From NCBI RefSeq assembly GCF_003367245.1, contig NZ_QRGR01000001.1, forward strand, positions 310,001 to 374,000: a stretch of 64,000 bases of DNA. Reading direction: 5' to 3'. This document shows, piece by piece, positions 1 through 64,000 of this stretch. Positions within the stretch are counted from its first letter, which is position 1. Each line of letters starts with the position of its first letter. The notes under the pieces were generated by a model that was not told the DNA's origin, did not search any database, and saw only the letters and a program-made list of their open reading frames with translations. The position numbers and the translations under genes were made by a program. The stretch comes from Pontibacter diazotrophicus. Its GTDB lineage: Bacteria > Bacteroidota > Bacteroidia > Cytophagales > Hymenobacteraceae.

Positions 1-1
1 A

Positions 2-982
2 AAGGAATCATTCGTGGCCCGTAAATGTGAAGTCGTGACGCAATTCCGGAACACTATCGGTTTAAGGGGACATCTTTCCACCAGGTTGCAACCGAACCAC
101 CCGACAGATGACGCCCGTGGCGTAGCGGCCAGTATAGTAGATGGCTTGCTTTATGGGAGCGGCGATGCTGTTATCGGTATCAACCCGGCTACAGACAGTC
201 CTGCGGTTGTAAGAGGTTTGCTGGAGATGCTGGAGGATGTGCGTGAAAAGTTCAGCATTCCCACGCAGTCCTGTGTGTTGTGCCACCTGACAACAACACT
301 GGAATTACTGAACAAATCGGCTCCTGTCGATCTGACATTTCAGTCTATCGGAGGCACAGAGAAGACCAATACAAGTTTCGGGGTAAATTTAGCCTTACTG
401 GAAGAGGCGTGGCAGGCCACCTTGTCTTTGAACCGGGGTACAGTAGGCAAGCATGTCATGTGTTTCGAGACAGGGCAGGGTAGTTCGCTGTCAGCCAATG
501 CACACCATGGCGTGGATCAGCAAACCTGTGAGGCCCGGGCCTATGCCGTGGCGCGGAAGTATAAACCGCTGTTAGTGAATTCAGTGGTAGGCTTTATAGG
601 CCCTGAGTACCTGTATGACGGAAAACAGATTATCAGGGCTGCCCTAGAGGACCACTTCTGCGGTAAGCTCCTGGGCTTGCCCATGGGAATGGATATTTGC
701 TATACAAACCATGCCGAAGCTGATCAGGATGATATGGACAACCTCCTGACGCTGTTGGGAGTGGCTGGATGTAATTACATTATGGGAGTGCCCGGGGCCG
801 ACGATATCATGCTTCATTACCAGTCTACCTCTTTTCATGATGCACTTTACATACGGAAAGTACTTGGGCTTCGCCCGGCGCCTGAATTTGAGCAGTGGCT
901 AGTGGGGCAGGATATCATAGATAGACAGGGACAACTCCAGCCTGCTCAGAAGCAACACCTGCTCATGAAAATCATTAAGTAA
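2..982 (+). CDS. eutB: Ethanolamine ammonia-lyase large subunit, 3' part (5' end outside window)
   Basis: This is the catalytic large subunit of adenosylcobalamin-dependent ethanolamine ammonia-lyase, which converts ethanolamine to acetaldehyde and ammonia. About 326 C-terminal residues are visible. The frame is open to the left edge, so the GTG at 14 is an internal valine and not a start; the family is usually about 450-470 residues. Recognisable segments are the GLLYGSGDAVIGINPATDSP stretch, CFETGQGSSLSANAHHGVDQ and GMDICYTNHAEADQDDMD, all typical of the EutB barrel. eutC follows 70 bp later on the same strand, so the two subunits are probably co-transcribed. No microcompartment shell gene is visible here, which suits a soluble ethanolamine-as-nitrogen-source role; that role is inference. 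Confidence 0.95.
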   Translation, partial: KESFVARKCEVVTQFRNTIGLRGHLSTRLQPNHPTDDARGVAASIVDGLLYGSGDAVIGINPATDSPAVVRGLLEMLEDVREKFSIPTQSCVLCHLTTTLELLNKSAPVDLTFQSIGGTEKTNTSFGVNLALLEEAWQATLSLNRGTVGKHVMCFETGQGSSLSANAHHGVDQQTCEARAYAVARKYKPLLVNSVVGFIGPEYLYDGKQIIRAALEDHFCGKLLGLPMGMDICYTNHAEADQDDMDNLLTLLGVAGCNYIMGVPGADDIMLHYQSTSFHDALYIRKVLGLRPAPEFEQWLVGQDIIDRQGQLQPAQKQHLLMKIIK

Positions 983-1052
983 TTGAACAGTAAATAAATG
1001 GCAATCTGGGGTATGTAATCCTGTGTCCTGATGCTATTGTTTGTTTAAACAG

Positions 1053-1817
1053 ATGGATAAACCTAAGAGAAGAAACACTGAAACTGATCCCTGGAGCGGT
1101 CTGAAAATGTATACGGCTGCGCGCATTGCGCTCGGCCGGACAGGAACCAGTGTGCCGCTAAAAGAATCCTTCGCTTTCAAGATGGCGCATGCCCATGCAC
1201 GCGACGCTGTTTATTCAAGCCTCAACTTGGAGGTGCTTTTGCAGGGTCTGCATGCATTTAACCTCCCGGTGCATGTGCTTCACAGCATGGCCAGTGACCG
1301 CATGGAGTATTTGCAGCGGCCAGATTTAGGGAGAATGTTAAACCAGGCTTCATCTGAACAGCTTAAGGAGGAGGGAAGCAGCAGTACTGAAATTGCCTTT
1401 GTTCTGGCTGATGGCCTGTCGGCGACTGCCGTTAACGAGCATGCTATTCCGTTGCTACAGTTGCTTGTGCCAGCCTTGCGGCAGGCAGGCTTCACGCTCG
1501 CTCCTCTTACGGTTGCGGAGCAGGCGCGTGTAGCCATTGCAGACGAAATTGGAGAATTGCTTCATGCGAAACTTTCTATTATCATGATCGGTGAACGCCC
1601 TGGGTTAAGTTCCCCAGACAGCTTAGGGGTGTATTTTACCTATGCTCCAAAACCAGGCCTGACCGATGAGGCACGAAACTGCATTTCCAATATTCGGCCC
1701 GAAGGACTTCCATATTCTTTGGCTGCAGAAAAGATACTCTACCTAATCCAGGAGGCCATGAGAAAGAAGCTGACAGGTGTAAAGCTAAAAGACGGGATAG
1801 GTTTACTACAGGGTTAG
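1053..1817 (+). CDS. eutC: Ethanolamine ammonia-lyase small subunit
   Basis: Small subunit of ethanolamine ammonia-lyase, which forms the B12-binding interface with EutB. The 254-residue protein contains the family's LKMYTAARIALGRTG and AHAHARDAVYSSL segments near the N-terminus, FVLADGLSATAVNEHA in the middle, and SIIMIGERPGLSSPDSLGVY in the C-terminal half. The length is normal for the family. I take the ATG at 1053 as the start; a TTG four codons upstream at 1041 is possible, but nothing in the sequence favours it. It lies directly behind eutB and ends about 70 bp before a convergent gene. Confidence 0.93.
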   Translation: MDKPKRRNTETDPWSGLKMYTAARIALGRTGTSVPLKESFAFKMAHAHARDAVYSSLNLEVLLQGLHAFNLPVHVLHSMASDRMEYLQRPDLGRMLNQASSEQLKEEGSSSTEIAFVLADGLSATAVNEHAIPLLQLLVPALRQAGFTLAPLTVAEQARVAIADEIGELLHAKLSIIMIGERPGLSSPDSLGVYFTYAPKPGLTDEARNCISNIRPEGLPYSLAAEKILYLIQEAMRKKLTGVKLKDGIGLLQG

Positions 1818-1888
1818 CTACAGATTTTAACTGTGTATGCATGCGAGATGCTGGTAAACTCAGCATAACAAAAAGCGGTAAATAAACA

Positions 1889-2857
1889 TTACTGTTGCTG
1901 CTGTTGTTGCATTAACTCCAGGTTTCGGCGGTAGCTATTTCCTTGAAAATCGGCGGTAGGTTCAGGTTCTTTCTGCTGAACTACCGGTTTGGTTGTTTCG
2001 GATAGGCCGTTATCGTAACTGACAATTACCTGTACCGTCAGTTCATGTTTTGATGGGCCTTTGTATACACCTTTCACGGGGGAGCAATCATTAAAACTCC
2101 TGCCAACTGCTAACTTAACATAAGTTTCATTCGCAATGCAATTGTTTGTAGGGTCAAGTCCCAGCCAGCCATAAGATGGGAGGTAAGCTTCTACCCAGGC
2201 GTGAGTTGCTCCCTCGCCTCTTATTCCATTCTTATTCGGGCAGATGTAGCCACTCACATACTTGGCTGGTATATCGGCCATACGCAGCATTTGTGCAAGA
2301 ATATGAGCAAAGTCCTGGCAAACGCCTGCCTTCAGCTGCCATATTTCATTCAGCTGGGTTTGCACTGTAGTAACTCCTTGTATATAATTGAACTTTTCAT
2401 AAACAAAATTACAACAGTTGAGCGCAGTCCTATAAGGGGTAATATCTGGTTTAAGATGGCCGCCTACAATCTCCTGAAGCTCTGGTAAGCTGTCAAACGT
2501 TTCCCATTTCAAATAGTCAATGTAAGGCACCTGAAAACGGAGCTCTTTTATCTCTATCCATTGCTGTTCCGGGTAAGCGGTTTCATCGGGCGGCAGTTCC
2601 TTCGCAAAGGTGGCTACTGTAAGTTCAGAGTATATCTCTAACTCCTTGTGGCGTTCACTATAGGTGAAAAAGCCTACTTGGTTGCCGTAGTAATCAATAA
2701 AGGTATCTACTTTAGGATTGCCGGAGATTCTCAGGTCATGCTTTAATACCTGCTGATGCTCATCCTGCAGGGGATATAGGATGATATGGTTGACGCTATC
2801 CCTTACCAAGGCCTCATACGTATATTTTGTGATGTGCTTTATGTTGAATTCTGGCAT
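1889..2857 (-). CDS. Transglutaminase-like cysteine protease family protein (Anbu cluster)
   Basis: A 322-residue protein with the N-terminal beta domain of bacterial transglutaminase-like proteins (residues 1-100) followed by the papain-fold core. The presumed triad is visible: Cys180 in GVCQDFAH, His219 in ATHAWVEAY and Asp235 in LGLDPTNN. The protein ends in a run of glutamines, an oddity of the tail. It is the last gene of a leftward trio with an alpha-E protein (9 bp upstream) and an ATP-grasp protein, the set that habitually accompanies Anbu. The family may hydrolyse or form amide bonds; the substrate is unknown. Function beyond the fold is inference. Confidence 0.88.
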   Translation of the reverse strand: MPEFNIKHITKYTYEALVRDSVNHIILYPLQDEHQQVLKHDLRISGNPKVDTFIDYYGNQVGFFTYSERHKELEIYSELTVATFAKELPPDETAYPEQQWIEIKELRFQVPYIDYLKWETFDSLPELQEIVGGHLKPDITPYRTALNCCNFVYEKFNYIQGVTTVQTQLNEIWQLKAGVCQDFAHILAQMLRMADIPAKYVSGYICPNKNGIRGEGATHAWVEAYLPSYGWLGLDPTNNCIANETYVKLAVGRSFNDCSPVKGVYKGPSKHELTVQVIVSYDNGLSETTKPVVQQKEPEPTADFQGNSYRRNLELMQQQQQQ

Positions 2858-2866
2858 GGTTTATAT

Positions 2867-3802
2867 CTAAGACAAATTAAAACATGTTTGATTGATGGCA
2901 TTACCTATACTGTAGAGCTCGGATTTGATCTCTGCCAGATAAATATGAAGGTCGCCTTTTTTCAGTCCCTTCGTTGAGGTGTATTTTACTTTGCTTTGCA
3001 ACCTTCCTATAAGAAAAATCAGGTTGGCAGCATTGTAAATTTGCCCGTCTTCTTTCAATCGCTCGAAATACCTGTTCAGGTGGTTCAGCGAATAGATTAC
3101 TGACCGGGGAAATTCATTATTCAGCACCACCTGTTCCAGCACATTCTCAGCTTCAAAACCCTGCCGATAGGTTTTAAGGTACAGTTCATATCCCCCTATG
3201 GAAAGCAACAAATGCTTCCAGTAGGTAGCGTTTGTCAAAAGGTCGGGGTTATGGTCTACCGAGCCAAATTTACTATCCAGTATGTTCACAGACTGGATAC
3301 TGCGCTCAAGGTATTTTCCTATCCGCATAAAACTACTTCCCTCGTTGCGGGGCATGGTGATCTCTGTGGTGCCGTAAAAAAGCATTCCTTGCTTTATAAG
3401 AATATCTAACACGGAGATGGGATCCTCTTTTTTGAGCATGGCAATTAACTTTGGATCTTTAACGGTATGATAATACTCATTCAGGCATTGCCACACATCT
3501 TTGGTAATATGGTCCTGCACACTTCTGGCGTTCTCGCGCACCTGAGTGACAATATTCATGATAGAATTGGGGTTTTTCCTTTCGGTAACCATATACAGCA
3601 GCACCGCACGGCTGTTGAACTCACTACCATCAAACCCAGCCCATTTGGGACCACAAAAAATACGGATGACCGGACTCCAGGAAAATTCGGAGACTGCGTC
3701 CTGAGACGCAGCATAATTTATCTTAAGCATGCGCAGCATACCGTCTGTTCTTTCAATGTAACGGCTGATCCAGTATAAACTTTCTGCAACTCTGCTTAAC
3801 AT
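2867..3802 (-). CDS. Alpha-E domain-containing protein (DUF403)
   Basis: A helical 311-residue protein opening with MLSRVAESLYWISRYIERTD, the hallmark N-terminus of the alpha-E (DUF403) family. No catalytic motif can be named. In many bacteria this gene sits between a circularly permuted ATP-grasp gene and a transglutaminase gene, exactly as here (42 bp after the ATP-grasp gene, 9 bp before the transglutaminase). The trio is thought to build or cleave a peptide-like product, but the chemistry is not established. Length is normal. Confidence 0.9.
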   Translation of the reverse strand: MLSRVAESLYWISRYIERTDGMLRMLKINYAASQDAVSEFSWSPVIRIFCGPKWAGFDGSEFNSRAVLLYMVTERKNPNSIMNIVTQVRENARSVQDHITKDVWQCLNEYYHTVKDPKLIAMLKKEDPISVLDILIKQGMLFYGTTEITMPRNEGSSFMRIGKYLERSIQSVNILDSKFGSVDHNPDLLTNATYWKHLLLSIGGYELYLKTYRQGFEAENVLEQVVLNNEFPRSVIYSLNHLNRYFERLKEDGQIYNAANLIFLIGRLQSKVKYTSTKGLKKGDLHIYLAEIKSELYSIGNAINQTCFNLS

Positions 3803-3844
3803 ATCTCTTCTGTTATATTACTTTACCTAACTAAATTTAAAAAC

Positions 3845-5293
3845 TTAAGATAGCACCCAAGTATCTTTACTGCCGCCGCCCTGCGAACTGTTCACAACCA
3901 AAGATCCCTCTTTTAAGGCAACCCTTGTCAGTCCGCCAGGTATAATGTTGATCCCGTTAGGGCCGCACAGGGCAAAGGGCCTGAAATCAACCCTCCTGGG
4001 CTGAAGCTCGCCTTGCATATAACATGGTGCTGAAGAAAGGCTAATGGTAGGTTGTGCGATGAACTGCCTTGGGTCCTTCATGATCTCAAGTTTATACGCT
4101 TCGATTTCCTCAGGTGAGGAAGCATGCCCCATGAGCATACCATAGCCTCCGCTGCCATTCGTTTGCTTCACTACCATACGGGATATATTATCAAACACAT
4201 AGGCCCTTTCCTCCGGATTGCCTAATTGGTAGGTAGGTACATTCTTCAGGAGCGGCTCTTCGTTCAGGTAGTATTTGATCATGTCCGGCACATACACATA
4301 AATAGCCTTGTCATCTGCCACACCGTTCCCTATGGCATTCACAATCGTCACGTTGCCGCTCCTGTAGGCGTTCATTAAACCGGCTACACCCAGTAAGCTT
4401 TTGGAGTTGAACACTAACGGATCAAGGTATTCGTCATCTACCCTGCGGTAAATCACATCTACCTGCTGCAGGCCAGCCGTTGTCCGCATGTATACTTTCT
4501 GGTTATCAACAATTAGGTCTGGTCCTTCCACTAGTTCGATACCCATTAAACGGGCAAGGGTGGTGTGCTCAAAATAGGCAGAGTTAAAGCTGCCCGGGCT
4601 TAGCAAAACGATGGTAGGGTCTGGAGTCTTTCTTGGCGAAAGCGCCCGCAGATTATTATAGAGCACATCCGGGTATTCTGTCACACTCCTGACTTTGCAT
4701 TGGGGCAGAAGATCAGGAAAAAGGCGCTTCGTAATTTCTCGGTTTTCCAGCATATAACTCACACCGGAAGGAGTGCGTACATTATCCTCCAAAATATAAT
4801 AAGTGCCATCATTATCCCTGATCAGGTCAATGCCGGCTATATGAATATAGATATCGTGCGGGACCTTGACATGGCACATTTCCCTGAGAAAATGAGGGCA
4901 GGAGTAAATAATGTCGATGGGAACAATACCATCTTTGATAATGAACTGCTCGCTGTACACATCCTTCAGGAACAGGTTTAAGGCTGTTACGCGTTGCTTT
5001 ATTCCCTTTTCTATGAATTCCCATTCCGCAGATTTGATGATTCTGGGAACAATATCGAAAGGGAAAATTTTTTCTATACCTTCCCCGCTGTTATACACCG
5101 TAAACGTGATACCTTGACTCATGAAAAGAGATTTTGACAGCTCCTCTTTTTTATTGAGTTCGTCTATAGATTCCTGGCTTAGGTAATCCATAACGGTTTT
5201 ATATTCTGTTCGTATCTGTTTTGATTGATCGTACATTTCATCCCAGGTGTTTGCTGGGGGGTTATAATCTTTTGAGTATCCTTTTTCAATCAT
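3845..5293 (-). CDS. Circularly permuted type 2 ATP-grasp protein
   Basis: A 482-residue member of the DUF404/DUF407 ATP-grasp family, predicted to ligate a carboxylate to an amine with ATP. Typical segments are RVTALNLFLKDVYSEQFI, the DGTYYILEDNVRTPSGVSYM loop (residues about 165-185), DVIYRRVDDEYLDPL, and the glycine-rich VVKQTNGSGGYGMLMG followed by FIAQPTISLSSAPC. It is the first gene of the leftward Anbu-associated trio. Its start faces that of Anbu across a 186-bp gap that must hold both promoters. Family and context are well supported; the product it makes is unknown. Confidence 0.92.
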   Translation of the reverse strand: MIEKGYSKDYNPPANTWDEMYDQSKQIRTEYKTVMDYLSQESIDELNKKEELSKSLFMSQGITFTVYNSGEGIEKIFPFDIVPRIIKSAEWEFIEKGIKQRVTALNLFLKDVYSEQFIIKDGIVPIDIIYSCPHFLREMCHVKVPHDIYIHIAGIDLIRDNDGTYYILEDNVRTPSGVSYMLENREITKRLFPDLLPQCKVRSVTEYPDVLYNNLRALSPRKTPDPTIVLLSPGSFNSAYFEHTTLARLMGIELVEGPDLIVDNQKVYMRTTAGLQQVDVIYRRVDDEYLDPLVFNSKSLLGVAGLMNAYRSGNVTIVNAIGNGVADDKAIYVYVPDMIKYYLNEEPLLKNVPTYQLGNPEERAYVFDNISRMVVKQTNGSGGYGMLMGHASSPEEIEAYKLEIMKDPRQFIAQPTISLSSAPCYMQGELQPRRVDFRPFALCGPNGINIIPGGLTRVALKEGSLVVNSSQGGGSKDTWVLS

Positions 5294-5479
5294 TTTTAAA
5301 CCATAGGGTGAAACGGTTTGACAATACCGCTATGTAATAATACAACTTAAAGTTAAACTCATTTTTTACAAATTACGAATAATTGCTTTAATGGATATAC
5401 AATTTAATAAAAAATAATCTTTATTTGTATAAATTTCGCATTTAAGCAATCCTTATATTAGTAAAATAGAAGCCAATAT

Positions 5480-6223
5480 ATGACGTACTGTTTAGGAATA
5501 AAGGTTAAAGAGGGCCTTGTAGCAATAGCTGACACAAGGATTACGTCCGGCTCTGACACGACTGAAAAAAAGAAGATACACATACAGCAACGGGACCATT
5601 ACTCGCTCTTTATTATGACCAGTGGGCTTAGATCCATTCGGGATAAAGCTGTTTTGTATTTCAAGGAGCGAATAGATGAAGGCGTTGAGCACAATAAACT
5701 TTATAAGGCAGTAAACGATTTTGGTGCACAGGTGAGGCGTGTGGCAAAAGAGGATAGGGAAGCGCTGGAACATGCCGGTTTTAGGTTTAATCTCAACACC
5801 ATCATAGGTGGTCAGCTAAAGGATGACGAGGAACATAAGCTCTTCTTATTGTACCCCGAGGGAAACTGGGTTGAGTTAGGCGAGGGAGCCCCTTTTGTGG
5901 TCATTGGGAACTCCGGCCATGGAAAAGCAATACTTAACCGAACGCTTACCCGCGACTCCAGCATGCACCTGGCCTTAAAAACTGGTTTTCTTTCTTTTGA
6001 CTCAACGCGGGCAAGTGCCAATGATGTTGATTTCCCAATTGATGTGGTGTTGTACCGTAACAATAGCTTTCAGATGGTCGAGCATCGGTACGATAAAAAG
6101 GACCTGGAAAGTATTTCGGAAGGATGGGCAGAGGAGTTGAAAAAAGCTCTTAAAAATATTCCCAATGATTGGATGGACGCAGCCTTCAATAAAATACCCG
6201 TACCCAATAACATGACAATATGA
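5480..6223 (+). CDS. Anbu, ancestral beta-subunit proteasome-like peptidase
   Basis: A 247-residue proteasome-type N-terminal nucleophile hydrolase of the Anbu family. Thr2 follows the initiator methionine and would become the catalytic N-terminal threonine. Asp18 in AIADTRI matches the conserved aspartate (Asp17 in proteasome numbering), and a lysine run at 30-32 lies where the catalytic lysine is expected. The later FVVIGNSGHGKAIL and FLSFDSTRASANDVDFPIDV stretches are also family-like. The stop overlaps the start of the next transglutaminase gene (ATGA at 6220-6223), so translation is coupled. It diverges from the ATP-grasp/alpha-E/transglutaminase operon, giving the standard Anbu neighbourhood. 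The physiological substrate is unknown. Confidence 0.92.
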   Translation: MTYCLGIKVKEGLVAIADTRITSGSDTTEKKKIHIQQRDHYSLFIMTSGLRSIRDKAVLYFKERIDEGVEHNKLYKAVNDFGAQVRRVAKEDREALEHAGFRFNLNTIIGGQLKDDEEHKLFLLYPEGNWVELGEGAPFVVIGNSGHGKAILNRTLTRDSSMHLALKTGFLSFDSTRASANDVDFPIDVVLYRNNSFQMVEHRYDKKDLESISEGWAEELKKALKNIPNDWMDAAFNKIPVPNNMTI

Positions 6224-7062
6224 AATTTGAAGTAGCGGCAAATATAGCGTATGAGGCAAAATCGTCTTCTACACTTATTTTGAATGTCCAACCCTATAAG
6301 TTTGACGGGCAACTGGTAATTAAGGAAGACTTCCATGTGGATCCTGATTTAAAAATGCAGGAGCTTCTTTCCGATACCGGAGAGAAAAGGTTTCAGGTTG
6401 TCGAGGTTGCGGAGGCTGGCAATATCTCGATCCATTATAAAGCCACAGTAGAGAATGAAATAAAGGCTATACCTGCTGAACATCTTGTTGATGTGCCTAT
6501 TCAGAAGATGCCTGTTGCAGCCTTATCGTATCTGAACCCAAGCCGGTATTGCCAGTCGGACAGGCTATACAAGTTTGCGTCGAATAAATTTGGCAACAAG
6601 GAGAGTGCCTTTCACAAAGTTATTGCCATCTGCGACTGGATTAATGACAACGTAGAGTATAGCGGAGGCCACACAAACGCGCAGACTTCTGCTTATGATA
6701 CCATAACGGAGCAGGTCGGGGTTTGCCGTGATTTTGCGCACCTTGGTGTTGCTTTATGCCGGGCACTAACCATTCCTGCCCGCTACTTAACGTGCTATGC
6801 GTATCAGCTTCAACCACCCGACTTTCACGCTTGTTTTGAAGCATATTTGGGAGGGTACTGGATCATTTTTGACGCCACAAAGCTTGCTCCCATCAATGGG
6901 TTGATAAAAATTGCGACAGGCCCTGATGCAGCAGATACTGCTTTTGCAGGCACCTTCGGCAATCTGGACTTCCGAAGCCTTGATGTTAGTTCACGCTTTC
7001 TGGGCGATGAATTCCAGGGCGTTGACTATAGTACATCTACCCAAGGTTATGCCTATGTGTAA
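6220..7062 (+). CDS. Transglutaminase family protein coupled to Anbu
   Basis: A 280-residue transglutaminase-like protein, the second at this locus. The core begins near residue 100. The triad is Cys169 in GVCRDFAHLG, His203 in DFHACFEAYL and Asp218 in WIIFDATK. The start codon overlaps the anbu stop by four bases, so the two are translationally coupled. Two transglutaminases from different subgroups flanking one Anbu suggests they act on the same peptide-like substrate. That idea is inference; no signal peptide is visible, so the protein is probably cytoplasmic. Confidence 0.9.
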   Translation: MKFEVAANIAYEAKSSSTLILNVQPYKFDGQLVIKEDFHVDPDLKMQELLSDTGEKRFQVVEVAEAGNISIHYKATVENEIKAIPAEHLVDVPIQKMPVAALSYLNPSRYCQSDRLYKFASNKFGNKESAFHKVIAICDWINDNVEYSGGHTNAQTSAYDTITEQVGVCRDFAHLGVALCRALTIPARYLTCYAYQLQPPDFHACFEAYLGGYWIIFDATKLAPINGLIKIATGPDAADTAFAGTFGNLDFRSLDVSSRFLGDEFQGVDYSTSTQGYAYV

Positions 7063-7308
7063 CCGGAGAGACACAATTACCACTTTAAAACTGTTCTCCT
7101 CTTTATGCGTCTAGTACTGGCAAACACAACAGAAATGGCACCGCACCTTAAGTATATCTACGTGCGCGTCTGAGTGAAGATTGTGCGCTGTAAAAGCCGA
7201 TAATAAAGTAATACTCGTGAACTTAGGAATGAAAACGGAACCTAGGTAAGTAAACTCAACATACTATACTCTATAATAAACTTGAATCCCAGGTACATTT
7301 CATAGCGC

Positions 7309-7860
7309 TTATCTGTTATCTATCAACTCACCAATGTACTTTTTCTTACTCAAGTCCAGCATCTTTACAAAGTGAGGCTTGTCCGCGCTGGTCAGGTAAG
7401 CTTTCCATAGGCCTTCTACCAGCAGCATCAGTACCTCCGTTTCCATCTCCGGCTCCTCATAGCCAAGTTGGGCAAATGCCGCCACAAGCTTTTGCTTGAC
7501 AGAGTGGGAGAAACGAAGGTGGTGTTTCTGTGCAATTTCTTCGTCCACCAGACGGAACTGCATCCGCCAAAAACTTCGCTCATCCTCCACCAGCTTTAAT
7601 GGCATGTCCAGCATGTTACTTATAAATTTAGCCGGGTCTTTTTCCTCTATAAGGCTTTTGCTTTTGTCTGTGGCGCGTCTGTATCCTGCCTTCACTATAG
7701 CCTCCAGTAAATTCCCTTTACTAACATAGTGCTTGAATATCAGGCCTTCCGATACGCCAGCCGCCTTGGCGATAAGACTTGTCGGAGTAGCTTCATACCC
7801 TTTATCAGCGAAAAGATGCAGGGCAGTTTCTAGAATGATTTCTTTTTTCGTCTTCAGCAT
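7309..7860 (-). CDS. TetR/AcrR family transcriptional regulator
   Basis: A 183-residue regulator with the TetR N-terminal helix-turn-helix (residues about 8-50: ILETALHLFADKGYEATPTS, then AAGVSEGLIFKHYVSKGNLL). The C-terminal ligand domain is not assignable to a known inducer. The gene stands alone, convergent to the Anbu operon, with an AT-rich 260-bp region upstream. A usual partner (efflux pump or fatty-acid gene) is not adjacent; the next rightward sequence is a broken membrane-protein fragment, so the original target may have been lost. Confidence 0.88.
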   Translation of the reverse strand: MLKTKKEIILETALHLFADKGYEATPTSLIAKAAGVSEGLIFKHYVSKGNLLEAIVKAGYRRATDKSKSLIEEKDPAKFISNMLDMPLKLVEDERSFWRMQFRLVDEEIAQKHHLRFSHSVKQKLVAAFAQLGYEEPEMETEVLMLLVEGLWKAYLTSADKPHFVKMLDLSKKKYIGELIDNR

Positions 7861-8120
7861 TTCAGTTTCTTAAAATAAAGATAAATCATCTTTCAAATTC
7901 CAAGGAGGGGCGAGACGTGTGTACAAAGAAGTACTAGTCCAGAGGAGAGTTAATGTCTAAATCATTTACCTGTAGATAAATCAAAGTAAAATTGAAATTT
8001 TTTTAATTCATATGATATAATATTGAGTTTATTACTACGAAATACTTATTTATTTGTTAATTTTTTACTTAAAAAGAAGGTATTTTGTAAATTAAACATT
8101 TATAAATTGCAATGGCTTAG

Positions 8121-8579
8121 GTGGCAGCATCCGGTGTATTCGGAGTGGGCATACAGGAAACAGTAGCCGATATTTTCCACTTGGGCGGTTCGCTTATTGT
8201 AGTGCTGGCCGTGATTAGCATGGAAGAGCCTATGCGCATCTGCCGATACATGAATATTCTACTTCGTCTGGCCGTGGCGGTGGCTCCATGGTTCCTGGGC
8301 AACAGCCCAACGGAATTAAGTATGACCGGCGCAGTGCTTGGTTTGGCCGTGGCAGGCCTTGCCTTACCGCTCGGCCTGAAAACGCAATATTATGCAGGAT
8401 GGAAGAGTACATCAAATAGTAGCCGTATGCGTGCTGCTGATACGCAGCGGGTGCTCTCTGACGGGGAGATAAAAACACGTGTGCGGGAGGTGCTTTATAA
8501 AAACATGATCTGTGGCCGGAAAGGAGGCTTCAACTATCACTACACCAAGCCCTCCCCTCAAAGAACCAGTCTATTGTAA
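8121..8579 (+). pseudogene. Decayed C-terminal fragment of an SPW-repeat type membrane protein
   Basis: The first 95 or so residues of this open frame contain two hydrophobic helices with AVAPWFLG-like wording, resembling the C-terminal end of SPW-repeat membrane proteins (some fused to a vitamin K epoxide reductase domain). The beginning is missing. An ATG at 8112 is followed after one codon by TAG (8118-8120), and the frame then reopens at GTG 8121. The last 50 residues (after about 8410) look like unrelated run-on sequence. GC is visibly higher than in the AT-rich flank at 7861-8110. I read it as a relic left beside the IS3 remnant. Family assignment is tentative. Confidence 0.45.
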
Positions 8580-8676
8580 AGAAGAATAATGTGGTTTAGG
8601 ATATCGGAGCTAAAGAAACTGTGCCAGATTAAGGGTAATAAACGACAGGAATTGCAATGCCTCACTGGAGACTTTC

Positions 8677-8948
8677 TCAGGCCGCCACGGTGGTCGCTTC
8701 CGCCTCCATCGTCTCACTCAGCGCCCAGCCCACTATTTTCCGGTCGGCCAGATCCAGTACCACCGTCAGGTAAAGCCAGCCTTCCCCGGTCCTGATGTAG
8801 GTTAAATCCGACACCCATTTCTCTGCCGGTCTTGTCGCTTGAAAATCCCTTGACAGGTGATTCTCCGCCACAACATACATGTGGCTGGAGTCGGTGGTCT
8901 TCAGTACCTGACACATCTTCTCAGGCGGGGAATTGGATTCGGTACTCC
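8677..8948 (-). pseudogene. IS3 family OrfB (integrase core), internally deleted
   Basis: Short pieces of the DDE integrase remain. An N-terminal [11 protein letters not shown] piece lies in one frame, MCQVLK in a second, and the core strand [20 protein letters not shown] then [16 protein letters not shown] follows. The segment between about 8880 and 8860, which should code for roughly 80 residues, is gone, and the region after the first catalytic aspartate is truncated at TTVAA. The D-D-E triad is therefore incomplete. Confidence 0.8.
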
Positions 8949-8949
8949 T

Positions 8950-9229
8950 TTATGAACCCGTATACCGCCCGTCTCCCCTGGAGAAGATGCTCACCGCTTT
9001 TTTTAGAATATCGCGCTCCAGCTGCGCCTCCTTCAGCTCCTTTTGCAGCCGCTTTATCTCCCTCTGCTCCTCTGTCAGCCCTTCGGCGGACCGGACTAGC
9101 GAGCTGTCTTTCTGCCGCCACTTGCTCAGCCGGCCAGGGTCTATACCCAACTCATCAGCCACTTCTTTTACTGATCCCCTGGCCAATGGCCATCCGCTTG
9201 AAGGAGGCGTCAAATACACGTCTATCCAT
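8950..9229 (-). pseudogene. IS3 family OrfA (helix-turn-helix transposase subunit), frameshifted
   Basis: The probable start is the ATG at 9229-9227, giving MDRRVFDASFKRMAI. A frameshift near 9185-9192 moves the reading into another frame, which continues GSVKEVADELGIDPGRLSKW and ends with the leucine-zipper-like QREIKRLQKELKEAQLERD and ILKKAVSIFS typical of IS3 OrfA. Before the shift the first frame runs into a stop about 24 codons in, so no functional OrfA is made. Confidence 0.8.
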
Positions 9230-9326
9230 AATAGTCAAATTTAATACCTTTCATAAATCTGCCTATCAAAAGTCTCCAGTCAAATGTAGCAAGTTCAAAC
9301 GCCTTCTCGCTTTAATTAAGCCATAG

Positions 9327-9434
9327 TGTAACACAGTCACAAAGGTTTGTTACATGCGTTTTTGCTCATGTAACATGGCATAACACACGTGTTACATGAT
9401 CACAATCACTTTATCCTCTAGAAATATATATTTG
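9327..9434 (+). promoter_or_regulatory. Phased TGTwACA operator array with TATATTTG -7 box (copy A)
   Basis: Four heptamers, TGTAACA 9327, TGTTACA 9348, TGTAACA 9369 and TGTTACA 9390, start exactly 21 bp apart and alternate in orientation. A Bacteroidota -7 box (TATATTTG, 9427-9434) begins 37 bp after the start of the last heptamer. The region is close in sequence to the copy before xusA over about 110 bp. It points rightward to the HA-repeat gene, 554 bp downstream. It is probably a target of the HTCS regulator; that link is inference. Confidence 0.75.
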
Positions 9435-9586
9435 TTTATATGCGAGTGAGCAGTTGCTTTAGTGAGGGAGTGTTGTTCTGGTTAAGGTGAATTTGTGAAA
9501 AGAATCAATAGAGGTTGTAGCCTTCCTAAAGAAAGCCAATTACCTAAGAAGTAAAGATTGATTATTGAATTAAATATTTTCATTCC

Positions 9587-9626
9587 TTCAACGGCTAGTT
9601 TGGTGAGACTAAAATCAGCCGTTGAA
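9587..9626 (+). repeat. 10-bp perfect inverted repeat in the leader of the HA-repeat gene
   Basis: TTCAACGGCT (9587-9596) pairs with AGCCGTTGAA (9617-9626) around a 20-base loop that itself contains TAGT/ACTA. As RNA this is a stable hairpin about 150 nt into the predicted transcript from promoter A. It is followed by a short T-rich stretch (CGCTCTTTT), so it could act as a weak terminator or attenuator. Function is inference. Confidence 0.5.
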
Positions 9627-9987
9627 CGCATTTACGCTCTTTTGGCTGCTGCTGCTGGAGAGACTAGTTTAGTTGGCACAGGAGACCGACCTAAAATGAA
9701 TGCTGGCGTTTGACGCAAAGTCCCCTGTTAGCCCTACACCTATTTAAAGCCAGGCTTCACTAAAAGCCGAGTGCTATGGTGATTGGGAGAACAGCAGGAT
9801 GGTTAGGCAACTGGAGATTTAGACCTGACGGCACTTCAATATCGAATGGTCTTAAAGGGGGCAACGCAGCAGCCACTGCCCTGAAGGTGAAACTGGTGCT
9901 CATTTAATTTCGGGTGATAGAGGTATTTATTTCAGATGGGTGTTAAAGTGAAATCAGCAGTAATGAAATATTCCTTAAAAGGTGGTC

Positions 9988-11679
9988 ATGACATATCAAG
10001 GAGAAAGCTTATTCAATAAGGAGTACTTTGACAAGTGGTACTTTAACTATCGGAAGTTGAAGCCTTATGCTAGCAAGAATGAACTCCCCAATGTTAATAC
10101 TGATAAAGAGCTGGCGCAGTGGGTAAACATCCAGCGGCGCATCAGGCATTTGCTTCCTGATGAGCTAAAGGAGAAACTGGAGGAGTTGAACTGTGTGATA
10201 GAGGAAACAACAAATTCCTGGAATGCCATGTACGGGCAGCTGGTCCTTTTCGTGCAGGAGACTGGTCATACCTTCATTCCAGATGATGAGAAGCATGAGC
10301 AGCTTAAAGACTGGCTGATGCGGCAAATCATAAACAAAGGACTCCTGTCAGAAAGCCAGCTACAACAATTAGACAGGCTAGAGGTGGACTGGGACATTCC
10401 CATCAGCAGGGATCACCGCTGGAATCAGATGTACTGGAGGTTAACAGATTTTTACACAGCCTTTGGCCATTGCCGGGTGCCCAGGCGGTGGCCAGAAGAC
10501 AAGCAGCTTGCCCTCTGGGTGATCATGCAGCGGAAAATGCACATGAAGGGTAAGTTGAGTGAGGACCGGGAGCGAAGGCTAAACGAACTGAAATTTACCT
10601 GGAGCATTCGGGATGTGTATGACGCCCAGTGGGAAGTTTTTTTCCAACAACTGGTCGCGTATAGTAGGAGGCACGGCCACTGCCGGGTGCCGTACAAGCA
10701 TACAAAGCTGGTCAGCTGGATAGAAAGACAAAGGCTTTCCAGGCAAAAGCATCAGCTGTCACAGGATAGGTACAAGCGGCTGGAAGAGATCGGGTTTATC
10801 TGGAGCTGTGACGACATGAAAAGGAGAAGCTGGGAGGAAAGGTATGAACAACTGGAGGAATACAAGAAAAACAACGGCCACTGCTTTGTGCCCACTAATT
10901 ACAGCGAGAACAAGAGCCTTGGTACTTGGGTAGCAACACAAAGGAGGCTTGAGGCGAAAGGCAAGTTACAGGAAGCAAAGAAGAAGCGGCTGGACCAGTT
11001 GGGCTTTTTGTGGGGGAAGGGGGTGAAGCACAAGCTACAGTCGGTTTACGATAAGCAGTGGAACGACAACTTTGAAAAGCTAAAGGCTTACAGGCAGGAG
11101 CATGGCAGTTGCCAGGTATCACTAAAAATAGACCCGGTGCTTCAGCAATGGGCCAGCTGGCAGCGCAAGCTCTTCTACAAAGGCAAGCTCTCGCAGGCGC
11201 GCATCAATCTTCTTAATGAGATTCACTTTCCGTGGAGTGTGCAGGAGGGGTACTGGATGAAGATGTACGAGGCGCTGGCTGATTTTAGGGTTCAGTTTGG
11301 CCACACTTGTGTACCTTTTCGGTGGGAGCCAAATCCACAGCTGGCCGCATGGGTGTACAGGATAAGGGCCAACAAGCAGAGCTTGAATACACAGAAGGTA
11401 GAGTTGTTAGAGCAGATTGGTTTCAAATGGACGTTTCGCCGCCGAAGCATCCTTCCATGGGAATCAATGTATAAGCGCTTAATTGAGTTCAAAGAAAATA
11501 ATGGACATACGCATGTGCCAGTTAAATGGCATGAAGACCAAAAGCTGGGTAAGTGGGTGAGCAGGATGCGGCATGCGAGGGAAAAGCTGGATCCGGAGCG
11601 GGTGCTTCTCCTGGAGGCCATAGGCTTTGAATGGGGACACCGGTTTGCCAGTAAAAAAGACAGCCCTACCAACGGTTGA
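9988..11679 (+). CDS. Protein of eight tandem helicase-associated (HA) repeats
   Basis: A 563-residue protein built almost wholly of helicase-associated domains (PF03457 type). I count eight units of about 62-70 residues. Each has W near the start, a Y/F-x-x-L motif, GHC-x-VP, then L-x-x-W-V-x-x-Q-R, a GKL segment and LNEIGF-x-W. Units begin near residues 8, 76, 145, 215, 280, 350, 418 and 484; the first is degenerate. HA domains normally trail a DEAD-box helicase and are thought to bind nucleic acid, but no helicase motor is present or adjacent. I chose ATG 9988 over GTG 9982; AAAAGG lies just upstream. The promoter region matches the xylan-gene promoters. Role unknown. Confidence 0.85.
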   Translation: MTYQGESLFNKEYFDKWYFNYRKLKPYASKNELPNVNTDKELAQWVNIQRRIRHLLPDELKEKLEELNCVIEETTNSWNAMYGQLVLFVQETGHTFIPDDEKHEQLKDWLMRQIINKGLLSESQLQQLDRLEVDWDIPISRDHRWNQMYWRLTDFYTAFGHCRVPRRWPEDKQLALWVIMQRKMHMKGKLSEDRERRLNELKFTWSIRDVYDAQWEVFFQQLVAYSRRHGHCRVPYKHTKLVSWIERQRLSRQKHQLSQDRYKRLEEIGFIWSCDDMKRRSWEERYEQLEEYKKNNGHCFVPTNYSENKSLGTWVATQRRLEAKGKLQEAKKKRLDQLGFLWGKGVKHKLQSVYDKQWNDNFEKLKAYRQEHGSCQVSLKIDPVLQQWASWQRKLFYKGKLSQARINLLNEIHFPWSVQEGYWMKMYEALADFRVQFGHTCVPFRWEPNPQLAAWVYRIRANKQSLNTQKVELLEQIGFKWTFRRRSILPWESMYKRLIEFKENNGHTHVPVKWHEDQKLGKWVSRMRHAREKLDPERVLLLEAIGFEWGHRFASKKDSPTNG

Positions 11680-11841
11680 TTTGCCATAGTGTATAGGCTC
11701 GCTGTTGTCTCCTTTGTTAATATTATGTGACCTTTGATCATAAGGGTCAATAGGATTTATTTGACAGCAGTGGTTGGAGTCTCAACATTCGTTTATAAAA
11801 TAAATTAAAGATTATAAATCCCCTGTTGTTGCACGGAATAG

Positions 11842-11865
11842 GTTATCTTATTTGAATAAGATAAC
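11842..11865. repeat. 24-bp near-continuous palindrome between convergent genes
   Basis: GTTATCTTATT (11842-11852) and AATAAGATAAC (11855-11865) are perfect 11-bp complements separated by TG. It lies 160 bp after the HA-repeat gene. It may be a protein-binding palindrome or an AT-rich bidirectional hairpin; the short spacer favours a binding site. Confidence 0.55.
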
Positions 11866-11914
11866 AAGCCTCTGGTACCCCCTCTCTTTGTATCAGTAAA
11901 TGCCTTTTATACAA

Positions 11915-11943
11915 GTAGAGGCGGCCATTATTGCCACCTCTAC
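11915..11943 (-). terminator. Probable terminator of the HTCS gene
   Basis: On the minus strand GTAGAGGTGGC pairs with GCCGCCTCTAC (11 pairs, one a G-U wobble) around a seven-base loop, followed by TTGTATAAAAGG. On the plus strand the same position is a mismatch, so the hairpin suits leftward transcription. It lies about 110 bp after the HTCS stop codon. The T-run is weak. Confidence 0.5.
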
Positions 11944-12054
11944 CATCTTTTGTCAGGGAGAACTTGTGTTAAATTGTGTGTCCTTTATGGCTTAGAAGAG
12001 GCTTTCAGCTATATCGTTTTCCCAGAAGTCCCCTCTTTGCTTATGCGCTGTTCA

Positions 12055-15000
12055 TCAAACGCTGTTCGCAGTTTCGCACTGGTTCAGGTGCGTCTCCATA
12101 TAAGTTGTTGGAGGTACTCCATGAAGTTCCTTGAAGGCAGTTGAAAAAGATGCAAGGCTTGTGAATCCTACCGCAAAGGCTACTTCAGAAATATTTATAT
12201 GCTTGCTGGAGAGCAAGCCTGCTGCTTGTTGCAGGCGGATATTCCGTATAAAATCCCGTGTGGTCTGGTTGGTTAACTCCTTCATTTTCCGGTGCAAGTG
12301 TACACGGCTAATACCAGCCTCACTGGCAAGCATTTCAACACTCAAGGCAGGATTGGCTATGTTCTGGTTGATAACGTCCAGGAGTTTGGCTAACAACTTT
12401 TCATCTGCAGACTTTAGGGCAACCTTCTGTACTTTATCACTATGGTGTTGATTGCCGCTAAAATTGTTTCTAAGCATTTCCCGGTTCCTGATGATATTCT
12501 GAACCGTCTTCCTTAAAATTTCAATGTTAAATGGTTTCACAAGATAAGCATCCGCTCCAATACCCAAACCTTCTAAATTATCTTCTTCTTCGGACTTAGC
12601 CGTCAGTAGTACAACTGGAATATGGTTTATATTGACGTTTTGTTTGATTTTCCGGCAGAGGGTAATTCCGTCCATCTCCGGCATCATCACATCACTGATA
12701 ATCAAATCAGGTGTTTTGTTTAACAAAATGGCAAGCGCTTCTTTTCCATTGGCGCTCTCCATCATGTGGTACTCTGCAGCAAACTCCTGGCAGATATACT
12801 TCCTGATTTCTTCATCATCATCTACAACAAGCACATGGCTTTTAGTTTTAGATTTCACTTTTACTTTTTCTGCGTCATCTGCTGGTGTTGGTAAGGCAGG
12901 AATGGCAGGCTCTGTTTTTGGCACAAGAGCTGTTTGTGCTAACAGTTCTTCTGTCTGTAGGTGATCCTTTCCTAAGGGCAGGCGCATAACAAAGCGGCAC
13001 CCGCGGCCATCCTTGTTATTTTCTACTCTGATGTTGCCGTGGTGAAGTTCTACAATGGATCGGGTTAGGTTCAGGCCAATGCCTGTGCCTCCCACGAAAT
13101 GGTTGTGATGTGTTTGGACCTGGTAAAAACACTCAAAAACTTTTTCCTGCTCACCCTCCTCGATGCCGATGCCGTTGTCTGAAATAATTATCTCCACATA
13201 CTGGCGCTGATCACCTGGCTTGTCTCCGCCTTCCCCGGCATGGAGATAAATATCTATTTCTCCGTTCCTGGGTGTGAACTTAAAGGCATTCGACAGCACA
13301 TTCAGAATGGCCTTGTCGAAATAAGTGGGATCCACCCACACCGGTAATTGTTCTATAGTGTGGTGGAAGCGGAACATGATATTCTTGGCCTGTGCCTGTT
13401 CATCGAATACGGTACAAAGCTCCTGGATGAATCCTACGATTTCAGTTTCCTGGAATTTCAACTGCATTTTTCCCTTATCGATCTTCCGGATATCCATGAG
13501 CTGGTTAATGAGAAGCAAAATGCGTTCAGAATTACGCTGCATGGTGGCATAGGACTTCTGGCGCTCCTGGTCTTTGTCTGTTGCTATTAGCTTTTTCAAG
13601 GGGCTAATGATCAGGGTCATGGGTGTGCGAATCTCATGAGAGATGTTAATGAAGAACTGCAGTTTGGCATCGATGATCTGCCTGGCATGTAAGTGCTCCT
13701 GCATTTTCTGGCGGGTGCGCTGCCGATGGCGAATCTGCATCGCCACCAATATGAAAACGGCTGCCAGTATAAGTCCATAGGCGGCTTTAGCCAGGGGAGA
13801 AAAATACCAGGCAGGGGAAACAATAATTGAAATGTCCTTGACAGGTGAATAGTGGCTGTAATCTTTTGCCCTAAACCTGAAGCGATACGTTCCAGGTGAC
13901 AGATCGGTGAAGTTTACAGTGTTTGTTCCTGGGCGCAGGCTAATCCAATTCCCATCCTGTAGGGAGTACTGGTAAGTAATCCGGTCTGGATTAGCAAAGT
14001 CCATGGCAGACAACTCGATGCTGAAGGAGTTATCTTTGTTTGAGAGGTGGAAGCTTTCAGCATCCATTACAGCGGTATCGACAATGTCATACTTGCCGGA
14101 TTTCATTCCTTTCTTTACAGCCTGGTTGTGTAGGTAAAAGCCTGTGATGCGGACTTCCATTTCTTTTTCGGAAGCGGAAATCACCTCTGGTATTTCTGAG
14201 GGATGGAAGTAAGTGATACCATTAATTCCCCCAAAAATGATTTGCTCTTTTCCTGTTACGAATGCTGCTCCCTTACTAAACTCATTTCCCTGTAAGCCGT
14301 CGTTAGCATAATAATTGATAAAGCTACTGCGCTTGGAATTCAGCTTGGAGATGCCATAATTCGTGCTGATCCAGATATTGCCGGCATCGTCTCCTTTTAT
14401 CGCACATATAACATTGCTGGGCAACCCATCATTCATCGTATAGGGCTTTATTTTACCTGTTTTGCTGTCCAGGTGCATCAGGCCCTGCGAAGTACCAATC
14501 CAGATGTCCCCTTTTGTATCTTCATACAAGGAGTAGACAATGTAACCATGCAGCAAGCGATTGGTGCCATGCGTGGAAACGAAGCTTTTGGTTTTTAAGT
14601 CGAGGCAACCAATACCATCATAGGTGCCGATATAAAGCTTGTCGTTGCTTGTCAGCAGCAGGCTATTGATCCAGCGGTTATGGAGGGTGTTTTCAGTGCC
14701 TGTGTTTTGGGAACCTGAAACAGCATCGTAGTGGGTGATCTCTTGCGAGCCTAAGTCCATAGAGAACAAGCCGGCACCCATACTGGCTATCCAGAGCGTC
14801 TTTTGCCGGTCTTCCACCATGCTGTAAATCCGCTCCACCTGATCGGAGTTTTCATCTCTTATTCCAGCTACGTATTCACTCTTCCCTGTTTCCCGGTTCA
14901 CTTTCGCCAAGCCGTGAAGGTACGAACCCAACCAAAGGGTGTGGTTCGAATCCTCGTAAATGCTCATGATAGAGGAGGAGACGGAGGCGGGGTCAGATGT

Positions 15001-16164
15001 GCGGCTGAAATGCGCTTTTTGCTTTCCATCCGGGCTAACTCCATAAAGGCCGTCGCTATCTGTGCCAATCCAGAGCGTGCCCTCATGGTCTTCAAGAACA
15101 GAAAGAATGGCATTAGAGCCGATGGTGTTGTTATGAATTGACTTATAACCGATGTACTCAAACTTACTGGCACTGGCAGGTAACAGCATTACCCCTTTCT
15201 GATAAATACCTAACCAAAGGTTGCCCGTCTTGTCCTGCAGAATGGAATGTACTTTTGACTTTTTGAAATCAAAGGTCGCTACATTGAAATTTCCATCCGT
15301 TATAGTCTTGTTTTTCAGGTCATAAATTTTAACTCCTTCGCCATCGGTTCCCAGGTAAAGCCTGTTTTCCTGTTTGCTCTGATACATGGAGCTGATGGAT
15401 AATTTAGGGGAGGGCGAATAGGGAATCTGGGTGAAGACGTCGGTCGCTTTGTTATAGACAAAAAGCCCATTGCTCACCGTACTTACATAGACATTGTCCT
15501 CCACATCCTGGCATATGCCAGTGATGGAGCTTCTAGGCAGTTCAGATTCGCGAAAGTTCTTGATTTGCCCATTCTTTCCGATACGGAAGAGCCCTTTGTC
15601 CTGTGTGGCTACCCACAGATTCTGATTTGAGTCTTCAAAAAGGAGATCGATGATGCCGGCTGGAAGCTGCAACTTTACTTGCTGTACTTTGGGTTCCGTG
15701 CCTTCTAAATCCAGCGAAAATACCCCATAGCCAGAAGTTCCGATTAATACCTCCCCATTCTTCCGTTCCGTTATGCTGAGCACATGCGCATCAAATTTGC
15801 CTTTACCCTCCCATAAGATGGGGATTTGCTTAAATGAGTCTGTCGCTTGATCGTATAGCTGCAGGCCATTATAATATCCTACCAGCAGATGGCCCTTCCT
15901 GTCCTCGAAAAGGAGACTGACGTAGTTATTCAAAATAGAACGAGGGTCCTGCTGTTCATGCTTATAGATGGTAAATTTTGACCCATCGTATCGGTTTAAC
16001 CCATCCTCAGTGGCAATCCATATGATACCCCTACTATCCTGGTAAACCTGGTGTATCAGACTGTTGGAGAGCTCCAGGTCAACGGAAAACATTTTCCCGG
16101 ACTGTGCATACACAGTACTAAACATCCAAAAGAATAGAAAAAGAAGCTTGTATTTGTTTTTCAA
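12055..16164 (-). CDS. Hybrid two-component system sensor/regulator (HTCS) of the xylan locus
   Basis: A 1369-residue one-protein signalling system. A signal peptide (1-20) leads to a periplasmic double beta-propeller of Reg_prop repeats (IIWIATEDGLNRYDG-type, to about 655). A Y_Y_Y domain (about 700-782) and one membrane helix (about 792-810) follow. Inside the cell are a histidine kinase with His843 in FFINISHEIRTPMT and an ATPase with N-box NVLSNAFKFTP and DNGIGI/GGTGIGL boxes. Next come a receiver with phospho-acceptor Asp1158 in LIISDVMMPEMDG and a C-terminal AraC-type DNA-binding domain (about 1265-1360). It faces away from xusA across a 1.37-kb gap. By analogy with other xylan HTCS proteins it should sense xylo-oligosaccharides and activate the xus and accessory promoters. 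All key residues look intact. Confidence 0.93.
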   Translation of the reverse strand: MKNKYKLLFLFFWMFSTVYAQSGKMFSVDLELSNSLIHQVYQDSRGIIWIATEDGLNRYDGSKFTIYKHEQQDPRSILNNYVSLLFEDRKGHLLVGYYNGLQLYDQATDSFKQIPILWEGKGKFDAHVLSITERKNGEVLIGTSGYGVFSLDLEGTEPKVQQVKLQLPAGIIDLLFEDSNQNLWVATQDKGLFRIGKNGQIKNFRESELPRSSITGICQDVEDNVYVSTVSNGLFVYNKATDVFTQIPYSPSPKLSISSMYQSKQENRLYLGTDGEGVKIYDLKNKTITDGNFNVATFDFKKSKVHSILQDKTGNLWLGIYQKGVMLLPASASKFEYIGYKSIHNNTIGSNAILSVLEDHEGTLWIGTDSDGLYGVSPDGKQKAHFSRTSDPASVSSSIMSIYEDSNHTLWLGSYLHGLAKVNRETGKSEYVAGIRDENSDQVERIYSMVEDRQKTLWIASMGAGLFSMDLGSQEITHYDAVSGSQNTGTENTLHNRWINSLLLTSNDKLYIGTYDGIGCLDLKTKSFVSTHGTNRLLHGYIVYSLYEDTKGDIWIGTSQGLMHLDSKTGKIKPYTMNDGLPSNVICAIKGDDAGNIWISTNYGISKLNSKRSSFINYYANDGLQGNEFSKGAAFVTGKEQIIFGGINGITYFHPSEIPEVISASEKEMEVRITGFYLHNQAVKKGMKSGKYDIVDTAVMDAESFHLSNKDNSFSIELSAMDFANPDRITYQYSLQDGNWISLRPGTNTVNFTDLSPGTYRFRFRAKDYSHYSPVKDISIIVSPAWYFSPLAKAAYGLILAAVFILVAMQIRHRQRTRQKMQEHLHARQIIDAKLQFFINISHEIRTPMTLIISPLKKLIATDKDQERQKSYATMQRNSERILLLINQLMDIRKIDKGKMQLKFQETEIVGFIQELCTVFDEQAQAKNIMFRFHHTIEQLPVWVDPTYFDKAILNVLSNAFKFTPRNGEIDIYLHAGEGGDKPGDQRQYVEIIISDNGIGIEEGEQEKVFECFYQVQTHHNHFVGGTGIGLNLTRSIVELHHGNIRVENNKDGRGCRFVMRLPLGKDHLQTEELLAQTALVPKTEPAIPALPTPADDAEKVKVKSKTKSHVLVVDDDEEIRKYICQEFAAEYHMMESANGKEALAILLNKTPDLIISDVMMPEMDGITLCRKIKQNVNINHIPVVLLTAKSEEEDNLEGLGIGADAYLVKPFNIEILRKTVQNIIRNREMLRNNFSGNQHHSDKVQKVALKSADEKLLAKLLDVINQNIANPALSVEMLASEAGISRVHLHRKMKELTNQTTRDFIRNIRLQQAAGLLSSKHINISEVAFAVGFTSLASFSTAFKELHGVPPTTYMETHLNQCETANSV

Positions 16165-17537
16165 AGCAAAGTCATTTATGTATTAACAGGAGTGATTGAC
16201 TACACCGTTCGGTATAACATTTAGTAAAAATAACAACAATTAGTTGACAGTGTGCTTCCACTTCCACATGTTCTAAGGCCTTCCCCACTTTTGGATGATG
16301 AGTTTAATCAATTTTAAAGAAAATTTGTAATTTTTTTAAATCTTCTGATACACTATAAGCGCTTAGTTTCACCTAGCTAGTTCATACTATAAACATATAT
16401 GATTGAAAAGTGGGATATCCTGTAAGATTATTCCAAAAGATAACAGTTCCCTTTCACGTGCTTCCTGTTTAGCCTGTTGCTTTGAACCCCATTGGCAGGG
16501 GAGTGCGCCATCCTGTGTTTATTACACCTGCTATTAGCTCCCAGCATCTGCTTTTGCATCAGGTAAAACAGGTGCAGCCGCAGGGCTTATTAAGTATGGA
16601 CAATCGATCTTCGCTTTTCGTTCGCTTAACACCAATACTATCCAGCTAATAGCAGCTTCCGAGGTTTAGTGCCGGTGAAAAAGCGCGGCGGCGTTGAAAC
16701 ACAGGGCTATCCAAGTCATGGCTTCTCTTACAGAATTGCAAGCTTGTACCTAAGGCAGCGCCATGACCTGTACAAAGTGTGTGTGCTGGAGATGGCAGGC
16801 TTTCGTCTAAGATGTCTGTTTCTGATTATTGCCTCTAACGATCTATACTTTAAAGTCAGTAGAAGTTTGTCCTGCTTAGGTGAGGTGCTTTTATGGATTT
16901 TTCCAATAGAGGTGTGCAGCCAGTACAACTTGTTGTGGCGTGCGGGTCAAGTAACCAGTCACTATCCTTAAACTAACAACAGTTAGTAAAAAACCCCTTT
17001 CTGTTATAATTAGACATTATGTAACATGAACATAAAGATGTGTTACATGAATCTTTGTCTATGTAACATGGCATGAAACACGTGTTACAGCAATATAATC
17101 ACTTTGCCATTTTTGAATTTATATTTGTTTACATGTGAGTGAGTGATTGCTTATTCAAGCGTGGGTAATCTTGTTAATGAAGGTGTTTCGGGGTTTGCAT
17201 AAAGGTAAAAGGATATTGGTCTTAAGAAAGCAGGATGGGGAACAGGAGAAAAGTCTCTGGTGAGAAAATTTCAGAGTCAGAGGTGCAGGTACTCACCAAA
17301 TAAGGCTGTTCCAGAAGACAGTGGCCCCATCAGGTTAAAGTTAGTATCAAAAAGGGTGCACTATTGATTTTTACTATGCAGTAGGTGGCGGGGAATGGAT
17401 AGGAACTAGAAAATTCTGGAGGTGACATGCACAATCTGTCCTGGAAGGGATTTGTGGTTTGCTATCCTGGTAACTAAGTGGTGGGCTGAAGCTAAAAAGC
17501 AGGGCCATTCAAGTCGTTCAAACAAAACAATGACAAT
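16165..17537. other. 1.37-kb intergenic region between the HTCS gene and xusA
   Basis: This contains the promoter for the HTCS (not identified), the operator array and -7 box of xusA (17020-17127) and a leader of about 410 nt before the xusA start. A 100-codon open frame at 16669-16971 shows no recognisable protein features. Positions 16300-16420 are strongly AT-rich. Confidence 0.6.
17020..17127 (+). promoter_or_regulatory. Phased TGTwACA operator array with TATATTTG -7 box (copy B, xus operon)
   Basis: Heptamers TGTAACA 17020, TGTTACA 17041, TGTAACA 17062 and TGTTACA 17083 are spaced exactly 21 bp. The -7 box TATATTTG (17120-17127) begins 37 bp after the start of the last one. No properly spaced -33 TTTG is visible, as expected for an activator-dependent promoter. 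It drives xusA, whose ATG is about 410 bp downstream. The HTCS encoded next door is the likely activator (inference). Confidence 0.82.
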
Positions 17538-20500
17538 ATGAATAAATTACTACAACAAAACCTGCATAAGATAAAATATGCATTTCTCGGGGTTTGTGTT
17601 CAGTGTTTTCTAGTTGAGGTATCCTGGGCATCGGCCGTTGATTCCCCATCTAAAAGCATTGGTATGATTTCCCGTCTGCCTGATAACAGTACCTCCCGGA
17701 TAGGTAAACAAGGCGCTCCTCAGCAAGCCCTCGTCATTACCGGCAAGGTAATATTAAGTGATGATAACCAGGGGATTCCCGGGGTAAGTGTCTACTTGAA
17801 AGGCTCAAGTGTCGGTACAGTTACAGATGTGAATGGAGACTACACCATCAAAGTGCCTGCTCAGGGGGCAGTGTTGGTTTATAGCTTTATAGGGTATGCG
17901 CCTAAGGAAGTGACTGTCGGTGATCAAATGATAATCAATGTTACATTATCTGCAGATACCAAGGCTTTGCAGGAAGTGGTAGTGGTGGGGTACGGTGAAC
18001 AGAGAAAAGAAAGCGTAGTTGCCGCCATTACACAAACGACTGGTAAAGTGCTTGAGCGCGCTGGTGGAGTATCCAACATCGGTGCAGCTTTAACAGGTAA
18101 CGTACCAGGCGTGGTGACCTCAGCTAGTACAGGGATGCCGGGTGAGGAAGATCCTCGCATTGTTATTCGCGGAAGCAGCTCCTGGAACAACTCCGAACCA
18201 CTCGTGCTGGTGGATGGCATAGAGCGCCCCATGAGCAGTGTGGACATCACTTCGGTTGAGTCTGTCTCTGTATTAAAAGATGCTTCGGCTACCGCCGTTT
18301 ATGGCTCCCGGGGAGCGAACGGTGTGGTGCTTATTACCACTAAAAGAGGTCAGGCTGGAAAAGCAATCATCAGGGGGAGGGTAAACACCACCATGAAGGT
18401 TCCTTCCAAACTGCCCGGCAAGTACGATTCTTACGATGCATTAAGGATTCGCAACCAGGCAATTGAGAACGAGCTCGGGCTTAAGCCAGGAGCCTGGGGG
18501 GATTATCTTCCGCAGGAAATTCTCGACAAGTATCTTTTTCCGGCCAATGAGGAAGAAAGGGCGCAATACCCGAATGTGGACTGGGCAAACACCTTGTTTA
18601 AAGACTATGTCATGTCTTATAACGCTAGTGTCAATGTAAGTGGGGGCTCCAAGTTTGTCAAGTATTTTTCCAGTGCTGACTTCCTGCGCGAAGGAGACCT
18701 CATGCAGCAATACGATAACAACCGGGGGTACGACCCTGGTTATGGCTTTAACCGGCTGAATGTCCGCAGTAACCTTGACTTTCAGTTAACGCCTTCCACG
18801 GTTTTCAAAGCAAATCTGGCCGGTTCGCACGGGGTGAAGAAAAGCCCATGGGGAGCCACCGGTGGGGAATACGGGATGTGGATTGCTGCCTACAGCAACG
18901 CGCCCGATGCTTTCTTGCCACAGTATCCGGATGGCTCCTGGGGATATTACGCGCCCAATGAGGGTAAAGCGGAGAACTCGGTAAGAAGCCTGGCGATTAG
19001 CGGGATTCAGTACAGAACAACAACACGGCTGAATACGGATTTTACGCTGGAGCAGAACCTGGATATGTTAACCAAGGGGTTGAGCTTCAGGGGGACCCTT
19101 GCCCTGGATAATACATTTGTTGAGGCAGATAGAGGGGTAAACGATTTGTACAATGATACCCAAATGTCATGGGTTGATCCTGTTACCGGCCTGATTACCT
19201 ATAAACAAAGCTATGACCCAAACAACAGGTTTGATTTTCAGGAGGGAGTAAAATGGTCTGCCAGCCCTGGAACTGTTTTAGACAATGCTTCACAACGCAG
19301 GCTTTTTTACCAGGCTCAGCTAAACTACAACGTTACCCTTGGGGAGAAGCATAACATCACAGCCATGGGGCTTTTCAACCGGAATGAATATGCCATCGGT
19401 AGTCAAGTCCCACAGTATCGGGAAGACTGGGTGTTCCGCGCCACCTACAACTTTGCCGATAAGTACATGCTGGAGTACAATGGGGCCTACAATGGTTCAG
19501 AGAAATTTGGTAGAGACTACCGCTTTGCTTTCTTCTCCTCTGGAGGTGTTGGCTGGATGGTTTCCAGAGAAAAATTCATGGAATCCATCTCTTTTCTCGA
19601 CATGCTCAAACTACGTGCCTCTTATGGAGAAGTTGGTGATGACAATGTGTTCGGACGGTTTCTCTATATGACGCAGTGGGGGTATCAAGGCCGGGCGCGG
19701 CTTGGCATATCAGGAGAGCAGGCAGAACAGAGCCCTTATACCTGGTACAGGGAAACTGCTGTTGGGAACCCGGAGGTTCGCTGGGAAAAGGTAAGTAAAT
19801 ACAATGTCGGTCTTGACTTTGGCATTCTGAAAGGGGCAATCGATGGTAGTGTGGATTTCTTTCGCGATGAACGTACTGATATTCTCATAACCAGCGGCAG
19901 CAGGGCAATCCCGTCTTATTATGGCACAGTGGCCCCGGTAGCTAATCTTGGAAGGGTTCAAAATCAGGGCTTCGAATTTGTGCTGAACCTGAACCACACC
20001 TTCGGGAACGGGGTGAACCTGTGGTCTAACCTGAACATGACGCATGCTAAAAACAAAGTGCTTGATGCTGATGACGCAGGTTTGTTACCGGAGTATCAGA
20101 AAAGAGAAGACAAGCAGATCGGGCAGGCTTATGCTCATGTAGGCCATGGTTATTATAACACCTGGGATGAGCTCTATGCAAGCACCATTCACAATACAAA
20201 TGACAATCAAAAGTTACCCGGAAACTTCCAGATTGTCGACTATAATGCGGATGGGGTGATTGATTCATATGATAATATCCCTTACGGATTTACGGGTACC
20301 CCACAAAACACCTACAATACAACTGTTGGTGCTGACTGGAAAGGGTTTAGTGCATTCGTGCAGTTCTACGGTGTGAACAATGTGACACGGCAGGTAGTGC
20401 TGACCAGTTTAAGCTCTCAGAACCATGTCGTTTACGAAGAGGGTGGATACTGGTCAAAGGACAACACCGGTGCCGACACTCCTATGCCCCGTTGGCTTTC

Positions 20501-20774
20501 CACCCCAAGTGGCTATACTAGTGCGCACCGCTATATGTATGACGGTTCTTATCTCCGTCTGAAGAATGCGGAAATCGGCTATTCATTTAATTCTGGTTCG
20601 ATTAAAAAAATGGGGCTTAATAACCTCCGGATTTTTATAAACGGGAACAACCTCCATGTGTGGACCAAAATGCCCGACGATCGTGAATCTAATTTTGCAG
20701 GTACGGGATGGGCCTCACAGGGAGCCTACCCAACTGTAAAGCGATATAACCTAGGTGTTGATCTTACCTTCTAA
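17538..20774 (+). CDS. xusA: SusC/RagA-type TonB-dependent xylan transporter XusA
   Basis: A 1078-residue outer-membrane TonB-linked importer. An N-terminal signal region (to about 31) and a linker precede a carboxypeptidase-regulatory-like domain (about 68-145: ITGKVILSDDNQGIPGVSVY). A VVVGYGEQRKESVVAAIT segment near the TonB box follows. Then come the plug (about 170-280, with PLVLVDGIERP and SAVYGSRG-type ATAVYGSRGANGVVLITTKR) and the barrel, ending in an aromatic residue (DLTF). With the SusD-like partner it would import xylan oligosaccharides. It is the first gene of a xusABCDE-xyn10 order that is a known signature of Bacteroidota xylan utilisation. Start ATG 17538 gives the signal peptide. 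Confidence 0.93.
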   Translation: MNKLLQQNLHKIKYAFLGVCVQCFLVEVSWASAVDSPSKSIGMISRLPDNSTSRIGKQGAPQQALVITGKVILSDDNQGIPGVSVYLKGSSVGTVTDVNGDYTIKVPAQGAVLVYSFIGYAPKEVTVGDQMIINVTLSADTKALQEVVVVGYGEQRKESVVAAITQTTGKVLERAGGVSNIGAALTGNVPGVVTSASTGMPGEEDPRIVIRGSSSWNNSEPLVLVDGIERPMSSVDITSVESVSVLKDASATAVYGSRGANGVVLITTKRGQAGKAIIRGRVNTTMKVPSKLPGKYDSYDALRIRNQAIENELGLKPGAWGDYLPQEILDKYLFPANEEERAQYPNVDWANTLFKDYVMSYNASVNVSGGSKFVKYFSSADFLREGDLMQQYDNNRGYDPGYGFNRLNVRSNLDFQLTPSTVFKANLAGSHGVKKSPWGATGGEYGMWIAAYSNAPDAFLPQYPDGSWGYYAPNEGKAENSVRSLAISGIQYRTTTRLNTDFTLEQNLDMLTKGLSFRGTLALDNTFVEADRGVNDLYNDTQMSWVDPVTGLITYKQSYDPNNRFDFQEGVKWSASPGTVLDNASQRRLFYQAQLNYNVTLGEKHNITAMGLFNRNEYAIGSQVPQYREDWVFRATYNFADKYMLEYNGAYNGSEKFGRDYRFAFFSSGGVGWMVSREKFMESISFLDMLKLRASYGEVGDDNVFGRFLYMTQWGYQGRARLGISGEQAEQSPYTWYRETAVGNPEVRWEKVSKYNVGLDFGILKGAIDGSVDFFRDERTDILITSGSRAIPSYYGTVAPVANLGRVQNQGFEFVLNLNHTFGNGVNLWSNLNMTHAKNKVLDADDAGLLPEYQKREDKQIGQAYAHVGHGYYNTWDELYASTIHNTNDNQKLPGNFQIVDYNADGVIDSYDNIPYGFTGTPQNTYNTTVGADWKGFSAFVQFYGVNNVTRQVVLTSLSSQNHVVYEEGGYWSKDNTGADTPMPRWLSTPSGYTSAHRYMYDGSYLRLKNAEIGYSFNSGSIKKMGLNNLRIFINGNNLHVWTKMPDDRESNFAGTGWASQGAYPTVKRYNLGVDLTF

Positions 20775-20784
20775 ACAGCATATC

Positions 20785-22671
20785 ATGAAATCATTTATAA
20801 AAATTGTTTTAAGGTGCAGTATCGCCTTGAGCCTGGTTCTCACCACATCCTGCGAAGACTACCTTGATGTAACGGATGAATCTGTCATATCGCCCGATGA
20901 AGCTTTTGAAAACTTCAATAATTTTCAGGGCTACACGGAAGAGCTTTACCACTGCATCCCTGATTTTACCAATGCCTATTGGACTAATTCATGGAACTGG
21001 GGAGAAGACGAAATCCAGTCTTCCGCCCGTGATTTCCATTTTGGTGTTAAGATCGATAATGGAAATTTCTGGGGATGGCAGTCAGAGCATGATGGCTGGC
21101 AAGCTGGTTGGATGGACCGAAGGAACACCAATACAAACGATGACCGATTTACAAAGTCTTTATGGCAACTGGGCTGGTACGGGATACGGAAAGCCAACAT
21201 GGGACTGGAAAACCTTGATAAAATGACGGGCGCTACAGAGGAAGAGCGAAACCTGATCAAGGGGCAGTTGCTGTTCTTTAGGGGTTGGTTCCACTTCCAG
21301 TTTATGCAGTACTATGGGGGGCTCCCTTACATTGACTATGTGCTACCCAGCGATGAGAAATTAACACTGCCCCGACTCAGCTATCAGGAATGTGCCGAAA
21401 AAGCAGCGCAGGACTTCAGAGCAGCTGCCGACTTATTGCCTGCCAACTGGGACAACACTACTGCCGGCAGAAGAACTTTAGGGAAAAATGACCTGCGTAT
21501 CAACAAGGTGATGGCGCTGGGCTATCTGGGTAAAAATTACTTGTGGGCAGGCAGTCCGTTGATGAACTTTGAATCGACAGGAAGCAGAAACTATAATCCA
21601 GAACTGAGTCAGAAAGCAGCCGCGGCGTTTGCTGAGTTGCTGAATTTAGTTGAAAGCGGGGAAACTACCTATCGGCTGCTTCCTTTCGCGGAGTATTCTA
21701 AAAACTTTTATACGATGAGCCAGAACTGGCAAATGCCAGGTGGTACTGAAGCCATCTTCCGTGGGCCTTACTATGGTGCAAATGGGTCGAACTGGGGAAC
21801 CAGTAAGCAATACCAGCCCGCACCTGTTATTGCCGACGGCGATGTAAAATTTTTGCCAACATCGAATTATGTGAATTATTACGGTATGGCAAACGGGTTA
21901 CCGATAGGAGATATAACACAGGCTGACACAGAATCAGGGTATGACCCTGAGTATCCTTGGCGTGGCCGTGATCCCCGGTTTTATAATGATATCGTTTTCG
22001 ATGGAGTAAGAGTGGTGCAGGGATCTATGCCTGACAATGTTCAGCAGGATCGTCACGCTAACCTTCACACGGGGGGGAGCTACAGGAATGTTGGTACCGG
22101 AAGCCGTACCGGATACCTGCTTTACAAGTTCATCCCCCTGACAGCTAACAAATACGATAACGGATACGGCTATGGTAACAGCCTTAATATACATATCCCT
22201 TGGATGCGGTTAGCTGATATCTATATCATGTATGCAGAAGCTGCTGCGCAGGGATACGGTGCCGCCAATGGCAAAGACCCCAACTACAGCAAGACAGCTG
22301 TTGAAGCCATAAATGTTATTCGTGACAGGGCAGGCGTGGGGCACGTGGCCGATAAGTTCCAAGGTTCATTAGATGCCTTTATGGGTGAGGTGAGACGCGA
22401 ACGGGCAGTGGAACTTGCTTTTGAAGGGCACCGGTTCAATGACCTCCGTCGCTGGTTACTGTTAACCGAAAACCCTTATACGCTCAAAAAATCAATTGAA
22501 TTTGACAGGGTAGGAGACTTTAACTCAGAAGATCCGAAGCAAAACAGGGTAGTAAACCTGCATGAAGAGGTTATTCTGGAACGCAATTTCAGTAGCAAAC
22601 ACTACTGGTTACCCCTGAAAAATACCGATGTAAACATGTACCTGGAATTTGCGCAAAACCCAGGTTGGTAA
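20785..22671 (+). CDS. xusB: SusD/RagB family surface glycan-binding lipoprotein XusB
   Basis: A 628-residue outer-membrane lipoprotein partner of XusA. The lipobox is LTTSC, placing the lipidated Cys at about residue 22, followed by EDYLDVTDESVISPDEAF. Inner features of SusD proteins include TGATEEERNLIKGQLLFFRG, helical TPR-like repeats, and the C-terminal RERAVELAFEGHRFNDLRRW motif. I start at ATG 20785, ten bases after the xusA stop; an upstream in-frame alternative inside xusA lacks a signal sequence at its start. It binds oligosaccharide and acts as a lid on the transporter. Confidence 0.93.
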   Translation: MKSFIKIVLRCSIALSLVLTTSCEDYLDVTDESVISPDEAFENFNNFQGYTEELYHCIPDFTNAYWTNSWNWGEDEIQSSARDFHFGVKIDNGNFWGWQSEHDGWQAGWMDRRNTNTNDDRFTKSLWQLGWYGIRKANMGLENLDKMTGATEEERNLIKGQLLFFRGWFHFQFMQYYGGLPYIDYVLPSDEKLTLPRLSYQECAEKAAQDFRAAADLLPANWDNTTAGRRTLGKNDLRINKVMALGYLGKNYLWAGSPLMNFESTGSRNYNPELSQKAAAAFAELLNLVESGETTYRLLPFAEYSKNFYTMSQNWQMPGGTEAIFRGPYYGANGSNWGTSKQYQPAPVIADGDVKFLPTSNYVNYYGMANGLPIGDITQADTESGYDPEYPWRGRDPRFYNDIVFDGVRVVQGSMPDNVQQDRHANLHTGGSYRNVGTGSRTGYLLYKFIPLTANKYDNGYGYGNSLNIHIPWMRLADIYIMYAEAAAQGYGAANGKDPNYSKTAVEAINVIRDRAGVGHVADKFQGSLDAFMGEVRRERAVELAFEGHRFNDLRRWLLLTENPYTLKKSIEFDRVGDFNSEDPKQNRVVNLHEEVILERNFSSKHYWLPLKNTDVNMYLEFAQNPGW

Positions 22672-22715
22672 AACGGACGATAATTGAAAATGCTTTAGTC
22701 TAAAAAGAGGACAAA

Positions 22716-25700
22716 ATGAAATATAAACATATAAGAATGTTTTTGTGTGCTGTGGTGGCTTTTTCTCCGGTGATGCTAAAAGCGCAGACAACCAGTAAGG
22801 TTGATATCATGGCCATTATTCGCGGGGCTGAAGGAAAACCCCTTCGAGGTGCCGTAGTTACCAACCTGGCGGATGCCGTCAACACAGTTACGGACTCTCT
22901 GGGGACGTTTTCCCTTTTAGTAACTCCCAATTCCATTTTATCGGTGAGTGCTCCCGGATACGAAACATTGTCTGTAGAAGCGACACCTGATTTAAATGAA
23001 ATATCCCTGGCGTCCGACAAAAGCGCTCAGCCGGTACAGGTGGCTTTCCGGAAAGTCGCCCAAAAGAACCTGCTCGGAGGTGTCTCGGCTGTTAACGTTC
23101 CAGGTATCCTGAGAGAAAATTATTTCACCAACAGCTTAGAAGACCTGGAAGCCTACGTAGGAGGCTTTAACGGCGCTAACATATGGGGAATGGACAGCTA
23201 CCTGGTACTGGTAGATGGGATACCCCGTGATGCCGAAAGTGTGCTGCCCACGGAAATAGAACAGGTAACTTTTCTAAAAGGAGTGTCGGCCGTGGCCCTG
23301 TACGGAAGTCGGGCTGCCAAAGGAGTGGTTTATATCAGTACAAAAAGGGGAGAGGCTCAGGATCAGCAAATCAATGTACGGGTAAACGCTGGCGTGTTCG
23401 TGCCAAAGAGTTATCCTAAGTACCTTGGCTCCGCGGAATATATGACCCTTTATAATGAGGCGCGCCGCAACGACGGACTGGATGACCTGTATACGGGTGC
23501 CACCATTTATAACCATTCCTCCGGAACGAATCCTTACCGCTATCCGAATCTCGATTACTATTCATCGGAGTACCTGCAGGAAACCTACAACCGTTACGAT
23601 GGTACGGTCGAAATTTCGGGAGGTAACCAGCAAGCCCGCTACTACACTAACGTGGGTTTCAATTCTGCAGGTTCTCTTTTGAATTTTGGTGAGGCAAAAA
23701 ACAACGGGAATGAACGCTTCAACATCCGCGGAAACGTGGACATTGATCTGAATAAGTATATCTATGCGAAGGTAGATGCCGCAGCCATTTACAATAGTGG
23801 GCGGGGCGTAAACACCAACTATTGGACTGGTGTTGCCTCCCTTCGTCCGCACCGGTTCTCACCACTTATCCCTGTCAGCATGATAGAAGAGAGCGATGAG
23901 ACTTCGTGGCAACTGGTAAACAATAGCAACAACCTAATAGATGGCAAATATCTTCTCGGTGGAACCCAGTTAGACCAAACAAACCCCTTTGCGTCCATCT
24001 ATGCCGGAGGGAATAATAAGTATACCAGCCGTCAGTTTCAGTTTAACACGGGAGTGGGTGCAAATTTAGAAAATGTGCTGAAAGGGCTGTCCTTCCTGTC
24101 AAACTTTGGAGTGGATTACTCCACCTCCTATAACCAGTCTTTCAATAATAACTATGCCGTGTATGAAGCGGCATGGAACAACTACGCCGGATACGACCAG
24201 ATCAGTAGCCTCACAAAATATGGTGAGGATTCAAAAACAGGTGTTCAGAACATTAGTAACAGCTGGTACCGCCAAACAATTGCCTTTTCAGGGCAATTCA
24301 ACTACCTGGCCTCAGTGAACGAGAACCACCATATTTCCGCTATGCTGATAGCGAATGGGTATCAACAGTCAGTGTCGGAGGTGTACCACAAAACAAGCAA
24401 TGCAAACCTGGGGCTGCATTTAGGTTACAACTACCTGGATAAGTACTATGTTGATTTTAATGGCGCGATGGTGCACTCTGCCCGATTACCGGAAGGTAAC
24501 CGCCAGGCTTTTTCGCCCACCCTCGCGCTGGGCTGGCGCATCAGTGAAGAAGGCTTCATGGAGGATTTACCTGCAGTTGACAACCTGAAGTTATCGGTAT
24601 CGGGAGGCGTATTGCATACTGACCTTAACATACCCGGTTACTATTTGTATCAAAGCATATACACACAGACAGACGGGGCATGGTACAGTTGGAGAGACGG
24701 TGCCCTTAACCGGACCACGGACTCAAGGCGTGGAGAGAACCCTAATCTCACTTTCTCTAAAAGAGAAGAAGTCAATGTTACCCTGGAAGGATCTTTTCTT
24801 AAAAGACTGTTAACGTTCGAAGGGTCCCTTTTTGCGAACAGGATAACGGGTAATGCTGTGCAGGCTTCTGTTTTATATCCGAGCTACTTTTCTACAGGCT
24901 GGCCGAATTCTTCCTTTATTCCCTACATCAACTATAACGATGACCAGCGGCTGGGCTTTGACTTCAATGTTAATTTGAACAAACGCATGGGGGAGATAGA
25001 CTGGACATTAGGGATGGCAGCAACTTACTATAGAACTGAAGCCACCAAGCGTGCAGAAATGTACGAAAATGAATACCAGAGCAGACAGGGCAGACCGCTG
25101 GACGCAATTTGGGGACTTAGAAGCGATGGGTTCTTTATGAGTCAGGAAGAAATAGACGGTTCACCTACTCAGGCATTCGGCCAGGTGAAACCGGGAGATA
25201 TCAAATACTTTGATCAGAACGGTGACGGTGTCATCGATTCCCAGGATGAGGTTTACCTCGGAAAAGGTGGTTGGTACGGAGATCCTCTTACATTGGGTCT
25301 TAACCTGACTGCTAAGTGGCGAAACCTGACTTTCTTGGCCTTGGGTGTTGGCCGCTTTGGCGCGCACGCCCAGAAAAACAACTCCTACTTCTGGGTAGAC
25401 GGAGAGGATAAATATTCGGAAGTGGTACGCGAGCGGTGGACCGAAGGAACCATGAACACGGCAACGTACCCACGCCTGACGACACTGAACAGTGACAACA
25501 ACTTCCGCTCTTCCGACTTCTGGCTTTACAGCACAAACCGGTTTGACCTGGCTAAAGTGCAGGTGTCCTATGATCTTCCTGAACGCATACTGCAGAACAC
25601 CTTTATTCATGAATGGGGTGTGTATCTGAGTGGTTCCAACCTGCTTACAGTTTCTCCGGAACGTGAAGTGTTGGAGTTGAATGTCGGAAGCTCTCCTCAG

Positions 25701-25739
25701 ACACGGTTTTACAATTTCGGGGTTAAAGCATTATTCTAA
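22716..25739 (+). CDS. xusC: Second SusC-like TonB-dependent transporter XusC
   Basis: A 1007-residue SusC paralogue with a signal peptide (MKYKHIRMFLCAVVAFSPVM, cleaved near KAQ). A carboxypeptidase-regulatory-like domain (about 30-90), a plug with SYLVLVDGIPRDAESVLPTE and VALYGSRAAKGVVYISTKRG, and a large barrel ending FGVKALF follow. It lacks the classical VVVGYG stretch seen in XusA. It begins 44 bp after xusB. Two tandem SusCD pairs of unlike sequence are the usual form of the xus operon and may take oligosaccharides of different size. Confidence 0.92.
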   Translation: MKYKHIRMFLCAVVAFSPVMLKAQTTSKVDIMAIIRGAEGKPLRGAVVTNLADAVNTVTDSLGTFSLLVTPNSILSVSAPGYETLSVEATPDLNEISLASDKSAQPVQVAFRKVAQKNLLGGVSAVNVPGILRENYFTNSLEDLEAYVGGFNGANIWGMDSYLVLVDGIPRDAESVLPTEIEQVTFLKGVSAVALYGSRAAKGVVYISTKRGEAQDQQINVRVNAGVFVPKSYPKYLGSAEYMTLYNEARRNDGLDDLYTGATIYNHSSGTNPYRYPNLDYYSSEYLQETYNRYDGTVEISGGNQQARYYTNVGFNSAGSLLNFGEAKNNGNERFNIRGNVDIDLNKYIYAKVDAAAIYNSGRGVNTNYWTGVASLRPHRFSPLIPVSMIEESDETSWQLVNNSNNLIDGKYLLGGTQLDQTNPFASIYAGGNNKYTSRQFQFNTGVGANLENVLKGLSFLSNFGVDYSTSYNQSFNNNYAVYEAAWNNYAGYDQISSLTKYGEDSKTGVQNISNSWYRQTIAFSGQFNYLASVNENHHISAMLIANGYQQSVSEVYHKTSNANLGLHLGYNYLDKYYVDFNGAMVHSARLPEGNRQAFSPTLALGWRISEEGFMEDLPAVDNLKLSVSGGVLHTDLNIPGYYLYQSIYTQTDGAWYSWRDGALNRTTDSRRGENPNLTFSKREEVNVTLEGSFLKRLLTFEGSLFANRITGNAVQASVLYPSYFSTGWPNSSFIPYINYNDDQRLGFDFNVNLNKRMGEIDWTLGMAATYYRTEATKRAEMYENEYQSRQGRPLDAIWGLRSDGFFMSQEEIDGSPTQAFGQVKPGDIKYFDQNGDGVIDSQDEVYLGKGGWYGDPLTLGLNLTAKWRNLTFLALGVGRFGAHAQKNNSYFWVDGEDKYSEVVRERWTEGTMNTATYPRLTTLNSDNNFRSSDFWLYSTNRFDLAKVQVSYDLPERILQNTFIHEWGVYLSGSNLLTVSPEREVLELNVGSSPQTRFYNFGVKALF

Positions 25740-25762
25740 TAGGTATTTGAACATTCAAGAAT

Positions 25763-27511
25763 ATGAAAAAGAGATTACTGTTATTTTTATCGGTCGCCTT
25801 GATGGTAAGCAGCTGCGAGGATATGTTTGAACCCAGCATAGAAAACCTACGGGGCCTTGACGATATGTATGAGGAGGCAGAGTATGCCCAGGGATTTCTT
25901 CTGAACGGCTATGCTCGTATCCCGACCAACGGATGGTCCTTCAGTGATATGGCCACGGATGATGCTGTCAGCAACAACAGGAGTAACAACTATTTGAAAG
26001 TAGCCACCGGGCAGTGGACAGCTAATAACAACCCGTTTGATCAGTGGAGCAATTCCAAAGCAGCCATTCAATATCTGAATATCCTGCTTCAGGAAGGAGA
26101 CAAAGTGGCTTGGGCCAAAGATGAGAATGTAAGCCAAATGTTTAAGGACCGCATGAAAGGTGAAGCGTACGGGTTACGGGCACTCTTCATGTTTCATTTG
26201 TTGCAGAACCATGGAGGGTGGAGTCAAAGCGGTGAATTGTTAGGTGTTCCGATTGTATTGGAACCCGAGAACAAGGACTCAGACTTCAATAAACCGCGGG
26301 CAACATTTGAGGAATGCATGCAGCAGATTTACAGCGATGTGAAGAAAGCAGAAGAACTTCTTCCTCTGGATTTTGAGGGTATATCAGACGAATCGGAACT
26401 GCCTGCTAATTACAGCGGTAACATGGACGACTACAACCGCGTGTTTGGCCAGTACGCACGCCAGCGTATGACAGCCCGTATCGCGAAGGCAGTCAGAGCG
26501 CAAGCCGCTTTGTTGGCTGCAAGCCCTGCCTATAACACAGGTAACAGTACTACCTGGGCTGATGCTGCAAACTACGCAGGGGAAGTGCTGGATCTGAATG
26601 GAGGTGTAAATGGACTGGACCCTAATGGTTCGACCTGGTACTCCAATGTTGCAGAAATTGCTGGTTTGGCCGCAGGTATCAATCCTCGTGAGATTCTTTG
26701 GAGAAGCGATGTCTCTGAAGATAATGATCTGGAACGACAGCATTTCCCCCCTACGCTGTATGGAAACGGACTGTTGAATCCCTCTCAAAACCTGGTGAAT
26801 TCCTTCCCGATGGCAAACGGCTATCCCATTACAGATGCGTCCAGCGGGTTTGATCCTTCGGCACCATACACCAACCGTGATCCGCGTTTACAGCGCTACA
26901 TACTGGTGAACGGAGGCACGGCCGGACCAGGTAATTCCAACATCATCACGGCAGTGGATGGTACTACCAATGATGCCCTTAACAGGGTAGAAACATCCAC
27001 ACGCACAGGATACTACATGCGAAAGCTACTTCGCCAGGATGTGAACCTTAACCCGACAACGACGAACAGGCAAAAGCACTATAAGCCCCGCATTCGTTAC
27101 ACGGAGCTCTACCTTGCCTATGCCGAAGCTGCCAATGAAGCCTGGGGGCCGATGGGCACGGGTGCTTTTGGGTTTTCTGCCTATGATGTCATAGCCGCTA
27201 TCCGCAAGCGTGCTGGTATTGCCCAACCTGATGCTTACCTGGAGTCTGTTCAGTCAGACAAAGAGGCCATGCGGGCGCTTATCAGAAACGAACGCAGGTT
27301 AGAGTTGTGCTTTGAGGGTTTTCGCTTTTGGGATTTGCGCCGATGGAACGAAGACCTTACGGAAACAGCCAGGGGTGTTCGGATCGAAAACGAAAACCAT
27401 GAGACGATACCAGTAGAGGCCAGGGTGTATGGAAGCTATATGAATTATGGCCCTCTCCCATACAGCGAAGTCTTGAAATTCGACGCGCTTTCTCAAAATG
27501 TGGGATGGTAA
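25763..27511 (+). CDS. xusD: Second SusD-like glycan-binding lipoprotein XusD
   Basis: A 582-residue SusD-family lipoprotein; the lipobox VSSC (Cys19) follows a short hydrophobic signal. The family's RNERRLELCFEGFRFWDLRR motif sits near the C-terminus, and the mid-region helices MKGEAYGLRALFMFHLLQNH match the SusD TPR core. The start lies 23 bp after the xusC stop. It is the partner of XusC in xylan-fragment capture at the cell surface. Confidence 0.92.
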   Translation: MKKRLLLFLSVALMVSSCEDMFEPSIENLRGLDDMYEEAEYAQGFLLNGYARIPTNGWSFSDMATDDAVSNNRSNNYLKVATGQWTANNNPFDQWSNSKAAIQYLNILLQEGDKVAWAKDENVSQMFKDRMKGEAYGLRALFMFHLLQNHGGWSQSGELLGVPIVLEPENKDSDFNKPRATFEECMQQIYSDVKKAEELLPLDFEGISDESELPANYSGNMDDYNRVFGQYARQRMTARIAKAVRAQAALLAASPAYNTGNSTTWADAANYAGEVLDLNGGVNGLDPNGSTWYSNVAEIAGLAAGINPREILWRSDVSEDNDLERQHFPPTLYGNGLLNPSQNLVNSFPMANGYPITDASSGFDPSAPYTNRDPRLQRYILVNGGTAGPGNSNIITAVDGTTNDALNRVETSTRTGYYMRKLLRQDVNLNPTTTNRQKHYKPRIRYTELYLAYAEAANEAWGPMGTGAFGFSAYDVIAAIRKRAGIAQPDAYLESVQSDKEAMRALIRNERRLELCFEGFRFWDLRRWNEDLTETARGVRIENENHETIPVEARVYGSYMNYGPLPYSEVLKFDALSQNVGW

Positions 27512-27563
27512 CAGAAGTTGAAGTTTATTCCAATTACCTACTAAATCAGAATTAAAATAAGGA

Positions 27564-28595
27564 ATGATGAAAAATATATGCTTTGGGCTTTTGCTCTTAC
27601 TAGCCACCCTGTCTTCATGTGAAAACAAAGAATGGGTGTTCCCGGATTACGAATACCAGTCAACCTATTTCGCTTATCAGTATCCTGTGCGCACCATCGT
27701 CTTGGGGGAGGACATTTTTGACACTTCACTTGACAATGAGCACAAGTTCAAGGTAATGGCTACGACAGGAGGTGTTTACGACAATTCAAAAGATGTAACC
27801 ATTGATGTAGTGGTGGATAACACACTGGCTGAAGGCTTGCTTTTCACAGAGGGGGGAACGGAAGTTCTGCCTTTGCCCAGTAACTACTATACATTGGCAT
27901 CAGACAAGATTGTCATTCCAAAGGGGGAACTGATAGGCGGGGTTGAAGTACAACTCACCGATGCCTTCTTTGCTGATCCGCTGGCTCTAAAGAACACTTA
28001 TGTTCTTCCGATGTACATGACGAATGTCGTGAATGCAGATTCTATTTTGTCAGGTAAGCCATTGGTTGAAAACCCAAGAAGGGTGGTTGCAACAAATTGG
28101 AGTGTCGCTCCGAAAGATTACGTCTTGTATGCGGTAAAGTATGTAAACCCATGGCACGGGATATACCTTCGCAGAGGCAAAGATGTAATAGCAGGGAAGA
28201 ATGAAGATAGATCACTGGACCAGACTATTGTCAGACAAAAACAATATGTGGAGCAAGATGAAGTCATCAAGTTAGCGACTCAGTCATTAGGTGAGGTAGA
28301 GTTGCCGCTGGTATTTAAGAACAGCGAGGGAGAGAATATCGATGCGACCCTACTGCTGCACTTTGATGAGCAAGGTAACATTACAGTACGAGCCGGTTCA
28401 GAGGGTTACACAGCTACTGGTAGCGGAAAGTTTGTGAAAAGAGGAGAAAAGAATAGCTGGGGCAGTAAAGACCGCGACGCCATCTATCTGCAATATGAGG
28501 TTGATTTAGAGGAGATGCACGTTGCCTCTACCGATACCTTGGTGTTGCGGGATCGCGGGGTCGCCATGGAAACATTCTCTCCGGTAATCAAATAA
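27564..28595 (+). CDS. xusE: DUF1735/DUF5627-type surface lipoprotein XusE
   Basis: A 343-residue lipoprotein (lipobox LSSC, Cys20). Residues 28-45 read FPDYEYQSTYFAYQYPVR, the typical opening of the DUF1735 Ig-like domain (to about 150), followed by a C-terminal DUF5627-like beta domain. Position and wording match XusE, the hypothetical between the second SusD and the GH10 xylanase in other xylan loci. It probably binds xylan at the cell surface (inference). The start is ATG 27564 or the ATG one codon later. Confidence 0.82.
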   Translation: MMKNICFGLLLLLATLSSCENKEWVFPDYEYQSTYFAYQYPVRTIVLGEDIFDTSLDNEHKFKVMATTGGVYDNSKDVTIDVVVDNTLAEGLLFTEGGTEVLPLPSNYYTLASDKIVIPKGELIGGVEVQLTDAFFADPLALKNTYVLPMYMTNVVNADSILSGKPLVENPRRVVATNWSVAPKDYVLYAVKYVNPWHGIYLRRGKDVIAGKNEDRSLDQTIVRQKQYVEQDEVIKLATQSLGEVELPLVFKNSEGENIDATLLLHFDEQGNITVRAGSEGYTATGSGKFVKRGEKNSWGSKDRDAIYLQYEVDLEEMHVASTDTLVLRDRGVAMETFSPVIK

Positions 28596-28621
28596 TTTTT
28601 ATGTAGTTAGAACAAAACCAT

Positions 28622-30775
28622 ATGAGACAATTATATAAAATTTTGCTTTGCGTTTCTGGTTTAGCGATGGTAACGGCTTGTGACGATGATGATCCGCTGG
28701 ATTTCCACGTTGATAAACCAGTAGAGTTTGCATTGCAGGAGGAGATTAATGCCTATGCAGATCTTAAAACCTATGTAGACCGGGAAGCCAATCCAGCTTT
28801 TAAGTTAGGCGCGGGTGTGTCCTTGTCCGGCTACACGCAGAAAGGTGTCATGTACAGGCTTGTTAACAGTAATTTCGATGAAATTACTTTGATGAACGGG
28901 ATGAGTCATGGGGCAATCGTTCAGGCAGACGGCAGCCTGAACCTTAATAATGTGAATGGTTTGCTGACTACAGCTGAAAAGGCGGGCACTACAATTTACG
29001 GTCACACACTTGGCTGGCATCGTAATCAGAATGCTGCTTACCTGAACGGCTTACTTTCTCCCCTGATTGTGGAGTCGCCCCCCTTTGCCAACTCCTTGGA
29101 TGTTTCTGGCCTTACAGCAGGAACTTTGGAAGGATGGACAAATACAGGTGGAGGAGCAAGCGCATCGGTAGTGGAAAATGAAGGAATGGGCGGTGGAGTA
29201 AAAGCCGTGAAACTGACTTCGGGTGCCGGCTCATCTGCACCGGAGGACTTGCAACTGGTAACTCCGGAAATCCCGGTGGTGCCAGGGCATGAATACGAGA
29301 TTGTTTTTTACCTTAAGTCAGATGTTCCCGGAGAAGGTCGTATCACTTTTGAAGGATTGATGAATAATACGCCACAGAAAGACTGGATGAATACCGGCGA
29401 GGAAACGGAAACCTTTACCACCAATCTCGGCTGGAAGGAAATTAGGTTCAGGATCAGTGATTTTGAGGGCGAATCCATCAAAATCCGGTTTGACCTGGGC
29501 TATGTTCCCAATGTAACCTATTACCTGGATGTCAATAACCTTTATGTGTATGATACACAAGGTGACCCTATCAAAAATAACCTGATTGCAAACGGCGACT
29601 TTGAGTCAGGAACTGGCTGGGGAGGCTGGGGTAACAGCTCCACAAGAGGTGTGACAGAAGATGGCCAGGGTGCCGGTAATGAAGGTCGGGCCTTCTATGT
29701 TACGAATCCATCCACTACCAGTGGTTACTGGGAAGTTCAGACATCCTACGAGCTACCCGAGCCGCTGGAGAATGGAGAAACCTATAACCTGAGCTTCTGG
29801 GTAAAAGGCGATGCAGAAGGCATTATCAGGCCTGAGTTGCAGAGCCCTAATTATTCTTCGGATGGCTTTGGAATGGTGAATGTGACAAAGGAATGGAAAC
29901 TCGTGAACATTTCCACAACCGCAACGGCAGCTGACAGAAGCCGCTTTGTCATAAGTTATGGTGAGTTTGCCGGAACGGTTCATCTTGATAATGTCAGTCT
30001 GAGCAGTGCTTCTTTATCCGGAGGCACAACTACGGTGGTCCAAAGAACCCCGGAAGAAAAAGAAGCAATAATTGCCGGGCAGTTGGAGCACTGGATTTCT
30101 GGCATGGTCACCAATAGTGCCCCCTATGTAAAAGCATGGAATGTAGTGAACGAACCCATGGATGAGGCAAAACCAAATGAACTTAAAACAGGGATAGGCA
30201 GAACTGGTTTAGCTGCGGATGAATTTTATTGGCAGGACTACCTTGGAAAGGATTATGGCGTAAAGGCCTTTCAGTTAGCCAGGAAGTATGGAAATGAAAA
30301 TGATCTGTTGTTTATCAATGACAACAACCTCGAGTCTAACCTGGATAAATGCCGTGGGTTAATTGAATATGTGACCTATTTGGAAAGCAAAGGGGCAAGA
30401 GTGGATGGAATAGGAACCCATATGCACCTTAACTTGAATTCGGATAAGGAGCAAATTGCAGAGATGTTCCAGCTGCTGGCCAATACAGGAAAGCAAATAA
30501 AGGTATCTGAGTTAAACGTCGCGGTAGGGGTGACGACAGACGCAGCCACGGAAGAGGATTACAGAGCTCAGGAAGAGATGTACCAGTATGTGGTAGGGAA
30601 ATACCTGGAAATTGTTCCTGCCAGTCAGCGCTATGGCATAACCGTATGGAGCCCGACAGACAGTCCTAAAACTGCTTCCTGGCGTGCCAATGAGCCGGTT
30701 GGGCTTTGGACAGAGGGTTTTGTCCGGAAACCAGCTTATCCAGGAGTTGCCAAAGGGCTAAGTGGAGCGAAATAG
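28622..30775 (+). CDS. xyn10A: Surface GH10 endo-1,4-beta-xylanase with carbohydrate-binding modules inserted in the catalytic domain
   Basis: A 717-residue lipoprotein (Cys20 in VTACDDDD) that cleaves the xylan backbone. The GH10 barrel starts at about residue 55, is interrupted at about 155-465 by two CBM4/22-like jelly-roll modules (the second opening ANGDFESGTGWGGWGNSS), then resumes. The acid/base is Glu511 in WNVVNEPMDE and the nucleophile Glu630 in QIKVSELNVAV. This split architecture is known for Bacteroidota xyn10 enzymes next to xusE, which act at the cell surface to feed XusA-D. It is the last gene of the xus operon. Confidence 0.93.
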   Translation: MRQLYKILLCVSGLAMVTACDDDDPLDFHVDKPVEFALQEEINAYADLKTYVDREANPAFKLGAGVSLSGYTQKGVMYRLVNSNFDEITLMNGMSHGAIVQADGSLNLNNVNGLLTTAEKAGTTIYGHTLGWHRNQNAAYLNGLLSPLIVESPPFANSLDVSGLTAGTLEGWTNTGGGASASVVENEGMGGGVKAVKLTSGAGSSAPEDLQLVTPEIPVVPGHEYEIVFYLKSDVPGEGRITFEGLMNNTPQKDWMNTGEETETFTTNLGWKEIRFRISDFEGESIKIRFDLGYVPNVTYYLDVNNLYVYDTQGDPIKNNLIANGDFESGTGWGGWGNSSTRGVTEDGQGAGNEGRAFYVTNPSTTSGYWEVQTSYELPEPLENGETYNLSFWVKGDAEGIIRPELQSPNYSSDGFGMVNVTKEWKLVNISTTATAADRSRFVISYGEFAGTVHLDNVSLSSASLSGGTTTVVQRTPEEKEAIIAGQLEHWISGMVTNSAPYVKAWNVVNEPMDEAKPNELKTGIGRTGLAADEFYWQDYLGKDYGVKAFQLARKYGNENDLLFINDNNLESNLDKCRGLIEYVTYLESKGARVDGIGTHMHLNLNSDKEQIAEMFQLLANTGKQIKVSELNVAVGVTTDAATEEDYRAQEEMYQYVVGKYLEIVPASQRYGITVWSPTDSPKTASWRANEPVGLWTEGFVRKPAYPGVAKGLSGAK

Positions 30776-30920
30776 GCGATTCTTATTACATACAACAGGT
30801 TAAGGTGGGGCAAGAGACTTTACAATTTTGGTTTTTGCGTTCATATAAACAACAAAAAACCCAATTGGAAACGTCTCTGCCTATCCTTCTATTGCTGTTG
30901 TCTTAAGAGCGGACTCTTTC

Positions 30921-30957
30921 AGCCAAGCTTTCTCAACTGGGAAAGTTTGTTTTGGCT
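30921..30957 (+). terminator. Hairpin at the end of the xus operon
   Basis: AGCCAA...TTGGCT arms (30921-30926 and 30952-30957) enclose a further CTTTC/GAAAG pairing around TCAACTGG. It lies 150 bp after the xyn10A stop. No clear T-tract follows, so termination strength is uncertain. Confidence 0.4.
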
Positions 30958-30971
30958 ACATCCAGCTAAAA

Positions 30972-31080
30972 TGTTACATGGGAGCAAGTATATGTTACAA
31001 TCCATTCTATCAATGTAACATGATGTAAAACGCCTGTACCACAAACAGGTATACTTTCTTTTACTAATTATATAAATTTG
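30972..31080 (+). promoter_or_regulatory. Phased TGTwACA operator array with TAAATTTG -7 box (copy C)
   Basis: Heptamers TGTTACA 30972, TGTTACA 30993 and TGTAACA 31014 and a degenerate TGTACCA-like site at 31035 are all 21 bp apart. The -7 box TAAATTTG (31073-31080) begins 38 bp after the last. It drives the second GH10 gene and probably the GH97 gene behind it. Orientation of the second heptamer differs from copies A and B. Confidence 0.75.
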
Positions 31081-31223
31081 TTAATCTGGATTTATATTAA
31101 TATTTGTTCAAGTTTGGGCGTTGTTATGTTAGTTAGACGCAGTAGTTAAACATACTGGAATGGCATAGAACTAGATAGTGCAGCTATGTTTCTGCACACT
31201 CCGAAGGGCCGAATAATTTAGGA

Positions 31224-32378
31224 ATGATGAAAAGAGGAATATTAAATAAATCAATAGTAGCTATTCTTGGAGTTGTTCTTCTCTGTGGCGGCTGTAAGGT
31301 CGCCAACACAGGTGCTGCTGAAACCAATACCGCCGAACTAACGCTCAAGGACGCCTACAAAAACAAGTTTTACATTGGTACAGCGCTCAACACCCAGCAG
31401 ATTACAGGCCAGGACACGGCAGCCATCAAGGTGGTGAAGCAGCATTTCAATGCGGTTGTTGCCGAGAACATCATGAAGAGTGGGTTGATCCAAGCAAGAG
31501 AGGGTGAATTCCGATTTGACCTGGCTGACCAGTTTGTGGCGTTCGGTGAGCAGAACAACATGTACATCAACGGACATACGCTCATCTGGCACTCGCAGCC
31601 GCCACGTTGGTTCTTCACCGACAGCCTGGGCAATGATGTGTCGCGTGAAGTGATGATCCAGCGCATGAAAGACCACATCTACACTGTTGTCGGCCGTTAC
31701 AAAGGGCGGGTGAACACTTGGGATGTGGTGAATGAGGCTATCATGGACGACGGGTCTTGGAGGAAAACTAAGTTCTATGAAATCATCGGTGAAGATTTTG
31801 TAAAGCTGGCCTTCCAGTTTGCCCATGAGGCCGACCCTGATGCAAAGTTGATGTACAACGACTACTCTATGGCCCTGCCAGGCAGAAGAAACGGTGTGGT
31901 GGCCATGGTAAAGGATCTGCAGCAGCAGGGTGTGCGGATAGACGGGATCGGCATGCAGGGCCATATAGGCTTAGACCATCCCTCCCTCGAGGAGTTTGAA
32001 AAGAGTCTTCTTGCCTTTTCTGACCTGGGGCTGGAAGTTTCCATTACCGAGCTGGACCTCTCTGCGCTTCCTTCTCCAAGACGGAATGTAGGGGCCGATG
32101 TGGCTACCAGTTTTGAATACCAGCAAAGCTTGAACCCATATACCGAAGGACTTCCTGATTCCGTGACGGAGGCATTCAACGCACGTTATGTGGATTTCTT
32201 TAAGCTCTTTTTAAAGCATCAGGATAAGATTACCAGGGTGACACTTTGGGGCGTAAACGATGGGCAATCCTGGAAAAACAACTTTCCTGTCAGAGGCAGG
32301 ACAGACTATCCCCTGCTTTTCGACAGAGAAAATCAACCAAAGTCCGTCGTTAAGGCTCTTATTCAGGTTGCTCAATAA
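31224..32378 (+). CDS. GH10 endo-1,4-beta-xylanase, lipoprotein
   Basis: A 384-residue single-domain GH10 xylanase. The lipobox is LLCGGC (Cys24). The substrate-site signature [17 protein letters not shown] is at about 114-130, the acid/base Glu171 is in [12 protein letters not shown], and the nucleophile Glu276 is in [11 protein letters not shown]. It would cut imported xylo-oligosaccharides in the periplasm or at the membrane. It has its own operator array (copy C), and the GH97 gene starts 11 bases after its stop, so they form one unit. Confidence 0.93.
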
Positions 32379-32388
32379 AAAGATTATC

Positions 32389-34347
32389 ATGAGTTCAGAA
32401 GGTGTAAAAAGATCATTTCAGCTTTTGTTTTTTTTATTTACCCTAATGCCATGCCTGGCACAGGCACAAAACGGCACAGTCAAAAGTCCTGACGGACAAC
32501 TCCAGGTAGAGGTGTTCCTGCAAAGTGGGCAGCCTTTTTATCGTGTCTCGTTTAAAGGTGAGGCAGTCATGGAGGATTCTCCTTTAGGGCTGGTCACCAA
32601 CCTCGTTGATTACTCCAAAGAACTGACATGGGAAGGCACAGAGCAGGAAGCTATCGAGGAAACATATAGGCAGGATAAGATAAAGCAATCCGAAATTCAA
32701 TACCAGGCCAATAAACTGGTTTGCGCCTTAAAAAACAAAGACGGCAAACAGCTGAAGGTTGAGTTTAGAGTCAGCAATAATGACATAGCCTTTCGGTATG
32801 ATATCCCGGCATCCGGAGAGCCGCTGGCCCTTGTTGTGGAGAGGGAGGCAACCGGGTTCAATTTACCGCAGGGCGCGAAGGGATTTCTGTCACCGCAGTC
32901 GAAGAGCATGGTTGGCTTTGCACGGACAAAGCCCAGCTATGAAGAGGGATATCAGATAGAACAGGACATGGCAGCTCAATCAGCAAACGGACTGGGCTAT
33001 ACCTTTCCATGCCTCTTTCAGATTGGCGAAAAATGGGCGATGATTTCTGAAACCGGTGTGCGGGGGCTTTACTGCGGTTCTCATTTAAGTGATCCGACGC
33101 CTGATGGAATCTATACCATTGCATTTCCTGACGAGACAGAGAACAACGGATTCGGAAGCACTGGCGCAGCCATCGGCCTGCCAGCCACAACTCCCTGGCG
33201 AACCATTACCGTTGGGCAGGGCCTGAAGCCCATTGTAGAAACAACCATTCCCTACGATGTGGTAGAACCCCTGTACGAGCCTTCTGTAGACTATGCGTAC
33301 GGCAAAGGAACGTGGAGCTGGATTATGTGGCAGGACCAGAGCATGAAGTATGAGGACCAGGTTACATATGTTGATTTGGCGGCGAACTTAGGATACGAGT
33401 TTATTTTAATAGATGCGCTGTGGGATCAGCGCATTGGCTATGAGCGCATGGAGGCGTTGATTGAATATGCACGGACCAAAAATGTAGGGGTTTTCCTCTG
33501 GTACAACTCCAACGGTGTAGTTAATGATGCTCCCCAGACTCCCATCAACAAAATGAACACGGCCATCGCCCGGAAAAAGGAAATGTAGTGGATGAAGAAA
33601 AATGGTGTAAAGGGCATCAAAGTGGATTTCTTCGGAGGCGATAAGCAAGAGACCATGCGTTTATATGAGGATATCTTATCAGATGCCAATGATTATGGTT
33701 TGATGGCGGTTTTTCATGGGACGACGCTGCCGCGCGGGTGGGAACGCATGTTTCCTAACTATGTGGGAAGTGAAGCTGTTCTGGCATCTGAGAACCTGAT
33801 GTTCAGCCAGCGAGCCAATGATATGGAGGCATTGCATGCCACCCTGCATCCATTTATAAGAAATGCCGTGGGCAGCATGGAATTTGGCGGTGTGGTTTTA
33901 AACAAGCGCTATAACCGGACCAATGACGGAGGAAATTACAGGAAAACAACCGACGTATTTCAGCTGGCCACTGCCATCCTTTTTCAGAACCCGGTACAGT
34001 TTTTTGCCCTGACGCCCAATAACCTGAGCGACGCCCCGGATTTCGCAATTGATTTTATGAAGCAGGTACCTACTACATGGGATGAGACTATGTTCATCGA
34101 CGGGTATCCTGGTAAGTATTGTGTCCTGGCCCGACAGCACGGAGATAAATGGTATGTAGCAGGGGTTAATGCCCTTTCAGAACCTGTTAAGTTAAAAATA
34201 AGTGTACCTATGCTTTCTGGAAAAGAGGTAAAGCTGTATGGAGACCGTAAAGACGGAACCAGCTATATGAAACGGGTGAAGGTTAATAAAAAAGGAGAGC
34301 TGGCAATTGAGATTCAGTCGCAGGGTGGCGTGGTTTTAGAGCAATAG
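32389..34347 (+). pseudogene. GH97 glycoside hydrolase interrupted by one in-frame amber codon
   Basis: A full-length GH97 gene (about 652 codons, signal peptide ending near AQAQ) broken only by TAG at 33586-33588, codon 400. The same frame continues as WMKKNGVKGIKVDFFGGDKQ. Asp413 in KVDFFGG aligns with the nucleophile of retaining GH97 alpha-galactosidases. Glu462/Glu468 in YVGSEAVLASENLMF lie where the acid/base is expected. The part before the stop carries the N-terminal beta-sandwich and the first half of the barrel, so a truncated product would be inactive. It may be a recent nonsense mutation, a sequencing error or a read-through site. In xylan loci GH97 can remove alpha-D-galactose caps. 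It starts 11 bp after the GH10 gene. Confidence 0.85.
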
Positions 34348-34599
34348 TTATTCCTGGAGAGCTACAACATGGAAAATTGATTTTAGCGATGCCCTAACCT
34401 AAACGAATGGCTGAAGCAGAGAGATGTTGCATTCCCTGGAAGTTCGCCTACCCCTCTGAACCAGAAGTCACACTTTGTTTTAGTGCAGGTCCGGACGGGA
34501 CCTTTGGAATAAGTAGCCATTCGAAACCGTCATACCCGTTCAGTATGAAAGCAAGAGGATAACAATTTTTTAAGGATAGTTATACCTTATAGAAAGCGA

Positions 34600-36201
34600 A
34601 TGATGCCAATGATAAAAAAGCTTTTGCAATTTAGTTTATTAGCCCTTGTTTACCTGTTCATGGCATTGCCTTCGCAAGGGCAAGGTGCACAGAACCCCAT
34701 CATTCATGCCGATGTCCCTGACATTGCCTTGATTAGGGTAGGGGATACGTACTATATGAGCAGCACCACCATGCACATGAGCCCGGGGTTGCCCATCATG
34801 AAGTCCAAAGACCTTGTCAACTGGGAGCTGGTGAATTATGCCTACGACACCCTGGGAGACGTGGACGCATTGAATCTGACCAATGGGGAAAGTGCCTATG
34901 GCAAAGGCTCCTGGGCCAGCAGCCTCCGTTTTCATAACGACACCTACTATGTGACCACCTTCGCCCAAACTACCGGGAAGACATATATTTATTCGACGAA
35001 GGACATCGAAAAAAGCCCCTGGAAAGTCCATTCCTTCGAACCTTCCCTTCATGACCATACTTTGTTTTTCGAAGATGACGGCCGCGCTTACATGATCTGG
35101 GGCGGCGGGCAGTTAAAGATGGTAGAGTTGAAGGAAGACCTTTCAGGAACAAAGCCAGGTACGGAAAGGGTCCTGATAGAAAATGCAACGGCACCTGCTG
35201 GCCCCAATGTAGGGCTGCCTGCCGAAGGGTCCCAGCTTTTTAAGGTGAATGGGAAGTACTACCTGTTTAATATCGCCTGGCCCAAAGGCGGAATGCGCAC
35301 CGTTATCGTTCACCGGGCGGATAGGCTAACAGGTCCTTACGAAAGCAGAGTGGCCTTCGAGGATAAAGGTGTGGCGCAGGGAGGACTGATTGATACACCC
35401 AATGGCGATTGGTACGCTTACCTGTTCCGCGATTATGGCGCGGTCGGGCGCATCCCATACCTTGTTCCGGTAAAATGGGAGGCTGGCTGGCCCGTAATCG
35501 GTATGGATGGCAAAGTGCCTGATGAACTAAGTCTTCCTGCCAGCAAGGGCCTGATGCCAGGTGTTGTGGCATCCGATGAGTTTACGCGCGAAAAAGGGGA
35601 GCCTGCATTGCCCTTAGTTTGGCAGTGGAACCACAATCCTGTGGATGAGCTTTGGTCGGTTACGGAGCGGAAAGGCCATCTGAGGTTGAAAGCCGGGCGC
35701 GTCGATAAGGACTTTTTGCAGGCCAGAAATACCTTAACGCAGCGGACTATTGGGCCTGAAAGCGCTGGTTCAACAGCAATCGATGTGTCGAACATGAAGG
35801 CGGGTGATTTTGCCGGTCTTGCCCTTCTGCAGCAACAGTACGGATTGGTTGGAGTCACATATGAGAAGGGCGCTACATCCATTGTGATGGTCAGTGCCGA
35901 GACAGGCAGCCCGGTAGTAGCGGAAAGTGTGCCGCTCAAACAGAAAAAGGTATACCTGAAAGCTGAAGGAGATTTCAATGATCGCAGGGATGTGGCCACT
36001 TTCTATTATAGCCTGGATGGCAAAACATGGAAGAAAATTGGTTCACAGCTGAAGATGGCTTACACCTTACCACACTTCATGGGGTATCGTTTCGGGCTGT
36101 TCAATTATGCCACTAAAACGCCAGGCGGCTATGTGGACTTTGACTATTTCCACATCGATGACCGGATTGCCAACACAAGTAAAGCGCAGGCAGCAGAATA
36201 G
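34600..36201 (+). CDS. GH43 family beta-xylosidase/alpha-L-arabinofuranosidase with C-terminal sandwich domain
   Basis: A 533-residue secreted enzyme (signal peptide to about SQG27). The five-bladed propeller holds the usual acidic triad: base Asp41 in HADVPDIALI, pKa modulator Asp152 in PSLHDHTLFF, and acid Glu209 in GLPAEGSQLF. A concanavalin-like C-terminal domain (about 325-520, with LALLQQQYG) is the one common in GH43 xylosidases of subfamily 12 type. Expected to act on arabinoxylan oligosaccharides in the periplasm. The start is one of the clustered ATGs at 34600/34603/34609. A 252-bp gap separates it from GH97; I see no TGTwACA array there. Confidence 0.9.
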   Translation: MMPMIKKLLQFSLLALVYLFMALPSQGQGAQNPIIHADVPDIALIRVGDTYYMSSTTMHMSPGLPIMKSKDLVNWELVNYAYDTLGDVDALNLTNGESAYGKGSWASSLRFHNDTYYVTTFAQTTGKTYIYSTKDIEKSPWKVHSFEPSLHDHTLFFEDDGRAYMIWGGGQLKMVELKEDLSGTKPGTERVLIENATAPAGPNVGLPAEGSQLFKVNGKYYLFNIAWPKGGMRTVIVHRADRLTGPYESRVAFEDKGVAQGGLIDTPNGDWYAYLFRDYGAVGRIPYLVPVKWEAGWPVIGMDGKVPDELSLPASKGLMPGVVASDEFTREKGEPALPLVWQWNHNPVDELWSVTERKGHLRLKAGRVDKDFLQARNTLTQRTIGPESAGSTAIDVSNMKAGDFAGLALLQQQYGLVGVTYEKGATSIVMVSAETGSPVVAESVPLKQKKVYLKAEGDFNDRRDVATFYYSLDGKTWKKIGSQLKMAYTLPHFMGYRFGLFNYATKTPGGYVDFDYFHIDDRIANTSKAQAAE

Positions 36202-36342
36202 AAACAAGACGGATTATGATGATGCGGAGCGCATCTTCCAGGAAGGAGATGAAGTAGTTTGATTAAACTTTTCCTGCGCTTTTAAGACATAAGCAATTTC
36301 AAAAACCTGAACTCAATAAAAATCAACAGTTATAAATTAAAG

Positions 36343-38103
36343 ATGAATAGAATTAAGTTTAGAATTACTCCATTAGGAAACAGGCAGTTTGTGCTACTGT
36401 GTGTTTTCATGACATTATTTTCTTTTATGGGATTAGAGGTGAATGGCCAGACAAAGGTGAAAATGGCAAAGAATGCTCCCGTATTCTCCAACTTTGTATA
36501 TGAAGGAAATGACCAGGTATACAATAACAATCCTTTGAAGGAAGGTGAGTTCTATAATCCCATTTTGCAGGGCGCTTATCCCGATCCGGCAATTACCCGC
36601 AAAGGCGGTGATTACTATATGGTGCACTCATCCTTTGCCATGTTTCCCGGAGTTCCGATTTTCCACTCCAGGGATTTGGTTAACTGGACGCAGATTGGGC
36701 ATGTGTTGGACCGTACTTCGCAGTTGAATGTGCACGATACAGGAATCAGCGCTGGGGTATATGCACCGGATATAGAGTATAATCCGAACAATGACACTTT
36801 CTACATGATCACGACAGCATTTGCTGGAGGGCTGGGAAATATTGTCGTAAAAACGAAAGATCCCTTACAAGGCTGGAGCGAGCCGAACAAGCTACAATTC
36901 GACGGAATCGACCCCTCTCTTTTCTTTGATGACAACGGGAAAGCCTATGTGGTGCATAACGATGCCCCGGATAAAGGGAAAGAACTTTATGAAGGGCACC
37001 GGGTGATCAAGATTTGGGAGTATGACCTTGAAAAGGACCAGGTAGTTGCCGGGACCGACAAGATTATAGTTGACGGCGGGGTTGATATTGAAAAAAAACC
37101 AGTCTGGATTGAGGCCCCTCATATCTACAAAAAAGACGGGCGTTATTATTTGATGTGTGCCGAAGGCGGTACGGGTGGAAACCACAGCGAAGTTGTTTTT
37201 GTAAGCGATGACCCTAAAGGTCCTTATACACCTGCACAGAATAACCCCATTCTGACTCAAAGATATTTAGACCCCAATCGTCCAAACAAGGTGGACTGGG
37301 CCGGGCATGCCGATTTAGTTGAAGGGCCTGATGGCAGATACTATGGTGTGTTTCTTGGTATCCGTCCAAATGAAAAGAATAGGGTTAACATTGGTCGCGA
37401 AACTTTTATCCTGCCTGTTGATTGGTCAGGTGACTTCCCTGTTTTCATCAATGGTCTTATACCTATAGAACCAAAGTTGAAAATGCCAGAAGGGGTTGAA
37501 AACAAAACCGGCGAAGAAGGTTACTTTCCCAACGGCAATTTCACATTCATAGATAACTTTTCTTCTGAGAAGCTGGATCATAGGTGGATTGGTTTAAGAG
37601 GACCCCGTGAAGATTTTATATCATCAACAAAGAAAGGATTGAAGATAAATCCGTTCCCGGTGAATATCAAGGAAATTAAACCTACTTCAACGCTCTTTCA
37701 CCGGCAACAGCACAATACTTTCACTTATACTACAACGCTTGATTACAGGCCGGCCTCAGAAAAGGATTTGGCCGGTATTGTGGCTTTGCAAAGCGAAAGT
37801 TTCAATTATGTTTTTGGTATTACCAAAAAAGACAAGGATCACTATGTTGTGTTGCAAAGAACAGAAAAGGGGCAATCTAAAATTATTGCCAGCAGCAAAA
37901 TAGATGTTAGAAAGCCTATACGGCTACAGGTTAAGGCAGATGAAGATGACTACCAGTTTAGCTATTCAACGAATGGAACCGATTTCGTGAATTTGGGAGG
38001 CACTGTTTCAGGTGATATCCTGTCGACTAATGTTGCGGGAGGTTTTACTGGTACTTTGCTTGGGCTGTACGCCACTTCTGCAAACGATGCTTTCCCCCAG
38101 TAA
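36343..38103 (+). CDS. GH43 family beta-xylosidase/arabinofuranosidase with C-terminal sandwich domain
   Basis: A 586-residue secreted GH43 protein with a signal peptide cleaved near NGQ36. The triad is Asp81 in GAYPDPAIT, Asp190 in DGIDPSLFFDD, and Glu257 in VWIEAPHIYKK. Beta-xylosidase-type C-terminal domain from about 385. The N-terminal 40 residues after the signal are an extra linker before the propeller. It removes xylose or arabinose from the non-reducing end of xylan fragments; the exact linkage cannot be told from sequence. A strong terminator follows at 38135, so the GH43 pair probably ends a transcript. Confidence 0.91.
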   Translation: MNRIKFRITPLGNRQFVLLCVFMTLFSFMGLEVNGQTKVKMAKNAPVFSNFVYEGNDQVYNNNPLKEGEFYNPILQGAYPDPAITRKGGDYYMVHSSFAMFPGVPIFHSRDLVNWTQIGHVLDRTSQLNVHDTGISAGVYAPDIEYNPNNDTFYMITTAFAGGLGNIVVKTKDPLQGWSEPNKLQFDGIDPSLFFDDNGKAYVVHNDAPDKGKELYEGHRVIKIWEYDLEKDQVVAGTDKIIVDGGVDIEKKPVWIEAPHIYKKDGRYYLMCAEGGTGGNHSEVVFVSDDPKGPYTPAQNNPILTQRYLDPNRPNKVDWAGHADLVEGPDGRYYGVFLGIRPNEKNRVNIGRETFILPVDWSGDFPVFINGLIPIEPKLKMPEGVENKTGEEGYFPNGNFTFIDNFSSEKLDHRWIGLRGPREDFISSTKKGLKINPFPVNIKEIKPTSTLFHRQQHNTFTYTTTLDYRPASEKDLAGIVALQSESFNYVFGITKKDKDHYVVLQRTEKGQSKIIASSKIDVRKPIRLQVKADEDDYQFSYSTNGTDFVNLGGTVSGDILSTNVAGGFTGTLLGLYATSANDAFPQ

Positions 38104-38134
38104 GAGACTTTCATAATATTAAGACTTTACTTCA

Positions 38135-38183
38135 ACTGAGGCGCACATTGAAATTACTACTTCACTGTGCGCCTCAGTTTTAG
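38135..38183 (+). terminator. Strong rho-independent-type terminator after the GH43 genes
   Basis: A perfect 13-bp stem, ACTGAGGCGCACA (38135-38147) with TGTGCGCCTCAGT (38166-38178), has an 18-base loop and is followed by TTTTAG. It lies 32 bp after the second GH43 stop codon, separating it from the downstream sugar-metabolism genes. Confidence 0.85.
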
Positions 38184-38388
38184 AGTAACATAGGTAAACA
38201 TATAGAATAAACGGAACAGAAGGAATAAACGGTCTGTGTATGGTGTCCAAAGAAGATAAGAATGTTATTAGGTTTGGACTGGCAGATATTCGCCAGTAGA
38301 TGGTAATGTTGTATCAATCAGCTTCTTATATCAAAATAACAGGCATATACAGAGCAACCTGTGAAAAATACTTTAGCTGGAGGTCACG

Positions 38389-38811
38389 ATGTTGATGGAA
38401 GTTAGGAATTCCTTGGGAAAGACTATTCATAAGATTGAGCATGAAGAAGAGATTGGCATCGTGGAAGCCGTCTGGTATAGCGCAGCCTCTCAGGAGGACC
38501 TCAAACAGGCGCTATCGTTTGGGCTCATGGTACACGAGCAGACGCACTGCCCCTACAGGCTGGAAGACATAACCAGTCTCTCAGGCCTTTGGGCTGATTT
38601 GGGAGCGTGGTTAGAAGAAGACTGGCTGCCTTGTGCCTGTCGCGCTGGCATACGGTATGTAGCCTACATAGCTAGCCTCAGCTCTTCTGGTGAAGCAGCA
38701 GGGGCGGCACACCCCCTTGATAGCATAGGCTCTCTGATAGAGGTGCGCTTCTTCACGGACAGAGAGAATGCCCTGAACTGGCTCAAGAACAAACAAACTG
38801 GAGGCTTGTGA
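38389..38811 (+). CDS. Hypothetical protein
   Basis: A 140-residue protein of unknown function. The start ATG 38389 has a good GGAGG seven bases upstream, unusual in this window. The sequence mixes beta and alpha segments and ends FFTDRENALNWLK, a pattern also seen at the end of STAS/SpoIIAA-like small proteins of this phylum; the resemblance is too weak to name it. It precedes a decayed SDR gene and the L-galactonate-dehydrogenase-like gene, but no functional link is evident. Confidence 0.6.
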   Translation: MLMEVRNSLGKTIHKIEHEEEIGIVEAVWYSAASQEDLKQALSFGLMVHEQTHCPYRLEDITSLSGLWADLGAWLEEDWLPCACRAGIRYVAYIASLSSSGEAAGAAHPLDSIGSLIEVRFFTDRENALNWLKNKQTGGL

Positions 38812-38892
38812 AGAATGTATTCTCTGTCATCTTTCTGCGTTACAGGAAATACAAGTCATCCATAGATAGAATTGATTTTTCAGCATCGCTAA

Positions 38893-38961
38893 ACCACCGG
38901 CCAGCTTATACACGTGGACGGAGGCTATGTACACCTGGATCGGGCAATGGTAAATGCTTGA
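38893..38961 (+). pseudogene. C-terminal fossil of a short-chain dehydrogenase (SDR)
   Basis: Twenty-two codons read TTGQLIHVDGGYVHLDRA followed by MVNA and a stop. This is the unmistakable C-terminal end of SDR sugar dehydrogenases (GQ-x-x-HVDGGY). An in-frame TAA sits directly before it (38890-38892), and no Rossmann fold or YxxxK can be found upstream. The tail HVDGGYVHLDRA is typical of L-fucose/L-rhamnose-type dehydrogenases, so an aldose dehydrogenase gene has been lost just before the LgoD-like gene. Confidence 0.75.
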
Positions 38962-38984
38962 AGCAACCTATAACATCAAAGTAT

Positions 38985-40001
38985 ATGAAAACATTAGTAT
39001 GTACTACACCAGGAACATTAGCGTATGGGGCAGCAGCAAAGCCAGAGCTAACCAAAGGCAACGCGATCATTAAAATCAAGCGGATTGGCATCTGCGGTAC
39101 TGACCTTCATGCTTTTGAGGGGACGCAGCCATACTTTGAGTATCCGCGCATACTGGGGCATGAACTCGCCGGAGAGTTAGTTGATTTTGACGATGCACCA
39201 GGCTTCAGGAAAGGAGAAGCGGTCACTTTTATTCCTTATTACAACTGCGGCGTTTGTATTGCCTGCCGCTCCGGTAAACCCAATTGCTGCACAAAAATGC
39301 AAGTGTGCGGGGTGCATGTTGATGGCGGCATGGCAGAATATCTTACAGTACCCTCCAGTTCCCTTGTGCACGGAGGCAGTTTGTCTTATGACGCTTTAGC
39401 ACTGGTGGAGCCTTTAGCCATAGGGGCACATGCTGTCAGAAGGGCCGGAATACAGCCCGGTGAACATGTGTTAGTCGTAGGTGCCGGCCCTATTGGCCTG
39501 GGGATCATGGAGCTGGCACGAATCGCTGGAGCTACTGTTATTGCGATGGATATAAATGAAACACGCCTTGCTTTCTGTAAAGAGAAGCTCGCGATACCTT
39601 ATATCATCAATGCCAATGGTCATGATATAATGGAGCAGTTGTCGGAAATTACAAATGCGGACATGCCCACCGTTGTTATGGATGCGACAGGAAGCAAGCA
39701 AGCCATTCAGAGCTCTTTTCAGTATATGGCACATGGCGCCCGGTATGTACTGGTAGGCTTACAGAAGGGAGAGGTCTGCTTTAGCCATCCTGAGTTTCAT
39801 AAGCGTGAGGCTACTTTAATGAGCAGCCGCAACGCCACGCGCGAAGATTTCAAGAAGGTGATTTCGTCTATGGAAAATGGGTTGATTGACCCAGAGGCAT
39901 ACATTACACATCGGGTACGTTTTGATCAGGTACAGCATGATTTTAACTCCTGGCTCAAACCTGAGACTGGAGTCATAAAGGCGATGGTTGAGTTGGAATG
40001 A
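38985..40001 (+). CDS. Zinc-dependent dehydrogenase, L-galactonate 5-dehydrogenase (LgoD/YjjN)-like
   Basis: A 338-residue medium-chain dehydrogenase. Catalytic zinc ligands Cys37 (GICGTDLHAFEG) and His59-Glu60 (RILGHELAGE), structural zinc cysteines 88, 91, 94 and 101/102, and the NAD-binding VVGAGPIGLGIM. Segments such as QPYFEYPRILGHE and FHKREATLMSSRNATREDF recall E. coli LgoD, which oxidises L-galactonate to tagaturonate (recalled similarity, not aligned here). I start at ATG 38985; the longer frame from 38808 runs through the SDR fossil and adds no family sequence. Next to GH95 this suggests oxidation of L-galactose or L-fucose. A sorbitol or threonine dehydrogenase is the alternative. 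Confidence 0.8.
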   Translation: MKTLVCTTPGTLAYGAAAKPELTKGNAIIKIKRIGICGTDLHAFEGTQPYFEYPRILGHELAGELVDFDDAPGFRKGEAVTFIPYYNCGVCIACRSGKPNCCTKMQVCGVHVDGGMAEYLTVPSSSLVHGGSLSYDALALVEPLAIGAHAVRRAGIQPGEHVLVVGAGPIGLGIMELARIAGATVIAMDINETRLAFCKEKLAIPYIINANGHDIMEQLSEITNADMPTVVMDATGSKQAIQSSFQYMAHGARYVLVGLQKGEVCFSHPEFHKREATLMSSRNATREDFKKVISSMENGLIDPEAYITHRVRFDQVQHDFNSWLKPETGVIKAMVELE

Positions 40002-40117
40002 TATACTTAAGAATTTTGGATAAACTCATTCAAGCATCTTCGTGATAAGTAGCGCTTATTGAAGGTCAGTAAGCTGCAGGTAGCATATGATTAGAAATCT
40101 TAAAGCTATAAACAAGG

Positions 40118-42598
40118 ATGAGAGAATCACAAAGAAAGATGATGAGAGGATTCTTATGTTGTCTGCTGTTTAGTCTGACGTTCCTGGCTAACGCATTTGC
40201 GCAACAGGATGCCCCCCTGAGGCTGTGGTACACACAGCCGGCAGAGAAGTGGGTGGAGGCCCTGCCGGTCGGAAACGGGCGCCTGGGCGCCATGGTTTTT
40301 GGTGACCCCGCGAAGGAAGTGATTCAGCTGAATGAGAACACGGTCTGGGCCGGACAGCCCAACCGCAATGACAACCCTCAGGCAAGGGAAGCCCTACCTG
40401 AAGTCCGGAGACTGATTTTTGAGGGGAAGTATAAGGAAGCCCAGCAACTGGCAAACCAGAAGTTCATCAGCAAAACATCGCACGGAATGCCCTACGAGAC
40501 CGCAGGCAACCTGAAGCTCTCGTTTGCCGGCCATGAAAACTACACAAACTACCACAGGGAGCTGGATATTGAGAATGCGGTGGCAACCTCCAGTTACCGT
40601 GTCAACGGGGTGAACTATAAAACAGAGGTGTTTTCCTCTTTTCCGGACCAGGTCATCGTCTTTCGTATGTCGGCGGATAAACCCGGTGCTATAAGCTTCT
40701 CCGCTACGATGGACAGACCTGCAAATGCCGAAGTCTCCACTAGGGGCGGTGACGAACTCGTGCTAGCAGGGAGAACAGGCAGTCATGAGGGGGTGGAAGG
40801 AAAGGTGCAATTCCAGGCCAAGGCCAGAGTCCAGCACACCGGGGGAACAGTAAAAGCTATGGAGACTGGTTTGCATGTGGAGCAGGCGGACGAAGTCACC
40901 ATCTACATCTCCATCGCATCTAATTTCAACAACTACAAAGATATTAGTGGTGATGCGGCAGCGCGGGCAGATGCTTACCTGCAAAAGGCACTGAATAAGA
41001 ATGCGGAGGCGATTTATCGGGATCATGTGGCTGACTACAGGCGATATTTTGACCGGGTGAGCCTCGACTTAGGCGAAACGGATGCCGTAAACCTGCCCAC
41101 TGACCAGAGGGTAGCGCAGTTTAAAAAAGGAAATGACCCGGGTTTGGTAGCCCTTTATTTTCAGTTTGGCCGGTATTTGTTAATCTCTTCTTCAAGACCC
41201 GGTGGGCAGCCGGCGAACCTGCAGGGGATCTGGAACGACCAGCTCACCCCGCCCTGGGACAGCAAATACACTGTGAACATCAACACGGAGATGAATTACT
41301 GGCCATCTGAGATAACTAACCTGGCGGAGCTGCACGAGCCGCTGATACAGATGGTGCGCGAAGTTTCCGAATCCGGCCGCCAAACCGCGAGAGACATGTA
41401 TGGGGCTCAGGGTTGGATGTTGCACCACAACACGGACATCTGGCGCATCAACGGGGCAGTGGACGGTGCCTTCTGGGGCATGTGGCCAATGGGTGGGGCA
41501 TGGCTTTCGCAGCACCTGCTCGACAAGTACGAGTTCTCCGGTGACAGGGAGTACCTTGCGTCCGTTTACCCCATCCTGAAAGAGGCTTCGCGGTTTTACC
41601 TGGATTTCCTGGTGGAGGAGCCGGAGCACCAGTGGCTGGTTGTTGCTCCTTCCGTATCGCCTGAAAACGCCCCCGCTGCCCACCCTGGTTCGTCCGTGAC
41701 GGCGGGTACCACCATGGACAACCAACTGGTTTTCGACCTGTTTACCAGGACTATTAAAGCGGCGGAGACACTTAAAACAGATGAGGCATTAGTAGCTGAA
41801 ATGAAGAAGAGCCTTCAGAAGCTGCCGCCTATGCAGATTGGCAAGTGGGGGCAGCTCCAGGAGTGGATGCAGGACTGGGATAACCCAGAGGACAACCACC
41901 GGCATGTGTCGCATTTGTACGGGCTTTATCCCTCGAATCAGATATCCCCTTATCGTCATCCGCAGCTGTTTGATGCAGCCAGAACATCCCTGGTTGCCCG
42001 GGGCGACGAGTCCACGGGTTGGTCGATGGGCTGGAAGGTGAACCTGTGGGCTAGGCTGCTGGATGGTAACCGTGCCTATAAACTGATAAAGGATCAGCTA
42101 TCACCTGCTGGTCGTGAAGCCTCTGGAGAGGGAGGCGGTACTTACCCGAACCTCTTTGATGCGCATCCTCCTTTTCAGATTGACGGGAATTTTGGCTGTG
42201 CGGCGGGTATTGCTGAGATGCTCCTGCAAAGCCACGATGGAGCCGTGCAACTTTTACCGGCTTTGCCTGACGCTTGGGCGAAGGGCAGCATCAGCGGGCT
42301 CAGGGCCAGGGGAGGATTTGGGGTGGACATAAAATGGGAGGACAACAAACCTGGTGAAGTGACCATCCGGTCTGCCCTGGGAGGCAACTGCAGAATACGG
42401 TCTTACTACCCGCTCTCTGGCAAAGGGCTGAAGAAAGCGAAGAGGGCGAACCAGAATTCTTTTTACCAGATAGCCGACATAAAAGAGCCGCTGGTTTCCC
42501 CTGGTGCAGACTTAGAAAGTGTGCAAATCAGAAGAGTATATGAGTATGACCTTAAAACCAAACAGGGAGGTGTATATGTCGTCAATCTGGCAAAATAA
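40118..42598 (+). CDS. GH95 family alpha-L-fucosidase/alpha-L-galactosidase
   Basis: An 826-residue secreted GH95 enzyme (signal peptide cleaved near AFAQQ). The N-terminal beta domain begins [20 protein letters not shown], diagnostic for the family. In the (alpha/alpha)6 barrel lie [13 protein letters not shown] (387-397), Glu516 in [10 protein letters not shown] as the likely acid, and Asp689 in [10 protein letters not shown]. Family members release alpha-1,2-L-fucose, but a GH95 in a human-gut Bacteroides xylan locus is known to release alpha-L-galactose from corn glucuronoarabinoxylan. The xylan context and the LgoD-like neighbour favour L-galactose here. Starts at 40118, 40139 or 40142 are all possible. 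Confidence 0.9.
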
Positions 42599-43281
42599 GA
42601 GAACACATGAGCTATTCACCGGTCTGGGTGCGATTGCACCTCGCCTCCTGTTTTCAATGGCGGCAGCAGAACAGCGGATGCTGAAAGCAGAGGCAGCCTG
42701 ATGAAAGCGGCTAAGGTTCATCCGTACCCCAAAATCGATTGGAAGTAATTTAAATCTATGAGAATAAAAGGCTTTATTCCGCCTGAGCGGCACCATCTGT
42801 TATCGGGAAGTAAAATAAGGAGGCACAGGAGAGTCACATTGTAATGGCTTAAAAATACGTTCATGATGGCCTTAATGTAACATGGTCAAAAGTACCTGTA
42901 ACATGAAAAGTGTTCTGTAAGGGTTCAGTTGTATATATTTGATTGCTGAGAGCGAGATAGTTTTTAGAAATTTTCGCTGGTAGTATCTGATTATGAAATA
43001 TACTACAAAGGGATAATGAACTGATACTTTTAGAATGGCGATGAAATGTATGCTGATGGCACAGGCGTGAATGCTGCGTGTGTACCATTATCCACCACAT
43101 GATAACCGCTTTTTGTTTTGCATGGCAGGCTGGTGACTGACATCGCAGTGTTGGAACTGCAGGCACGTCAGCAGATGTGTTGGCCCTGAGTTTCTGGTGA
43201 AAGTGGCAATGATACTGTTTCCTGTTCATGGGGTTTCAGTTCGGGGATTCCTGTTAACCTATTTAAACAACTAATCAACAG
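42599..43281. other. Intergenic region before GH51: operator array and long leader
   Basis: No gene is recognised in these 680 bp. Copy D of the phased operator with its -7 box lies at 42876-42941, leaving a leader of about 340 nt before the GH51 start. The first 100 bp after GH95 are GC-rich without recognisable coding content. Confidence 0.6.
42876..42941 (+). promoter_or_regulatory. TGTwACA operator pair with TATATTTG -7 box (copy D)
   Basis: TGTAACA at 42876 and TGTAACA at 42897 are 21 bp apart, and TATATTTG (42934-42941) begins 37 bp after the start of the second, the same geometry as the other three copies. The two distal sites present in copies A-C are not recognisable. It directs transcription to the GH51 gene. 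Confidence 0.72.
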
Positions 43282-44820
43282 ATGAATAAAATATTTATTA
43301 GTGGTGTTCTACTTCTTTGCAGCCTGATAAGCTATGGGCAAACCTCCATAATTATGGATGCCAAAGGCTCCGATCAACAGATTAGCCGCCACATTTACGG
43401 CCATTTTGCCGAGCACCTGGGGCGTAGCATCTACGGCGGCTTTTATGTAGGAGAAGACAATACAAAAATCCCGCATGTCAACGGAGTACGTAAAGACGTT
43501 ATTGCCGCTCTCAAAAACCTAAACATCCCCAACCTGCGCTGGCCCGGGGGGTGTTTTGCCGATACCTATCATTGGAAAGACGGCATTGGCCCTAAAGATC
43601 AGCGGCCTACCATTGTAAATACCTGGTGGGGTGGGGTTACCGAAAACAATAGCTTTGGCACCCACGACTTCCTGAATCTTTGCGAGGTGCTGGAAACCGA
43701 GCCTTACCTGGCCGGGAACGTAGGCAGCGGCAGCGTGCAGGAAATGATGGACTGGGTACAGTACACCAACTCCAAGGAGGGGAACCCTATGTCGAAACTG
43801 AGGCAGGAAAACGGCCGGGCCGAACCCTGGCAGGTGAAATATTGGGGCATTGGTAACGAACCCTGGGGCTGCGGCGGTAACATGGACGCAGAATTTTATG
43901 CCAATTTCTACAAACAATACGCCACCTACATGGCCGAGGGCTACCTAGAAGGGGGCATCTACCGCATTGCTTCGGGCCCTGCCGGCGACGACTACAACTG
44001 GACCGAGGTGCTGATGAAAAAAATACCCCTTTCTCTGATGGAAGGTATTGCCCTGCACCACTATGCCGTAACCGACTGGGACGCCAAAGGCCCGTCCACC
44101 ACTTTCGACGAAAAGCAGTATTTCGGTACCATGCGGCAGGCCCTGCTGATGAACGAGCTGGTGGAGAAGCACAGTGCCGTTATGGACAAGTACGACCCGG
44201 AGAAAAAAATTGGCCTGGTGGTAGACGAATGGGGTGGCTGGTACGAAGTTGAGCCTGGTACCAACCCTGGCTTCCTATACCAGCAAAACACCATGCGCGA
44301 TGCCATGATTGCCGGTGCTACCCTCAACATCTTCAACAACCACAGCGACCGGGTGCGCATGGCCAACCTGGCCCAGACCGTAAATGTGCTGCAGGCAGTG
44401 ATTCTTACCGATGAGGAAAAAATGCTGCTTACTCCAACCTATCATGTGATGGAAATGTACAAGGTGCATCAGGATGCTACCCTGCTGCCACTACAGGTAA
44501 AATCAGCAGAGTACCAGCTCGGCGATGATAAATTGCAGGCAGTTTGGACATCAGCATCCCGCAACAAGCAGGGCGTCACCCACATCAGCCTGGTGAATGT
44601 GCACGCCAGCAAGGCGCAGGAAATCAGCATCGACATTAAAGGGGCCAGCTATAAAAAGTTAAGCGGCAGAATCTTAAGGTCCAGAAATCTACAGGATTAC
44701 AACACCTTCGAAAATCCCAACCTGATCACCCCAAAAGCTTTTAAAGATGCCAAACTAAGGGGTAATACCCTTTCCCTGAAAGTACCGCCCTTTTCGGTGG
44801 TAGTACTGGCATTGGAGTAA
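43282..44820 (+). CDS. GH51 alpha-L-arabinofuranosidase
   Basis: A 512-residue retaining arabinofuranosidase with a signal peptide (to about YGQ20). It has the GH51 opening ISRHIYGHFAEHLGRSIYGG, the sugar-site LRWPGGCFADTYHWKDGIGP, acid/base Glu193 in GIGNEPWGCGG, and nucleophile Glu316 in LVVDEWGGWYE. C-terminal beta domain from about 410. It removes arabinose side chains from arabinoxylan fragments. It has its own operator copy (D). Coding GC appears higher than in the flanking xus genes, which could reflect separate acquisition. Confidence 0.94.
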   Translation: MNKIFISGVLLLCSLISYGQTSIIMDAKGSDQQISRHIYGHFAEHLGRSIYGGFYVGEDNTKIPHVNGVRKDVIAALKNLNIPNLRWPGGCFADTYHWKDGIGPKDQRPTIVNTWWGGVTENNSFGTHDFLNLCEVLETEPYLAGNVGSGSVQEMMDWVQYTNSKEGNPMSKLRQENGRAEPWQVKYWGIGNEPWGCGGNMDAEFYANFYKQYATYMAEGYLEGGIYRIASGPAGDDYNWTEVLMKKIPLSLMEGIALHHYAVTDWDAKGPSTTFDEKQYFGTMRQALLMNELVEKHSAVMDKYDPEKKIGLVVDEWGGWYEVEPGTNPGFLYQQNTMRDAMIAGATLNIFNNHSDRVRMANLAQTVNVLQAVILTDEEKMLLTPTYHVMEMYKVHQDATLLPLQVKSAEYQLGDDKLQAVWTSASRNKQGVTHISLVNVHASKAQEISIDIKGASYKKLSGRILRSRNLQDYNTFENPNLITPKAFKDAKLRGNTLSLKVPPFSVVVLALE

Positions 44821-44844
44821 TGGCTAGTCGTGTATTCTTAAAAC

Positions 44845-45132
44845 CGGCACTACTTTTACCTCGGCGTGTTGCCCCTGCTAGGAACTTCGGCCACTCACTT
44901 TGGGGGAGAAGCGCTTTAAAGAGCCTGTCTACACCGCACTCCATGAACGGCTTCTGACAAGAGCAAGATGCCGGCATACATGGCTGTGCTGCGTAAGCTG
45001 CTGATCCTGTTCTGGATGCTGTGGCGCAGGAATCAGGCGTATGATCCGCATCACGGCCATAGGCATCAGGAACAAAAGAGGCTATCCAACTATAATAGTC
45101 GTGGCAGAAAGGACGGGTTTTGCCGCCTTTAG
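44845..45132 (+). pseudogene. IS110-family transposase, C-terminal remnant with frameshifts
   Basis: Three overlapping frames piece together the end of an IS110-type transposase: RHYFYLGVLPLLGTS (from 44845), EKRFKEPVYTALHERLLT (about 44905-44958), and KSKMPAYMAVLRKLLILFW followed by MLWRRNQAYDPHHGH (from 44959 to the stop at 45130-45132). The KSKMPAYMAV-x-RKLL-x-L-x-x-LW pattern is characteristic of the family's C-terminus. At least two frameshifts are present and the catalytic N-terminal part is absent. It separates the GH51 gene from the GH67-like gene. Confidence 0.72.
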
Positions 45133-45200
45133 TGCGGTACCGATGGATATGCTTGCTATAGCTGATTGATCTTGATGAAATAAAACAGTATCTAGTTCTT

Positions 45201-47369
45201 ATGGTAGTAATCAGGACAATTGTTTTCAGCCTCTTGCTGTGCTGTATAGCGGGCATTCAGGCAGGGCTTGCGCAAAGGGTATACGTGCAGTACGATTCAG
45301 TAACTCCTCAGGCATCATATGCCTTCAGGCAGTTAAAAGAAGCACTTTTAGCACAAAAATATACTGTGCTGGAAGATCAGAATGGGTATGATTATTTAAT
45401 CAGAATAGAGGTGGATACTGCCCGTCTGGAAAGCGAATCATTTGCCATTATACCAGAGCAGAACACCATCACCATCCGTGGTGGCGACAACAGGGGAATG
45501 ATATATGGCAGCTTCTCGCTTGCTGAAAGTTTGCAGCATGGCACAAAGCTTCAGCAAGTACGAAAGCAAAGCGAAAAACCACATTATCCCTTTCGTGCCA
45601 TCAAGCATAATACCCCCTGGTATTCTTATCGGCCTAGTTCTGCCCTGGATCAGCACTACGAAACAGTGCGGGATGTGCGTTACTGGGAGGCTTTTCTGGA
45701 TATAGTGGCTGAAAACCGCTTCAATTCCCTTTCCCTCTGGAACCTTCATCCGTTTGTGTACATGATAAGCCCGAAAAACTTTCCGGCAGCCAGCCCGTTC
45801 AGCGAGGCCGAAATGAAAGAATGGCAACAGCTGCACCAGGAAATATTCCGGATGGCCCACGAACGTGCTATCGATACCTATATTATCCCCTTCAACATCT
45901 TTGTAAGCCCGGAGTTTGCGAAAGCTTATGGGGTGGCGCACGAAAATGTATACCCAAACTATTATGTGTCGGGAGATACCTCTGAAATTGTAAAACGCTA
46001 CATGCGGGAGAGCATCACCCAGCTGCTACAGGAATATCCAACCCTTACCGGCATGGGCCTTACACTGGGGGAGGGAATGGCTGGCATGACGCCGCAGCAA
46101 CGGGAGGACTGGATATATGACACCTATATTGAAGGGATGCGCCAGGTGGGCCGGCCGCTCAAACTGGTCCATCGGATTCCTTTTTCCAGTACCACCGAAT
46201 CGCTGGGGGCTACCAGTGTAGACCTGGAGCGACTCACGAGGAAGTCTATAGAAAGGGAAGCAAACTTAGACTTTATCCAGGAGCCTATATGGGCTGACTT
46301 AAAATATAACTGGTCGCATGCACACTCTACGCCCAAACTGGTAAAGGTGCATGGGGGAGAGATGTTTGACACATTTTATAATCCCATGCCGGAAGGCTAC
46401 AAAATTACCTATACCGCGCGTAACGAAGATTTCTTTGCGCTTCGCTGGGGTGTTCCGGATTTCATACGTGCCCATGTTGCCCAAAACAGCCAGCCTTATG
46501 TAGGAGGGTATTTTATTGGCTCAGAAACCTATATTCCTGCGAAGGATTATTTTACAGCCGTGGAGGCACCGGTAGACTGGCAGTGGGCATTTGAGCGGCA
46601 GTGGCTGTTTTATAAGTTATGGGGAAGGCTGCTGTACAATCCTGCTACTTCGGATCGGGTATTTCAGAATGAATTTACCATGCGCTATGGTAAAAAGGGC
46701 AAAGACCTGCTACAGGCATATTCCCTGGCCTCGTCCACTCAACTGCGCCTTGCCTCGCTCTACGATTCGAGGTGGGATTTCACCCTCTATGGCGAAGGGT
46801 TTATGGCACTGATAGGAGACAGCACCCAGTACATATCTGTTGACGCCTTGATAAACCAGCCGACCCTAGACCCGGATTATGTGTCGGTGAAAGACTATGT
46901 GCAAAAGAGCCTGGCTGGCAACTCGTTTGGAGAAAAGAGCATTACGCCGCCTGTGCTGATCCGGATGCTGGAACGCGATAGCCGGAAAGCGCTGCGCCTG
47001 GTGAAAAACATCGATACCATGCATGATGCTTCTCTGATGTATGAGGTGGCGGATGTGAAAACTTGGGCAAACCTTGGCCTGCACCTTGCCGAAAAGTTGA
47101 AAGGTGCCGTAGCGCTTCAAACTTACCGGATGAAAGGCGGGAAAGAAAACCAGCAAAAAGCGGTAGCACACTTGCAAAAAGCGCTCGAGTATTGGGACGA
47201 AGTTATTAAAATTACCCGCCCCATCTATAAGGACATGCCCCTGACGCATTATAATGGAAGCAGCCATGACCGAAACGACAACAATCTGTTCCACTGGGCA
47301 CGCATCAGGCCGGAAGTAGCCAGGGACATCGATATTGCAAAAGAAGCAATTGTACAAGCCATTAAGTAA
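45201..47369 (+). CDS. GH67-like (alpha-glucuronidase-related) secreted glycosidase family protein
   Basis: A 722-residue secreted protein (signal peptide ending near GLAQ). Residues about 25-115 look like the N-terminal alpha/beta domain of GH67 alpha-glucuronidases (QRVYVQYDSVTPQASYAFRQ; TITIRGGDNRGMIYGSFSLA). A TIM-barrel-like region follows (FRAIKHNTPWYSY; RFNSLSLWNLHPF; GMGLTLGEGMAGM at about 283-295), then a helical C-terminal domain. It does not read as classical GH67 or GH115, whose catalytic motifs I cannot place. In a xylan locus a 4-O-methyl-glucuronic acid-removing activity would fit, but this is inference. Confidence 0.65.
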   Translation: MVVIRTIVFSLLLCCIAGIQAGLAQRVYVQYDSVTPQASYAFRQLKEALLAQKYTVLEDQNGYDYLIRIEVDTARLESESFAIIPEQNTITIRGGDNRGMIYGSFSLAESLQHGTKLQQVRKQSEKPHYPFRAIKHNTPWYSYRPSSALDQHYETVRDVRYWEAFLDIVAENRFNSLSLWNLHPFVYMISPKNFPAASPFSEAEMKEWQQLHQEIFRMAHERAIDTYIIPFNIFVSPEFAKAYGVAHENVYPNYYVSGDTSEIVKRYMRESITQLLQEYPTLTGMGLTLGEGMAGMTPQQREDWIYDTYIEGMRQVGRPLKLVHRIPFSSTTESLGATSVDLERLTRKSIEREANLDFIQEPIWADLKYNWSHAHSTPKLVKVHGGEMFDTFYNPMPEGYKITYTARNEDFFALRWGVPDFIRAHVAQNSQPYVGGYFIGSETYIPAKDYFTAVEAPVDWQWAFERQWLFYKLWGRLLYNPATSDRVFQNEFTMRYGKKGKDLLQAYSLASSTQLRLASLYDSRWDFTLYGEGFMALIGDSTQYISVDALINQPTLDPDYVSVKDYVQKSLAGNSFGEKSITPPVLIRMLERDSRKALRLVKNIDTMHDASLMYEVADVKTWANLGLHLAEKLKGAVALQTYRMKGGKENQQKAVAHLQKALEYWDEVIKITRPIYKDMPLTHYNGSSHDRNDNNLFHWARIRPEVARDIDIAKEAIVQAIK

Positions 47370-47384
47370 GAGGAGAATTTACTT

Positions 47385-47510
47385 ATGAAAAAGGTACAGT
47401 CACCGGCGAAAAAAGGTCAAACACATTACCAGAGCCACCTAGACAGCTGGAAAGGGATGTCTGGCTTACCCTATGTACGTGGTTGGCAAATTAAGGAGTG
47501 GGTTGCATAA
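47385..47510 (+). pseudogene. Short frame, possible transposon accessory-protein (TnpA-like) fragment
   Basis: A 41-codon frame with AGGAG eleven bases before its ATG reads MKKVQSPAKKGQTHYQSHLD followed by SWKGMSG. The HYQSHLDSWK part recalls the start of IS66-type TnpA accessory proteins, after which the reading is lost. It might be a chance frame. It lies between the GH67-like and alpha/beta hydrolase genes, a junction that already shows compositional change. Confidence 0.3.
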
Positions 47511-47609
47511 GTACAGAGACTTTGATGTCCTGGTGAGTGAAGGTGAAGCTTTGAAAGCTAAGAATTATTAATATATTAATTTAAATTATAATTTATCAAT
47601 TGCATTTCT

Positions 47610-48560
47610 ATGACCTGTAAACTTATAAACCTGACTAGAACTTTCATTTTAAGCACCTTACTTGTTTTTGCTGCACCGGCAATAGCGCAGGACGGTACCA
47701 TCTATCCGCTCAAAGCCCCTGCAGAGCAAAATGCCATTCCGCTCGGCACGGGCGGTGTTGATGACCAGCCCGCCTCTGAGACCTGGTTTCGCCAGTGGGG
47801 CGATCCTATGGCGCGGAACATCTCTAAAGCGACCCTGACTCCCTTCCTGCCTGAACCGGGCAAGGCGAATGGCACGGCCGTGATCGTGGCACCCGGCGGC
47901 GGATTCAGGTGGCTTTCGATGGGCAATGAGGGCTGGGAAGTCGCACAGGCACTTGCCGACAAGGGAATTGCTGCCTTTGTGCTCAAGTACCGGCTCCACC
48001 CGACTCCGGAATCGCTCGACGACTTTACGGCATGGATGAATCGACCTCGCTCGGCTCCAGCCGCGTCTGCCAGCACTTCCCAAAGTGAAACACCGCCGAG
48101 TCCGCCGCAGCAGGACCTGTCTAACCAGCTCGAGGACGCCGAGGCCGCCTACGCCATGATACTTAAGCGTGCCAAGGAGTGGGGTGTCGATACGGACAGA
48201 ATAGGCATGATCGGCTTCTCGGCCGGCGCCGGCCTCACGATGCATTCAACACTCAACTCCAAGACCATGAAGCTAGCTTTCATCGGTCCGATCTATGGCG
48301 GTATGGGCCCAGTGGAGGTGCCGAAGAACGCTCCGCCCATGTTCAATGTCATTGCCACTGATGATTTTCTCTTCCGCGGTCAGTTCGGTGTGGTTGATTC
48401 CTGGTACAAAGCGGGCATCCCTGTCGAATTCCACCTCTACCAGAACGGCGGCCACGGTTTCGGCCTCGGCAATCCTGACCGAACCAGTAATCGGTGGTTC
48501 GATGCCTTCATGTATTGGCTGGAGGTTAACAACTTTCTCACGGCCAGGTCCGGGAAATGA
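47610..48560 (+). CDS. Secreted alpha/beta hydrolase (esterase, possibly acetyl-xylan esterase-like)
   Basis: A 316-residue esterase-fold protein with a signal peptide (to about AIAQ27). The oxyanion region is VIVAPGGGFRWLSM (91-104), the nucleophile Ser204 lies in IGFSAGAGL, acid Asp251/252 in ATDDFLF, and His282 in NGGHGFGLG. A proline/serine-rich insert lies at 147-168. Such enzymes deacetylate sugars or xylan, but the substrate cannot be told. The body of the gene is GC-rich (38 of 60 bases at 47881-47940), and its wording recalls alphaproteobacterial hydrolases, while the first 80 bases coding for the signal are AT-rich like the host. This suggests transfer with a local signal sequence. 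Confidence 0.82.
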   Translation: MTCKLINLTRTFILSTLLVFAAPAIAQDGTIYPLKAPAEQNAIPLGTGGVDDQPASETWFRQWGDPMARNISKATLTPFLPEPGKANGTAVIVAPGGGFRWLSMGNEGWEVAQALADKGIAAFVLKYRLHPTPESLDDFTAWMNRPRSAPAASASTSQSETPPSPPQQDLSNQLEDAEAAYAMILKRAKEWGVDTDRIGMIGFSAGAGLTMHSTLNSKTMKLAFIGPIYGGMGPVEVPKNAPPMFNVIATDDFLFRGQFGVVDSWYKAGIPVEFHLYQNGGHGFGLGNPDRTSNRWFDAFMYWLEVNNFLTARSGK

Positions 48561-48977
48561 TTTGGCTGTCACTTAATGAATGTCACATTTACGAGTTGCC
48601 AAAAAATTTACACGGTTAAATAGCTGTGTAAGCAAAAGCCTATATCCATGAAGAATAAAACATCAGTCACAGTCTTGGAAGGACTTACTTGAAAACTATT
48701 CAAATGGCAAAAGAGATGAAGTTTGTGTAAGCTGCAATAAATAAACAAAGCATACAGTCGAGATACTGTCTTGAAAGCAAGTGAAAGGATAGGATTGATT
48801 TATTAATATGGCATAAGCGAAAAGGTAGCTTCAGGCGATTCGATGTATGGAAGTTTATCTTGTGTAGCCCCGGCAATAGCTGGGGCTACTTTTCTTGTCT
48901 CCTTCGGAGCCAAGCGTAAAAAGAGGCTTCGGCTCCTCATTACCGGAAGATTTTTCCTATTTAACTCAAGTTGCGAG
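48561..48977. other. Intergenic region after the alpha/beta hydrolase
   Basis: No gene is seen. It contains the terminator at 48864-48894 and, 15 bp on, a second weaker GGAGCC/GGCTCC pairing. It marks the right border of the xylan locus. Confidence 0.55.
48864..48894 (+). terminator. Rho-independent-type terminator
   Basis: GTAGCCCC (48864-48871) pairs with GGGGCTAC (48882-48889) around a ten-base loop and is followed by TTTTCTT. It lies about 300 bp after the alpha/beta hydrolase gene and would end rightward transcription at the edge of the xylan locus. Confidence 0.75.
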
Positions 48978-49205
48978 TTACTCGATGATTTGGTTTAGAG
49001 TATAGGCGAAGATAAAGAGCATGATTTTGAGGATGAACCCTGTCGGAGTGACCACAGGCAGACCCTCAGCAGGCTTGAAAGACTTATCTATCACCAAAAT
49101 GTCACCCTCATGAATGTTAGCGTTCACCATGGAGCAGCCTTTCACACGCATCATATAGGTGGAGGTGGGGTTCTGAATGATGTGCTTGAATATGTCGATG
49201 CGGTT
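48978..49205 (-). pseudogene. UmuD/LexA-type (S24 peptidase) fragment joined to hsdM
   Basis: In the frame ending at the stop 48978-48980, the minus strand reads RIDIFKHIIQNPTSTYMMRV, then KGCSMVNANIHEGDILVIDK. This is the core of UmuD-type S24 autopeptidases with the nucleophilic serine in GCSM (usually GDSM). After LPVV the sequence turns into unrelated LKIMLFIFAYTLNQIIE, so the catalytic lysine region is missing, as is the N-terminus. The frame joins the hsdM frame at about 49200-49206, so this is a deletion or recombination junction. Confidence 0.75.
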
Positions 49206-49920
49206 CGCCGTCCAGTTCGCCGATGTTGTGCAGGAACATGTTCATCAGGCACAGACGGCGCGTGGAGGCTACAATCTCATTGCCGAAGAAGGTGTTCTTC
49301 TTCAGTAATTCCTTTGCCTCTTTGTCCAGCTCCTTTTTATAGTGTTCCAGCACATAGTCGTAGGCGGCCAGGAAGAAACCTCCTGTGCCGCAGGCTGGAT
49401 CGGCGATGGACTTGTTTGGCTTGGGGTCTACACAGGCTACAATGGCTTTGATGATAGCACGCGGCGTAAAGTACTGGCCGGCACCGCTCTTGGTGTCTTC
49501 GGCGTTACGCTCGAGTATGCCTTCGTAGATGTCGCCCTTCACGTCGGCACCCATCAGCACCCACTGCTCGCGGTCTATTAGTTCGATGAGCTTGTAAAGC
49601 TTAGCCGGGTCCTGAATCTTGTTCTGGCTCTTCACGAAAATCTGGCCCAGCAGACCTTTCTCCTTGCCAAGTTCACGCAGCAGGATGGAGTAGTGGAGTT
49701 CCAGTTCAGCTCCGCGTAAACCGCGCAGGCTTTCCCAGTTATATTGAGCCGGTATGGTAGATGGGCGCAGGTAGGGAGGCTTGCTGTATTCGTCGGCCAT
49801 TTTCAGGAACAGCAGGTAGGTAAGCTGCTCCAGGTAATCGCCATAGCCCACGCCATCGCGCAGGGTGTTACAGAAGCTCTATACTCTGGATACAATGCTA
49901 TTAGTTGTGTTCGTACTCAT
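49201..49920 (-). pseudogene. hsdM: Type I restriction-modification methylase HsdM, truncated with a nonsense codon
   Basis: The N-terminal half of the HsdM N6-adenine methyltransferase. The natural start is ATG 49920-49918 (MSTNTTNSIVSRV). Codon 14 is TAG (49881-49879) where the family has tryptophan (usually VW-x-x-C). The frame then continues SFCNTLRDGVGYGDYLEQLT, on through GQYFTPRAII and the SAM-binding DPACGTGGFF to IGELDGEPH, and stops matching at about 49205. The catalytic NPPF motif is gone, replaced by a UmuD fragment. No hsdS or hsdR is nearby. It is a dead relic at the edge of the defence-like island. Confidence 0.88.
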
Positions 49921-50018
49921 ATTTTATTTTAATCCATCTTTCTGTGCAGCCCTTGAATGCTTTTCAAACTGCACGTGTATAGTGTGCTATAATGCTTCTT
50001 TTGCTTTCGGCACAGACA

Positions 50019-50044
50019 CTCGCGGAACCTTCGAACACCGCGAG
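50019..50044. repeat. 7-bp inverted repeat in the hsdM/AlbA intergenic region
   Basis: CTCGCGG (50019-50025) and CCGCGAG (50038-50044) enclose a 12-base loop. On the plus strand GTCTTTT follows, giving a terminator-like look. It is downstream of the leftward AlbA gene, on whose strand no T-run follows, so the role is unclear. Confidence 0.4.
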
Positions 50045-50106
50045 GTCTTTTGAGCGAAAGCTTCTGTTTTATTTTCGCGCTGCCTTTTATGCAACCAGTT
50101 ACTGAG

Positions 50107-51564
50107 TCACCTTTTAGCGAGAGATTCTCCTGCTTCAGTAGCTATATATTTTCCTTTCTTTTTTGAGCCAACATAGGTAATCAGTTCTTGTGCTGTCAGG
50201 GCTTTTATGTCCCGCTCAATGGTTGCCTGCGAAACGTCCATTGCCTTACTTAACTCCACTGCTTTGCTTCTCTGCTGCCTGACAATCGTTTTCAGTACTT
50301 CAAGTTGCCTTGCACTTATCCCCTCATTTATCCCCTCATTTATACCCTCACTTATCCCCTCATGAACTCCGCCAGATACACCGCCAGCCTGACTTACTTC
50401 CAACGGTATGGTCATCCTGAAAATATCGCCTTCGTCAAAAACAGGTTTCTGGCCGGGTGTGTAGTGTGGCAGGTACTTGTTTACATTCAGGATGCCGGAG
50501 CCCAGTTCATCTACATGGCCCAACTGTGTGAAGAACTTCGCAATGACAGGGTTCTTTGGGAAAGGTGAAAAATTGTCTGGTGTCAGGTGGCCGTAAGTAT
50601 GTGGAGTCGTGGCGTTTTCGGTTACAACCTTGTCAGCGTAAATGAGCAGCTTAGCCGGGAAACCGTTGGTAAACTCGCGGTGCACGAGCAGGTTGGCGAC
50701 CACTTCCCGGAATATTTTGGAACGTAGGCTCACCCGGACAGCTCCCTCCATGAAAAACTTGTCCGGAAGGTGCTTGGCAATGAATTCCATGAGCTGCTCG
50801 TAGGCGTCAATCAGGTTAGTTTGCACGTAAAGCCGGTCGTCGTAGCGGTCTAGGTTCTGGCGGCGTACGAGGGCATCTGTTTTATAGTGCGGCAAAGCAC
50901 TCTGAATGATTTCATCCTGCCCCAGCAGCAATGCCGCCGCCAGCGTATAGCCCTCCCGGTTCGCCTGCAGGTCGCGGCGGTACAGCCCTGCCTTGTGCAG
51001 GAGCTGCGCATCATCCAGGGCAAGCCAGGGGTGGTTATAATCACGGCTCCGTATCAGATTTCGTACCTTGGGGAAAAGCTCTGGCCTAAAATCTGAGAAG
51101 CGAAGCCCCGGGTAAATGGTGTTCTCGGTATAGCTGGTGCTCTTGCGGTTGTAGAGTTCGGCAATGGCGGTGTGGTGCGTCAGCCTATAGTCGCCATCGG
51201 AACTACGGTCAAAAACTACTCCCTTGGACTTATGGACCTGCGAACTTTCCGGGACCTGCACATGCACGACAGTGGCCCCCTCTAGGGTATACACTACCGG
51301 ATGCAGTATAAACGGCGGGTCCAGCTTTTGAGCATTGTTTGTCAGGTTTACCAGGTCCTTGGTGAGCTGCTCTACTTTGTCTGCGTCTATACCAGTTACC
51401 GTGCCGTCGTCAGTAACGCCCAGCAGGATATCGCCGCCGCATCGGTTGAGGAAGGCACAGATGGTCTCGAACAGGTTAGCAGGCAAGGCGGCTTTTGCTT
51501 CCTTGAATTCTAACCGTAGCCCCTCTGGCTGCTGTAGCAGCTGCTTTATCCGCGCCTCGTTCAT
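50107..51564 (-). CDS. AlbA_2/Schlafen-domain ATP-binding regulator with C-terminal winged helix
   Basis: A 485-residue protein. The AlbA_2 (Schlafen-like, old name divergent AAA-4) domain occupies about 1-125 (EGLRLEFKEAK and CAFLNRCGGDILLGVTDDGT). A RecG-like C-terminal region follows (VANLLVHREFTNGFPAKLLI; GHVDELGSGILNVNKYL), then a winged-helix tail (about 415-470). The linker is a tandem repeat reading EGISEGINEGINEGIS. I prefer the start at 51564 (MNEARIKQ), though an in-frame ATG at 51585 exists. Such proteins are common near restriction and other defence genes and may act as regulators or nucleic-acid-binding effectors; the role here is unknown. Confidence 0.82.
   Translation of the reverse strand: MNEARIKQLLQQPEGLRLEFKEAKAALPANLFETICAFLNRCGGDILLGVTDDGTVTGIDADKVEQLTKDLVNLTNNAQKLDPPFILHPVVYTLEGATVVHVQVPESSQVHKSKGVVFDRSSDGDYRLTHHTAIAELYNRKSTSYTENTIYPGLRFSDFRPELFPKVRNLIRSRDYNHPWLALDDAQLLHKAGLYRRDLQANREGYTLAAALLLGQDEIIQSALPHYKTDALVRRQNLDRYDDRLYVQTNLIDAYEQLMEFIAKHLPDKFFMEGAVRVSLRSKIFREVVANLLVHREFTNGFPAKLLIYADKVVTENATTPHTYGHLTPDNFSPFPKNPVIAKFFTQLGHVDELGSGILNVNKYLPHYTPGQKPVFDEGDIFRMTIPLEVSQAGGVSGGVHEGISEGINEGINEGISARQLEVLKTIVRQQRSKAVELSKAMDVSQATIERDIKALTAQELITYVGSKKKGKYIATEAGESLAKR
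50315..50362. repeat. Four 12-bp tandem repeats inside the AlbA_2 gene
   Basis: Units (C/T)TTAT(C/A)CCCTCA repeat four times without gaps on the plus strand, encoding (E-G-I-S/N)n on the minus strand. Because 12 bp is a multiple of three, copy-number change would lengthen or shorten the linker without a frameshift. Confidence 0.85.
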
Positions 51565-51625
51565 ATGCCTGGTAAAATACCGCAATTAAGTTTGTGCTGC
51601 AACTGCTGCAGCCAGTAAGCAGTGT

Positions 51626-52471
51626 TTATTCCTGTATTGTCCAGGTGGTGCAGTTCAGAAGACCACCATGAAGGGCGACGTCATTGTAGTTAAGGGTTTC
51701 AATATTCCGGTCGGGGTATAGCTGTTGGAACAGGCGTAGTGCTTCATTATCCTTATTTCCTGTTAACTCAAATACCGGCAGGATAATCAGGTTTCCTAAT
51801 TCCAGAAAATTGATATAACAGCCAATAGCATGGTCAGTGTTTTTGGAAATTTTGTGCTCAAAGAAGGGGATGTCAATGTACGCTAGCTGGTGTTCCTGAA
51901 GGACTTTATTTATCCCGCTTTTCCAGTACTTGTATTCCATTTCCCGGTCGTTTCCGAGTAGGGTGTTTCGGTCAACAAACCGGACAAGCCCATCTGCGTG
52001 GCCTGTCATGTCAAACTTTATATGCGGAATGACAATCACTTCAGCGCCTAATAGTTCCTCGATCTCCGAGATGAGTTTTGTTCTGCTGGTATAGGCAGGG
52101 TTCTCACGAAACACCCTGTCTGTGATAATGGCCCTGTCCACCCAAGTTACCACATTACCGCCATCCAGGTTGATGTGTGAGAACCTGGCTTTGAGGTTGT
52201 TGGCCTCACAGACTTCCTTTGGGTCAGACTGTAAGTGCAAGTCATCTTTAAGGTAAAAGGGTTCATAGCGGAACTGCACCAGCTTTCCCTGACTGACTTG
52301 AAGCGGCATATAGTCCCGGCACCAGATATCCTTTGTCTCTTGTATTTGTTTGTGTGAAATACCGTGCCTGTCCAGAATAGAGATTAGTGCCTGGCTGGCG
52401 TTGCTGAACCTGGCATCTGTGTGGAGTAATGCTGAGGTATAAACGGTGTTGGTTTGATTTCCTGTTATCAT
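51626..52471 (-). CDS. Agmatine deiminase / peptidyl-arginine deiminase (PAD_porph) family protein
   Basis: A 281-residue guanidino-group-modifying enzyme of the PAD_porph family. Recognised are KDIWCRDYMPLQ (48-59), the catalytic aspartate region NLDGGNVVTW (101-110), His158 and Asp160 in DMTGHADGLVRF, and the catalytic Cys274 in GGLLNCTTW seven residues before the end. It is shorter than standard agmatine deiminases (about 340-360), lacking part of the N-terminal repeat. It sits alone between the AlbA_2 gene and McrBC. A housekeeping role in arginine/polyamine metabolism is likeliest. Confidence 0.85.
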   Translation of the reverse strand: MITGNQTNTVYTSALLHTDARFSNASQALISILDRHGISHKQIQETKDIWCRDYMPLQVSQGKLVQFRYEPFYLKDDLHLQSDPKEVCEANNLKARFSHINLDGGNVVTWVDRAIITDRVFRENPAYTSRTKLISEIEELLGAEVIVIPHIKFDMTGHADGLVRFVDRNTLLGNDREMEYKYWKSGINKVLQEHQLAYIDIPFFEHKISKNTDHAIGCYINFLELGNLIILPVFELTGNKDNEALRLFQQLYPDRNIETLNYNDVALHGGLLNCTTWTIQE

Positions 52472-52608
52472 CTAAAAGATTAGTAAGCTGTGTGTTGGCA
52501 TTAAATTACTTTCCTTTTTGCCAGGCTTTTGCCTCTTTCATCTCTTGATAGAGAGCAAAGAAATTGCTTTATAGGTGTGGTAAACATGGTGTTTAGAACT
52601 AATTCTAG

Positions 52609-53862
52609 TTATAGCAATTCATCCTGTAATAATTCAGAATAAATTCTCATCCCTAGGCACTTATACAACCTTCCTTCATCATTAAAAATATCTGTAAAAG
52701 CAATCTGGCAGTTTCTGCTCTGAAACTCCTCGTTCCGGAAGGGCTTTTTTGTGCTGGTGTTCTGCGTCGTCTTTGGGTATAGGAGTATGCTAAGGTCGGA
52801 GTTATAATGCAGGTTGTATACAAACATCTGTTTCAAATCCTCATCCGATGGTTGATCATACTTTAACACTTTCCACTTTGTGTCAACGACAAAGTTTCCT
52901 TTATCGGTTTCAATAACTATATCGGCTCTAATTCCCCTGGACTCCCAAAAAGGTATTCTGTTTTGCTCACGTACCCGATTGATAGGTATGCTCGTATTAA
53001 ACTCCAAAACTTTTAGTTTTCTGTACACATAGTTTTCAAAAAGCACATTCATGTCGAACAAAATGGCAAGTATATCTTCTCTACCGCCTTTTAAGTCTGG
53101 TGAGTACCTCAGAATGATGAGCTTTGCAAGGGTTATTGCTTCCTTATAGCGCTCAGTGTTTCTGTTAAACTGCAAGCTATCGAACCAGGAACTGTTGATG
53201 TTCTTTTCCTGAACATCTTCAAAATACAGGAGCAGCTTTTTAACCCGATTATTGAAAGCAGGATTATTAGAGATAGAGGAGAGGATCAGAAGAGCTTTGA
53301 GCAATATCTGGTTAAGTCTAGTGTCTGCATCATAGACCTTGTGCTCAACAAAAAACCTTTCTTTGTGCAGGAAGTTCTTCTGAGCATGCTCTGTAAACAG
53401 AATCTTTCCTTTTACCTTCTTCAGGTTTTCAGAAACATTACGGTATGATTTTCTAAGCCCATGCCGCACTATTCTTTCAGTCTCTGTTAAAAACGACTCG
53501 TAGTACAGGTCTAGAATAGAGGCTGATCTCAACTTTAGCTTCGCATTAGAGATGTTTTCCAGTTTGATAAGTCTGCATTCTTTCAGCATGGAAATCAGAG
53601 CATCATGCCACTTGTTCTTTGCTGCATTGTCACATTCAGAAAAATCAGCCTTCGGCAGTACTTCGATTGTCAGGTTTTTCACCTGTATTACCCCTACATA
53701 ATTAGAAAACTTGATTCGCTTGTTACCTACCGAGAAGTATTTCTCTTTTGTCGCGTAGCCATACTTTTCCAATGCAGAGAAATGAGATAAAGTGAAAGCA
53801 GAATCCGGTTCAGCCTTTAAAGTTTGATGCTCAAATACCCTTATCACTTTAGCTCTACTCAT
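52609..53862 (-). CDS. mcrC: McrC-type nuclease subunit of a McrBC restriction system
   Basis: A 417-residue McrC/LlaJI-type protein, the nuclease partner of McrB in modification-dependent (type IV) restriction. The N-terminal beta domain (about 1-110) includes FSNYVGVIQVKNLTIEVLPK. The C-terminal PD-(D/E)xK core has Asp314 in IRADIVIET and Asp327-x-Lys329 in NFVVDTKWKV. The start overlaps the mcrB end by 8 bases, so the two are coupled. Length is normal and all catalytic residues appear intact. Confidence 0.9.
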   Translation of the reverse strand: MSRAKVIRVFEHQTLKAEPDSAFTLSHFSALEKYGYATKEKYFSVGNKRIKFSNYVGVIQVKNLTIEVLPKADFSECDNAAKNKWHDALISMLKECRLIKLENISNAKLKLRSASILDLYYESFLTETERIVRHGLRKSYRNVSENLKKVKGKILFTEHAQKNFLHKERFFVEHKVYDADTRLNQILLKALLILSSISNNPAFNNRVKKLLLYFEDVQEKNINSSWFDSLQFNRNTERYKEAITLAKLIILRYSPDLKGGREDILAILFDMNVLFENYVYRKLKVLEFNTSIPINRVREQNRIPFWESRGIRADIVIETDKGNFVVDTKWKVLKYDQPSDEDLKQMFVYNLHYNSDLSILLYPKTTQNTSTKKPFRNEEFQSRNCQIAFTDIFNDEGRLYKCLGMRIYSELLQDELL

Positions 53863-56770
53863 AAACCCCCTTGAATGTGTTTAAAGACCAGGAAGCAGCA
53901 TCTGTAAAAGAATAAGTTGGTTTACTGTCAAACTCCTCGTATTCCTCATACTCATCTGTTGCCAAAAACTTTACTGCCTCCACTTTCTTCTTCACAAATC
54001 CTTTCCCTAATACCAGCATTATTTTGCCCCAGTCTCCATAGAAGTACTCTTGCAGCAAAGGCAGTATTTTGTTCAGGAAGATTAATTTGAGTTCTTCAAA
54101 AGGACTTTGTTGATTAGTAATCGACATGAAGTAGGAGTGCCCGATGCAGTAGTCCTTATCCAAAAGCTTCTCTATTCGGCAGTTGATAGCTTCAAGCAAC
54201 CTGTTTAACTCAATCCCTTCACATTTGAATTCAGGCTCAGCCAATTTCTGTGGTTCTGGACTCATCTCAATAAATGAAAACCGCCTGCGAAGAGCTGTGT
54301 CTAATGCCTCTACACTACGGTCAGCGGTATTCATGGTGCCAATGATGTGAAGGTTATTTGGTACTCCGAATTCTTTCTTGGAGTATGGCAACATAGCAGG
54401 AATATAGTTGGCGCAGCCTATTCGCTTATCATCTTCAATTAAAGTGATAAGTTCTCCAAAGATGTTGGCGATGTTTCCCCTGTTTATTTCATCAATAAAA
54501 ATTGCGAATCTCTTCCCGCTGTTTGCTGTTGCTTTATCCACAATTTCTTTAAAAACACCTTTTTCAACATGGTACTGCACATCAGCGGATTCGGAATCTT
54601 CCTCAGGCTTAGTTAACTTTGGTTTGATACCTTCTATAAAATCTTCATAACTGAAAGACTGATGGAAGGTGGTAAAAACATACCTTCTCTCTGTTTTGCT
54701 AATAGGAGCATAATTCCTATACTTCTTTAAAACTTCATAAAAATCAGGCGTTTCTAGTTGGGCAATTTCTTCATCTATTGTCCAGTTGCCTTTGTCGTCT
54801 TTCCAGAAGAACAGTGGTGTAGCCCTCTTCGTAAAGTTTACATGCGGGCAATCCTTTTTTGTGTGCCATTGAAGCAATGACCAGATAGTATTCTTTGGCG
54901 TTTTATTAACGGAGATGCTGTTTTTAGCCTTTAGCAGGGGGTGCTCAAATATACGCTCAACACTTGTGCTTTTTAGGTCCAGCATGATTACGCTGATTAC
55001 TTCCCACCAGGCCAAGTCTTTCACCAGTTCCAGGCAATACTCTTCTAATGTTTGTGTTGACTGCTCATCAGTAAACAACTTGAAGTATTCATTCTTTAGT
55101 CTATGCGTTTTGCCGGTTCCCGGAGGCCCATAGAGGATAGTGTTCAAAGGCAAGTCAATTAGGGGAAGGAAAGGTGTGTCGGCCTCTATAACATCTTCAT
55201 TTGTATGGTTTGCCTCCATAATTCCTAACAACCACTCATAGTAAAACTGGTGTTGAGGATGTTCAGATGGATATTTGGTAATGTCAGTTAGCGTCTTCAG
55301 CGCCATATGATGCTGCGCATCCCACTTCCCCCATTTCTTCCAGTCTACTTTTCTGCACTTCTGGTAACTGTCTCTACTTGAATCATAATAATAGCCTGAC
55401 GTTACAATGCCATAGCCAAGCAGTTCATTTCTTCCTTTTTTTGCTATGACTATATCGCCTACAGATATAACATCCTTAAATTCAAAGTTGGCGGTGGCAT
55501 CATTCTTTTTTGAACCTGTTGTGCCGTCAAGAGCCTGCAGCATTTTAACAATCTCTTTCTTGTTGGCATAATTATTTAAATCCCCAAGTTTGTCCCAACC
55601 AAGGCCCATGATACCCAATGAATAAAACTCATCCCACCATCTGGCATTTTCCCCCGGTGCATATAACCAGTACTTAATACTTTTCGATGGTTCTGCCATT
55701 TCCAGTATAGCCATAAATTCCTCTTCTGTAGCTGAGAAGTTTGTACCTTGGTTGCTAACTTTTAATTTGGCCAGTTCAGGTACTGTGGCAATCTGCTCTT
55801 TTAAAATAGGTTTATCGAGTAAGTTATGCGTTATCTTTATTCCCGCTTGTAAATCATGAGGATTACCTTCCTTCCACAGATGACTGTCCTTTAATTGTGT
55901 TATTAACTGAGGTTCATGCGTAACCTCGGCCAGTGCATAGCACCCCGGTTGCTTACCCGTTATCCAAATAATAACCTTATCACCTGGCTTTATATTTTCC
56001 TTGTGGGCTGCCACATTCCAATCTTCAATTAAATTCTCCTTTAGAGCAGTTTCAAAGTCAAACATCTTGGGGCTGCCCTGAAAAATCCAGTAGCTCACCT
56101 TTTTGCGTGAATTATTCCATACATAAGCTTCAGATGATAGTTCGTAGAATGGTTTTGAGGTTTTCTGCTTTATCTGTTCAAGAATTTTCAAATATTCAGT
56201 GTAGGTTTTGAAAGAGGGATTTGTTCCTAAAACTTCTTTTAAAAATAATCTTGCAGGTGCATTGATAGGGAAGTATTTAATTGGGTCAATGTAGAATAAA
56301 GCCTCTGTCAGCTTTGTCTTCCCTGTGCCTCCTATCTGAAGTGCATCCTCGAATAATTTATTGTCTATCCCGCCATCCAACACTTTAAAAAAGAGGTTCC
56401 AGAGTCTTTCTATTTCGTTGTTTACTCTGTAGACTTTGTAAGGGAAAAGCCAAGTGCTTTGTGGATTGGCTGAAGGAATACCAGACTCATCGGAGGGAAG
56501 TTCACTAATACCTATTTTTTCAGCAATCTTTTGAAGATAACTAAGCCTCTTGGAAGCCCCATGTTTATAAATACAGCAAAAGAATGTAAACGGGTCTATT
56601 TCCGTGAGTTCAAATACATTGCCGGCTTCGTCTCTATCATTGAAACCTGTTATGCCTAGATCTTTGAGAAGTTTGATGAGGTATAATTGATTGTCTTTAT
56701 TCTCAGCCAAGAATTTTACGATCTGTTTATGAGTATTAACCCATGAGAACTTTATTGGTTCTTCATTCAT
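53855..56770 (-). CDS. mcrB: McrB-type GTPase/AAA+ subunit with two EVE-like modules
   Basis: A 971-residue motor/recognition subunit. Residues 1-210 are an uncharacterised helical N-domain. An EVE-like module spans about 225-345 (KVSYWIFQGSPKMFDF; KPGDKVIIWITGKQPGCYAL). A second, EVE-like one spans about 364-500 (SIKYWLYAPGENARWWDEFY; GDIVIAKKGRNELLGYGIV). Then the AAA+ core: Walker A GPPGTGKT 548-555, Walker B FIDEINRGN 758-766, the McrB sensor MNTADRS 813-819 and arginines in ALRRRF 826-831. EVE domains bind modified cytosines, so the recognition end differs from E. coli McrB. It would read modified phage DNA and drive McrC. Confidence 0.9.
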   Translation of the reverse strand: MNEEPIKFSWVNTHKQIVKFLAENKDNQLYLIKLLKDLGITGFNDRDEAGNVFELTEIDPFTFFCCIYKHGASKRLSYLQKIAEKIGISELPSDESGIPSANPQSTWLFPYKVYRVNNEIERLWNLFFKVLDGGIDNKLFEDALQIGGTGKTKLTEALFYIDPIKYFPINAPARLFLKEVLGTNPSFKTYTEYLKILEQIKQKTSKPFYELSSEAYVWNNSRKKVSYWIFQGSPKMFDFETALKENLIEDWNVAAHKENIKPGDKVIIWITGKQPGCYALAEVTHEPQLITQLKDSHLWKEGNPHDLQAGIKITHNLLDKPILKEQIATVPELAKLKVSNQGTNFSATEEEFMAILEMAEPSKSIKYWLYAPGENARWWDEFYSLGIMGLGWDKLGDLNNYANKKEIVKMLQALDGTTGSKKNDATANFEFKDVISVGDIVIAKKGRNELLGYGIVTSGYYYDSSRDSYQKCRKVDWKKWGKWDAQHHMALKTLTDITKYPSEHPQHQFYYEWLLGIMEANHTNEDVIEADTPFLPLIDLPLNTILYGPPGTGKTHRLKNEYFKLFTDEQSTQTLEEYCLELVKDLAWWEVISVIMLDLKSTSVERIFEHPLLKAKNSISVNKTPKNTIWSLLQWHTKKDCPHVNFTKRATPLFFWKDDKGNWTIDEEIAQLETPDFYEVLKKYRNYAPISKTERRYVFTTFHQSFSYEDFIEGIKPKLTKPEEDSESADVQYHVEKGVFKEIVDKATANSGKRFAIFIDEINRGNIANIFGELITLIEDDKRIGCANYIPAMLPYSKKEFGVPNNLHIIGTMNTADRSVEALDTALRRRFSFIEMSPEPQKLAEPEFKCEGIELNRLLEAINCRIEKLLDKDYCIGHSYFMSITNQQSPFEELKLIFLNKILPLLQEYFYGDWGKIMLVLGKGFVKKKVEAVKFLATDEYEEYEEFDSKPTYSFTDAASWSLNTFKGVYE

Positions 56771-57126
56771 TTTGAGCAGTTTGTCTTAAGGTTAGGGTGG
56801 AGGAGTATATATGACTCTTATCCAAATTAGAAAATTTTCGAGTTATTATAACCTTTAGCTCTTTAATGATTTCAATCAGGCTTCTGTAAAGCAAAATTCT
56901 CTTAGTTTGCGAGCGGACCATTCCTGTCATACTTTTCCCAGTCCTCTCAGTCTACGCCCTTAGCTCCTCAGTTTACACGTTTTTAGAAATAAAAGTGCTA
57001 CACTTGTCTACATACTCTCTTATCAGAATGGCTGTACTATTATAAACTGTGCATTGTGATCTGGAAACCTCAATATTGATTTAGATATAAAGTATTTATC
57101 TCAGGCAACTCCTTTAGAACACCACC
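56771..57126. other. Intergenic region upstream of mcrB
   Basis: About 355 bp between mcrB and the RecQ-UvrD gene, both leftward. It is AT-rich and presumably holds the mcrBC promoter, but no clear -7/-33 pair or other structure is seen. Confidence 0.5.
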
Positions 57127-60100
57127 CTATAGCCTCTGTAGATACAACCTAGGCAAAACCACCCGATATTCTTTCTCATCATCTTCGCAATACCAAACTA
57201 CGATATGCGCTATTTCGGCGCTTTGCATCATATAGCCTTGCTTATGTAGTTGCGCAAGTTTTTCCTTGAACTTCTGAGAGAAGGCAACAACCGGGTTATC
57301 TGAAAAATGTAATCCATTTGCAGGCTCCTCTGGTAATTGTAAGGCGTCTCCTGCTTTGAGTGGCTTTATAGCCTTCAGGTTCTGGCGCTTTTTAAAGAAG
57401 CCAAGCCATACGTCGCTCATGCCCATTTCCAGCTGCAGATCCTGTGGTGCCGGATAAATTGTTCCGTCCGTCTCCTTTTTTAATTCGGGCACCGATATAG
57501 GATCGAAGTAAGGCTGGTCCGTGTGAATGTGCAGGGATTTCTTTGCCCGGGTAATAGCAACATACACGACACGTTTGTTTGACTCCTTGACTAAGGGGTA
57601 GTTTCGGAGGAGCAAAAATACATGGTCAAATTCTTTTCCTTTGGCCTTGTGCATGGTAGAAACCAGCACTTTGCTCGTTTCCGGGTATATAAAATCCTCG
57701 GTGCGTGCTTCCTGCAAGAAAGCCAGCCAGTCAGACCAGAACTTCCGTTCGCCATGCGTCTTCTCAAACTCATGTATCACATCCTGTACCAGGGGCAGAT
57801 TTGCTGAGGTGGCAAACTCCTGCTCAATCCGGGTGCGGCTGTGCTCCCAACCTTCACCTGAAATGAAGCCAAGCTCGCCGCTGATTTTGTCGCGGATATA
57901 CCAGCTGAAACACTTTAGCTCCAAAAGCTGCCGCAGAGAAAAGCCTTCCTGCGCCATAATCAGGCGGATCGGTATGCCGTGTTGGAGCAACAGGTTCTGC
58001 ACCAGCAGCGCTTCTTCGTTCGTATGTGTTAGTACGGCAATGGTGCCTGTCAGCTGCTTTTGCACTACATCCTGCACCAACGGGCTGACCAGGTCAGATG
58101 AAGGCGTATAGCGTGTCAGGCAAATGTCGCCGTAGGTCTGGTTATGCGCTATTAACGGTAAGCCTGCTTTCAGCCTGTCGGACCGGAAAAGCTTCAGAAA
58201 CTGGTTAGAGAACGCCACAAGGTTAAAGCAGGCTCGGTAGTTTGTGCTGAACAGGTACTTTGTTGCCTGCCTGTCCCGCTCAAAGTCGCGCATAAAGGAT
58301 ATGGAAGAGCCCCTGAACTCATAGATGTTCTGGTCATCATCACCGACCACAATCACCCGTACATCCTCGGCCAGCTTTATAATGGTGCTCAGGAAATCGT
58401 ATTCCTGCTGGCTGATGTCCTGGTATTCATCCACCACAATAACACTCTTGCATTTCAGACGGTCACTGGGAATATCATCATGCACCAGGCCCTCGGTCGC
58501 TTGTTTAATGACATTGTCAGATTTCTTCAGATCACCTACACGGCCCAGAAGCTGGAAAGCAAAGCCGTGGTAGGTGTAGATGTCAATATGGTAAGCGGAC
58601 TTGCCAATCAGCTTTTGCAGCCTTTCTTTGAACTCTGTCGCGGCAGGTCGGGAGAAGGTCAGCATCAGGAACTGCTCTGGTTTGATATCTTCCATCATCA
58701 GCAGGGCCGCCACCTTGTGTACGAGCACCCGTGTTTTTCCGCTGTCAGGACCGGCACCCACTAAAATGTTAGGGCTCTTGTTGTCCTTGATAACCTGCAT
58801 CTGGTCCGGTGAAAGGGCCGCAAATATTTCCCGGTACTTCTTATCGGTGATGGGCTGTTTGAGTTTGCCTTTTTCGTTCCGGAAATGGCGTTGCACAAAA
58901 GCCTCATAGCCCAGGCGGAAGTAATCATCCACAAAGCTGATGGCCTCCACATGGTTTCGGAGCTGCTTTTTGGCGTACTCACCAATAATATGAATCTGAT
59001 CTACCTTTTTCTCATAATGCCGCTGCAGCTTACCATAATCTTCAAGCGTGTACTGCTTCCTGTTATCATCTATCAGGCGTTCGATGGTCATGGGATTATA
59101 GAGGACGAACAGGCCGCCTTCCAGCTTTATGGCCCCGATGATGTGCAGGTACAGCAGTACCGCTTCATAGTCCGTCAGCGAAGCTTTGGGTAGCATGATG
59201 TTGCTGAGCTCCACCTGCTTTTTCATTTCCACCATGGAAAACTCCAGGGCAGCATCCTCCTGCTTTTGCTTGTTTGCTACCTCAAGCGCGTTTTGCCTGC
59301 AAAGCCATTGCACCACGTCTGCAGCACAGGTGAGGCGGCTCATAATTTTCTCTTCTATTTCCTGCTTCTCTTTCCGGAACGCGATGCGGTAGAGCAGGGT
59401 ATGGGCATCTATCCGTTCTTTCTTGATGTAATGCTCGTGCTCCCAGTACTGCAGCAGGTTCCGGATAGCCTCTATGGAGCTACCCTCATAGCCCTGGTCT
59501 ATCAGCTTTTCGTTGATGTCGCGCAGGTGCGTCTGGAAAACAACCGGTGATTCATCAGATGGCAGCAAGATGTGCAGCAGCGCCTTTTCAAGCTTCGCGT
59601 AGCGCTGGAAGCAACGCTCTGAGTTCTTCTCACTTCTGGTAGGATTAATCAGAGCCGTCAGGTCTTTGGTGTCGCCAAGCAGGCCAAGTTCCTTGAAGTG
59701 AAGCAGAATTCTGACTACAATTTCTTTTTCGATGCCCAGGTGGTCAGACAGGGCATCGACCATGGTGTCTTCCCTGGAAATAAGGTACTGAAATATCCGG
59801 ATGGCCTGTTGTAGCTGGTCGCCCGGAAATTTGTCCGCGTTTGCATGAATTACCTTGTTGGCGGCCTCTACATTCCGTACCAGGATACTTTGGGCAAATA
59901 TCCGTGGGGAGTTCATTTCCCGCTTCAGGTACCCTACATCTTCCAGAGCGGCTATAGCGGCTTTTACCTGCGTCTCCAGTTGGATAATGTCTGTATCCCA
60001 GCCAGCCTGCTTGGCCAGCTCTAAAGCCGATTTGGTGAACTTCAGCCTTTTAAAATCTTTTACTGCCTTCCATATCTGGCCTACTTCCTTTTTAGAAAGC

Positions 60101-61959
60101 TTCGTCTGATTTAGCAAGGCAAAATGCTCGTTCAGGTCATTCTCGTCAAAGAGCAAATGGCAGTTAGCCTCCATTTCCGGCTTTCTTCCCGCACGGCCTG
60201 CTTCCTGGATGTAGTTCTCCAGTGAGTCAGATATATCAAAGTGCACCACCAGCTTCACGTTCTCTTTGTCAACGCCCATCCCGAAAGCGGAAGTTGCCAC
60301 GATAACATTGATTTCGCCTTTCATAAAGCTGTCCTGGATGCGGATTTTCAGGTCAGCATCCATCTTACCGTGGAAAGCCGCCGCTTTGATACCTGCCTTT
60401 TTAAGTTCTTCGGCAACGTATTCTGTGGTTTTCGTTCTGCTCACATAAACTATCGCCGGTTCTGTAATGTCCTGTAGCAGGTCCTTGAGCTGCTGTAGTT
60501 TTGCCTCCTTACCCTCTGCCTTCGAAGCATGGTAGGTCAGGTTCTTTCGGGAGGCAGTTGTCTGATACAGCTTCAGGTCTAAGTTCGCCTGCTCTTTGAA
60601 ATAGGAGATGATGTCCTGCACTACCTCGGGCTTAGCCGTAGCGGTAAAGCAGGAGACAGGTATTGGATGTTGCAGGTTTTTAGCTTCGGCAAGTTCCTTT
60701 AAAAAGCGACCAATATACAGGTAGTCTACCCGGAAGTCCTGCCCCCAGGAAGAAAAGCAGTGGGCCTCGTCAATTACGAACCGTTCTATCTGCCGGCCCT
60801 TTAACAGCCGGTAAATGGTGTTGGACCGCAAGGATTCAGGAGAGATGTACAAAAGAGTAGCGCCTCCGTCATGGACCGTCTGAATGGCATCGGCTCGCTC
60901 CAGCGGGGAAAGCAGCCCGTTAATGGCCACGGCAGTGGTGATGTCGAAGCGGTTTCGGAGCACATCTACCTGGTCTTTCATAAGTGCCTGCAGGGGTGAG
61001 ATGACGACAGTCAATGCCCGGTTTGCTTCGCCTTTCATAAGAGCAGGCAACTGGAACGTAAGGGACTTGCCACCTCCGGTCGGGAAAATAGCCACCAGCG
61101 ATTCTCCCTTCAAGCCTGCTTCCACTACCTGTTGCTGCAAGGGCGTCTGCTCGGCAGGAGTAAACTTCCGAAACCCTGCATAGCCAAAGTACTTTTTAAG
61201 CCCCGCTACCGGCGAAAGATACGTTTCGCAGTAGTGGCAGGAGGGCTGTTGGCACCCAGTGCCCCGAAGCAGCTGCAATACAGTAACCACCTCCGGGAAA
61301 CGGTGCAGCAGCCATGGAGGGATAATGGAACCTTGATCAGGGGCATTTATCAGGACCAGTGCATAGGCTAAAGGCACCCGTAGCTGGTGTATGAGTGTGT
61401 AAAGGATAACGTTAGAACAGATCCTGTTTTGGAAGAAGGACATGATTTGTTCTTCAAGCGGCCCATCTTCTTCGCTTGAACTATTATCATTTAAAAGCTC
61501 GAAAAACGAACGAAAAGATATATCTGTGCAAAGGAGTTGTTTGATTATTTGTCTGAGCAGTGCAGGCATACTGTAGTAAGCACTGATACAGTCTGCCAGG
61601 AGGTCTGCTGCTATTTTCGAGTCTTCAACAGGGTTATTGTAGTGTTCACTCATTAACCGGTAGTCTTTCACAAGCCGGTGGTAAGGCCGGTTGGGAAAGA
61701 AAAGCGGGGAGAGGTAAAGCGTGTCAATAAACCTTTTGCGAAAGAAACCCTCAGAGACCCCTCCGGCAGCTTTGAGGAAGGGGAGGTCGTGCGCCAGTAT
61801 ATTATGGCCGCAGAGGAAATGAGAATCCAGCTGAAACTGCTCAAAGTCATAAACTGATGTGGAATGCCAGGTACGACCATTGAACCAGGATCCAATACTC
61901 TGCACCCTTGCTTTAGGCTGTTTTGTTACCTCCAGATCAAAAAAAGCAATACGTTCCAT
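57127..61959 (-). CDS. Exonuclease - RecQ helicase - UvrD helicase triple fusion
   Basis: A 1610-residue protein with two helicase motors. Residues 1-125 resemble a DEDD 3'-5' exonuclease (Asp8 and Glu10 in FFDLEV, Asp58 in HNILAHDLPF, Asp113 in PVEDSKIAADLL). A Cys cluster (236, 241, 244) follows. The RecQ motor has Walker A PTGGGKS (293-299), DEAH at 397-400 and motif VI ENYIQEAGRAGRKP. About two-thirds along, a superfamily 1 UvrD/PcrA-type motor begins with NILVGAGPDSGKTRVLVHKV. It continues with VVDEYQDISQQEYDF, VVGDDDQNIYEFRGSS and VYVAITRAKK. The gene lies upstream of mcrBC on the same strand. Similar large RecQ proteins occur in Bacteroidota. A role in DNA repair or phage defence is inferred from neighbours only. 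Confidence 0.88.
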   Translation of the reverse strand: MERIAFFDLEVTKQPKARVQSIGSWFNGRTWHSTSVYDFEQFQLDSHFLCGHNILAHDLPFLKAAGGVSEGFFRKRFIDTLYLSPLFFPNRPYHRLVKDYRLMSEHYNNPVEDSKIAADLLADCISAYYSMPALLRQIIKQLLCTDISFRSFFELLNDNSSSEEDGPLEEQIMSFFQNRICSNVILYTLIHQLRVPLAYALVLINAPDQGSIIPPWLLHRFPEVVTVLQLLRGTGCQQPSCHYCETYLSPVAGLKKYFGYAGFRKFTPAEQTPLQQQVVEAGLKGESLVAIFPTGGGKSLTFQLPALMKGEANRALTVVISPLQALMKDQVDVLRNRFDITTAVAINGLLSPLERADAIQTVHDGGATLLYISPESLRSNTIYRLLKGRQIERFVIDEAHCFSSWGQDFRVDYLYIGRFLKELAEAKNLQHPIPVSCFTATAKPEVVQDIISYFKEQANLDLKLYQTTASRKNLTYHASKAEGKEAKLQQLKDLLQDITEPAIVYVSRTKTTEYVAEELKKAGIKAAAFHGKMDADLKIRIQDSFMKGEINVIVATSAFGMGVDKENVKLVVHFDISDSLENYIQEAGRAGRKPEMEANCHLLFDENDLNEHFALLNQTKLSKKEVGQIWKAVKDFKRLKFTKSALELAKQAGWDTDIIQLETQVKAAIAALEDVGYLKREMNSPRIFAQSILVRNVEAANKVIHANADKFPGDQLQQAIRIFQYLISREDTMVDALSDHLGIEKEIVVRILLHFKELGLLGDTKDLTALINPTRSEKNSERCFQRYAKLEKALLHILLPSDESPVVFQTHLRDINEKLIDQGYEGSSIEAIRNLLQYWEHEHYIKKERIDAHTLLYRIAFRKEKQEIEEKIMSRLTCAADVVQWLCRQNALEVANKQKQEDAALEFSMVEMKKQVELSNIMLPKASLTDYEAVLLYLHIIGAIKLEGGLFVLYNPMTIERLIDDNRKQYTLEDYGKLQRHYEKKVDQIHIIGEYAKKQLRNHVEAISFVDDYFRLGYEAFVQRHFRNEKGKLKQPITDKKYREIFAALSPDQMQVIKDNKSPNILVGAGPDSGKTRVLVHKVAALLMMEDIKPEQFLMLTFSRPAATEFKERLQKLIGKSAYHIDIYTYHGFAFQLLGRVGDLKKSDNVIKQATEGLVHDDIPSDRLKCKSVIVVDEYQDISQQEYDFLSTIIKLAEDVRVIVVGDDDQNIYEFRGSSISFMRDFERDRQATKYLFSTNYRACFNLVAFSNQFLKLFRSDRLKAGLPLIAHNQTYGDICLTRYTPSSDLVSPLVQDVVQKQLTGTIAVLTHTNEEALLVQNLLLQHGIPIRLIMAQEGFSLRQLLELKCFSWYIRDKISGELGFISGEGWEHSRTRIEQEFATSANLPLVQDVIHEFEKTHGERKFWSDWLAFLQEARTEDFIYPETSKVLVSTMHKAKGKEFDHVFLLLRNYPLVKESNKRVVYVAITRAKKSLHIHTDQPYFDPISVPELKKETDGTIYPAPQDLQLEMGMSDVWLGFFKKRQNLKAIKPLKAGDALQLPEEPANGLHFSDNPVVAFSQKFKEKLAQLHKQGYMMQSAEIAHIVVWYCEDDEKEYRVVLPRLYLQRL

Positions 61960-62514
61960 CCACTTCAGGCCGGGTTCTCCCTTTAAAGTCTTTTCTGCAA
62001 TCTAAATAATAATATTCAAAAATTCCTATCATTCAAAAGCCTCATAAGTTAATAAAAATAATGCGATTTTAGTTCTTGTTATGCATTGGCACATAAGCAA
62101 TTGAGTTTATGCTTTGATCTGATTTATTAGTAGTCAATTATAAAAATCTTCAAAATGAAAGCTTATCTACTAAAACCATACTTCTAAACATTGGGTCCAT
62201 GCGAAAGTCGGCTCCTGAATTGTCTAAATGGATAAAAAATATTCGGGTCTCCTCAGGCAGATTGTAAAAGATGATTTCTTCTATGGGGAGGGGAAGGTCC
62301 TTCGCTTAAAGAAGTAGCTGGTAGGAGCGGGGTAAGCAATAGTAAGGCAATAAAACTTATGGAAGATATTTTTTTAATGATCAAGATGTTTGATTAATCA
62401 TTATGTTAAAAATGATAATTTCTTTATTTAGTGAGATACTTTACCCGTTTCCTCTACTTTACAACGGTCCGGTTTTTCGGGGGGAGGTCAGCATTGGTAA
62501 GCACGCTGATTTAA
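61960..62514. other. Intergenic region upstream of the RecQ-UvrD fusion
   Basis: About 555 bp, strongly AT-rich at 61990-62130 and 62340-62440. No gene or repeat is recognised. It should include the promoter of the leftward fusion gene and the lost part of the neighbouring IS1 copy. Confidence 0.5.
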
Positions 62515-62766
62515 TCACCTGAGCACTATCTGCCGGTGCACGCCCGTCACCTCTCCGATGTCCCGGGTGCCGCAGTTTCGCACCAGCATGTGCAACACCA
62601 GCCGCTTTACCTCAGGTCGGCAGCCTGCCTTCTGGTACACGTACTGGAACTGCTTTCCGCAAGAACGGCACAGAAAGTTTTGCTTGCCCGTGCGCTTTAC
62701 ACCATTTTTGACTACTTTCATACTGTGGCAGTAGGGGCAATTTACCTGGATAGTTATCTCGCACAT
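62515..62766 (-). pseudogene. IS1-family InsA fragment
   Basis: An 83-codon frame carries the four-cysteine zinc finger of IS1 InsA (CPYCHSMKVVKNG and FLCRSCGKQFQ) followed by the helix-turn-helix NCGTRDIGEVTGVHRQIVLR. Typical InsA is about 91 residues. The frame ends just after the helix-turn-helix, and the InsB transposase that should follow is absent. I found no IS1-like terminal repeats. This is a relic 70 bp from the GH28 start. Confidence 0.75.
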
Positions 62767-62838
62767 AACTTCCTGTAAATACCCTTGCTGCCATACTTAT
62801 TCTTCTATCATACATTTTAGACCACAGGCAGAAATTTA

Positions 62839-64000
62839 ATGCTTACACAAAAATTCAGGCTCGCCTTGCTGCTCATGCTGTCCATTACGCTGCATCTTAC
62901 CTCCTTTGCACAGGAAAAATTCCCGGATGGAACGCCGATACCGGACTGGTTCCGGCAAAACAAACCTACGGATATAAATAAGCTGGGAAAGCATTACCGT
63001 ATTACAGACTTCAATGTCACAAACGACAGTACGGTCATTCAGACAGAACGCATACAGGCAGTGATAGACAAAGCCCATGAGAGCGGCGGCGGGGTTGTCA
63101 TTATTCCCAAAGGGACTTTCCTGAGTGGCTCGCTCTTCTTTAAACAGGGCACACACCTGCATCTGGAAGAAGGCGGCAAGCTGAAAGGCAGCGACGACAT
63201 CAGCAACTTCCCCCTGGTGATGACGCGTATGGAAGGACAAACGCTGAAATACTTTGCTGCGCTGGTGAATGCCGACGGGCTTGACGGATTTACAATTTCT
63301 GGTAAAGGAACCATCGACGGGAATGGACTGCGTTACTGGAAATCATTCTGGCTAAGGCGGGAATTTAATCCGAAAACCACTAACATGGATGAAATGAGGC
63401 CGCGGCTGGTATACATCTCAAACAGCAGGAACGTGCAGCTCTCAGGAGTGAAACTGATAAACTCACCTTTCTGGACGACGCACTTGTATAAAAGCGAAAA
63501 TGTAAAGCTGCTCGACCTGTACATATACTCTCCCAAAGAGCCTGTAAAAGCCCCGAGTTCTGATGCAGTGGATATTGACGCCTGTAAAAACGTACTCATC
63601 AAAAACTGCTATATGTCGGTAAACGACGATGCCGTGGCGCTAAAGGGCGGCAAAGGTCCGCGTGCCGATCAGGATCCAAATAACGGAGCCAACCATAACA
63701 TCATCATCGAAGACTGCACGTACGGATACTGCCATGGCGCCTTAACCTTCGGAAGCGAGTCGTTGCACGATCGCAACATCATTTTACGCCGGGTTAAGAT
63801 AGACCACGCAGAGCGTTTACTCTGGTTTAAAATGCGCCCTGACACCCCACAGATTTACGAATATGTTCTCGTAGAAGACATCGAAGGCCAAGACATAGGC
63901 AACTTTATCTTCATACGCCCCTGGACCCAGTTCTTCGACCTTAAAGGGGAAGAGGTAGCGGGAACGTCTGTCATCCGCCATATAACCATGCGCAACATAA
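62839..64000 (+). CDS. GH28 family polygalacturonase-like glycosidase (3' end outside window)
   Basis: The first 387 residues of a secreted right-handed beta-helix enzyme; the frame is open to the window edge. Signal peptide to about FAQ25. The pectate-lyase-like helix starts near residue 60 (IQAVIDKAHESGGGVVIIPK). Active-site region: AVDIDACKNVLIKNCYMS (where polygalacturonases have NTD), VNDDAVALKGGKGP (the conserved Asp pair), YCHGALTFGSES (where GHG is usual) and LLWFKMR (where RIK is usual). The deviations are those of Bacteroidota GH28 enzymes acting on pectin side structures rather than plain polygalacturonan; the exact substrate is unknown. It may open a second, pectin-related locus to the right. 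Confidence 0.9.
   Translation, partial: MLTQKFRLALLLMLSITLHLTSFAQEKFPDGTPIPDWFRQNKPTDINKLGKHYRITDFNVTNDSTVIQTERIQAVIDKAHESGGGVVIIPKGTFLSGSLFFKQGTHLHLEEGGKLKGSDDISNFPLVMTRMEGQTLKYFAALVNADGLDGFTISGKGTIDGNGLRYWKSFWLRREFNPKTTNMDEMRPRLVYISNSRNVQLSGVKLINSPFWTTHLYKSENVKLLDLYIYSPKEPVKAPSSDAVDIDACKNVLIKNCYMSVNDDAVALKGGKGPRADQDPNNGANHNIIIEDCTYGYCHGALTFGSESLHDRNIILRRVKIDHAERLLWFKMRPDTPQIYEYVLVEDIEGQDIGNFIFIRPWTQFFDLKGEEVAGTSVIRHITMRNI

Follow-up and report, generated by a model that had tools for sequence, protein, structure and literature searches.

TGTWACA arrays at a fixed distance from the -7 box in a xylan locus of Pontibacter diazotrophicus, and the neighbouring HTCS as their candidate regulator

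The xylan locus of Pontibacter diazotrophicus raises the question whether its separate promoters share one operator code and, if so, which regulator reads it. The window, by which we mean the whole 64-kb stretch of DNA that was analysed, encodes an HTCS, xusA-E with a CBM4-GH10, a second GH10, a GH97, two GH43, a GH95, a GH51 and others, as judged from Pfam matches and gene context. According to the original prediction, heptamers with the sequence TGTWACA are repeated in steps of 21 bp before xusA, the second GH10 and GH51, with 37 or 38 bp between the start of the last unit and that of a TAnnTTTG box, and the neighbouring HTCS was proposed as the regulator.

Heptamer arrays in the window and in the genome

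Direct reading of the sequence bore out the heptamer coordinates of these three arrays, as well as box distances of 37, 38 and 37 bp (Table 1). An additional array, absent from the original prediction, precedes a gene for a protein with eight HA-domain stretches and brings the window total to four. The arrays precede susC or glycan genes that are linked to an HTCS.

Table 1 Arrays, boxes and genes in the 64-kb window
Feature	Position	Strand	Basis
TetR-family protein	7309-7860		
Array 1: four exact TGTWACA units in 21-bp steps, 9327/9348/9369/9390	9327..9396	+	
-7 box TATATTTG of array 1, 37 bp after start of last unit	9427..9434	+	
HA-domain repeat protein, 565 aa, downstream of array 1	9982..11679	+	
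HTCS, 1369 aa, candidate regulator	12055..16164	-	Pfam
Array 2: four exact units, 17020/17041/17062/17083	17020..17089	+	
-7 box TATATTTG of array 2, 37 bp after start of last unit	17120..17127	+	
xusA-like SusC, first gene of xus operon	17538..20774	+	
xusA-E and CBM4-GH10	17538-30775		
Array 3: three exact units, 30972/30993/31014, then TGTACCA at 31035	30972..31041	+	
-7 box TAAATTTG of array 3, 38 bp after start of last unit	31073..31080	+	
Second GH10	31224..32378	+	
Array 4: two exact units, 42876/42897	42876..42903	+	
-7 box TATATTTG of array 4, 37 bp after start of last unit	42934..42941	+	
GH51 alpha-L-arabinofuranosidase	43282..44820	+	Pfam

Frequent occurrence at unrelated promoters would count against such a code, and a genome scan had been asked for together with the original prediction. 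The 6.4-Mb genome contains 11 exact TGTWACA pairs at 21 bp, nine of them in the window, against none in the reversed control, and frequent occurrence at unrelated promoters was thus not observed. The two stray pairs (L001 and L011) have no in-register box on either strand and, by eye, no glycan gene nearby, and were judged to be due to chance, as were their counterparts L242 and L238 in G013. One stray pair adjoins an apparent stand-alone AraC-type gene, again by eye. When two mismatches were allowed, scanning produced noise (136 hits genome-wide versus 125 in the control), so that only near-exact arrays are informative.

Co-occurrence with the HTCS and register in the family

A tblastn search of 200 Hymenobacteraceae genomes with the HTCS, in which at most three candidates were scored per genome, gave an orthologue of 72-100% identity in 12; the remaining matches, among those listed, were 29-41% identical and many were partial. 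Exact heptamer triples are present in eight of the 200 genomes (reversed control 0/200), namely in eight of the 12 that possess the HTCS orthologue and in none of the 188 that do not. The corresponding Fisher p of 9e-12 ignores relatedness and overstates the independence of these genomes.

Neighbourhoods of 32-64 kb around the 12 orthologues (570,772 bp in total, with 120 exact heptamers) all contain arrays, an array being defined by heptamers alone as at least two exact copies; 25 were counted after removal of a duplicate box (341093). Among heptamer spacings up to 130 bp, 21 bp accounts for 42 pairs, 42 bp for 25 and 63 bp for eight, with at most one pair at any other distance. Twenty first-order Markov simulations yielded no 21-bp pair, with a mean of 65 heptamers each compared to the real number of 120. 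Over the 12 whole genomes 51 exact pairs were found (reversed control two), 42 in the neighbourhoods and nine elsewhere. Only one of these nine is in register (in G125, before a GH115 gene 50 kb off, with the box at 79), which illustrates that isolated pairs can be chance occurrences.

The arrays in the family are found before xusA, the second GH10, GH51 and the HA-domain gene, and in G075 also before a GH43 gene; for one array (G127, position 37026) no downstream ORF was reported. Homologues of the HA-domain gene (E <= 1e-60) occur in five of the 12 orthologue genomes, and in G000, G013 and G125 the gene is accompanied by an array of its own. Since the HTCS and the PUL travel together, co-occurrence in the family alone cannot single out the HTCS.

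The register is well kept. A TAnnTTTG box at 37/38 bp, or at 58/59 bp where the terminal unit has decayed, was found for 23 of the 25 family arrays, in each case on a single strand, and the remaining two have TACATTAG at 37 bp. Counted in this way from the -7 box, i.e. in sequence positions, the proximal unit occupies a fixed place by the -33/-35 region in those 23 arrays (37, 38, 58 or 59 bp). The site nearest to the box is exact in 12 of the 25 arrays and the next three, moving away from the box, in 21, 20 and 19, so that conservation is highest at the second site and not at the one beside the box. Each unit consists of TGTWACAT and a weakly A-rich stretch (positions 15-17), with near-random letters elsewhere. 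In the xusA promoters of seven relatives heptamer identity is 0.93-1.00, as compared to 0.45-0.74 for the spacers. Because TGTWACA itself is palindromic, the direct orientation of the units rests on the flanking letters and the box.

It was also proposed that a -33 element is not needed if an activator recruits the polymerase. The rarity of TTTG at a spacer of 18-22 bp (two of the 25 array promoters) agrees with this, but the published text on Flavobacterium johnsoniae likewise describes no identifiable -33 motif (PMC7366714), so that a missing -33 element argues only weakly for an activator.

Distant homologues and the phylum

In other families, relatives of the HTCS with 43-53% identity were found in G435 (two copies), G590, G540 and G399, and one of 52% in Bacteroides oleiciplenus. 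The same register is present before xusA, GH43 or GH115 in G435, G590, G540 and B. oleiciplenus, and once before an unmatched 454-aa ORF; the box in G540 is TACTTTTA. A Dysgonamonadaceae contig (L063) offers a weaker case of the same register, and a less strict score cut-off was applied to G540, G590 and L063. HTCS and array are kept together across genomes with the exception of G399, where no array was found in 39.8 kb around an HTCS of 49% identity, and weakly so in G540 and in Parabacteroides (HTCS 56%), in which the closest pair lies some 20 kb away with the box at 79. The whole genomes of G399 and G540 contain no exact pair.

When 19 genomes, chosen from HTCS loci, were scanned in full for pairs, 10 of them yielded a total of 32 (reversed control three). 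The box stands at 37/38 in 12 cases, at 58/59 in three, at 79/80 in five and at none of these distances in 12. A box at 79/80 corresponds to one or two decayed units, and one of the five, which lies within an ORF, is doubtful. Arrays with the box at 37 but far from the HTCS precede a CE15 glucuronyl esterase in B. oleiciplenus, GH51 and GH3 in RUG10994 and an acetylesterase in G590, and those with the box at 79/80 precede a PF00756 esterase, an MFS sugar transporter and a GH42/35-like fragment; four of the 10 proteins behind these arrays had no Pfam match. Because the CE15, GH51, GH3 and acetylesterase genes are situated on another contig or 2.7 Mb off, inheritance of the PUL alone is an insufficient explanation. 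In the 1.55 Mb of the 80 named HTCS loci there are three exact pairs, of which L066 contains two and L099 the third, close to the HTCS start, and a de novo search for 8-mer repeats in nine relatives produced hits in L075 only.

Over 395 genomes of the phylum, a pair with the box at 37/38 was detected at 16 places in nine genomes (reversed control 0/395). Fourteen of these places have an HTCS-like gene no more than 27 kb away; for the other two, both in G590, no HTCS was found in the surrounding 20.5 and 8.1 kb. Seven of the nine genomes have no orthologue at the homology cut-off used, but a different HTCS-like gene lies no more than 16 kb from each of their 10 places, with a tblastn identity of 30-36% over at least the kinase, receiver and DBD. 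At seven of the 16 places, all belonging to these 10, the HTCS match ends 82-192 bp short of the box. By family matches, the genes behind the 10 places encode secreted or outer-membrane proteins, with four of 10 unmatched, and no glycosidases. Since the array serves other HTCS-like genes and non-xylan targets elsewhere, the code is not restricted to xylan, and to judge from these sequences the geometry is shared by HTCSs beyond those for xylan. Triples were found phylum-wide in P. diazotrophicus only (1/395; reversed control 2/395), so triples mark the family and pairs travel further. These sequence data establish the arrays, their spacing, their register and, over the phylum, their link to HTCS genes.

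The 80 loci were also searched in a letter-blind manner, excluding heptamers within two mismatches of TGTWACA. With offsets 34-38 summed, 28 repeats were obtained at lag 21 versus 0-14 at other lags, and control anchors gave 2, 1 and 8 at lag 21; counted by boxes, the result was 13/387 versus 2/226, 1/180 and 4/144. For the generality of the grammar beyond TGTWACA this is suggestive only. We see an even chance that a single HTCS-activated promoter grammar holds throughout the Bacteroidota, with head-to-tail 21-bp units, the nearest of them 37±1 bp before a -7 box and replacing the -33 element, and an HTCS-specific heptamer TGnnnCA. If this is true, a scan for the grammar would give HTCS regulons and match each sensor to its genes.

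The HTCS as candidate regulator

The HTCS combines in one chain a Reg_prop/Y_Y_Y propeller sensor, HisKA, HATPase_c, Response_reg and an AraC-type HTH_18 domain (Pfam), and sequence relatives of its sensor and receiver-DBD have been solved (4a2l, 3v9f, 12aw). Its proposed role as the regulator gains support from the co-occurrence, the presence of arrays around all 12 orthologues, the distant homologues with the same register, the unlinked xylan genes and the phylum scan. It fits with published work on other HTCSs: the receiver-DBD fragment of BT0366 shifts its target promoters (PMC5061871), and those of BT4124 and BT4663 bind susCD promoters in a phosphorylation-dependent manner that is relieved by interface changes (PMC11253607). 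A comparable case by description is BXY_29350, the HTCS of PUL 43 in B. xylanisolvens, which is needed for a xylan PUL with a CBM4-GH10 and for unlinked xylan genes, the expression of that PUL being lowered in the knock-out; in the published text no operator sequence is given for it (PMC4855328).

Very probably, therefore, the arrays are operators of the xylan HTCS, at which it activates in a phospho-dependent, class II-type manner; from the evidence above we infer binding, occupancy, ligand and direction. The periplasmic propeller would sense xylo-oligosaccharides, upon which the kinase would phosphorylate the fused receiver and the C-terminal AraC-type domain would be freed. Monomers could then occupy the 21-bp units (TGTWACAT with the A-rich stretch) head to tail on one helix face, a dimer covering two units and four units leaving room for two dimers. 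The gene-proximal unit, 37-38 bp before the -7 box, would sit against the -33 region of the polymerase, and activation would be class II-type, from a fixed place by the polymerase. AraC offers a comparison. At araBAD it occupies two direct half-sites, araI1 and araI2, which are 21 bp apart with the proximal one next to the -35 region, and at araI2 it exerts class II activation, which is the parallel for the proximal unit. The arrays share with araI1-I2 the 21-bp direct sites and the proximal site adjoining the -33/-35 region; they differ in the polymerase sigma and its -7 box, in a regulator that is membrane-bound and phospho-activated, and in having up to four units.

Another regulator that is inherited together with the PUL, such as the TetR-family protein or a stand-alone AraC-type protein, might bind the heptamers instead. 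Their palindromic nature, the TetR gene inside the window and the apparent AraC-type gene beside one stray pair would suit this, but it is unlikely in view of the 10 places in orthologue-less genomes, all close to another HTCS-like gene, and of the direct 21-bp spacing, which is the published HTCS architecture (PMC3878776). A further possibility is that the HTCS represses from the arrays without ligand and releases them when xylan is present, as in one published model for another, arabinoxylan HTCS (PMC7815789). We consider this very unlikely, since xylan gene expression drops in the HTCS knock-out (PMC4855328), DNA binding by BT4124 and BT4663 requires phosphorylation unless the interface is changed (PMC11253607), and the arrays are upstream of the -7 box and not over it. 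Arrays 1 and 2 look alike around the box by eye, which suggests a promoter duplication and might be taken to mean that the arrays are functionless inherited sequence; the chance of this is negligible given heptamers that stay nearly identical while the spacers diverge, and one register common to unrelated promoters.

The 21-bp direct repeats of HTCSs are already known; what is added here are the letters of the heptamer, arrays of three to four units and the register of the box. For 16 of 36 HTCSs of B. thetaiotaomicron, Ravcheev et al. (2013) predicted direct repeats whose tandem sites are 21 bp apart on average (PMC3878776). The arrays are likewise direct repeats with about 21 bp between sites, and resemble those motifs in the AraC-type HTCS, the susC/susD neighbours and the proposed dimers on one DNA face. 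The published motifs are two-site motifs for other glycans and, as described in the text, include neither a xylan HTCS motif nor a fixed distance to a -7 box, whereas the arrays in the window have up to four TGTWACA units in register 37/38; the terms 'transcription start', 'activator' and 'promoter element' are absent from the main text of that paper (PMC3878776). An operator for a xylan HTCS or a fixed -7 box distance was not found in the main texts of the open literature searched. With a near-exact operator in a fixed register, xylan regulons, including unlinked genes, could be listed from sequence alone and orphan HTCSs paired with their targets; given its recurrence in distant relatives, the pattern may help to tell which genes such sensors switch on.

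The HTH1 helix SRVHLHRK is common to the 12 family orthologues, and most TGTTACA-linked homologues have SRMQLHRK. SRMQLFRK was found at a locus with GTTACCA in the same place. G435a carries SRVHLYRK and yet has TGTWACA arrays, so that no clean HTH1 recognition code emerges. The genome of P. diazotrophicus contains at least one other HTCS-like gene (C47, 33% identical, with one stop inside the match), of which the HTH1 helix is SRVHLYKK; Reg_prop ORFs are also present on C11 and C87 of the same genome.

The gene behind array 1

The gene for an HA-domain repeat protein, which contains eight HA stretches and for which Pfam gives no match beyond these, is preceded by the full four-unit array 1 with its −7 box. 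It adjoins the gene of the hybrid two-component system (HTCS), an arrangement that is also present in two family genomes carrying an HTCS orthologue (G013 and G125). Upstream, small ORFs that by eye resemble broken parts of an IS3-type transposase stop about 110 bp short of the array.

Pairs near HTCS genes in other genomes

In B. oleiciplenus (locus L066), an additional exact pair lies upstream of the HTCS gene itself; no in-register box was found for this pair, and autoregulation through it is possible but unsupported. HTCS-like genes of a different kind, for which the match mostly starts at the kinase, occur at the phylum-scan loci from genomes lacking the orthologue (L259-L266). At seven of the ten places there, TGTTACA pairs in register are located 82-192 bp beyond the end of the HTCS-like gene, and the genes behind them have secreted or outer-membrane family matches (FG-GAP/CHU_C, OmpA, S74) or none.

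Other genes of the window

The GH97 gene is read in two frames, whereas relatives have one ORF of 653-663 aa; the split is either a frameshift or a sequencing error. A defence-like gene group is positioned after the xylan locus.

Coordinates of the features (window positions unless a locus is named)
Feature	Position	Strand
IS3-like small ORFs	8677-9219	−
Array 1 including box	9327-9434	
HA-domain repeat protein gene	9982-11679	
GH97, two frames	32260-34347 (break ~33590)	
Additional pair, B. oleiciplenus	L066 9815-9842	
Defence-like group	49117-61959	−
Short HsdM piece	within 49117-61959	−
Schlafen AlbA_2 protein	within 49117-61959	−
McrC	within 49117-61959	−
McrB-like protein, EVE-AAA	within 49117-61959	−
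DEAD/UvrD double helicase, 1610 aa	within 49117-61959	−
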